Position numbers and translations under genes: made by a program. Under the pieces are notes generated by a model that had not been told where the DNA came from, made no database searches, and worked only from the letters and a program-made list of their open reading frames with translations. Positions 1-35,919 of a stretch of 35,919 bases of DNA are shown here, piece after piece. Origin of the DNA: Moorena bouillonii PNG (GTDB lineage Bacteria > Cyanobacteriota > Cyanobacteriia > Cyanobacteriales > Coleofasciculaceae); contig NZ_MKZS01000001.1 of NCBI RefSeq assembly GCF_001942495.1, positions 5,085,586 to 5,121,504 on the forward strand, in the 5' to 3' direction. How positions within the stretch are numbered: position 1 is the first letter of the stretch; every line of letters begins with the position of its first letter.

Positions 1-18
1 TAATCCCCCAAAACCCTT
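1..18 (-). CDS. Glutathione S-transferase, start of 3' exon (cut by window edge)
   Basis: These bases follow the predicted intron end (AC at 20-19). Spliced to the 5' exon they complete the Glu codon and add Arg-Val-Leu-Gly-Asp, which fits the expected GST helix. Only five full codons are visible, so this is a frame-and-similarity inference. Confidence 0.5.
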
Positions 19-62
19 GTAGGGTAAAGGTTTCTAGCTAACGAATCGCACCCTCCGCTTCA

Positions 63-96
63 GAACCGTGCGTGAAACTTTCGCCTCACACGGCTC
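63..96 (-). ncRNA. Group II intron domain V (catalytic hairpin)
   Basis: A 34-nt hairpin starting GAGCCGTGTG and ending CACGGTTC on the minus strand, with a GAAA-containing terminal loop. Length and sequence are those of the catalytic domain V of bacterial group II introns. It begins immediately after the TAG stop (99-97) of the maturase frame. Confidence 0.9.
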
Positions 97-692
97 CTAA
101 GTATCTTTTTGGCTCCAATGTAGTTGTTGGTGACAGCTCTGATGTACGGCCATAAGATTGGCTTTCTTCCAGTTGTCGTGATTTCCATCAATGTGGTGTA
201 GGTGTACCCTTTCCTCATCAATGAATTTCAATCCACAATGTCCACAGGAATGGCTTTGCTTTTTCAAGGCTTCACTTGTAGCATTGTCATATAGTTTGGA
301 ATTTCTTCCGCTCCAGTAGACTAAATCTCCATCGTAGGGGGACTTAGTCCCTTTGACATTATTATGCTGGAATTGTTCATACCCTACTGCGGGGAAGGCT
401 TTGTCACATAGCTTGTTGGCTTTGTATCGGTTAACTTTCTTTTCCTTTCGGAATTTCCGATTGGCGGTTATCCTCATAAACCATAGGTTGTTTCGTGACC
501 CGCTCATATCGCAGCTTTTATGGTAATTCCTCCATCCACGCACGATTGGTGCTAATTTTTCGGCCTTTACTTCGGCTCCATAATTCGAGCTGTTGACCAC
601 GGTTTTAATCTTCTTTCGTATATTCCGGTGGTTTTCCTCTGAGGGGACTGACCTGAATTTTCCGTTTTTCTGGACGCGGAAGTTCCACCCCA

Positions 693-794
693 GGAGACGA
701 AACCTTAGAAGAAAGAAGCCTTAATTAATAATTTTTAACCCTTTTTTGCATAGTCTGTCGCCTGTAAAGGCTTCTTTCTTCTTACGGTAACTTC
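693..794 (+). repeat. 102-bp hairpin element, copy A, inside the RT pseudogene
   Basis: Layout: 15-bp left flank beginning GGAGACGAAACC, a 13-bp arm (708-720, GAAGAAAGAAGCC), a 48-bp loop, the exact complementary arm (769-781), and a 13-bp right flank TTACGGTAACTTC. It separates the RT segments FDFL and GWNFRV, which would otherwise be adjacent, so it is an insertion. In the RT frame it gives an immediate stop. The same layout recurs at 1380-1481 and 22980-23132. Boundaries are uncertain by a few bases. Confidence 0.8.
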
Positions 795-1379
795 ATAGGA
801 AGTCAAATCCGTCTGTCGTTTTGGTTAGCTTGGTCTTTTCTTCGCTGATTTCCATCCCTCGTTCATTGAGGAAGTCCTTTATCTTCCCTAATATTTTTTC
901 GGCGTTATCTTTCGGCTTAAGGATTATTACCATGTCGTCGGCATATCTGATGCTTCTAACTCTGGGGTTTATTTCCTCTATTCCGTTAAGTGCAATGTTG
1001 GCGCTTTAGTGGGCTGACCACACCTCCTTGGGGTGTTCCTTGCTCTGGGAATTCCGGATTGATGCCTGCTTTTAGACATCTGAATATCCCCTGTTTCAGA
1101 CCCGCAGGTGCTAGCAATAATTCCATTATGGAGCTATGGGAGATGCGGTCAAAGCACTTCTTAATATCTAGTTCGATTACTCTCTTTTTGATGCCATTGC
1201 AGCTTGAATTCAGATTTTGGAATAGCATTCTTTGTGCGTCTTGGGCACATCTGCCAGTTCTGAATCCGTAACTAAAGGCGCTGAATGTGGCCTCATGGGC
1301 TGGTTCAAGAGCGTATTTTGCGCTTACATTGCCATGCTCTGTCTTGGATTGTTGGTACTTTCAACATTCTCGTACCTCC

Positions 1380-1481
1380 GGAGACGAAACCTTAGAATAG
1401 GGCAGCCTTTATGGTTGGTCGGCTATGGGCAAAAGGGTCAAAACTTTATGATTAAGGCTGCCCTATTCTTGCGGTAACTTC
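1380..1481 (+). repeat. 102-bp hairpin element, copy B, inside the RT pseudogene
   Basis: Same geometry as copy A to the base: 15-bp left flank GGAGACGAAACC..., 13-bp arm GAATAGGGCAGCC (1395-1407), 48-bp loop, complementary arm (1456-1468), 13-bp right flank TTGCGGTAACTTC. Arm sequence differs from copy A on both sides, so pairing is kept. The loop matches copy A only when reverse-complemented. It separates RT segments KKNGQ and the following TRMLKVPT. Confidence 0.8.
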
Positions 1482-2396
1482 TGACCATTCTTCTTGGCTA
1501 TGGGTATTTCCCTTAAGCCTTGGTGCGTCCAGTTTTCCGCACTAGATACTAGTTTTTTAAGTACCTCGAACCTGTCCTTATATGTCAGGGAGGATTTCCC
1601 GTCTATTCCGGCGGTTCTTTTTCCAAGATTTAGCTGTGTCACTTGGCGGATGGCCAGAAGTTGTGCTGAGCGGGATTTCATTATCAGTTTCTGTAGAGAC
1701 CGAGCTTTCCTCAGGTCGCCAGCTTGAACTGCTTTATAAACTCGCTTTTGTAGGCGGAAAAGGTTTCGGCGGAGTTGTTTCCACTTTTGGCTTTTCCATA
1801 GGTCACTATATCTGTTTGACATGTGTCTACCCTTGCTCTTCTCCAGTTTGTTTATCTTGATACCCGTCACCAGTTTCCGGTGACATCTTACCCGACAGTA
1901 GGGATTAAGCAAGGCAGACGCTTACTAAGGTTCGACTACTTCTTAGACCTAAGATGCTGTCGTTTTTACTCGTTCCGTCTGCTAGATTGTTCTGGTGATT
2001 TAGGGCAGTCCAATTTGCCTATCCTCTTCTCGGAGATTACAACTATCAAAAGAAAAACGTTGTGAGAATAAAAGGATGAAGTCTCGTATATACAAGATCA
2101 GATTACGGCTTCTACGTAAGACACTTTTTCAGGACTTTTGCTACTGTTACCCATGTCACCTCCCCGTTAGCGGCAGTGTGGCACATCTGATTTACCTCTG
2201 ATTCCGCCCTGTTGCCAGCGTCACTCTGATGGAGTGCCGTCCATCTCGGTGTGGCCAGATAGGGAGTCACTTATCTCCTAAAGGGGTGGGCTTTCACCAC
2301 CATCCAGCAGATAGTTAGGAATTCGGGTTATTCCCCGCGATTCCCCCTAGTTATACCCTTCCTAATAAGGAAGCTCCTCCTAGGAACGAGCCGCAC

Positions 2397-2788
2397 TCTT
2401 TTTCATAGCGATCAATAGCATAGGGAATCTGTTCTGGGGCAAAGCGTCGGAAGTGACTCAGTTGACCAAACATTGGTCCAACGCTTGCCATCTGGAACAT
2501 CAACCATTCAATCACTTGTATTCTTGCTGCTGTATCCGTTGGCAACAACTTGCCTGTCTTTTCTGCTAAATAAATTAGGATTGCTCCTGACTCGAAAACT
2601 TTTATACCAGTATCCTGGTCAAGGATAGCAGGAATTTTACTATTGGGATTGATTGCTACATATTCGGGAGTAAACTGTTCTCCCTTTGCTATGTTAATTG
2701 TGTGAACGGTGTAGGGAAGTCCTAATTCTTCGAGCATGATAGCAGGTTTACGTCCGTTAGGTGTGGAAAAGGTATATAGGTCAATCAT
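2397..2788 (-). CDS. Glutathione S-transferase (YfcG/Ure2-like), 5' exon, interrupted by a group II intron
   Basis: The N-terminal thioredoxin-fold domain begins [14 protein letters not shown] and carries the substrate-handling stretches NPNSKIPAI and [13 protein letters not shown], typical of the nu-class/YfcG-Ure2 branch that acts on glutathione disulfides and peroxides. The reading is good to YAIDRYEKE and is then lost in intron sequence. The exon ends at 2397 in the middle of a Glu codon. Joining it to window bases 18-1 continues in frame as RVLGD, which resembles the first C-terminal-domain helix of this family. The rest of the gene lies outside the window. It is the last gene of a minus-strand run with thioredoxin, peroxiredoxin and TetR. 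Family assignment is firm; production of full protein depends on intron splicing, which is inferred. Confidence 0.85.
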
Positions 2789-2832
2789 GATTATTTTATA
2801 TCAATTTATCCCTGAAGTTATCTAAGTACTTG

Positions 2833-3000
2833 GTAAGCATTCAGCTATCAGCTGTCAGCCGTCAGCTTATTTTATTCAAAAGCTGTTCCCTTAGCCTGGC
2901 CTAAGGCAAATGGCACCTCAAGTAGCGCATTAGCTGATAGCTGTTCGGGTAGCACCTCAAGTAGCGCATTAGCTGATAGCTGACGGCTGAATGCTTAGGT
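2833..3000. repeat. Dispersed GTAAGCATTCAGC repeat with inverted arms and an internal direct repeat
   Basis: The left arm runs GTAAGCATTCAGC plus TATCAGC-type heptamers and ends near TTATTTTATTCAAAAGCTG. The right arm is its inverse, ending GCTGAATGCTTA. Between them a stretch starting GCACCTCAAGTAGCGCATTA occurs twice, 39 bp apart (from 2913 and 2952). It fills the gap between the GST and thioredoxin genes; no gene is seen. Confidence 0.75.
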
Positions 3001-3082
3001 GCTTGCCAGAATTGACTCCCTAAAGGTAAAAGATAATGGGTAATTAGCTATTACCTTTTACCCGAAAATCGTGATTACCTCC

Positions 3083-3430
3083 TTAAACAGAAATGAGATT
3101 ACTTAGGGCATTAATTTTTTCAACCAGAGTCGCTTTACGCACAAGACCTTCAAACCTTTCAACTACTTTACCTTGCTTGAAAAACAACAGGGAAGGAATT
3201 GCTTCAATGTGATACTGGCTGGCGAGTTGTTCGTAGTCATCAACATTTAATTTGCCTACTTTGACAACTCCATCAAATTCTGTAGCTAATTCAGTGACGA
3301 TTGGATTCATTACCCGACAAGGACCACACCATGGTGCCCAAAAATCTACTATGACTGGAATGGAGCTGTTGAGGACTTCGGTTTCAAAGTTATCGTCATT
3401 TAGGGTTATATATTTTGCTGTTTCTGACAT
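3083..3430 (-). CDS. trxA: Thioredoxin
   Basis: A 115-residue single-domain thioredoxin, the normal length for the family, reducing protein disulfides in the cytoplasm. The active site WCGPC is at residues 34-38 within VDFWAPWCGPCRV, and the cis-proline region reads EAIPSLLFF. An AGGAG ribosome binding site sits about 10 bases before the ATG. It lies 179 bp downstream of the peroxiredoxin-like gene on the same strand and could supply it with electrons. A motif GGAATGATTGTT (3452-3463) in its leader resembles the proposed TetR operator. Function is firm; which of the genome's thioredoxins it is cannot be told here. Confidence 0.95.
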   Translation of the reverse strand: MSETAKYITLNDDNFETEVLNSSIPVIVDFWAPWCGPCRVMNPIVTELATEFDGVVKVGKLNVDDYEQLASQYHIEAIPSLLFFKQGKVVERFEGLVRKATLVEKINALSNLISV

Positions 3431-3451
3431 AGTTCAATTTCTCCTAAACTA

Positions 3452-3464
3452 GGAATGATTGTTG
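3452..3464 (+). promoter_or_regulatory. Possible TetR operator in front of thioredoxin (weakest copy)
   Basis: GGAATGATTGTT matches the GGAACGATTGTT sites before the peroxiredoxin and tetR genes at 11 of 12 positions. The right half of the palindrome is poorer (GTTG in place of GTTC). It may be a real weaker site or chance. Confidence 0.35.
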
Positions 3465-3562
3465 ACTGTTGACTGAAATATTGATGAATTCAGCATTATT
3501 GATTTGCTGTATGAAGACAGGCTGGCACTAAGTAGTTTGATATCAAGAATTGCTGCTGTGTC

Positions 3563-3592
3563 GTAAGCATTCAGCCGTCAGCTAATGCTTAC
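3563..3592. repeat. Small palindrome of the GTAAGCATTCAGC family
   Basis: GTAAGCATT and AATGCTTAC form a perfect 9-bp inverted repeat around a 12-base centre. This is a minimal member of the dispersed repeat also found at 2833, 17960, 21084, 27479 and 32534. It lies just after the peroxiredoxin stop codon and could act as a weak transcript end. Confidence 0.6.
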
Positions 3593-3609
3593 GATTTTTA
3601 TTGAGCTAC

Positions 3610-4266
3610 TTATACGGCTACAGCCAGGGTTTGTAATGCGCTGACAATCTCTTCTGGGTCAAGTCGCTTGGTGTAATCTAGATCAACGAAGGCATGGGTG
3701 ATGGTTCCATCGGAATTAATCACATAGGTGGCGGCAATGGGTAATTCAAAGGTTTCATCGCCGTTGTGGGCAGGTAAATCAATGCCAAAGCTTTGATAAA
3801 CTGGTCGGAGTTCTTCTGGTACGGTGAAGACTAGACCAAACTCTTTGGCAATCTTATTCCCAACATCGCTGAGTACTTCAAAGGTTAGGTGGTTTTTCTC
3901 TGTAGTGGACAGGGAATTATCAGGAGTTTGAGGGGAAATAGCAACTAGGGTTGCACCTAATTTCTGAATTTCTGGTAAGAATTGCTGCAATGCTCGTAAT
4001 TCTAGGTTGCAGTAAGGACACCACTGACCCCGGTAAAAGGAAATGACTACGGCTCCGGTGGCTAGTAGGTCTTGCAATTCTACAGGTTTACCGACGGCAT
4101 TAGGCAGGGTAAAGTTAGGGGCTTTGTCGCCAACATTGAGGCTATTGTCTACAATGCCAGAATTAGCGAGCTCTTCCCCTGCTTTTGCCATGATGGCTTT
4201 GGCTTCTTCTGGTAGCTTAGCGCTAAGCTGGGTATTTAGGTTAATCAAGTCTTGGCTTAAGGTCAT
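3610..4266 (-). CDS. Peroxiredoxin-like protein (AhpC/TSA fold, CxxC active site)
   Basis: A 218-residue thioredoxin-fold peroxidase-like protein. The core motif is FYRGQWCPYCNLELRAL, with Cys83 and Cys86. This CxxC form is typical of the PRX-like subgroup and not of classical 2-Cys peroxiredoxins, which have a PVCT-type site. Supporting features are an N-terminal helical segment (about residues 1-40), the strand GDKAPNFTLPNA, and a C-terminal half (YVINSDGTITHAFVD) usual for AhpC/TSA proteins. A strong AGGAGG lies 6 bases before the ATG. The leader carries a palindrome shared with the upstream tetR promoter, so it is probably the main TetR target. Substrate (H2O2 or organic peroxides) is not determinable. 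Confidence 0.88.
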   Translation of the reverse strand: MTLSQDLINLNTQLSAKLPEEAKAIMAKAGEELANSGIVDNSLNVGDKAPNFTLPNAVGKPVELQDLLATGAVVISFYRGQWCPYCNLELRALQQFLPEIQKLGATLVAISPQTPDNSLSTTEKNHLTFEVLSDVGNKIAKEFGLVFTVPEELRPVYQSFGIDLPAHNGDETFELPIAATYVINSDGTITHAFVDLDYTKRLDPEEIVSALQTLAVAV

Positions 4267-4290
4267 GATTTCCTCCTAGTTAGATTATAT

Positions 4291-4307
4291 TTGAACAATC
4301 GTTCCAA
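4291..4307. promoter_or_regulatory. Candidate TetR operator before the peroxiredoxin gene
   Basis: The palindrome TTGAACAATCGTTCCAA (inverse: TTGGAACGATTGTTCAA) has GAAC/GTTC half-sites and lies 24 bases upstream of the start codon, just before the ribosome binding site. The same core recurs before tetR at 4974-4992. Sharing between regulator and neighbour is the usual pattern for local TetR control. Confidence 0.6.
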
Positions 4308-4357
4308 TTAAGAGCAAAAAAAATTACTCTGTCAATTTACTCTGTCAATTTACTCTG

Positions 4358-4957
4358 TCAATCGATAACGGAAAGTATGACCTTGACAATAGCTCTTAGG
4401 GTTTCTGGGTCTGGGTTGACTTTGGAGATAACCCGCAACCCTTGTATACTACTGGTGAAATATTGGGCTAATGCCTGAAGGTCATGGTTGGTTGTGATTT
4501 CCCCTTGCTCCCTTGCTGTGGATAAGGCTTTTTTAAAAGCGTTTTCCACTGAGCGCAAATTAGCAGCAATCCGGGATTTAGTCTGTGGATCGTGGGGACA
4601 CAGTTCAACAGCGGTGTTGGTGAGCAAGCAGCCTCGATGGTCTTTATCGTCTACAGCCCCTTCGATGAGGTTGTAGAAAAAGTCGATAATGGCTTGCTTT
4701 GAGGCTGTGGGGGCTTCTAGGGATGCGATCGCATTTTTAACACAAGTATCATTGTAATGAGCGATCGCAGCGAGGAATAGGGAACGTTTGTCACCAAAGG
4801 TGTCGTATAGACTGCCTCGGTTAATCCCCATGGTTTTGACCAAGTCCTGCATTGAGGTTCCTTCATAGCCATAAAGCCAAAAGGTTTCCATGGCTTTTTC
4901 TAGAACATCTTCTGGGTCAAAGGTTTTGTGCCTTGCCATCACCGTTGCTGAACTCAT
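4358..4957 (-). CDS. TetR-family transcriptional regulator
   Basis: The N-terminal helix-turn-helix reads ALEKAMETFW-like: VLEKAMETFWLYGYEGTS, then MQDLVKTMGINRGSLYDTFG, the standard TetR DNA-binding signature close to the AcuR/ComR type. The C-terminal half is an all-helical ligand domain containing DHRGCLLTNTAVEL. The open frame continues upstream to 5125, but that part runs into the divergent gene and has no family similarity. Starts at 4957 (MSSATVMARHK) or 4939 (MARHK) fit better. It is divergent from the carboxypeptidase gene and upstream of peroxiredoxin on the same strand, with similar operators before both. An inducer such as an electrophile or peroxide product is only a guess. Confidence 0.9.
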   Translation of the reverse strand: MSSATVMARHKTFDPEDVLEKAMETFWLYGYEGTSMQDLVKTMGINRGSLYDTFGDKRSLFLAAIAHYNDTCVKNAIASLEAPTASKQAIIDFFYNLIEGAVDDKDHRGCLLTNTAVELCPHDPQTKSRIAANLRSVENAFKKALSTAREQGEITTNHDLQALAQYFTSSIQGLRVISKVNPDPETLRAIVKVILSVID

Positions 4958-4973
4958 AGATATACTATAACAA

Positions 4974-4992
4974 TTCTGGAACGATTGGTCAA
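4974..4992. promoter_or_regulatory. Candidate TetR autoregulatory operator
   Basis: TTCTGGAACGATTGGTCAA shares the core GGAACGATTG with the site at 4291-4307 and has an imperfect palindrome (GAAC/GGTC). It lies 17 bases upstream of the 4957 start, where a repressor would block its own promoter. Confidence 0.55.
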
Positions 4993-5091
4993 GTAATCCA
5001 GTTGCTTCCCTGACACTGCTGGGATTTTGAGTAACGATAAGTATGTAATAAATAAATGTAATAATTTGGATGTCAGTGCAGGAGTGGACTA

Positions 5092-5949
5092 TTGAATAAC
5101 CCAGGTCTCCCGGGCGAACCACCAAACCTTTCTGAGGTAACAGAGGTACCAGTAGATGATATTCCCGAGGCAGTAAGGGATAGACAGGATATCAAACCCC
5201 GGTCTCGTTGGCAGGTTACCTTACTCATTATTGGACTATTGGCAATAGGAGGAATCGCCTTTAGCCTGATTCCAATGGAACCAACTCCTGAAGCTCAGTC
5301 CAAGTCGGGTGAAGCAACATCGAGTCAAAGTCAGACAGAAGCTAGTTCACAGAGTCCACAAGCTAGTCTAAACAATACGGGGAATGATGCTGATAACATT
5401 CTGGGACACTTACCCTACTCTGAAGTGCTAAGCTCACAACTGGAACCAATTACCCGTGATGGCCGGATTAAATTGGAGGCTGCAGCAGCTCGGAAATACA
5501 AAGCAATGGCAGCCGCAGCAAGAAGACAGGGGATAATCCTAGTGCCAATTTCCGGCTTCCGTTCGGTGGACCAGCAAAAGTACCTGTTTTTTCAAGTCAA
5601 GGAACAGCGAGGACAGGTGGCTAGTAAACGGGCTGAAGTCAGTGCTCCCCCTGGCTACAGTGAGCATCACACTGGTTATGCGATTGATATTGGGGATGCC
5701 ATGGCACCAGCTACCAACGTGAATCCTGAGTTTGAGAATACGGCAGCCTTTAAGTGGTTGGAAAAGAATGCGGCTTTCTACAGCTTTGAGTTGTCTTTTC
5801 CTAAAGACAATCCCCAAGGAATTAGTTATGAGCCTTGGCACTGGAGATTTGTGGGAGATACCAAGAGCTTGGAAACGTTCTACAAAGGTAAGAAACCTAC
5901 TCCTGCTCCTTCTCCATCGGAAACACCAAACTTTGAGGATGAAGTATGA
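5092..5949 (+). CDS. Membrane-anchored D-alanyl-D-alanine carboxypeptidase (M15/VanY type)
   Basis: Residues 1-40 are a Pro/Glu-rich cytoplasmic tail and 41-60 a single membrane helix. Residues 61-100 are a Ser/Thr/Gln linker, followed by the M15 peptidase domain. Zinc and catalytic residues are visible: GFRSVDQQ (155-162), SEHHTGYAID (His192, Asp199) and EPWHWR (Glu247, His250). The enzyme would trim the terminal D-Ala of peptidoglycan stem peptides on the periplasmic side. The start is a TTG at 5092, chosen because AGGAG precedes it by about 8 bases and the frame opens there. A link to vancomycin resistance is not implied; such genes are common housekeeping trimmers in cyanobacteria. Confidence 0.9.
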   Translation: MNNPGLPGEPPNLSEVTEVPVDDIPEAVRDRQDIKPRSRWQVTLLIIGLLAIGGIAFSLIPMEPTPEAQSKSGEATSSQSQTEASSQSPQASLNNTGNDADNILGHLPYSEVLSSQLEPITRDGRIKLEAAAARKYKAMAAAARRQGIILVPISGFRSVDQQKYLFFQVKEQRGQVASKRAEVSAPPGYSEHHTGYAIDIGDAMAPATNVNPEFENTAAFKWLEKNAAFYSFELSFPKDNPQGISYEPWHWRFVGDTKSLETFYKGKKPTPAPSPSETPNFEDEV

Positions 5950-5961
5950 AGGTTGTCTGTC

Positions 5962-6032
5962 AGAATGTAGAATTAAGAATTAAGAATTAAGAATTAAGAA
6001 TTAAGAATTAAGAATTAAGAATTCTACATTCT
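5962..6032. repeat. AATTAAG heptamer array closed by a 13-bp inverted repeat
   Basis: About seven copies of the heptamer AATTAAG lie between AGAATGTAGAATT (5962-5974) and its exact complement AATTCTACATTCT (6020-6032). The array can therefore fold into a long hairpin just after the carboxypeptidase stop codon. It could serve as a transcript end, but no U-tract follows. Confidence 0.75.
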
Positions 6033-6413
6033 TAATTCAAAAAAGTTGTTCGCCTTTGGCGTTCGTTGTAGGCTAGGTTAGCTGGTTGAATGGGATCGGG
6101 TGGCATTTTTGCCAAGGTTTAAATATGAAGTATGAAAGGCTTGGATACTTGGATCCACAGTAAAAATTTAAATTAATAATTAAAAAATTATCTCATCATG
6201 TTTATAGAAAGATGAGATAAAAAAAATGTTCATAAATAGATAGTAGGTAATAGTCTTAATATTTATCGCTTTCCTGTTCCCTACTCCCTATACCCAGATC
6301 CGCTGTTCCCTGTTCCCAGATCCGCTGTTCCCTGTTCCCTATTCCCTACTATTTACAATTGTTCAAACAAACATGATATAACTAACAATGAACGAACAAG
6401 TAACCAAGAACAA
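6033..6413. other. Intergenic stretch with a hairpin and TTCCCTG-type heptamers
   Basis: No gene is seen. TTATCTCATC (6188-6197) pairs with GATGAGATAA (6211-6220); a T-run follows on the minus strand only, so it would terminate minus-strand reading, where no gene lies. Bases 6270-6350 are CTGTTCCC/CCTATTCC-like heptamers. Confidence 0.6.
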
Positions 6414-7082
6414 ATGCAACAAATTGCGCTGAATTTAATTGCTATTGGTGTTTTTGGCATGACCCTTTCGGTTTTGCTAGGACCACTGTTGAATATTTCT
6501 CCGGCAATCCCTGCGGTAACTACTTTTGGTGTCTTGAGTCTTGTTACCCTAGATGGCTTCAGTTTCAAAGGGAAAGGGTTAACGCTGCTGTTAGATGTAT
6601 TGGCGAGTACGAATCCTGAACATCGCGGACGAATAATTCGCCATGAAGCGGGTCATTTTCTGGTGGCTTACTTACTTGGTATTCCAATCACTGGTTACAC
6701 CTTAAGTGCTTGGGAAGCTTTGAAGCAGGGACAACTGGGTAATGGTGGTGTGACCTTTGATACTGAAGCACTATCGGCTAAGGCTTCTAATCTTCGGGAA
6801 ATGCGATTAACCTTAGATCGATTTTGCACGGTTTGGATGGCAGGCATTGCTGCGGAAACTATAGTCTATGAGAATGTTGAGGGCGGAGCAGAAGACTGCG
6901 ACAAACTCCGAGATGCTTTGGAAGGGTTAGGTTTTTCTGCTAGTGAGTACTCAGTGAAAGCACGATGGGCTGAGCGTCAGGCGACTAGTATGATTACTGA
7001 ACACTGGGAATCTTATGAAGCACTGGTGGCTGCTATGGAAAAACGGGCATCTGTGGCAGAGTGCTGTGAGGTAATTCAGTAA
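6414..7082 (+). CDS. Small membrane protein with FtsH-like (M41) HEAGH motif
   Basis: A 222-residue protein with two hydrophobic segments (about residues 3-24 and 29-47). A soluble part follows with RHEAGHFLVAYLLG (HEAGH at 77-81), the zinc-binding signature of M41/FtsH proteases. A later stretch, WMAGIAAETIVY followed by EGGAEDCDKLRDAL, resembles the FtsH region that supplies the third zinc ligand. There is no AAA ATPase domain and the length is about a third of FtsH. Stand-alone M41-like proteins of this size are annotated in cyanobacteria, often as putative Zn-proteases. It could cleave small membrane peptides or be an inactive partner; activity is unproven. Confidence 0.8.
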   Translation: MQQIALNLIAIGVFGMTLSVLLGPLLNISPAIPAVTTFGVLSLVTLDGFSFKGKGLTLLLDVLASTNPEHRGRIIRHEAGHFLVAYLLGIPITGYTLSAWEALKQGQLGNGGVTFDTEALSAKASNLREMRLTLDRFCTVWMAGIAAETIVYENVEGGAEDCDKLRDALEGLGFSASEYSVKARWAERQATSMITEHWESYEALVAAMEKRASVAECCEVIQ

Positions 7083-7094
7083 CTATAATTTTAT

Positions 7095-7165
7095 AGCAAA
7101 GGGAACAGGGAACAGCGGATCTGGGAACAGGGAGCAGGGAGTCGGGAGTCGGGAGTCGGGAAAGA
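7095..7165. repeat. Heptamer repeats (GGGAACA / GGGAGTC)
   Basis: Imperfect 7-bp tandem units GGGAACA, GGGAGCA and GGGAGTC follow the M41-like gene. They are the inverse of the TTCCCTG arrays seen at 6270 and 23650. No coding content. Confidence 0.7.
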
Positions 7166-7471
7166 TTGGGAGTTGTGGAATGTATTGGAGGTGTGGGGAG
7201 AGGGAATAGTTATTATAGTTATTAAGGTTTTTCAAAGATACTTAGCACAACGGATCCGAGGAGATGGTGATGTCCTAAGCATGACAAACCTGCTACCTGG
7301 CCAAATTCTTCCCGTTGCTGTCGGCTATAGAAACGAATCTGGTTAGGGGAAATTGGTAAAGACTTTTTTCGCTTTATAACAGTATAGTCTACTAGGTAAT
7401 AATGTCCTTTGGGGCGCAAAACCCGGCTAACTTCTGAGAAAACTTGTTGAGGATTGAGGTAGTTTGACACT

Positions 7472-7492
7472 CCCCGCCCTAGAAGGACGGGG
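7472..7492. other. Right-end hairpin of the TnpB element (possible guide-RNA scaffold end)
   Basis: CCCCGCCCT and AGGACGGGG pair with one mismatch around AGA, just before the right end. In IS200/IS605 elements this hairpin is bound by TnpA. The transcript covering the tnpB 3' end and this region is the known source of the TnpB guide RNA (reRNA), so the guide would read into the host sequence beyond 7464. Confidence 0.65.
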
Positions 7493-8690
7493 ATTCTTTG
7501 CTCAACGACCCGTCTTGCTCAACCAGACCGGAGTCAGGAAGAGTAGAGGACAGATCTCCCAAAGCGTTCAGATCATGGATCCTAGTTCCGGTGTGCCCCA
7601 CCGTACTTAAGGCTCTCTTAAGAATGTTGATGGCTGCATTGTGGTCTCTGTCTAATTGACAACCACATTTGCAGGTATGAGTTCGAGTTGACAAAGATTT
7701 TGTGACAACTTCACCACACTGGGAACAATTCTGGCTGGTATAAGCAGGATTAACTGCAACCGTTATCCGACCAAACTTAGTACCAAAATGTTCCAACCAT
7801 TTTCTGAATTGATACCAACCTGCATCATTAATAGACTTGGCGAGACAGTGATTTTTCACCAAATTCCTAACTCTTAGATCTTCGTAGGCGACCAGGTCGT
7901 TAGACCAGATTACGCAACGTGCCAGTCTTTTGGCATGTTCTTCACGTTGTCTACTTATTCTAAGATGCTGCCTACCTAGTCTATCAATGGCTTTCTTTCG
8001 GTTAGCAGAGCCTTTCTTTCTTCGGGATACTCGGCGTTGATAAAACTTTAAGCGCTTTTCACCTGTTCGGTAAAATCGTGGGTTAGGTTCAGTTTTTCCC
8101 ACGGAATCAGTGTAGAAATCCTTTAGTCCAACATCTAAACCGAGGGCTGTTCCGGTTGGCTCCAGCTCTTCCGTTATGTCAACTGAAACACAAAACTGAA
8201 CATAATACCCATCAGCCCGCCGGACTATGCGAACCCGCTTAATCTGCTTCTTATCAAATCTCCACAAGTCCCAAGTACCCTTGAGCTTGAGTTTCCCGAT
8301 CCCTTTCTTGTCACTGAAGGTTATTGACTTTTTGTCAGGGGACAACTTCCAACCGGACTGTTTGTACTCAACTGAGCGGCAATGCTTTTGAAACTTAGGA
8401 AAACCCTTTTTTCCAGGTACTTTTTTCTTGCAGTTGTCGTAGAAACGGGCGATGGATGACCAGGCTCTCTCAGCACTGGACTGACGAGCTGTGGAGTTCA
8501 AATCATTGGCAAAGGGGAACTGTTTGGCTAAGACCTTGCAGTATTTACTGAGGTCATACTTTCCAATCCCCTTGTTATCAATCCAGAGCCTGATACAGCT
8601 GTTACGGATGAATTTTCCCGTCCGAATAGCTTCATCAATGGCTGAGTATTGGTGTTTTTTGCCGTAGGCTTTGAACTCTAGGACAATCAT
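7479..8690 (-). CDS. tnpB: TnpB, RNA-guided nuclease of an IS200/IS605 element
   Basis: A 403-residue TnpB of usual length. All RuvC-type residues are present: GLDVGLKDF (Asp186), VAYEDLRV (Glu270) and LDRDHNAA (Asp349). The zinc finger reads SQCGEVV...CKCGC. The N-terminal helical and beta-barrel part spans about residues 1-175. Known members cut DNA next to a short motif under guidance of an RNA from the element's right end and help the element persist after excision. No stop or frameshift is seen, so it looks active. It belongs to a different branch from the TnpB at 34557-35825. Confidence 0.95.
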   Translation of the reverse strand: MIVLEFKAYGKKHQYSAIDEAIRTGKFIRNSCIRLWIDNKGIGKYDLSKYCKVLAKQFPFANDLNSTARQSSAERAWSSIARFYDNCKKKVPGKKGFPKFQKHCRSVEYKQSGWKLSPDKKSITFSDKKGIGKLKLKGTWDLWRFDKKQIKRVRIVRRADGYYVQFCVSVDITEELEPTGTALGLDVGLKDFYTDSVGKTEPNPRFYRTGEKRLKFYQRRVSRRKKGSANRKKAIDRLGRQHLRISRQREEHAKRLARCVIWSNDLVAYEDLRVRNLVKNHCLAKSINDAGWYQFRKWLEHFGTKFGRITVAVNPAYTSQNCSQCGEVVTKSLSTRTHTCKCGCQLDRDHNAAINILKRALSTVGHTGTRIHDLNALGDLSSTLPDSGLVEQDGSLSKESPSF

Positions 8691-9237
8691 CTGGTATCGA
8701 CCTATCCCTATATTGTTTTATGATACCACGCCTAGCGACAAATTTTGGAAGTTTCTAGAATATTTTCCTCACGGCGGCTCAAGCCGCTGCGTTCACGAAG
8801 TGTCGCCTACGGCGAGCCTTCATCCTCGGTCTAAAGACACGGGGCTTTCGGCTTTGGGGGATTTTTGTAAAAAGCTGATGGTATTAAATACTGCTTCAAA
8901 TTCCCTGTCAGCAAAGGGGAGGAATTCAGCATTGCCTTTTCTATAGATTATTCGCTGCCGATGCTGATTTTGCTGTCGGGCTTGAGCGAGCATTTTAGTC
9001 GATAAATCTACCCCAGTGCCTCGAAGATTGGGAAACTCTTGAGCAAGACGATTCAGTAAACGACCTGTACCACAGCCAAGGTCTAATACATTGGGCTGAT
9101 CTGTGAGTTATACAAACTCTAACAGCCGTTTATGGAGTGCTTGGTAAAATACTGTGGTGAACAGGATGTCGTAGTTTGGTGCCCACAGATCAAAGAACTT
9201 TTCTTTTGTGCTAAAAAAATTACTAGTCATTATCAAG

Positions 9238-9312
9238 GTTGACAGTTTAAGGTTGAAGGTTGTTTGGTTGAAGGTTGAAGGTTGTTTGGTTGAAGGTTGA
9301 AGGTTGTTTGGT
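9238..9312. repeat. GGTTGAA / GGTTGTTT tandem repeats
   Basis: Tandem units of GGTTGAA and GGTTGTTTGGTTGAA lie upstream of the methyltransferase pseudogene start. They are part of the 7-bp repeat class found throughout this window. Confidence 0.7.
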
Positions 9313-9374
9313 TTAGGGTAGCTTTACTATTTAAATAGTACAGAAGGGAGCAAGTTTAATGATTAATCAAAAAA

Positions 9375-9962
9375 TTAATCTTGATTAAGTTTAAAATTTA
9401 CCCCCTCGTAAAGTTCTTGAAAAGAAACGCTTAACTCTATTGAATTTATAGAAATAACGGAATTTTCTGATTCATACTCAGTGAACTGCCATTGATTGGT
9501 AGCAGTTTTATTATATTGCAGTAGACGATACTCACTTTGTTCGATTAGAATATATTCTTTTAATTCTGAGATGGAACGATAGTATAAAAACTTATCACCT
9601 TGATCATAGTTTTTAGTAGAGTTTGATAAAACTTCGACAATTAACATTGGGTTCGTTACTGTAGTTGTACCCTTACCTGTGTAAACCGGTTCACCCTGAA
9701 TCACCATAACATCTGGATAAGTATACTGACGGTAACGAGGTATCCACAAACGCACATCACCAATATAAATTTTGTACTGTTTTCCCTTTAAACCAAGTTT
9801 GAAAAGGGTAGCAATATTAAGGGCAATTTGATTATGATTGGTAGTACCACCAGTCATTGGTATAATTTCTCCATCCCGATATTCACTCTTGTATTCTGCT
9901 GTTTCTTCTAGTTTTAAATAGTCTTCTGGAGAATAATATTTGGGTTCAGATATTAGTTGCAT
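9375..9962 (-). CDS. Uma2 family (DUF820) nuclease-like protein
   Basis: A 195-residue protein with the standard Uma2 layout: YSPEDYLKLEETAEYKSEYRDGEII at the start, DVRLWIP, YPDVMVI, and LIVEVLSNSTKNYDQGDKFLYYR. The last two carry the Asp and Glu-x-Leu-type acidic residues of a PD-(D/E)xK fold. Uma2 proteins are present in dozens of copies in filamentous cyanobacteria; their substrate and role are not known. Length is normal. It stands alone between a pseudogene and the kinase gene and is AT-richer than its neighbours. Confidence 0.9.
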   Translation of the reverse strand: MQLISEPKYYSPEDYLKLEETAEYKSEYRDGEIIPMTGGTTNHNQIALNIATLFKLGLKGKQYKIYIGDVRLWIPRYRQYTYPDVMVIQGEPVYTGKGTTTVTNPMLIVEVLSNSTKNYDQGDKFLYYRSISELKEYILIEQSEYRLLQYNKTATNQWQFTEYESENSVISINSIELSVSFQELYEGVNFKLNQD

Positions 9963-10059
9963 TGGTATTTAAAATTTGCTTTTGTTATTCTGTTTATCCT
10001 ACGTCTAATTATTAGTTTTTAATCATCGTATTCCCTATTGCCTGTTGCCCCCTAGCTAC

Positions 10060-12030
10060 CTAGCGCCAAATCTTGATGGTGTTATCGAAACTACCACTGG
10101 CAAGAGTTCTGTTATTCGGACCAAAAGCAAGAGCATGAATGGTGTCTGAATGACCGTTGAGAGTGCCAATTTCTTGAGTTGTATCAACATCCCATAGCTT
10201 TATAGTAGTATCTGCACTACCACTAGCGAGTATTTGGCCACTACGGTCAAATGCGATCGCATAAACCCAACCTAGATGTCCGTTGAGGGTGGTAATTTCC
10301 TGGGCAGTGCCAATATCCCAAAGCTTGATAGTACCGTCAGCACTAGCACTGGCTAGGGTCTGTCCATTGGGAGTGAACGCGATCGCAAGCACCTGGTCTG
10401 AATGCCCTTCAAAGGTGTGAATTTCCTGACCACTTAAGGCATCCCACAGCTTGATGGTAGCGTCAGCACTACCACTAGCAAGGATTTTTCCATCTGGCCT
10501 AAAGGTTACTGAATGAATCAATGATGAATGTCCGGTCAGAGTAGTGAGCTGCGTAAGGGTACGAACATCCCAAAGCTTAATGGTGCCATCACTACTGGCA
10601 CTGGCAAGGTGGTATCCTTGGGGGTGAAAGGCAATGGAATTCACCTCACCGGAATGCCCTGTGAAGGTGAACATCTCTTTACCAGTACGGACATTCCAGA
10701 GTTTGATGGTGTGGTCAGCGCTACCACTGGCAAGACTCCTGCCTTTAGGACTAAATGCCAAAGCACGCACTTCAGCGGAATGCTTAGAAAACCAACCTCC
10801 AAAGGTAAGGATTTCCCAGGCTGTGTTCAATTCCCATAACTTGATAGTTTTGTCTCTACACCCACTGGCTAGGGTACGTCCATCAGGGCTAAAGGCTACA
10901 GAATAAATTTCATCGGAATGACCTTTGAGAGTGGTTGCTGCAAAAACGATAATCCTGGGATTACCTCTTGGTGGCCGAGAGTTGCTTGTTACATTAGTTT
11001 TACCAGTTTTACCAGTTTTACCAGTAGATTGGGGAGTTAGTTGATTACGGCGGAATGGCTCCCAGGTAAGACCAGCTTCGGTTTCTTGGGTGATTCCTAA
11101 ATCGTCCATCACTGCGATCGCGGATTGATACCTGAGCTTGATGGAACTCTGAATCATTGTGTCGAGAATCCGACTCAATTGTCTACTGACGGGATTATTG
11201 ACCAAAAAATCCCGCCAGACAAAGCCATTTTCCATCGGATCGTATAAATTAAATGGCTGAGTTTGGGTCAACAAATGAATGCAGGTGACTCCTAAACTAT
11301 AGATGTCACTGGCAAATACTGCTTTACCAAAGATTTGTTCCGGGGCCGCATAACCAGCACTACCAATAGTTGTGCCAGTTTTGGCTAAGGTAGTGGCTGT
11401 GGCATACTTGGCTGCACCAAAATCTACCAATACCAGGTCTGGGGGAGTTATAATCCCAACGCCAGCACCTGGGGGGATGGTAGCACGACGAATGATATTC
11501 TCTGGCTTGATATCCCGATGAATCACCTTACCTTGGTGGATAAAGTTGAGCACTGGTAACAACTGACTCAGGAGTCTACGAATCTGACCTTCTCGGAATG
11601 GTTCAGTTGCTGCTAACTCTTGAGCTAAATTTTGCCCATGGATAAATTCCTGCACAATGTACCAGTGATAATCTTGTTGAAAATGGGCGAAGAGTTCAGG
11701 AATCTGGGGGTGTTTGCCCAACTGTTCTAAGCGCAAGGCTTCCTGGTGAAATAATCGAGCAGCTCTGGTAGGATGATTGTTAGCTTGATTGTTAGCTTGA
11801 TGATTAGCTTGATTATTACCTTGGGGGTAAAATTGCTTAATCACACAGTAGGATTTAGAGGCTTTTCCCTCGTCGATGGCCAAAAGCGTTCTGCCAAAGC
11901 CTCCTGCTGCAATCAGCTTAAGAGCGCGGTATTGCTGTCCTAACAAGAGTTTAGTGCCGCAAGTTTGGCAAAACTTGTTGCCATCAGGATTGTAAGGCTT
12001 AGGGCAGTTGGGATTGAGACAGTAGCTCAC
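10060..12030 (-). CDS. Serine/threonine protein kinase with N-terminal zinc ribbon and seven WD40 repeats
   Basis: Residues 4-24 form a zinc ribbon (CLNPNC...FCQTC). The kinase domain runs from about 34 to 310 with GGFGRT, the ATP lysine in CVIKQFYP (Lys65), VIHRDIKPEN (171-179), DFGAAK (203-208) and AAPEQ. After a linker containing three TGK units, seven WD40 repeats end in IKLWD/IKIWR, enough for one closed propeller. There is no clear transmembrane segment. The kinase-WD40 form is typical of filamentous cyanobacteria, where the propeller is thought to bind partner proteins. A run NNQANHQANNQANN (72-85) in the kinase N-lobe comes from a short DNA repeat. Target unknown. Confidence 0.95.
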   Translation of the reverse strand: MSYCLNPNCPKPYNPDGNKFCQTCGTKLLLGQQYRALKLIAAGGFGRTLLAIDEGKASKSYCVIKQFYPQGNNQANHQANNQANNHPTRAARLFHQEALRLEQLGKHPQIPELFAHFQQDYHWYIVQEFIHGQNLAQELAATEPFREGQIRRLLSQLLPVLNFIHQGKVIHRDIKPENIIRRATIPPGAGVGIITPPDLVLVDFGAAKYATATTLAKTGTTIGSAGYAAPEQIFGKAVFASDIYSLGVTCIHLLTQTQPFNLYDPMENGFVWRDFLVNNPVSRQLSRILDTMIQSSIKLRYQSAIAVMDDLGITQETEAGLTWEPFRRNQLTPQSTGKTGKTGKTNVTSNSRPPRGNPRIIVFAATTLKGHSDEIYSVAFSPDGRTLASGCRDKTIKLWELNTAWEILTFGGWFSKHSAEVRALAFSPKGRSLASGSADHTIKLWNVRTGKEMFTFTGHSGEVNSIAFHPQGYHLASASSDGTIKLWDVRTLTQLTTLTGHSSLIHSVTFRPDGKILASGSADATIKLWDALSGQEIHTFEGHSDQVLAIAFTPNGQTLASASADGTIKLWDIGTAQEITTLNGHLGWVYAIAFDRSGQILASGSADTTIKLWDVDTTQEIGTLNGHSDTIHALAFGPNNRTLASGSFDNTIKIWR

Positions 12031-12144
12031 ACAAACAGCTGGTTAGATTACTTAAATCCAAGGGTAGGGTGGGTTAGGCGACGAATACTCTAAAAGCTCA
12101 CCTTTTAACCAACCTATTCGCCGTAACCCACCAATAACAGTGTG

Positions 12145-14667
12145 TCATAACCCAGAAATAGGTTGAAAATTCCGTAATCGCAACGCATTAGTTACCACAG
12201 ATACTGAACTAAATGCCATCGCTGCACCAGCAATAATGGGATTGAGTAACCAGCCAAAGATCGGGAATAACACACCAGCCGCAATCGGAATTCCTAGTAC
12301 ATTGTAGATAAAGGCAAAAAAGAGGTTAGTGCGAATAGTGCGGAAGGTAGCACGACTTAGTTGAATGGCTGTAATGATGCCTTGTAAATCTCCCGAGATT
12401 AGGGTCAGATCAGAGGCTGCGATCGCAACATCAGTACCTGTACCAATGGCAATTCCCACGTCTGCTTGAGCCAGAGCTGGGGCATCATTAATCCCATCCC
12501 CTACCATTGCTACAATTTTGCCTTCTTTTTGGAGAGTAGAGATGATGCTAGCTTTTTGATCAGGTCGGACTTGAGCAAATACCCGATGGATGCCAACCTC
12601 GTTTGCGATCGCATCAGCAGTTTGTTGATTATCTCCCGTGAGCATTACTACCTCTAATCCCAACCGCTTCAAGGCTTTAACCACCTCAGCTGAAGCGGGT
12701 TTGAGGGCATCCGCAATGCCCAAAATGCCTTCAACTTTACCATCAACTGCGATCCAAACCACGGTCTTACTGCTAGCCTCCCAATCCCCTTGATAGTCTG
12801 CTAAAGACCGATTCGGTTGCACTGTCACATTTGTTTTAATCCCTAATTCTTCCATCCATCGTTTTGTCCCAATCTGTACTAATCTCTTACCCTTACAGCT
12901 GTTTTCAGATGAATTGACCTCACTACCACCAGCTGCAAGCCCCCTAAATCCCCCAATTCTGGGGGACTTTAACTCAATTTCCCCCCAGAATTGGGGGGCT
13001 AGGGGGGCGAAACTTGCTGTAAGCCCACCTCCCGCCGGTTCGGGAGAGAAGAGGGGATGATCGTGATCAACCATTGCCTGTACCCCACTGCCAGCAACAG
13101 CAGTAAAATTCTCTGGTGTTGGTAACTGCAATTTTATTCCCTGAGATTGGGCATAGCGCACCACTGCTTCAGCTAAGGGATGTTCCGAATGACTCTCTAC
13201 CACTGCCGCTAGTTGCAGCAAGTTGATTTCATTGCTGCCGGTAAAGCTGCCCAGTTCTGACGAGGAGTCATAGATGCCTCCAACTGTAATAAAATCGGTG
13301 ACCGTAGGTTTCCCTTCCGTTAGGGTTCCGGTTTTATCTAGCACGATAGTTTGCAGTTGATGAATCAATTCCAGACTCTCGGCATTTTTAATTAAAATCC
13401 CGTTTTCTGCGCCTTTACCGGTTCCTACCATCACTGCGGTTGGAGTAGCTAGACCTAAAGCACAGGGACAAGCAATGACTAACACCGCCACCATATTAAT
13501 CATGGCTAGGGTAGGATTTCCTGTGGTCATCCACCAAACCCCAAAAGTGACCATTGCGATCGCAATCACTACCGGCACAAACCACCCTGTCACCTGATCC
13601 GCTAAGGTTTCAATCGGTGCTTTAGACCCTTGAGCCTGGTGTACTAATTTAACAATCTGTGCTAGTACGGTATCTTTCCCGACCCGAGTCGCCTGGAACT
13701 GGAAGCTACCGGTTTTATTAATCGTTGCTCCAATCACTTCATCCCCCGGCTGTTTCTTGACCGCAACACTTTCTCCTGTGACCATGGCTTCATCTACACT
13801 AGAAGCCCCTTCCATCACTATGCCGTCTACCGGAATAGTTTCTCCTGGACGCACTAAGACCACGTCTCCAACTTGCACCTGAGCCAAGGGAATATCCTGG
13901 GCTTGACCATGGCGAATCACACGAGCGGTTTTAGCTTGTAATCCCATCAACTTACGAATTGCTTGAGATGTCTGTCCTTTAGCCCGGTGTTCCAGCAATC
14001 GCCCTAGCAAAATCAGGGTAATCACTACAGCAGTGGTTTCATAGTACACAGGGAGAGTTACCCCTTGGGGTAGGAAAGATTTCAAAACAACCGGGGGCAA
14101 CATCGTGGGAAACAGAGAATAGACATAGGCAGCACTAGTCCCAAGGGTGACTAGAGTATTCATATCTGCTGTTTTGTGTTTCCAGGCTTTCCATGCTCCA
14201 ATCAAAAAGGAATGTCCACACCAAAACAGAACCGGTGTGGTTAATACCAGCTGTAGCCAAGGGTGATGTAACCAAGATGGAATCCAGGGGATAGATAATC
14301 CTGTCATCATCGGTAGTGAACCAATCACTAACACAGTACTAAGCACGGCACCGACAATGAATTTTCGTTTTAGGTCAAGGGTTTCCCCTTGACGTTGCGA
14401 TTCGATATCATCAGGCTGATCACTGATATCCTCGATCGGGTAAGCTTGGTAGCCAGCATCACTCACTGTCTGTTCAATCAGTTTGGTTAGTTGCTGGTTA
14501 GTTTTTTCGGGGTTAGTTTCCTCGGTATTGTAGGTAATACTAGCTTCTTCTGTACCAAAATTGACCCTGCACTCTACTACATCTGGAACCCTTTGAATCA
14601 GCGTTTCTATGCGTCTGGCGCAACCAGCGCAGCTCATTCCTTGTAAACGAAAGTTTTGTTGTGTCAT
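12145..14667 (-). CDS. copA: Copper-translocating P1B-type ATPase, with an in-frame repeat insertion
   Basis: The N-terminal metal-binding domain has GMSCAGC (Cys13, Cys16). Then come membrane helices, the actuator TGES (297-300), the membrane copper site CPC (400-402), the phosphorylation loop DKTGT (444-448), the nucleotide-site SEHPLAE (HP near 496) and GDGINDAP. All are as in PacS/CtaA/CopA, which move Cu(I) across the thylakoid or plasma membrane. Between [10 protein letters not shown] and [10 protein letters not shown] about 55-60 extra residues (roughly 536-594) are encoded by a palindromic repeat (12940-13008) plus flanking sequence. This makes the protein longer (840 residues) than the usual 740-780. 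Export versus thylakoid import cannot be decided from sequence alone. Confidence 0.95.
12940..13008. repeat. Palindromic CCCCCAATTCTGGGGG repeat inside the copper ATPase gene
   Basis: CCCCCTAAATCCCCCAATTC and its near-inverse (CCCCCAGAATTGGGGGGCTA and following G-run) face each other around a short AT-rich centre. This style of palindrome is normally intergenic in cyanobacteria. Here it is read through in frame and codes for a Gly/Pro/Ala-rich peptide in the nucleotide-binding domain. Confidence 0.85.
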
Positions 14668-15063
<396 letters not shown>

Positions 15064-15738
15064 TTACTGTGTTTTATTTTCTCCAATCAGTTCACGAGCA
15101 CGCAGTTTTACGATAAATTTGATTCGCCGCTTGAATTCTTCAAAATCCTCTGCACTCATGTCTGTTTTCTGCCATGGTTCTCGTTGCATCAATCTTTTAA
15201 ACCACTGATCCATGTTAGGATAATCAGTAAGATTAATCTCTAACTTCGGCAATAACGATATTGCGGCGACCGCAACGATATCTCCTAAGGTTAACTGCTC
15301 CGAAGCAAAGTAAGGGCTATTTCCTAATAACTCGGAGAAAAATTTGAGTACTTTATCTAGCTTCCGCTTGGCTAGTTTAAATTGTGGTGAATCTTCCTTT
15401 TGACAGATTAGTTGAACTACTGGGGAAAATAGCTCATTAGCAGTCAACAATTGTACCATGCGTACCTTGGCTAATGCTTCTGGTGAAGTTGGCAGCAGCG
15501 CAGGTGTGGGATATTTTGCTTCCAAGTAGTCCATAATTGCCAAGGATTCTACTAACCGCAACCCATTATCTTCCAGAACTGGAATGTGATGAAATGGGTT
15601 AATTTCTAAAAACTCTGGTTCAAATTGATCGCCATCTAATTTAAGTAATACTGTTTCAAAGGTAAGGTTTTTTTCTAGTAACGTGAGCCAGACACGACGA
15701 ACATTGGGCGAGAGGGTATTGTAGTAGAATTTTAGCAT
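15064..15738 (-). CDS. Glutathione S-transferase family protein
   Basis: A GST of about 224 residues starting MLKFYYNTLSPNVRRVWLTL. It has the N-terminal domain landmarks FLEINPFHHIPVLEDNG and LVESLAIMDYLEAKYP, followed by an all-helical C-terminal domain with FASEQLTLGDIVAVAA. The open frame extends to 15891. The first 51 codons of that extension cover a dispersed repeat (GTAGGGTGCGTTAGG...TAACGCACC), so ATG 15738 is preferred. Substrates are unknown; the SPN near the start suggests a serine- or cysteine-type catalytic position. It ends in a hydrophilic tail (RARELIGENKTQ). Confidence 0.88.
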   Translation of the reverse strand: MLKFYYNTLSPNVRRVWLTLLEKNLTFETVLLKLDGDQFEPEFLEINPFHHIPVLEDNGLRLVESLAIMDYLEAKYPTPALLPTSPEALAKVRMVQLLTANELFSPVVQLICQKEDSPQFKLAKRKLDKVLKFFSELLGNSPYFASEQLTLGDIVAVAAISLLPKLEINLTDYPNMDQWFKRLMQREPWQKTDMSAEDFEEFKRRIKFIVKLRARELIGENKTQ

Positions 15739-15878
15739 CGATTTTTTATCCGGAAGTTCCGTAGGGTGCGTTAGGGGAGCCGTAATTTTCCGCCTCGTAG
15801 CCAGGGTTAGGTTGCGGCCCGTAACGCACCACTGGGTCAAACAGCATGCATTGAGATGCACCTCATTTGGGGAGAGGG

Positions 15879-16044
15879 GATTGTAGAACAAAAAATAATG
15901 GTGCGTTACGGCTTCGCCTAACGCACCCTACGATATCTATAATATCAAATAATCGAGCTTAGATTGTAGAACAAAAAATAATGGTGCGTTACGGCTTCGC
16001 CTAACGCACCCTACGATATCTATAATATCAAATAATCGAACTTA
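15879..16044. repeat. Two tandem copies of an 83-bp unit with a TGCGTTACGGC hairpin
   Basis: Copies at 15879-15961 and 15962-16044 are nearly identical. Each holds GGTGCGTTACG-GCTTCGC-CTAACGCACC as a hairpin, followed by CTACGATATCTATAATATC. The second copy ends at the stop codon of the EF-hand gene. The hairpin may close that transcript, but the exact duplication suggests recent slippage or transposition. Confidence 0.85.
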
Positions 16045-16584
16045 GAAAGAACCGAAAAGATAATTACCAGGAGAATCTGGGTCATCACTTTTGTGAAATT
16101 GTTCAAGTAAGTCTTTAAACTGATCCTTAGACAAAGTGTTACCTGCTTTCAGATTTAGCTTAGAGCAAGCAATCTCTAATTCTTCATCGCTAACTCCCCA
16201 GGCTTTGATCAAATTAGAAAATTCTTCAGGACTTATAACACCATCTCCATTCTGATCAAACAGCTCGAAAACCTCATCAGCTTCTTTTTTTACAGTCTCG
16301 TACATTTCGTTGCTGGTAATGCGAGTGTAACCATGTTCGAGCCACTCATCTAAACTAATTTCACCATTATTGTTTTTATCTACATCTTTTTGGAGATGAT
16401 CCCAATCAGCCATGACTTCGGCATACATCTTGTCATAATCAGCTGAGCCTGGCTCAAGATTATGTAATTTAGCCACTGTCTGGGCTTTAATCTCAAAGTC
16501 TTCTTTGGTTACAACACCATCATTATTAGTATCATAAATATTAAACAAATGCGTCCATTTCTTGGTTTGAAATTCAGTAAGCAT
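16042..16584 (-). CDS. EF-hand calcium-binding protein
   Basis: A 180-residue soluble protein with three canonical calcium loops: DTNNDGVVTKED (18-29), DKNNNGEISLDE and DQNGDGVISPEE. A fourth, degenerate hand lies near the C-terminus (LKAGNTLSKDQF), where the first acidic ligand is lost. The spacing is that of the calerythrin/sarcoplasmic-calcium-binding-protein group, which buffers or senses calcium in the cytoplasm. No signal peptide or membrane segment is seen. Partner unknown. It is followed by the 83-bp tandem hairpin repeat. Confidence 0.93.
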   Translation of the reverse strand: MLTEFQTKKWTHLFNIYDTNNDGVVTKEDFEIKAQTVAKLHNLEPGSADYDKMYAEVMADWDHLQKDVDKNNNGEISLDEWLEHGYTRITSNEMYETVKKEADEVFELFDQNGDGVISPEEFSNLIKAWGVSDEELEIACSKLNLKAGNTLSKDQFKDLLEQFHKSDDPDSPGNYLFGSF

Positions 16585-16920
16585 GTTGGCTAATCTCCAT
16601 CAATAAAAAAGTAATATTTGACTGGTGCAATTCACCAAGGTAGCTTCAAGGCTAGGTAAATTACTACTACACAACAGCATTGCTACTGTTCAGCATAAAG
16701 AACTTCTAAACCTTTAGCTGACAAAACTATACTACCATAGTCTCGTTAATTTTTTGCCTTCACAAAATAATCTTTGTGCTACATCGATGGCATTACCAGC
16801 TGAGTTCAAATTCAGCAAATTATTGAACAATACGTCAGGGATATACTTACAGCTATTGAACTGAATCCTTACGATGTTTTCTGGGCACCACCGCCATATA
16901 AATACTTACTATTAGGTGCT
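16585..16920. other. Intergenic region upstream of the EF-hand gene
   Basis: No gene with a start codon, repeat or clear promoter is seen. A plus-strand frame from about 16800, running on over the 3' end of the next gene, encodes a plausible-looking peptide (DILTAIELNPYDVFWAPPPY) but begins right after a stop codon with no start. It is not called. Confidence 0.5.
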
Positions 16921-17685
16921 TTATTTCGTTTCTATAGTTATCATTCGGTGCAATTCAGAATAATACTTAATCGTTTGTTCATTCCATTCCATCATCTTCC
17001 ATTCAACTGGCTGCTGGTTCAATCCATTGAGGAAAGAAGGGAACACTATCGGCTCCTCAAATGTAGTTGAGTATAAGAAGTGGAAATCATCATGATACAT
17101 CCTCTGAGTAACTTTGTTTTCACGATCAACCAAACAGAAAGCCCTTTTAGCTCCTAAGTCATCAATATATTTACCAAAAGCTGCTAATAGTAATGGCATG
17201 GCTCGCCTGTAGTGTCTGAGCATCACGCTGTATGTATTGATATCGACTGCCGGAATCTTGTCTTGAAAAACGTAATGTTCACCATTAGGTCTTTGCCCCA
17301 TTTCAAAAGGGAACCTACTCGACTTGGTTCTATCGTTAATTCGTGATGTTAGTACTATTTCATTGTCTTTGATGACAAAAAAATAGGTTCCTACTAAATG
17401 ATATTCATTGTCGATTCGATTACTAAATCCATCATATCCTGCTTTTTTTAAGTGCATTTTATGCACTTCGCGAACCTGTTCAGTCCAATTTTTAGTCTGG
17501 TCATTAACACCCATGACATAAACCAGGTATCCATCTTTTTCGAGATATAAATATGGAGCCAAAAGTTCTTGCTCTGAATACCATAAATCACCGGAATTTT
17601 TCGTAGAAAGGCTATGGTCAGCTTTCGACATTGAATTGATCATCAGTGAAACTAAAATCTTCAGTGTTGGATCACTCCATGGCAA
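16921..17685 (-). CDS. Conserved hypothetical protein, possibly GNAT/N-acyl amino acid synthase-like
   Basis: A 254-residue soluble protein, function not recognised with certainty. The middle part (YHLVGTYFFVIKDNEIVLTS-RINDRTKSSRFPFEMGQRP...) has a strand-loop pattern with Arg and Glu like the acyl-donor region of LuxI/FeeM-type acyltransferases. A later helix-strand-helix with LLAAFGKYIDDLGAKRAFCL, VDREN and QRMYHDDFHF resembles the end of a GNAT fold. If correct it would join a fatty acyl group to an amino acid or similar. Starts at Met1, Met15 or Met19 are all possible, and no strong ribosome site decides between them. The P450 gene next door is on the same strand but 318 bp away. Confidence 0.6.
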   Translation of the reverse strand: MPWSDPTLKILVSLMINSMSKADHSLSTKNSGDLWYSEQELLAPYLYLEKDGYLVYVMGVNDQTKNWTEQVREVHKMHLKKAGYDGFSNRIDNEYHLVGTYFFVIKDNEIVLTSRINDRTKSSRFPFEMGQRPNGEHYVFQDKIPAVDINTYSVMLRHYRRAMPLLLAAFGKYIDDLGAKRAFCLVDRENKVTQRMYHDDFHFLYSTTFEEPIVFPSFLNGLNQQPVEWKMMEWNEQTIKYYSELHRMITIETK

Positions 17686-18003
17686 TGGTTAGGCAAGACT
17701 AGCCATTTTTAAGCACACAAACTACATTGTATTACCACATCAAGTCTAAATAACCTGAGATTTAAGCTTAACTTAAGAAAGTGATGATATAGCACTAAGC
17801 ATTAAGGTGTTTGACATTGATACAAGCAGCAAAAGGTGCGACCCGTAGCGAATTTAATTCTTAATGGATCAAGCGCACCTTTGCCTCTTGCATGCATGCC
17901 TCTTGCCTTTCCCGTAGCGCTATATCAGCTTTTGGCCTGTGGCTACGCTACGGGAATAGTTTTTGAATAAAATAAGCTGATGGCTGACGGCTGAATGCTT
18001 ACC
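17686..18003. repeat. Intergenic region with GTAAGCATTCAGC-family repeat
   Basis: Bases 17960-18003 are an inverted copy of the dispersed repeat (TTTTGAATAAAATAAGCTGA through GCTGAATGCTTACC). At 17910-17955 CCCGTAGCGCTATATCAG faces GGCTACGCTACGGG. No gene is seen. Confidence 0.65.
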
Positions 18004-19356
18004 TTAAGAGCCTACTTTACGGCTAAACTTAACCTTAAGTCCATCCCGGGGATGGGGAGTTGGAATCACCACCATTTCTAAATCTTGACCTGGCACTAAT
18101 TTCCATTCATAATCCCGGAGCAATTGAGCCGCGAAAATCCTCATTTCTAATTTGGCAAACTCCCTGCCTAAACATTCCCGTAAACCACCACCAAAGGGGA
18201 TATATCCAAAGGTTTTTTGTTTATCTTCTGTCCGATCTCGACCAAACCGATCTGGGTCAAAGCGTTGATGATCTCGATAAACTTCCTGATCTTTGTGGGT
18301 TTGGGTAATTTGGCACAGTACAGTCCAACCTTGAGGAATCAAGTAACCATTAAATTCAAAAGACTGAATAACCTTCCGAAAAAGACCACTAACAGGAGGA
18401 ATTATGCGCAGCACTTCTTTGAGCACTTGCTCTAGATACGTCATCTGCTTGAGATGTTCCATAGTTAGGGGTTCTGAACCAGAAAACTGCTGTTGTTCAG
18501 CACGGAGATGGGCAAGAACATCTGGATGCTGCGCTGTCAACAGACAAAAAGATGCGATCGCAGAGGTTAAGGTTTCGTGGCCTGCCCACAACAACAGAAG
18601 CACTTGGTCTTTGATTTCATCCAAACTCAAGGACTTCCCCTGGTCATCCTCGGCTTTTAACAATAATCCTAAGGCGTCCTCTCCGGGATTTTTCTGTTGC
18701 TGTCGCTGTTGGACAATGGTTTCGATATAGGTCAGCAATCCTTGACGAGCACGCAAGGCTTTACCAAACCTTGTCCAAGGTAGAGAGATCGGGATACTGA
18801 ACACTCCCTCAGAAAAGTTATTAAATAGTTGAGCCAGAGGGGTTTCGGAACCGCCATCAGTTCCCATCAGCAAGGTACTAGCGATCTCAAAGGTATAGTC
18901 CTGCAGTTGAGGATACCAGGTTAAGGTTCCTATCTCTTCCCATTTCTTGAGATAATTGCTAGTAATGTTGGCCATGGTGGGAATATAACTAGCTAATGCT
19001 CTCGGTTGAAACGCCTGGGACATTAACTTACGGCGCTTCTGGTGGAAAACTCCCGTTTGGTTGGCCAGTGAGGCGGCTCCAAGTAAGATTTGCGTGCTTT
19101 TGGGCCAGATAGAAGCAACATACTGATTTTCATTCGTAAACAGAAATTGATTCGCTTCTGCAGTATTCATCGTCACCGCAGGACTACCAAAAATGTGGGT
19201 TTTGTAGATGGGCCCATACTTTTCTGACCGCTTTTTGTGGAAATTTCGATCCGTTAAAAAGCTGATGGTCTCACCGATAATCGGTAAATAGACATTACCA
19301 GGGGGCAATGGAAGCGATTGCATATCTTGAGTAGTGGTTTCCATGGAAATAAGCAA
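18004..19356 (-). CDS. Cytochrome P450, CYP120-like
   Basis: A 450-residue soluble P450. The proline-rich start LPLPPGNVYLPIIGET is followed by the I-helix oxygen motif LLWAGHETLTS (AGHET, 258-262). The ExxR is KEVLRI (Glu314, Arg317), then FDPDRF, and the heme loop is IPFGGGLRECLGREFAK (Cys395). The layout and FGGGLRECLG match the CYP120 family, whose Synechocystis member hydroxylates retinoic acid and other apocarotenoids. Start at 19356 or at the METTTQ codon (19344); both are close to the family length. No ferredoxin or reductase gene is adjacent, so electrons come from elsewhere. The exact substrate is an inference. Confidence 0.93.
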   Translation of the reverse strand: MLISMETTTQDMQSLPLPPGNVYLPIIGETISFLTDRNFHKKRSEKYGPIYKTHIFGSPAVTMNTAEANQFLFTNENQYVASIWPKSTQILLGAASLANQTGVFHQKRRKLMSQAFQPRALASYIPTMANITSNYLKKWEEIGTLTWYPQLQDYTFEIASTLLMGTDGGSETPLAQLFNNFSEGVFSIPISLPWTRFGKALRARQGLLTYIETIVQQRQQQKNPGEDALGLLLKAEDDQGKSLSLDEIKDQVLLLLWAGHETLTSAIASFCLLTAQHPDVLAHLRAEQQQFSGSEPLTMEHLKQMTYLEQVLKEVLRIIPPVSGLFRKVIQSFEFNGYLIPQGWTVLCQITQTHKDQEVYRDHQRFDPDRFGRDRTEDKQKTFGYIPFGGGLRECLGREFAKLEMRIFAAQLLRDYEWKLVPGQDLEMVVIPTPHPRDGLKVKFSRKVGS

Positions 19357-19424
19357 GCTGCAGGGTCAAGACCTATTATCTCGTGCCTGATCCAGGGTAA
19401 ACCCATCTTATTTTGAAATGCCTA

Positions 19425-19515
19425 CTGGAAGGGAACAGGGAACAGGGAACAGGGAGTAGGGAATATGGCATCAAAATTATCTCAATTCCTACACGGATTG
19501 CTATATAACTCTTGT
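19425..19515. repeat. Composite repeat: GGGAACA heptamers joined to a unique tail
   Basis: GGGAACA units (19431-19460) lead into ATCAAAATTATCTCAATTCC followed by TACACGGATTGCTAT. The same tail, next to the same heptamer type, recurs inverted at 23604-23703. The pair therefore behaves as one dispersed module. Confidence 0.7.
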
Positions 19516-19588
19516 GCTAGATCTAGGGCTGTCTTGATGTCACCACTCCTGACGCACAACTCCTCAATCATGGAGTTATACACCAGAA

Positions 19589-19811
19589 TTATTCATCAAG
19601 GTGCTGCCTAATCTCTTCGATGGAGATACCTGCACCAGGTTTGACATTAGCGGAACGTTCCATGGCGAAAATTCATCAGTTCCAGATTCTGACGAGTTAG
19701 TTTAATTTCCTCGTCAAAATCTTCTTCTTCACCAATCTCAAACACGTGAGCAAGGACTGGCTTACCTAATAAAATGTTGGGATTGGAATCAATGTATTCT
19801 CTCCAATTCAT
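19589..19811 (-). pseudogene. Small antitoxin-like remnant in two overlapping frames
   Basis: A 54-codon frame starts at 19811 with MNWREYIDSNPNILLGKPVL, the opening usual for DUF433 antitoxins. It then departs into an acidic stretch (FEIGEEEDFDEE) and stops at 19647. A second frame (19663-19589, MERSANVKPGAGISIEEIRQ, 24 codons) overlaps it. These may be parts of one or two degraded antitoxin genes; no toxin partner is seen. A small intact protein cannot be excluded. Confidence 0.45.
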
Positions 19812-20128
19812 GATGATTATTTATTGAATTATATTGATAGTTAACTATTTTAAAGCATTTATCCATTCGGCGATGTACTTTAGTAAAGGGAGCAGTAAGT
19901 CCGGATTTTGGAGATAGAGTGTGAGTTTTTTATGATAACTGATTAATATCCAATTTAACTCAAAAAAAGCTTAGATGTTCTATCAGATAAACCGTTTTTT
20001 AAAACTTAACTATTGTCTGCTATATAAAAAGTATCCAATAAAAAATACTATAAATAGTATACATAATTTAGTTCATAAATGGCTAAAAAAAATAGTTGTA
20101 AATAAATGTAAATAATTTTAATTAACCC
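19812..20128. other. AT-rich intergenic region, no gene seen
   Basis: Low-GC sequence with many A/T runs and no repeat of the families seen elsewhere. It leads into the promoter at 20129. Confidence 0.5.
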
Positions 20129-20157
20129 TTGCATTTTTTGGAATAGTTATGTATAGT
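20129..20157 (+). promoter_or_regulatory. Near-consensus sigma-70 promoter before the mini-ORF module
   Basis: TTGCAT (20129-20134) and TATAGT (20152-20157) are separated by exactly 17 bases, each one or two changes from the -35 and -10 consensus. The start would fall near 20164, 13 bases before the duplicated hairpin module. It is the clearest promoter in the window, and no long gene follows. Confidence 0.65.
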
Positions 20158-20176
20158 ATAGAAGGTGACGACTGAA

Positions 20177-20399
20177 ACTAATAGCTGCGCTGGTAATAAC
20201 TGTTAACCACGACCAGCGCAGCTTTCCTCCCTCCTAAAAAGGAGTTATTTCCATGATGCCAAAAATATCACGATCATCAATCCTGGACCGATACTAATAG
20301 CCGCGCTGACAAAAACTGTTAACCACAACCAGCGCGGCTTTCCTCCCTCCTAAAAAGGAGTTACTTCCATGATGCCAAAAATATCACGATCATCAATCC
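20177..20399 (+). repeat. Tandem duplicated module: hairpin, sequestered Shine-Dalgarno, mini-ORF (116-bp period)
   Basis: Unit 1 is 20177-20292 and unit 2 is 20293-20399. Each has a GC-rich hairpin: GCTGCGCTGG/CCAGCGCAGC at 20184-20222, and GCCGCGCTG/CAGCGCGGC at 20300-20338. The stems differ by a matched T-A to C-G change, which supports real pairing. A 5-bp hairpin CTCCT-AAAA-AGGAG follows, burying the Shine-Dalgarno, and then ATGATGCC with identical first ten codons. It is either a duplicated leader RNA or a small-peptide locus. Confidence 0.75.
20253..20297 (+). CDS. Mini-ORF 1, 14 codons
   Basis: ATG at 20253, 8 bases after AAGGAG (20239-20244). It reads MMPKISRSSI then LDRY and a stop that lies inside the start of unit 2. 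Translation is plausible from the ribosome site and from conservation of the first ten codons between the two units, but the units are so similar that this is weak evidence of selection. Confidence 0.35.
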   Translation: MMPKISRSSILDRY

Positions 20400-20410
20400 C
20401 GGTTGGGTGA
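20369..20410 (+). CDS. Mini-ORF 2, 13 codons
   Basis: ATG at 20369, again 8 bases after AAGGAG (20355-20360). It reads MMPKISRSSI, then PVG and stop. The peptide tail differs from mini-ORF 1 from the eleventh codon, exactly where the duplicated unit ends. Confidence 0.35.
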   Translation: MMPKISRSSIPVG

Positions 20411-20445
20411 ATCTCATTTTTGCGGTTTGACCCGGTGGGTGCCAT

Positions 20446-20536
20446 GGGCATCAGGGGTGGAACAGGCATCTTGCCTGTGATCAATATTTTCCAGCAGACT
20501 GTCGGGCATCAGGGGTGGAACAGGCATCTTGCCTGT
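20446..20536 (+). repeat. Two copies of a 33-bp ACAGGCATCTTGCCTGT repeat
   Basis: GGGCATCAGGGGTGGA followed by ACAGGCATCTTGCCTGT occurs at 20446-20478 and 20504-20536. The second part is a palindrome (ACAGGCA / TGCCTGT). A further GGGCAGGATGCCC palindrome follows near 20547. Confidence 0.8.
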
Positions 20537-20644
20537 TTCAATTTCCGGGCAGGATGCCCACTCTACTCCTATTCATTCAAAGACTGACGCAACGCCAGCT
20601 AATGGGCTACAGATGGTGCTACTTGAGGTGCCAAAAGCCAACGG

Positions 20645-20742
20645 CTGACTTATGACTTATGACTTATGACTTATGACTTATGACTTATGACTTATGACTT
20701 CTGACTTCTGACTTCTGACTGCTGACTGCTGACTGCTGAATA
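20645..20742. repeat. Heptamer array drifting from GACTTAT to GACTTCT to GACTGCT
   Basis: About thirteen 7-bp units in three blocks (GACTTAT, then GACTTCT, then GACTGCT), each block differing by one or two bases from the one before. This shows stepwise change with local copying of the new variant. Confidence 0.8.
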
Positions 20743-20996
20743 ATTACATTTTACGAGAGTAAAAAAACAGGAATATATTTCGACGAATAAAAAAAGAAAA
20801 AAGCTAAGGTTAGCATACAACATTGACAATATCCTCTACTATAAGAGTAAGATAGAGCTTAACTGCTTCCTGGAACAACACTGTCAAGTGCCCAGGTAAC
20901 AAATAGATTCAGTTACTCATAGAATCAAGGGAACTAGTGTAAGGATAAGCCAAGTCAATGGTCACTCATGACTTAGGCTGATTTAAGATTAGGGTG

Positions 20997-21028
20997 TTAT
21001 CTACGCCAAAATTTTATCTACGCTAAAA
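20997..21028 (+). promoter_or_regulatory. Direct repeat TTATCTACGCYAAAA upstream of amt
   Basis: TTATCTACGCCAAAA (20997-21011) and TTATCTACGCTAAAA (21014-21028) are 17 bp apart, about 150 bases before the amt start. They could bind a dimeric regulator or be a small duplication. No convincing GTA-N8-TAC NtcA site was found in the region by eye. Confidence 0.35.
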
Positions 21029-21083
21029 GAGTTTTCACTAGTAGCCTAAGGCCAAAAAAAATTAATTAATTCAGGGGTCTACG

Positions 21084-21132
21084 CTGAAAGCTGAAAGCTG
21101 ACGGCTGAAAGCTGACGGCTGAATGCTTACAA
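21084..21132. repeat. CTGAAAG/CTGACGG heptamers ending in GCTGAATGCTTAC
   Basis: A member of the GTAAGCATTCAGC family in inverted orientation, about 40 bases upstream of the amt start codon. It would therefore lie in or beside the amt leader. Confidence 0.7.
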
Positions 21133-21172
21133 GTATTGATTTTTATTCTAAGCACTAAACCTTTGATTACTA

Positions 21173-22720
21173 ATGTCTAAACAAAACCGTAAAAGGTCAA
21201 GGTGCACCAGCGGTTGGACGCTGCAAAGTTGGAAAATTTGCTTGCCCTTAATCGCAATAATCATGCTGTTGTGTGCCGAGGTAGCAGTAGCCCAGAATCC
21301 ACCTTTTCAGACTACCCTTGCATCTCTCCAAATTGCCGTGGATACTATCTGGGTGATATTCACTGGTTGTTTAGTATTTTTCATGAACGCGGGCTTTGGG
21401 ATGTTGGAAGTTGGTCTTTGCCGCCAAAAGAACGCCGCCAACATTTTGACTAAAAACCTAATTGTGTTTGCCCTGTCTACAGCCGCTTACTGGGCAGTTG
21501 GGTTTGCTGTGATGTTTGGTGATGGAAACCCTGTTTTAGGTTTCAATGGCTTGTTCCTTTCGGGATTAGATAATAGTCCAGCCATAGGAGAAGCCTACAA
21601 CGGCGTCTTCTATTCACTAAAAGATATTGGTATACCCCTCAACGCCAAATTCTTTTTTCAACTGGTTTTTGCTGGAACTGCTGCCACTATTGTGTCTGGA
21701 GCAGTGGCGGAGCGCATCAAATTTTCTGCGTTTTGTCTGTTCAGCGTTCTACTTGTGGGCATCATTTACCCAATCACGGGTCACTGGATTTGGGGAGGAG
21801 GCTGGCTAGGAGGAGGCTGGCTACAAGGGCTAAAAGTTTGGGACTTTGCTGGTTCCACCGTAGTTCACTCCGTAGGCGGTTGCTGTGCCTTAGTAGGTGC
21901 TTACCTTCTCGGACCACGCAAGGGCAAATATATAGATGGCGTTTGCTATGGGCTGCCCGGACACAATCTCAGCCTGGCGATTCTGGGTTGCTTGATTTTA
22001 TGGCTGGGCTGGTTTGGTTTTAATCCCGGCTCAACCATTTTTAATCCCGGAACGACAAATTTAGATCCCAAGGCCATTAGCCATATTGTCCTCACGACCA
22101 ATACAGCAGCTTGTGCAGGGGGTATTGCCGCAGCTCTAACTACCTGGTTTGACCCAAGGGATCCTGACAGTAAGCCTGACCCCACTATGATTATTAACGG
22201 AGTACTGTCGGGTTTGGTAGCCATTACCGCATCCTGTCGATTCGTTACCATTGGTAACGCTATTGCTATAGGTCTGCTTGCAGGAATAATTGTGGTCTTT
22301 TCAGTGGACTTCTGGGACAGGATGAAAATTGATGATCCAGTAGGTGCTATTTCTGTCCATCTTGTCGGTGGAGTCTGGGGAACACTGGCTTTAGGTCTTT
22401 TCAGTGAAGGACCTGGTGATTTGTATGGTATTGGTAACGGTCCAGTAGCCGGACTATTCTGTGGTGGCGGGATAGATAGTATCCCGCAGCTTTCTATTCA
22501 ACTACTTGGCATTGTTGCAGTAGGTCTGTCAACGGTTGTCATGAGCTGGCTGGCTTGGTTATTTGTTAAAAGCATACTTTCCTCAAGTCTGAGAGTTACA
22601 GAAAAAGCAGAAATTGAAGGTCTAGATTTCCACGAACACCGTATGACTGCCTACAGTGGCTTTTTGTTTAAGGGAGATGTCAAGCAATTAGCCATGAGGG
22701 ATCGGCAAAGACATAATTAG
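21173..22720 (+). CDS. amt: Ammonium transporter (Amt family)
   Basis: A 515-residue membrane protein. Residues 1-40 look like a cleavable signal ending AEVAVA-Q, followed by about eleven membrane helices as usual for Amt. Family landmarks are FMNAGFGMLEVGLCRQKNAA, the first pore histidine in GSTVVHSVGG, WLGWFGFNPGST, and the second pore histidine in DDPVGAISVHLVGGVWG. It conducts ammonium/ammonia at the plasma membrane. The cytoplasmic tail (about residues 480-515) ends RDRQRHN. No glnB/glnK gene is adjacent. In this family NtcA control is common, but no clear NtcA box is seen here. Confidence 0.95.
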   Translation: MSKQNRKRSRCTSGWTLQSWKICLPLIAIIMLLCAEVAVAQNPPFQTTLASLQIAVDTIWVIFTGCLVFFMNAGFGMLEVGLCRQKNAANILTKNLIVFALSTAAYWAVGFAVMFGDGNPVLGFNGLFLSGLDNSPAIGEAYNGVFYSLKDIGIPLNAKFFFQLVFAGTAATIVSGAVAERIKFSAFCLFSVLLVGIIYPITGHWIWGGGWLGGGWLQGLKVWDFAGSTVVHSVGGCCALVGAYLLGPRKGKYIDGVCYGLPGHNLSLAILGCLILWLGWFGFNPGSTIFNPGTTNLDPKAISHIVLTTNTAACAGGIAAALTTWFDPRDPDSKPDPTMIINGVLSGLVAITASCRFVTIGNAIAIGLLAGIIVVFSVDFWDRMKIDDPVGAISVHLVGGVWGTLALGLFSEGPGDLYGIGNGPVAGLFCGGGIDSIPQLSIQLLGIVAVGLSTVVMSWLAWLFVKSILSSSLRVTEKAEIEGLDFHEHRMTAYSGFLFKGDVKQLAMRDRQRHN

Positions 22721-22959
22721 GGTTTGCTGAAAAAGTCTTTTGGTATGGGATTGAGTCAGCGAGTGTGGAGTCAGGAGTTAGGAGAAATGGGAATTATATC
22801 TGACGGGGTGACAAACAGCCTTAAAAGCCTTACTGGGTGTGGGGTGTGGGGTGAGGGCGAACGGGGAAGATCAGGAGCTGGCTACGTTGCTAGGGACGGT
22901 TGAATCAGGTATATGACCGATTGTTATTGCACCGGCTCACTCCAAATTCCCTGTCAGCC
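22721..22959. other. Intergenic region after amt
   Basis: GTGTGGGGTGTGGGGTGAGG repeats occur near 22835; otherwise no gene or clear terminator is seen. Confidence 0.5.
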
Positions 22960-22979
22960 ATGCTTTGCGCGAGTGGTTT

Positions 22980-23132
22980 GAAGTTACCGTAAGATAGTGG
23001 AGCCTTGTCTTGATGCAGTCGCTCATGGGGGAAACCCCCAAGACCGCGCTGCATCGCTATTCAAAAGTATTTAACCCTTTTCTGCATAACCTGCTAACTA
23101 TAAAGGCTCCACAATAAACAGGTTTCGTCTCC
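22980..23132 (-). repeat. Hairpin element, copy C, carrying a nested P element
   Basis: On the minus strand: 15-bp flank GGAGACGAAACCTGT, arm TTATTGTGGAGCC, loop, arm GGCTCCACTATC, 13-bp flank TTACGGTAACTTC. The loop is 100 bp, of which 52 bp (23007-23058) is a P element, leaving the same 48 bp as copies A and B. Eight inner stem pairs are perfect and the outer part is partly decayed. Loop orientation relative to the flanks agrees with copy B and is opposite to copy A. Confidence 0.8.
23007..23058. repeat. 52-bp palindromic element P, copy 2, nested in element C
   Basis: GTCTTGATGC...GGGGGAAACCCCC...GCATCGCT, identical or nearly so to the copy at 32674-32725. Removing it restores the 48-bp loop length of the other hairpin elements, so its ends are fixed to within a base or two. 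Confidence 0.85.
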
Positions 23133-23166
23133 GGGGGAAACCCCCTGTTCCGAAGCTGCATCGCTT

Positions 23167-23603
23167 CTATTTTCCCCACCCCCCACACCCGGTCACCCCA
23201 CACCCTGTATACTTTTTAGCCTTGTTGTCACCACCTCAGGAATTATATAGGAGGTAGTCGGAAGAATTGTCCCTTGATTTTTATGCTGTTGTCTGCCCAA
23301 AAGGCTAAGTTATTGAGCTTTTTCGACCGAAAAGCTGGCACTTTTTTCGACCCAACAAGGCTAAAACCTTTATCTGTCAATGCTTTGAGAGTTAATCAGC
23401 AAGCCCTAATTAACACACTTTTCTGTAGATACAAGCCAACCCATGAAATTATAGGATTTATCCGGTTATGAAGTGAATAAGTAAAAAGATTTCCAAGCAA
23501 ATCGGTTTAATTTGATACAGACAAACTAAGCCCAAAGATTAGAATCATAGAAGCAAATTAATTCAGGAATAATGTGATCATAGTTTGATCGGATGCCTCT
23601 CAA
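23167..23603. other. Intergenic region with a doubtful 62-65 codon frame
   Basis: CCCCACACCC-type repeats occur near 23178-23210. A plus-strand frame (TTG 23274 or ATG 23283, to 23471) encodes MLLSAQKAKLLSFFDRKAGT and onward. It has no recognised family and no well-spaced ribosome site, and is not called as a gene. Confidence 0.4.
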
Positions 23604-23703
23604 GACTATCAAGATAGCAATCCGTGTAGCAATTGAGATGATTTTGATCCCTATTCCCTATTCCCTATTCCCTGTTCCCTGTTTCCCTGTTCCCTGTTCC
23701 CTC
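23604..23703. repeat. Composite repeat, inverted copy: unique tail plus TTCCCTG heptamers
   Basis: ATAGCAATCCGTGTAGCAAT, then TGAGATGATTTTGAT, then CCCTATT and CCCTGTT units (to 23703). It is the inverse of the module at 19425-19515, with two changes in the tail. Confidence 0.75.
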
Positions 23704-23740
23704 TTCACTTTGCTAGAGTAGTTTAATCAAAATTAATCCC

Positions 23741-24214
23741 ATGACCATAATCAATATGTCAAACAAACAACAAGATTACGATAGCGTTGTTAGGGATTTA
23801 GTAGCTGAATATGATGACATTTTAGGTGCAGTTATTCTCTATAAACAGTTACCAATTACTGAGTTAATAGGTAGATTAAATAAAACTGAAATTATAAAAA
23901 TAGCCGATCAAATAATCGAGTTTCACAAATCTATTAACCGCTTACCTAGTCTGGTAAACAACGAAAAAATTTTGATGGAATCTAGAGATACTTTGCTGAT
24001 TGTTGTTTTTTATCCTAATCAGTGTTTGTTGCTAGTTAAAGCTAAGCAAACTGATATCGTTGGCAGGATTCTACATGCTATTGAAGAAACCTCCAAAAAG
24101 ATTCAGTCTTTACTTGACCCTAGAGCAGCTTATCGGAATGGTTATCAGTTCTTTGATCAGCCCAATGATAATGAAATAATATACAGGAAGAAACCCCTAA
24201 GTCCTGAATTTTAG
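23741..24214 (+). CDS. Small hypothetical protein, possibly Roadblock/LC7-like
   Basis: A 157-residue soluble protein I do not recognise with confidence. From about residue 12 the pattern helix (VVRDLVAEYDDI), strand (LGAVILYK), helix (IIKIADQIIEFHKSI), strand pair (TLLIVVFYPNQCLLLVKAK), helix (DIVGRILHAIEETSKKIQSLL) matches the order of a Roadblock/LC7 domain. Such domains act in bacteria as partners of small GTPases or motility proteins. It ends with a short hydrophilic tail. ATG at 23741 or the Met at codon 6 could start it. It is convergent with ppk2, with stop codons 14 bp apart. The fold is a guess from pattern only. Confidence 0.6.
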   Translation: MTIINMSNKQQDYDSVVRDLVAEYDDILGAVILYKQLPITELIGRLNKTEIIKIADQIIEFHKSINRLPSLVNNEKILMESRDTLLIVVFYPNQCLLLVKAKQTDIVGRILHAIEETSKKIQSLLDPRAAYRNGYQFFDQPNDNEIIYRKKPLSPEF

Positions 24215-24228
24215 GACGTTCCCAAATG

Positions 24229-25212
24229 TCAATACAACTGGGGCACAAAAAATTGCTCATTCAGAGGTGGGCGCACATAGTTATTGGGAGCCTTCTTGCG
24301 TGGGGGTAATTCTAGAGGTTCCGGTGTCATATCAACGTAGGGAATCTTGCTGAGAATATGACTGATGCAATTAAGGCGAGCCCGCTTTTTGTCATCAGCT
24401 TCCACCGTGAACCAGGGGGCTTCTGGAATATTGGTGTGAGCCAACATGTTGTCTTTTGCTTGGGAATATTCCACCCAGCGATCGCGAGATTCTAGATCCA
24501 TCGGGCTGAGCTTCCAGCGACGAGCGGGATCGGTGGTGCGAGATTGGAACCGTCGTTCTTGTTCTTCATCGCTAACTGAAAACCAATACTTCAGCAAAAT
24601 TATGCCGGATCTGACCAACATCTGCTCAAATTCTGGGCAGGTTTGCATGAATTCCTGATACTGTGCATCGGTACAAAAACCCATCACATGCTCCACCCCA
24701 GCGCGGTTGTACCAACTGCGGTCAAAACAGACAATTTCACCGGCTGCGGGCAGATGAGCTACATAGCGCTGGAAATACCATTGGGTCTTTTCCCGATCAC
24801 TCGGTGTACCCAATGCCACAATTCGGCAGCCACGTGGATTTAGGGGTTCGGTAATCCGTTTAATAGTCCCTCCCTTACCCGCTGCATCACGTCCTTCAAA
24901 CACAATCACAATGCGGGTTCCAGTATGCTTAGTCCAGTATTGCATTTTCACCAGTTCCAATTGCAGACGGGCAAGCTCCTTTTCATACATTTTCCTCGGA
25001 AGTTTAGAGCTGCCTTCTGCCTCAGAGATGTGGTAGAATACTCGTCGTTCTGAATTGGGTAGATTGGCCTTCTTTTGTTTCTTAAGTTTTTTCTTATTTA
25101 ATTTTTTCTTATTTAATTTTTTCTTATCTTTCTTTTTACTATCTGCTGCTAGTAGATGATTCTTTCTGCTGGCCCGTTGGGACTTATCCCCATTCATAGA
25201 TTTAGTTTTCAT
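24229..25212 (-). CDS. ppk2: Polyphosphate kinase 2 (PPK2)
   Basis: A 327-residue P-loop kinase that moves phosphate between polyphosphate and nucleotides. Walker A is FEGRDAAGKGGTIKRI (GRDAAGKGG at 107-115). FDRSWYNRAGVEHVMG (163-178) carries the Walker B Asp and the lid arginine. Further family stretches are LLKYWFSVSDEEQERRF and WVEYSQAKDNML. The length suggests a single-domain class I enzyme. An unusual N-terminal tail (residues 26-49) is almost all Lys with Leu/Asn, made of repeated KKKLN units; it could bind polyphosphate or be disordered. The DNA there is a short tandem repeat. Confidence 0.95.
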   Translation of the reverse strand: MKTKSMNGDKSQRASRKNHLLAADSKKKDKKKLNKKKLNKKKLKKQKKANLPNSERRVFYHISEAEGSSKLPRKMYEKELARLQLELVKMQYWTKHTGTRIVIVFEGRDAAGKGGTIKRITEPLNPRGCRIVALGTPSDREKTQWYFQRYVAHLPAAGEIVCFDRSWYNRAGVEHVMGFCTDAQYQEFMQTCPEFEQMLVRSGIILLKYWFSVSDEEQERRFQSRTTDPARRWKLSPMDLESRDRWVEYSQAKDNMLAHTNIPEAPWFTVEADDKKRARLNCISHILSKIPYVDMTPEPLELPPRKKAPNNYVRPPLNEQFFVPQLY

Positions 25213-25250
25213 TGCTATACAACCCTGTATTTGTATTGAGCTTGATCTAG

Positions 25251-25311
25251 GGTGGGCAGTGGATCAGGCAGATTCACCAAGCTAGCCATCGGTTTGCTAG
25301 GCACTGCCCAC
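25251..25311 (+). repeat. 61-bp GGTGGGCAGTG...CACTGCCCAC palindromic repeat, copy 1
   Basis: Terminal inverted arms GGTGGGCAGTG and GGCACTGCCCAC enclose GGATCAGGCAGATTCACCAA and GCTAGCCATC. Two further copies lie at 25822-25882 and 25903-25963. Confidence 0.8.
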
Positions 25312-25364
25312 TTTAGGATTTGCCCTTTGCCTAAAACCAAGCATTAATTGAGCTAAGAGGGAAT

Positions 25365-25727
25365 TCACCGATTTTCTAATCCTCTAACTCGTTGCTCTAA
25401 GGCATTCATTCTTTCCTCTAAATTTAATTTATCAGATTCTTGGGTGATGCTATATCCAATCAATTGTTCTAATATCCTTTCTTGTCGTTGTTGGTTCTCT
25501 TGAGACATTAATTGTCTTTCTTGTAGTTCAAGTTGACCAGCTTGTAGTTCAGCTTGAACAGCTAGCATCTGTTCTAATATTGTCTCTTGCCGTTGTTGGT
25601 TCTCTTGAAACTTTAATTGTGTTTCTTGAAACTTTAATTGTGTTTCTTGTAGTTCACGTTGAACAGCTAGCATCTGTTCTAATGTTACTTCAATTCGATC
25701 TAATCTGTTCGAGCCGTTGTTAGTCAT
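25365..25727 (-). CDS. Coiled-coil protein with internal repeats, hypothetical
   Basis: A 120-residue, Gln/Glu/Leu-rich protein almost wholly helical by pattern. It has two near-copies of ILEQMLAVQ-ELQ plus QLKFQE or QLELQE plus ENQQRQE-ILEQ (residues about 17-55 and 55-90), and ends in a leucine-spaced segment (EERMNALEQRVRGLENR). The 7-residue KFQETQL unit is repeated at DNA level. It is likely an oligomeric coiled coil. Similar short proteins are common in filamentous cyanobacteria, without known function. No membrane segment or enzyme motif is seen. Confidence 0.7.
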   Translation of the reverse strand: MTNNGSNRLDRIEVTLEQMLAVQRELQETQLKFQETQLKFQENQQRQETILEQMLAVQAELQAGQLELQERQLMSQENQQRQERILEQLIGYSITQESDKLNLEERMNALEQRVRGLENR

Positions 25728-25821
25728 TGTTAATTTATTAATTTAATTAGGTCTTATTGATAGCCCTTGGCCAATGGCTATAATTTATTATGACTCCAAG
25801 CTTCTAACTCCTGAGATCTAC

Positions 25822-25963
25822 GGTGGGCAGTGGATCAGGCAGATTCACCAAGCTAGCCATCGGGTTGCTAGGCACTGCCCACCCTACGATTGGTTGATCT
25901 ACGGTGGGCAGTGGATCAGCCAGATTCACCAAGCTGGCCATAGGGTTGGTAGGCACTGCCCAC
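25822..25963 (+). repeat. 61-bp GGTGGGCAGTG palindromic repeat, copies 2 and 3 in tandem
   Basis: Copies at 25822-25882 and 25903-25963, 81 bp apart, separated by CTACGATTGGTTGATCTAC. They give a false open frame with a repeated peptide (YGGQWI...IHQA...RHCPP). Confidence 0.8.
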
Positions 25964-26031
25964 CCTAGGATTAATGTGCTGGATAAAGTTAGTGCGTTCG
26001 CGTAGCGTAGCCCTTCGGGCTAATCGCAATT

Positions 26032-27240
26032 CTAGATCGCCTTGGCAAAGTTAGCTGGATCTTGGTCACGTCGGTGACGGATGGGAATAGCAGAACCTTG
26101 ACCATTTCCTACTAAAGAGGCAGTTTTTTCCAGAGACTCTCTGAGCCTCTTAGCAGCATAGATAGACATATCCCGAGGAACACTAATTCTGTCGCGCAAA
26201 TATCTAAGAGCAGGATCTGAACCCAACGGTGGCATACAGGTTTCCCCGGTAATCATGTCTGTCAAGGCACAACGCAGGGCTGGATCAAACAAGGTCTCGT
26301 CGGCGGGGTTAACTCGAATGATATTGGTGCGGTGTTTAAGCACTCGTTGGAGAGCTTCAGTACGGGAGGTTTCCGGTTCTGGGTAAGTTACATCCGGTAG
26401 TCCTTCCCAAGGACCATTGTCCACCCGTGCCTGATTGACTAACGTCTGGGGTTTATCGTTTGGCCAGCAACCCCCCATCTGGGGAGGCAAATCATGGACA
26501 TGGGTGTGGAAGTCGCTCTGTGTGCCACGATAGGTAGGTCGGGTTTCCATGGCTTCAAACCAAGCTGCCAATCGGGGGTTTTCTTCCCTTAGAGAATAGC
26601 CTTTGTAGTAATAAAGACTGGCATTCATCCTTTCCACATAAGGAATGAAAATTACATCAACAGTACCGAACTGATCAAGAAAGTAAGGACCTGGAGTGGA
26701 GCTTAGGGCATTTTCCACCATCTCCACCACTTGAATAAATTGGTCTTGGTGATGTTGCTCTTCTTTAGATGAACGTGTAGGATAGCACAGCCAATTACAC
26801 CAAGCTCTAAACAGAAGTCTCTCCAACTGCCTTAGCTTTATGACAGCCGGGTCTTTCATGCTTTGCTCTAAGGGTTTAAAAACCCGCTCTAATCCGATTA
26901 AAATGTCATCACTTTCGGTGATCAAGTTACCATCTAGCTCTAGGGCTGGTAGCATCCCGGATGGCACTTTCTGCTTGTACCAACGTTCTTTCTTACCATA
27001 ACAAAACATGGTAATTTTTTTGATACGATAAGGAATTTGTTTTTCTTCCAACCATAGCCAAATTTTCTGGCAGTAAGGGCACCAAGCGTGGTTATCCCGG
27101 TATAGGGTAACCCGAATATCAGATTCAGTAAAACCAAATAGGCGCAAACAAGATTGAGCGTTAGTAGCGCCATTAACAGTATCTATTTTAAAATCCGTCA
27201 GAGCTTCTAGTTCTTGCCAGGTTAGGGGGGCGATACTCAT
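26032..27240 (-). CDS. Large glutathione S-transferase-like protein with CPYC site
   Basis: About 402 residues from the preferred start [14 protein letters not shown] (27240; the frame extends ten codons further up). A glutaredoxin-like domain begins [24 protein letters not shown] (CPYC at 54-57 from this start) and continues through [23 protein letters not shown]. An all-helical GST C-domain follows, with [26 protein letters not shown]. The last 130 residues (from about [20 protein letters not shown]) are a family-specific extension of unknown role. Proteins of this size are conserved in cyanobacteria and plastid-bearing eukaryotes. It may reduce or conjugate oxidised small molecules; substrate unknown. 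Confidence 0.85.
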
Positions 27241-27333
27241 GGTGGTAGGTTTAATTAGAGTTTGGTACAAAAGATACTATCGCAGATTTTGTGTAATACC
27301 GAGTTGCATTCAAAGAGAGTAGATTAGTTGGAT

Positions 27334-27440
27334 AGGGAGATGGGGAAATAGGGAGATGGGGAGATGGGGAAATAGGGAGATGGGGAGATGGGGAGATAGG
27401 GAGATAGGGAGATAGGGAGATAGGGAGATGGGGAGATTGG
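27334..27440. repeat. GGGAGAT / GGGGAGATG tandem array
   Basis: About fourteen units of GGGAGAT with spacer G or AAATA variation, between the GST-like gene and the glycosyltransferase gene. Low-complexity, with no coding sense. Confidence 0.8.
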
Positions 27441-27502
27441 CGGAAGAGAAAGTTGTACCTTTGACCGCAACTTAGTATAAGCATTCAGCTATCAGTTATC
27501 AG

Positions 27503-29320
27503 CTATTGAATAAAATAAGCTGACGGCTGATTGCTGACGGCTGAATGCTTAGAACCAAGACAGTGATAAAGCTGAGCTTGGTAACCATCCACGGATATTA
27601 AATTATTAACAGAATTCTCAGCAGAACAATTAGGTAACTCTTCAACTGTTGCGTTAAAATTCACCAACCATAAATCTAGGGGACTTGACAAATCAGCGAC
27701 AGTTTGTTTAAGAGTGATAGCAGCCGGACAATTTGTCTGCTGGCACCGAATTTGGTCTTGATGTGCCAATAGAAATTGGGGATTGACGGAGGATAGTTTT
27801 TGATCAGCCTTCTGTTGGAATTCCCAAGCCAGCCCCATCATTTCACCAGTCTGTACCAAGGTGTTGTGAGTAGTAGCAATTAGTATCGGTACTGATGACT
27901 GTTGTTCAATTATGGGTACCAATAAATCTGGACGATAGTATTTTTGATAGCCTAGATTGCTGACTACGGTAATACTACTCAAAAACCCCATTATCAAAAC
28001 TAGCGCTATGGTTTTTGGTCTACTAGGGCTACTATTGTCAGTGGAATTTGTGGTTGAGGCGCGAGGGTTACTCACGGCTAGGGCGGCTGCTACTAAGACA
28101 ATCACAGCAGGGAAGTAAACGAAACTATACCGAGCACCACGGGTGAGGTCAGTACCAAGGCAGTAAGTAATACCAAAAAATAATGCGATCGCACTAATCA
28201 AGAAACTCCCTAAAACCCCTGTGACCAAACCAGTCTGAGGGTGATTTAGTTGTATTTTTAGATAGCGATAGAGAATCGGGAGCAACCAGATTAGAAACAC
28301 CAACATCACCAAACCCGAAGCAATGACCACTATCAGGGAAGATGACTCTACGGGCATAAGAGATAACATGGTGATCCAAGCAGCGAAAGCTTGAAAAATT
28401 GGCTTGGTCCAAGCCCAACTCCCTTCAGTGCTACTGATAATCCATTCAGTCATCTGAGCATCGTAACTCGATAGCCACACCGGTAACCAAACTAATCCTC
28501 CCATGGCACTACCTGCCGCAACTGCACCAATGCGCCGGATTGGATAGGGTCGAGAAGGAGAAAGTTTGGCTAATCCCCAAAGTCCTAACAAAACCATGGC
28601 CTCAGCACACAGGGTCAGGAGAAAAAAATAGTGGGTTGCTATACCTAAACAATTAACCACTACCCAAGACAGGGATATCCAAATCGGCAGAACAGTCTGG
28701 CGTTGAAGATGTTGTACAGCAATAACTAAGCAGCACAGGGATGCCATCACCCACAGAATGGCTAAGGTGTAATGACGGGCTTCCTGGGCTAGAAAGACAC
28801 CGTAGGGAGACACAGCCATAATTGCTGCTGCTAGTTGAGCCACTAACCGGGAACGAAACCCTACCCAGCTCAGTCCATAGATTACTGGAATTGATACTAT
28901 ACCGAACAGGGCGGGAAGCGATCGCATCCCCCAAATTACTAAGTCGCTATCCTGTAACGATGTTCCATCGAACGCCTGTACACCGAAGGAGAATAGCCTC
29001 ATCCACCAGTTCGCCAGGACAAAATATAGGGGAGGGTGGTGATCCTCAGTAAATAAATGATGAATAACTGCTGATGCTCCCGATTCTGGATTAAATTCCA
29101 GTGGTTGTAACAGGGTAGATAGGGAAATGGCTTGGTCTAGGGGTAAGGTTTGATAACTATTGCCCAAGCTGAACACGATTGTGGCAAATTCATCGGTCCA
29201 GGGGGACTTCAGGGTGAGGTTAGTGAAGCGTAAAACACTGCCAATAGTAATCCAAAATAATAGCAACAGGGGCTGAAACCAGAGACTTCTCAGGAAAGTT
29301 TTCAAAAATAGTAACCTCAA
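27503..29320 (-). CDS. GT39-like membrane glycosyltransferase, C-terminus supplied by a repeat
   Basis: A protein of about 605 residues with an N-terminal membrane helix, then a loop with LKSPWTDEFATIVFSLG (Asp43, Glu44) and FTEDHHPPLYFVLANWWMRL. This is the pair of acidic/His motifs of ArnT/PMT-type (GT39, GT-C fold) enzymes, which use lipid-linked sugars. About ten more helices run to residue 450, and then a soluble domain of about 150 residues. The last 15 residues, KHSAVSNQPSAYFIQ, and the stop are encoded by a copy of the intergenic GTAAGCATTCAGC repeat. The start at 29320 is TTG without a clear ribosome site and is uncertain. Acceptor unknown. Confidence 0.82.
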   Translation of the reverse strand: MRLLFLKTFLRSLWFQPLLLLFWITIGSVLRFTNLTLKSPWTDEFATIVFSLGNSYQTLPLDQAISLSTLLQPLEFNPESGASAVIHHLFTEDHHPPLYFVLANWWMRLFSFGVQAFDGTSLQDSDLVIWGMRSLPALFGIVSIPVIYGLSWVGFRSRLVAQLAAAIMAVSPYGVFLAQEARHYTLAILWVMASLCCLVIAVQHLQRQTVLPIWISLSWVVVNCLGIATHYFFLLTLCAEAMVLLGLWGLAKLSPSRPYPIRRIGAVAAGSAMGGLVWLPVWLSSYDAQMTEWIISSTEGSWAWTKPIFQAFAAWITMLSLMPVESSSLIVVIASGLVMLVFLIWLLPILYRYLKIQLNHPQTGLVTGVLGSFLISAIALFFGITYCLGTDLTRGARYSFVYFPAVIVLVAAALAVSNPRASTTNSTDNSSPSRPKTIALVLIMGFLSSITVVSNLGYQKYYRPDLLVPIIEQQSSVPILIATTHNTLVQTGEMMGLAWEFQQKADQKLSSVNPQFLLAHQDQIRCQQTNCPAAITLKQTVADLSSPLDLWLVNFNATVEELPNCSAENSVNNLISVDGYQAQLYHCLGSKHSAVSNQPSAYFIQ

Positions 29321-29490
29321 TCAGCAAAGGAGCACACTTGCCAATGGAATTGAAATAGATGACAGACAAAATATATGGAAACAGGGGGTTTTAGCCCCTA
29401 AGTTATTTTCACCTTCCGGCTACACCATGGAGGTGTTCAACTGCGATCACTGCGATCATTGTAGATTTACTGAATGTAGGTTTACTTAAT

Positions 29491-30678
29491 ATGCCTGTGA
29501 TTACCACTAGTATTGATACTATTCTCAACCGTGCCTTAGGGGGTATTGATATATCACCCGATGAAGGGGTTGTGCTTTTGAAGCAAACTGAAGCTCAGGC
29601 CGTAGCGTCAATTCAAGAAACTGCGGATCGGTTGCGCTATAAACAAGTTGGGGATACGGTTACCTATGTTATCAACCGTAATATCAACTTTACCAATATC
29701 TGTACCCAGCACTGTAGTTTCTGTGCTTTTCGCCGGAATGCCTCTGACGAGGGTGCTTATTGGCTCGATTGGCAGCAAATTCATCAAAAAGCAGCGGATG
29801 CGGTGCGGCGGAATGCTACAGAAATTTGCATGCAGGGCGGACTCAACCCCAAGGCAAAGATAAATGGGTCAACCTTGCCCTATTACCTAGAGTTGGTAAA
29901 AACCATTAAGCAGGAGTTTCCTCAGCTGCATCTCCATGCTTTCTCTCCCCAGGAAGTGCAATTTATTGCTAAGCAAGATGGACTTAGCTATGCCCAGGTG
30001 ATTGCTCAACTACAAGAGGCTGGTCTTGGTTCAATGCCAGGAACAGCAGCAGAGATTTTAGATGATCATGTCCGACGTATTCTCTGTCCAGAAAAGACCA
30101 ATACCGCCACTTGGCTAGAGATTGTGTCAACAGCTCATCAACTGGGAATGCCCACAACCAGTACCATGCTCTCGGGTCATATTGAGACACCCCAACAACA
30201 AATGGCACACTTGGAAAAATTGCGATCGCTTCAACAAACAGCCCGTAACCAGGGATACCCTGGCTTAATCACCGAATTTATCTTACTGCCCTTTGTCGGA
30301 CAGGAAGCCCCCAACGCATTACGCCATCGTGTTGGACGGGATCAACCGGTCTTGAAAGATGCTCTATTGCTCACAGCTGTAGCTCGGATTTTCCTAGGGA
30401 ACTGGATTAAAAATCACCAACCCAGTTGGGTAAAACTCGGTCTTGCCGGGGCGACAGATGCCCTTAAATGGGGTTGTAATGATATTGGTGGCACATTAAT
30501 GGAGGAGCATATCACCACTATGGCCGGAGCTATGGGGGGTACCTGTATGGAAGTAGAAACATTACAAGCAGCGATTCAATCCCTTGGGCGTCCCTATCAG
30601 CAACGAGATACAATCTACAACTATGCTCAAGTCCAGTTAATCACTTCTAATCTGGTTGATACCATACCTGTTACTTAG
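29491..30678 (+). CDS. cofH: FO synthase subunit 2 (radical SAM, CofH)
   Basis: A 395-residue radical SAM enzyme. The iron-sulfur motif [10 protein letters not shown] has Cys71, Cys75 and Cys78, the CX3CX2C spacing. Family stretches follow: [59 protein letters not shown], and [14 protein letters not shown]. With CofG it makes 7,8-didemethyl-8-hydroxy-5-deazariboflavin (FO) from tyrosine and a flavin precursor. In cyanobacteria FO is best known as an antenna of DNA photolyase. CofG is not in the window. Length is normal and the ATG at 29491 agrees with the family start. Confidence 0.95.
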
Positions 30679-30778
30679 TAATTGGTAATTGCTAATTATT
30701 AATTACTAATTGGTAATTGGCGCACAACCAATTTTAATCAGATTCAACGGTCACACAGAGATATAAGCTCTTATCTTA

Positions 30779-32515
30779 ATGTCCCTAGCAATCAAATCCA
30801 TGACCAAAAAAAAGAAATCTTTTCTACTGCTAATTTTTGCAGCAGCCGTCTTGGTAGTAGGCGGTGGAGTAACCGCTTACTGGTTGCTAGTGCGGCGGCA
30901 GATTTTCAAACCAAATATTCAGGTCAGTACCCAGTTAGTTCCGCAAAATGCCTTCTTTACCGCATCAATTTCTACAGACTCCAAACAATGGCAACAGCTG
31001 CTAAAGTATGGCACAACTGAATCTCGACAAGTTTTGGAAAAACAGCTTGCTCAGTTGCAAGAAAATTTACTAACTGCTAACGGCTACAACTATCAGCAAG
31101 ATATCAAACCTTGGTTGGGTGAAGACGTTACCTTAGCATACTTTAGCCCTAGAGAGTTATCACCAGCAGTCTTATCAAACGATCAATCAGCTTTTCCCAG
31201 TTTGATTGTACTACCCATTGACAAACTAACCCAAGCAATGGAGCTGTTCAAAAAAGCCAAATCTCAATCAGGGAAACAGTGGGTTGAGAGAACCTACAGA
31301 GGTATTCAGGTTTACGAAACGAACAAGAGTAACTCCCAAAAGTACTCAGTAGCAGTGCTGGGGCGTTTTTTAGTAGTGAGTGAAAACCCCAAAATTATTG
31401 ATCAGGTGATTGACACCTACAAAGGAGATATTTCCGTAGCTAGTAAGTCTGGGTACCAAGATGCGATCGCTCAGATTAAAACTGATCAGTCCTTTGCTCA
31501 GTTGTATATTAATCTCCCAACTTTTTTAGCTGCAGTAGGCGCTGATTTCCAGGAGCAGGCTCAAACAACAGCAGCTAAACCCTTAAAGCAAGACATAGTC
31601 ACAACAGTAACCCTAGCACCAGAGGGGATAAGTTTTGAAGGGATTTCCTGGCTCAAACCCAGAAGCACTGTTAACACCAGTAACCAAAATAGCGGTTCTT
31701 TTTTGCCTAGACGGATGCCAGCGAGTACCCTAGGCATTATATCTGGGGGTAACATCAGACAATTTTGGCAATACTATACCGAACAAGGAGCATTAAATTC
31801 TCTCATCCCCATTTCCCCAGACAATTTCCAAGCTGGATTGAAAACCACCTTAGGGTTGGATTGGGAAAAAGATTTATTATCTTGGATGGAAGGGGAATTT
31901 GCCCTAGCCTTAATACCAATGTCTCCCGAACAACTGGCGCTTCAGGATAACCCTTACTCTGCTCCCTTAGGAGCTGGGATAGCATTGATGGTAAAAGTAA
32001 GCGATCGCTCTAGTGCTCAAGCAACCCTACAGCAATTGGATGACTTAATCACCAATAGTTATCAGTTACCAGTAGTAGAAACTCAGGTAAACGGTCAACC
32101 AATGGTGAGCTGGACAGCTACTTTAGGAGGGGTGAATGCTACCCACGGCTGGTTAGAAGGGAATGTAGTCTTCTTCACCCTAGGAGCCCCCATTGCTAGT
32201 GAACTAGTCCCTCAACCCCAAAAGACACTAATTCAAGCACCTCTGTTTCAAAATACCGTACCAACCAAACCTAATCCCAACACTGGTCAATTTTTCCTTG
32301 ATGTTGAGCGTACCCTCAACAGCAGTAATCTCAATCTCGCCCAACTACCAAGCCAGCAAGAAATCTTAGCAAAGGCAATTAATACCATCGGCTTAACGGT
32401 TGCTACAATCGACCCCAATCGTACCCGCTTTAAACTTTTTGTTCAGTTGAAAAAACAGTCTCAACCTAGTAAAGCTGCTGAAACTAAGAAGGGAGATAAT
32501 CAGCAAAAGCCCTAA
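30779..32515 (+). CDS. DUF3352 domain protein, membrane-anchored
   Basis: 578 residues: a Lys-rich N-terminus, one membrane helix (about 14-36) and a large extracytoplasmic domain. Landmarks of the cyanobacterial DUF3352 family are visible: LVPQNAFFTASISTDSKQW near the start, KPWLGEDVTLAYF, PSLIVLPIDKL, YRGIQVYE, AVLGRFLVVS, and a later half with WMEGEFALALIP and HGWLEGNVVFFTLG. The function of the family is unknown. The tail is Ser/Lys/Gln-rich. Start could be codon 1 or the Met at codon 8. It is about 100 bp after cofH on the same strand; whether they share a transcript is unclear. Confidence 0.88.
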   Translation: MSLAIKSMTKKKKSFLLLIFAAAVLVVGGGVTAYWLLVRRQIFKPNIQVSTQLVPQNAFFTASISTDSKQWQQLLKYGTTESRQVLEKQLAQLQENLLTANGYNYQQDIKPWLGEDVTLAYFSPRELSPAVLSNDQSAFPSLIVLPIDKLTQAMELFKKAKSQSGKQWVERTYRGIQVYETNKSNSQKYSVAVLGRFLVVSENPKIIDQVIDTYKGDISVASKSGYQDAIAQIKTDQSFAQLYINLPTFLAAVGADFQEQAQTTAAKPLKQDIVTTVTLAPEGISFEGISWLKPRSTVNTSNQNSGSFLPRRMPASTLGIISGGNIRQFWQYYTEQGALNSLIPISPDNFQAGLKTTLGLDWEKDLLSWMEGEFALALIPMSPEQLALQDNPYSAPLGAGIALMVKVSDRSSAQATLQQLDDLITNSYQLPVVETQVNGQPMVSWTATLGGVNATHGWLEGNVVFFTLGAPIASELVPQPQKTLIQAPLFQNTVPTKPNPNTGQFFLDVERTLNSSNLNLAQLPSQQEILAKAINTIGLTVATIDPNRTRFKLFVQLKKQSQPSKAAETKKGDNQQKP

Positions 32516-32533
32516 AGACGCTATTAGGTATTA

Positions 32534-32626
32534 GGTAAGCATTCAGCGGTCAGGGGTCAGTGGTCAGCGGTCAGTGGTCAGGGGCCAGGGGTCAGCGGTC
32601 AGGGGTCAGCGGTCAGTGGTCAGCGA
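32534..32626. repeat. GGTCAGC/GGTCAGG/GGTCAGT heptamer array after GTAAGCATTCAGC
   Basis: Starts with the GTAAGCATTCAGC head and continues as about twelve 7-bp units differing at the last base or two. It is another member of the repeat family at 2833 and 14748. Confidence 0.8.
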
Positions 32627-32673
32627 TCTACATTAGGCTGACGTAACTCAGATTAAACAAATGGTTACCTGTT

Positions 32674-32725
32674 GTCTTGATGCAGTCGCTCATGGGGGAA
32701 ACCCCCAAGACCGCGCTGCATCGCT
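32674..32725. repeat. 52-bp palindromic element P, copy 3
   Basis: GTCTTGATGC...GGGGGAAACCCCC...GCATCGCT, matching the copy nested at 23007-23058 across its length as read by eye. It sits between two different heptamer arrays. Confidence 0.85.
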
Positions 32726-32736
32726 TATTCACAAAA

Positions 32737-32912
32737 GCTGATAGCTGATAGCTGATAGCTGATAGCTGATAGCTGATAGCTGAAAGCTGATAGCTGATAG
32801 CTGATAGCTGATAGCTGATAGCTGATAGCTGATAGCTGATAGCTGATAGCTGATAGCTGATAGCTGATAGCTGATAGCTGATAGCTGATAGCTGATAGCT
32901 GATAGCTGATAG
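32737..32912. repeat. Long GCTGATA heptamer array (about 25 units)
   Basis: A nearly pure run of GCTGATA with one unit reading GCTGAAA, downstream of metK. On the minus strand it is open in frames that repeat SAISYQL, which are artefacts of a 7-base period (21 bases per 7 codons). Purity suggests recent expansion. Confidence 0.9.
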
Positions 32913-32989
32913 CACTAGGCATTAGGCTTTAACTAATTCCTAAAGCCTAATGCCTAACACCTAACACCTTGAATTAACCGAGTACTACT

Positions 32990-34252
32990 TTATGCCATCG
33001 ATACAGCACCAGATTTACCAGCAGCTTCCCTCAGGATTTCTGCTTTATCAGTTTCTTCCCAAGGCAGAATCAAATCAGTACGCCCGAAATGACCATAAGC
33101 TGCCGTGTCTTGATAGAAACGACCACCCCGTTCTGCGGGTAATCCGCGCAGATTGAAAGTTTGGATGATGCCAGCAGGACGCAGTTCAAAATACTTGTTG
33201 ACCAATTCCAGCAAAATCTCCTCGTCCACCTTACCAGTACCAAAGGTTTCTACAAGGATACTTACGGGTCTAGCCACCCCAATCGCGTAACTCAGCTGGA
33301 CTTCACATTTTTCTGCTAAACCTGCTGCCACAATATTCTTAGCTGCATAGCGACAGGCATAGGCAGCGGAACGGTCTACCTTAGTGGGGTCTTTGCCAGA
33401 GAAAGCACCACCACCATGCCGTGAGTAACCGCCATAGGTGTCTACAATAATTTTGCGACCAGTTAAACCTGCATCACCTTGGGGACCACCAACCACAAAT
33501 TTCCCTGTCGGGTTCACCAGGAAGCGTGTTTTGTTATCCGGCTTAATATCGATATCTTGGAAACAGGGTTCCACCACTGCTGACCACAAGTCATCTTTAA
33601 TTTTTGCCTGGACAGCTACCTCATCGGTAATATCACCAATAGTGGCATCGTGTTGGGTGGAAACCAGAATCGTGTCAATCCCAACCGGCTTGCCATCTTC
33701 ATAAACCACACTGACCTGGGTTTTGCCATCAGGACGCAGGTAAGATAAATCACCAGTTTTACGTACAGCTGCCAGACGGCGAGAAACCCGATGAGCCAGG
33801 CTGATGGGCATGGGCATCAGTTCTGGGGTTTCGTTGCAGGCAAAGCCAAACATCAGACCTTGGTCCCCTGCACCAATGGCATCCAGTTCATCGTCACTCA
33901 TTTCCTGCCGACTTTCCTGGGCAGTAGTCACCCCTTGGGAAATATCAGGAGATTGTTCATCAAGAGCAACTAAAACAGAGCAACTGTTGGCAGAGAAACC
34001 ATTGTCGGCATCAGTGTAACCGATTTCAGCAATTTTCTTCCGCGCCAAATCAATCAAATTGACCTGGGCTTGGGAGGTAATTTCACCAGTAATCAATACC
34101 AAACCGGTGTTAACGACCACTTCTGCCGCAACACGGCTTTGGTGATCTTGAGCGAGCATAGCATCTAGGATAGTGTCAGAAATCTGATCACAGACTTTGT
34201 CAGGATGACCTTCGGTAACCGATTCAGAGGTAAATAAATAGCGACGAGACAA
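32990..34252 (-). CDS. metK: S-adenosylmethionine synthetase
   Basis: A 420-residue cytoplasmic enzyme making SAM from methionine and ATP. Signature stretches are present: [20 protein letters not shown] at the start, [12 protein letters not shown] (ATP-binding hexapeptide region), and [20 protein letters not shown] (the P-loop-like signature). The C-terminal part runs [26 protein letters not shown]. Length is slightly above the E. coli enzyme, as usual in cyanobacteria. ATG at 34252 follows GGAGAA at 4-5 bases. It is the only clearly essential housekeeping gene in this window. No SAM riboswitch is recognised in its leader. Confidence 0.97.
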
Positions 34253-34422
34253 TTATCAATTCTCCTTTAACTATTACTGAACCTGTATAGCATAGATCAT
34301 TTTGAGTTGCTTGAACTCGCCACTATTAAAATTTTAAACTATTATTGTAGCATTTTTCATAAATTGATGATCAACAGATGCTGAATAAAAATCCTAAATC
34401 CTTTTTCAGAATGATTTGACGA

Positions 34423-34460
34423 GTAAATAGTCAAAAAAACTATACTTTTTGACTATTTAC
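34423..34460. terminator. Perfect 15-bp hairpin between tnpB and metK
   Basis: GTAAATAGTCAAAAA (34423-34437) and TTTTTGACTATTTAC (34446-34460) pair fully around an 8-base loop. CTATTTTTTA follows on the plus strand. It is AT-rich and could end minus-strand transcripts from tnpB before metK, or be a stable element of its own. It lies about 170 bp upstream of the metK start. Confidence 0.5.
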
Positions 34461-34549
34461 CTATTTTTTAATTCATGAATCATTAAAATCCATAATCCGA
34501 GCAACGTTTTATCCTCTCGCTCTCGTTTTTATGAAATCTGTGACATCCT

Positions 34550-34580
34550 CCCGACGCTAACCCGATGGGTATAGCGCGGG
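34550..34580. other. Right-end hairpin of the second TnpB element
   Basis: CCCGACGCTA and TAGCGCGGG pair with one bulge around ACCCGATGGG, overlapping the tnpB stop codon. This is the usual place for the subterminal hairpin and guide-RNA scaffold of IS200/IS605 elements. The right end is probably near 34540 (GGATGTCAC on the minus strand); the exact end is not fixed. Confidence 0.6.
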
Positions 34581-35825
34581 GTTCCCAATATCACTATTGG
34601 ACATTGCTGCCCTACGCCACTGATCTAGGCTAAATGCCCCCGACAGCCCGACTTGACAGCCAATTTCTTTCCCCCAGAGTCCCTGGGTACTAAGTTTTTC
34701 TATGCCTCGATTACACAGTTCTTGAGCTGCGGCAACATCTCTATCAACACAGTAGCTACATTGAGGACAGGTATGCACCCGATCTTCTAGTTCTTTCCTG
34801 ACTTCAACGCGGCAGTTAGGGCAGGTCTGGCTACTGCCTCTGTGGTCAACTTGATCGACAAATACATTGCGTCGCTTTCCTACGTATTTGAGAATGGTAC
34901 GAAATTGACCAAACGCTCCGTCTAGAGTGTGTTTACCTAAAAACCCTTTTGCCATGATCCGGAAATCAATATCCTCTAAGAAGATTGTATCCGCCATGTC
35001 GCAGAGACAGTGAGCTAGCTTGAACTGATAATCTTTTCTCTTGAAGGCAATGTGATTGTGCTGCTTTTCTACCTTAATCCTGGCTTTTTCGTAGTTAGCC
35101 GAACGTTTTTGTTTCTTTGATAATCTACGTTGTAGCACTTTCAGCCGACGATGTAGATCTTTGAAGAATTTACGCCCAGGTTCGACAAAACCATCACTAG
35201 TAGCGCAGTAAGACAACAAGCCGACATCAACCCCAATCACATGACCGTGAGGCATTGGGTCAGGAATTTGAAGATCCGACTCGATAGTCACAACTGTAAA
35301 CCAACCCACAGCTTTTTTGACTACTCTTACTTGCTTGATGGCAAACCCTTCTGGTATTGGTCGATGCAAGTTGATTGGCACCCTGCCTAGCTTTGGTAGC
35401 TTTATATGCCATCCAGTAATTGGATTGGTTTTGAACTGAGGGAAAAGCATTGACTTCATTTGTCCATACTTTTTAAACCTCGGAAAGCCGAAGCCGCGTT
35501 TGACAAAGAATTCCCAAGCGTCGTGGAGTCTTCTGATATTAGTTTGTAGCACCTGTGAGGGAACTGCTTTGAGCCTAGGAAACTCTTTTTTAGCTTTGGG
35601 AAGGTTGTTTTGCTGTTGCTGATACCCAGGAAACGGATAATCGGCACTCATGATGTATTCCGACTCCAAACTACACCTATCTATGGCACATTTTCGAGAG
35701 CTTATGTAGTCTTTTAGCTCCCTAAGTGCGTAGTTATAGGACACTCGACAAGTTTCTAGCCACTCACAAAGCAGCTCTACTTGTCTAGCATCTGGTTTTA
35801 GGCGATAGGTGTAATTCAATATCAT
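34557..35825 (-). CDS. tnpB: TnpB, RNA-guided nuclease, second type
   Basis: A 422-residue TnpB beginning MILNYTYRLKPDARQVELL, with VSYNYALRELKDY in the N-terminal helical part. RuvC motifs are GVDVGLLSY (Asp200), IFLEDIDFR (Glu) and CVDRDVAAAQEL (Asp). The zinc finger is CPNCRVEV...CPQCSYC. All catalytic residues are present and the frame is intact. It differs from the TnpB at 7479 in length, N-terminus and zinc-finger spacing, so the two come from different IS lineages. No tnpA is adjacent within the window. The left end is not resolved. Confidence 0.95.
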   Translation of the reverse strand: MILNYTYRLKPDARQVELLCEWLETCRVSYNYALRELKDYISSRKCAIDRCSLESEYIMSADYPFPGYQQQQNNLPKAKKEFPRLKAVPSQVLQTNIRRLHDAWEFFVKRGFGFPRFKKYGQMKSMLFPQFKTNPITGWHIKLPKLGRVPINLHRPIPEGFAIKQVRVVKKAVGWFTVVTIESDLQIPDPMPHGHVIGVDVGLLSYCATSDGFVEPGRKFFKDLHRRLKVLQRRLSKKQKRSANYEKARIKVEKQHNHIAFKRKDYQFKLAHCLCDMADTIFLEDIDFRIMAKGFLGKHTLDGAFGQFRTILKYVGKRRNVFVDQVDHRGSSQTCPNCRVEVRKELEDRVHTCPQCSYCVDRDVAAAQELCNRGIEKLSTQGLWGKEIGCQVGLSGAFSLDQWRRAAMSNSDIGNPALYPSG

Positions 35826-35919
35826 AAAAATTATTATACTATATTTTTAATTAGTGATAAATAGCCTGACTGACTGACAAAAGGCGGTCACTGTTTTGTC
35901 AAACTGTTTGTCAGATGGA
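35826..35919. other. Left side of the second TnpB element, to the window edge
   Basis: Upstream of tnpB is an AT-rich stretch, then GACTGACTGACAAAAGG and TTGTCAAACTGTTTGTCAG, a loose inverted repeat of TGACAAA. It may be the left-end subterminal palindrome, but the junction is outside view or not recognisable. Confidence 0.35.

What the first reader, a model, noticed from the sequence alone, without database searches (positions are those of the whole stretch)
693..23132. Family of 102-bp hairpin elements with matched stem changes and an inverting loop
Copies A (693-794) and B (1380-1481) have the same plan to the base: 15-bp flank, 13-bp arm, 48-bp loop, 13-bp arm, 13-bp flank. Copy C (22980-23132) fits once a nested 52-bp element is removed. 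The flanks are conserved (GGAGACGAAACC ... ACGGTAACTTC). Arms differ between copies (GAAGAAAGAAGCC, GAATAGGGCAGCC, TTATTGTGGAGCC) yet A and B keep full pairing. The loop aligns between A and B, and between A and C, only if it is turned round relative to the flanks. Kept pairing plus loop inversion suggests a selected structure and either recombination across the arms or processing of a folded single strand. I know of no described element with this plan.
Basis: partly seen in the sequence, partly recalled or inferred. Interest (0 to 1): 0.85.

Follow-up and report, generated by a model that had tools for sequence, protein, structure and literature searches.

The report
Mobile hairpin family with flipping loops
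A marine cyanobacterium carries dozens of copies of a roughly 105-base hairpin element whose two stem arms tend to stay matched and whose loop sits either way round, most simply because DNA copying switches between the arms; it is a new family, but of a broadly known kind.

Summary
Relaxed flank searching gave 175 distinct copies: 81 from the window's genome, 94 from loci of three named Moorena MAGs. The loop lies in both orientations relative to fixed flanks (103 forward, 72 reversed, none ambiguous). One pair agrees at 75 of 76 inner positions after inversion, with identical outer ends. In the 55 distinct 102-bp elements, arm pairs are 94% Watson-Crick with varied sequence, 24-43% when slid, and almost never G-T. 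Empty sites show a ~105-bp insertion, most often with CC on both sides. Recognised hosts include group II intron, tnpB and other transposase genes; A and B interrupt one group II intron reverse transcriptase gene.

Best reading: a non-autonomous, REPIN/MITE-like mobile hairpin of Moorena. Arm matching and loop inversion come from template switching between the arms, a described mechanism. The mobilising enzyme was not found.

Unexpected: at the same site in hosts whose flanks differ by 11-28%, the element is often identical (12 of 29 pairs), so it spreads or is kept separately from its flanks. No site compared showed the same inner sequence both ways round. Verdict: new variant of a known kind.

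The parts
693..794 (+). copy A (forward loop): flank 693-707, arm 708-720, loop 721-768, arm 769-781, flank 782-794; element proper probably runs to 797 (ATA)
1380..1481 (+). copy B (reversed loop): flank 1380-1394, arm 1395-1407, loop 1408-1455, arm 1456-1468, flank 1469-1481; element proper probably runs to 1484 (TGA), CC on both sides
22980..23132 (-). copy C (reversed loop by likeness to L074), with a nested repeat; arms imperfect
23007..23058 (.). ~52-bp nested repeat (GGGGG/CCCCC hairpin type) inside copy C, limits approximate; the same sequence stands before the right arm in L159, L162 and L172
97..1912 (-). group II intron-encoded protein gene (RVT_N, RVT_1, maturase and HNH pieces) interrupted by A and B; by my reading of the open frames also broken elsewhere
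19..98 (-). group II intron match (Rfam RF00029), 3' end of the host intron
1955..2066 (+). empty homologue of a third insertion site, upstream of the intron-encoded protein (filled in L043, L044, L147)
7868..7976 (+). empty homologue of a tnpB insertion site (filled in L016, L018, L020, L092, L122, L126, L127), inside tnpB 7479-8690

Best explanation
A small non-autonomous mobile hairpin family of Moorena. The unit is about 105 bp (GGAGACGAAACC...GGTAACTTC plus TAA/TGA/AAA), inserted most often at CC with CC left on both sides (shown by empty sites). It is moved by an enzyme not identified here (inferred). Because each copy is an inverted repeat with a spacer, replication can jump from one arm to the other. 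A jump that copies one arm onto the other gives matched multi-base arm changes and sometimes runs past the arm into the flank. A jump across the spacer inverts the loop (inferred; the footprints are shown). Ectopic exchange between copies and between paralogous host genes spreads the variants further (inferred).
For: Both orientations in quantity: own 56 F/25 R, other Moorena 47 F/47 R, 0 ambiguous of 175. Recurrent inversion: 27 changes on the inner-sequence tree of 121 rows, at least 5 forced by starred branches; near-identical inverted pairs in several arm subfamilies (L130/L030 75 of 76; L048/L030 72 of 76; L054/L040 72 of 76; L131/L011 71 of 76). Arms: 35 distinct perfect arm sequences, 88 of 132 distinct elements perfect; WC 94% against 24-43% when slid, G-T 2 of 715 cells. 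L147 against L009 differs at exactly one paired position. Overwriting past the arm: the left flank CCTTAG reads as the reverse complement of the same copy's own right flank in L087, L089 (GTAAG) and L135 (GCAAG), matching the right-end variant in 3 of 3; the reverse case in L187 (one further GCAAG match, in L190, is not an element). Insertion: 115 of 165 copies have an empty homologue, 59 with a net 5-base difference of the joined flank, 20 with 3, 36 other. Mechanism in print: template switching between inverted-repeat arms homogenises arms and inverts spacers (PMC8604942, abstract and introduction; PMC8794818, passages).
Against: No site compared shows the same inner sequence in both orientations: the sites with mixed orientation (two groups, a further pair) carry different inner sequences, and orientation is clustered on the tree (27 changes against 39.5 for shuffled labels, 0 of 500 as low), so flipping is rare or tied to movement. 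Among 31 close pairs with arm changes, 26 changes were paired but 24 arm sites changed on one side only, many as short 'word' swaps (GTGGAGCC/GGGTCGCC) that I did not trace to a local template. The overwritten copies L089 and L135 still have mismatched inner arms, so the copied tract would be partial. The tree rests on 57 columns and 66 of 111 inner branches are open. In PMC8794818 changes of a stem pair joined with loop inversion were extremely rare in rRNA. No mobilising enzyme was found.
Confidence: 0.6

Rival explanations
1. REPIN-like transposition through single-stranded hairpins by a Y1 (HUH) transposase: pairing is selected because the enzyme needs a DNA hairpin, and inversion is a by-product of how the folded strand is rejoined.
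For: Plan like REPINs: invariant ends, variable paired spacer, compensatory changes. A RAYT is present (L193, 191 bits against a cut-off of 80) among 18 Y1 matches. Lack of G-T pairs fits selection on DNA pairing too. Target folding slightly above controls (p 0.006 for energy, 0.056 for stem length, 51 sites).
Against: Of 12 Y1 loci examined (of 18) none has the element ends on both sides of the gene; L187 has one element copy nearby. The two ends are only imperfect inverted repeats. 44 of 132 distinct elements have imperfect arms.
Confidence: 0.2
2. A site-specific invertase flips the loop at the arms, as in phase variation.
For: 17 resolvase-domain matches in the genome; inversion bounded by inverted arms.
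Against: The perfect arms alone have 35 different sequences, so no fixed recognition site; orientation is nearly constant within a site; a number of copies lie inside transposase and intron genes where switching has no evident use.
Confidence: 0.06
3. The element is removed at the RNA level (intron-like or ribosome bypass), so the pairing is RNA-functional and host genes stay active.
For: Several hosts are open on both sides of the insertion: group II IEP L147 313+204 codons, L010 263+200, L009 262+197; tnpB L016 257+161, L092 290+135.
Against: Almost no G-U pairs; the inserted length (most often 107 or 105) does not keep a frame; only 17 of 175 copies have 80 or more open codons on both sides; the window's own IEP also seems broken outside the elements (my reading); recent insertion explains open hosts.
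Confidence: 0.05
4. Assembly artefact: 100-bp repeats collapsed or chimeric contigs give identical elements with different flanks and apparent inversions.
For: The NODE contig names of the MAGs suggest short-read assembly, and the elements are repeats.
Against: Many distinct variants coexist in one genome; the window's genome is nearly one contig (8.26 of 8.32 Mb); independent genomes agree at the same sites. The clearest inverted pair does rest partly on a MAG contig (L130).
Confidence: 0.04

Closest known systems
REPINs (REP doublets forming hairpins; Bertels and Rainey 2011, PMC3116915)
   Same: invariant ends, variable spacer kept paired by compensatory changes, dispersed and apparently mobile
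   Different: ends here are not two copies of one REP in inverted order; no RAYT flanked by them was found in the loci examined; a number of copies lie inside mobile genes; the spacer occurs in both orientations
Bacterial MITEs
   Same: short, non-coding, inverted-repeat, dispersed, empty sites with a short flanking duplication
   Different: only the outer ends are well conserved; the inner arms vary while mostly staying paired; no autonomous parent with the same ends was found in this genome
CGTC-tagged REPs (Di Nocera 2013, PMC3733652)
   Same: a CGTC lies in the unpaired part of one end (reverse complement of GGAGACG); no transposase associated; heterogeneous stems
   Different: those units have 8-9 bp stems and 4-5 base loops; here the arm is 13-16 bp and the loop 48 in A and B
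Spacer inversion and arm homogenisation by template switching (PMC8604942; PMC8794818)
   Same: both footprints: matched arm changes and inverted loops
   Different: described there in yeast genes and in RNA genes, not across a multicopy mobile family with both orientations common

Membership tests
REPIN | two conserved ends in inverted orientation (same REP twice) | tested here: not met
   left end GGAGACGAAACC against reversed right end GG(TTA)GAAGTTACC: only partial similarity, by eye
REPIN | variable spacer kept paired by compensatory changes | tested here: met
   94% WC at 13 arm pairs with several pair types, 24-43% when slid
REPIN | cognate RAYT gene flanked by the element ends | tested here: inconclusive
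   a RAYT exists but none of 12 Y1 loci examined, of 18, has the ends on both sides
MITE | short non-coding mobile unit with empty sites | tested here: met
   115 of 165 copies have an empty homologue; 59 differ by 5 bases, 20 by 3, 36 otherwise
MITE | terminal inverted repeats shared with an autonomous parent | tested here: not met
   no long element seen in 29 regions around single or oddly spaced ends; some show one end only, e.g. L160, L161, L171, L176, L177, so a parent with one diverged end is not excluded
IS110/bridge-RNA element | IS110-family transposase in the genome | tested here: not met
   PF02371: 0 matches in the genome
IS607-type non-autonomous element | insertion at a GG/CC dinucleotide core (recalled) with ends shared with an IS607 element | tested here: inconclusive
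   CC on both sides is common but the homology boundaries of the resolvase loci compared do not resemble the element ends; true IS ends were not determined
Guide-RNA targeted element | inner sequence complementary or identical to the target | tested here: not met
   longest exact match test over 54 site clusters (37 F, 17 R), no excess
Rfam RNA family | match to a curated RNA family | tested here: not met
   only Intron_gpII at 19-98 reached its gathering score in the window

The most novel reading that the evidence does not exclude
Elements are copied precisely into the same site of diverged paralogous mobile genes (homing-like), by a short single-stranded or RNA-templated copying step; the same step re-copies one arm from the other and flips the loop, so that arm matching, inversion and site-locked identity are three faces of one replication mode for a 105-bp hairpin.
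Probability: 0.15. Interest if true: 0.8.

Novelty: new variant of a known kind. Interest (0 to 1): 0.5.

Why it matters
Paired changes in a stem are usually read as proof of a selected structure. This family offers dozens of natural replicates, within one genome and between species, in which matched stem changes, palindrome extension and loop inversion occur together with almost no wobble pairs. It would let one measure how far template switching alone produces 'covariation', and separate it from selection. The finding that elements at one site can stay identical while the host gene around them diverges is a separate puzzle about how miniature elements spread among the genes of larger ones.

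Tried and rejected
Autonomous parent: left and right ends were located genome-wide by exact patterns and 29 regions around unpaired or oddly spaced ends fetched; none shows a long element, though some show one end only (L160, L161, L171, L176, L177). Transposase-based search for a parent: Y1 (12 loci of 18 matches) and resolvase (12 loci of 17 matches) neighbourhoods show no matching pair of ends except where the element itself is inserted; homology boundaries of the resolvase loci do not resemble the ends; IS110 absent. Guide-like targeting: no excess match or complementarity between inner sequence and target. Hairpin targets: weak only. Known RNA: none for the element. Spread outside Moorena: exact flank pattern in 4 of 291 genomes of the order, this one included, all of this genus, and in none of 16 genomes of other genera of the family; 0 in viral contigs; B with flanks has no plasmid match. 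Literature: seven searches of the held library on cyanobacterial repeats, MITEs, REPINs, template switching and Moorea/Moorena showed no description of this family in the rows listed; some searches listed only 12 of 108, 12 of 166 and 10 of 440 papers. One search concerned group II introns. Only listings were seen except for four papers: PMC8794818 (passages), PMC8604942 (abstract, introduction), PMC3116915 (passages), PMC3733652 (abstract, passages). Work on cyanobacterial small dispersed repeats is recalled and was not read. The origin of the short 'word' swaps in arms and loop was not resolved; no formal local-template search was run for them. The relaxed pattern also caught false copies (for example near window 13702, in an ATPase gene); the stricter set was used afterwards, while searches used the set.
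Full report
What is there. The genome holding the window is 8.3 Mb; the named genomes found to carry the element are Moorena MAGs and the unnamed ones are all of the window's genus, so the host is inferred to be a Moorena. The strict flank pattern occurs 47 times in this genome and 0 times read backwards. A relaxed flank pattern over the loci held at that point gave 175 distinct copies, 81 from this genome and 94 from loci of three Moorena MAGs (loci L001-L008 were left out as duplicates, and elements longer than the pattern allows, such as C, are not counted). Among 291 genomes of the order, this one included, the exact pattern occurs in 4.

Loop orientation. Each of the 175 loops fits one orientation: 103 forward and 72 reversed, none ambiguous at the margin set. 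A tree of the inner sequence turned to one orientation needs 27 changes of orientation, fewer than shuffled labels (39.5, 0 of 500 as low), with at least 5 forced by well-supported branches; it rests on 57 columns and 66 of 111 inner branches are open. So orientation is inherited but has changed several times. The clearest pair is L130 (reversed) and L030 (forward): 75 of 76 inner positions agree after inversion, with 26 of 26 outer positions identical, against 54 matches without inversion. Similar pairs (71-72 of 76) exist in several arm subfamilies. Within one insertion site orientation is nearly constant: two groups and one further pair are mixed, and these carry different inner sequences. 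Inversion is recurrent in the family but was not caught at a site.

Arms. Of 132 distinct elements 88 have perfect arms, in 35 different arm sequences. For the 55 distinct elements of exactly 102 bp, 94% of arm cells are Watson-Crick pairs, against 24-43% when the partner is slid by 1 to 3 bases, and G-T pairs are 2 of 715 cells. Among elements with 1-3 mismatches only 3 of 59 mismatches are G-T. A structure selected in RNA should pass through and tolerate wobble pairs; copying one arm from the other should not; selection on a DNA hairpin would also disfavour them. In L087, L089 and L135 the left flank beyond the arm reads as the reverse complement of the right flank, each time matching that copy's own right-end variant, and L187 shows the opposite direction; in L089 and L135 the inner part of the arms is still mismatched, so the tract would be partial. 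Against a purely intra-element process, 24 arm sites among 31 close pairs changed on one side only, beside 26 paired changes, many as short word swaps seen repeatedly at different sites.

Mobility. Flanks are mostly CC before and TAACC, TGACC or AAACC after. Of 165 copies with enough flank, 115 have a homologous empty site among the held sequences; 59 of these lack 5 bases of the joined flank, which means a 105-bp insertion with a 2-bp duplication, 20 lack 3, which means 105 bp without duplication, and 36 differ otherwise. The window holds two such empty sites, in tnpB (7868-7976) and upstream of the protein gene of its own group II intron (1955-2066). Pfam or Rfam support hosts in the window (group II intron and its protein; tnpB as an empty site), and resolvase matches overlap or adjoin the L011-L013 places; other transposase hosts are my reading of the frames. 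Many copies lie outside recognisable genes: only 17 of 175 have 80 or more open codons on both sides. A and B both interrupt the protein gene of the window's group II intron, whose frame also seems broken elsewhere.

The unexpected pattern. For 37 pairs of copies at the same site with homologous flanks on both sides, the element is identical in 16. In the 29 pairs with flank divergence of 11-28% it is identical in 12, and in 7 of the 37 the element differs more than the flanks. The A site (three copies here identical, one in another Moorena differing by one compensated pair), the B site and two further sites show it base by base; flank differences begin roughly 8 to 40 bases from the ends on most sides, but L032 and L036 are identical downstream over the whole stretch shown. 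A block of two elements and the 85 bases between them is identical in three IS607-like copies that differ by roughly 20% outside, which points to exchange of a tract in that case. The pairs are not independent. Shared descent without exchange cannot give 0 of 102 changes beside 20% flank divergence unless the element is constrained, and elements at different sites differ freely. Short-tract conversion among paralogous mobile genes, or repeated insertion at one site, are the candidates; I found no guide-like match between element and target.

How it most likely works. Shown: dispersed family, insertion with empty sites, both loop orientations, concerted arms, flank overwriting in a few copies. 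Inferred: movement by an enzyme acting in trans, and template switching between the arms as the source of both arm matching and loop inversion. Template switching at inverted repeats is in print as a cause of arm homogenisation and spacer inversion (PMC8604942, abstract and introduction) and of compensatory changes and loop inversions in RNA hairpins (PMC8794818, passages), where the two together were extremely rare.

Comparison with known kinds. The nearest are REPINs, which share invariant ends and a compensated spacer (PMC3116915, passages), but the ends here are not an inverted pair of one REP and no RAYT with these ends was found in the 12 of 18 Y1 loci examined, although a RAYT is present. 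It meets the loose definition of a MITE except for a parent element. CGTC-tagged REPs share a terminal CGTC and the lack of an associated transposase but have much shorter stems and loops (PMC3733652, passages). I file it as a new variant of miniature hairpin elements.

Noticed in passing
L011, L012, L013 (IS607-like tnpA copies): Two elements in opposite orientation 85 bp apart, identical as one block in three copies whose outer flanks differ by roughly 20%.
   Followed up: partly
window 22980-23132; L159, L162, L172: A second ~52-bp hairpin repeat (GGGGGTTTCCCCC type) is nested just inside the right arm in several elements, and conversely elements often sit inside that repeat at its C run.
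   Followed up: partly
L009, L010, L147 (group II IEP); L016, L092, L126 (tnpB): Host reading frames are open on both sides of the insertion for most of the protein, although the element itself interrupts them.
   Followed up: partly
arms and loops, e.g. the group of 18 copies at GGGGGTTCCCCC-type sites (L059 and others): Short blocks of bases swap between a few fixed alternatives (TTAGACA/TGATTAC, TCAA/GAGC, TTGATTAA/AGCCGATTTT) at the same position in different copies; origin unknown.
   Followed up: no
right ends of L018, L020, L084, L134: The right terminus TAACC is replaced by GTTCCC in some copies at otherwise matching sites, which makes the two ends more alike.
   Followed up: no
window 32628-32915: Open frame of a tandem heptad (SAISYQL), with a copy of the 52-bp repeat at about 32672-32726.
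   Followed up: no
window 34557-35825 and 7479-8690: Two tnpB-like genes (Cas12f1-like TNB and OrfB_IS605 domains).
   Followed up: no
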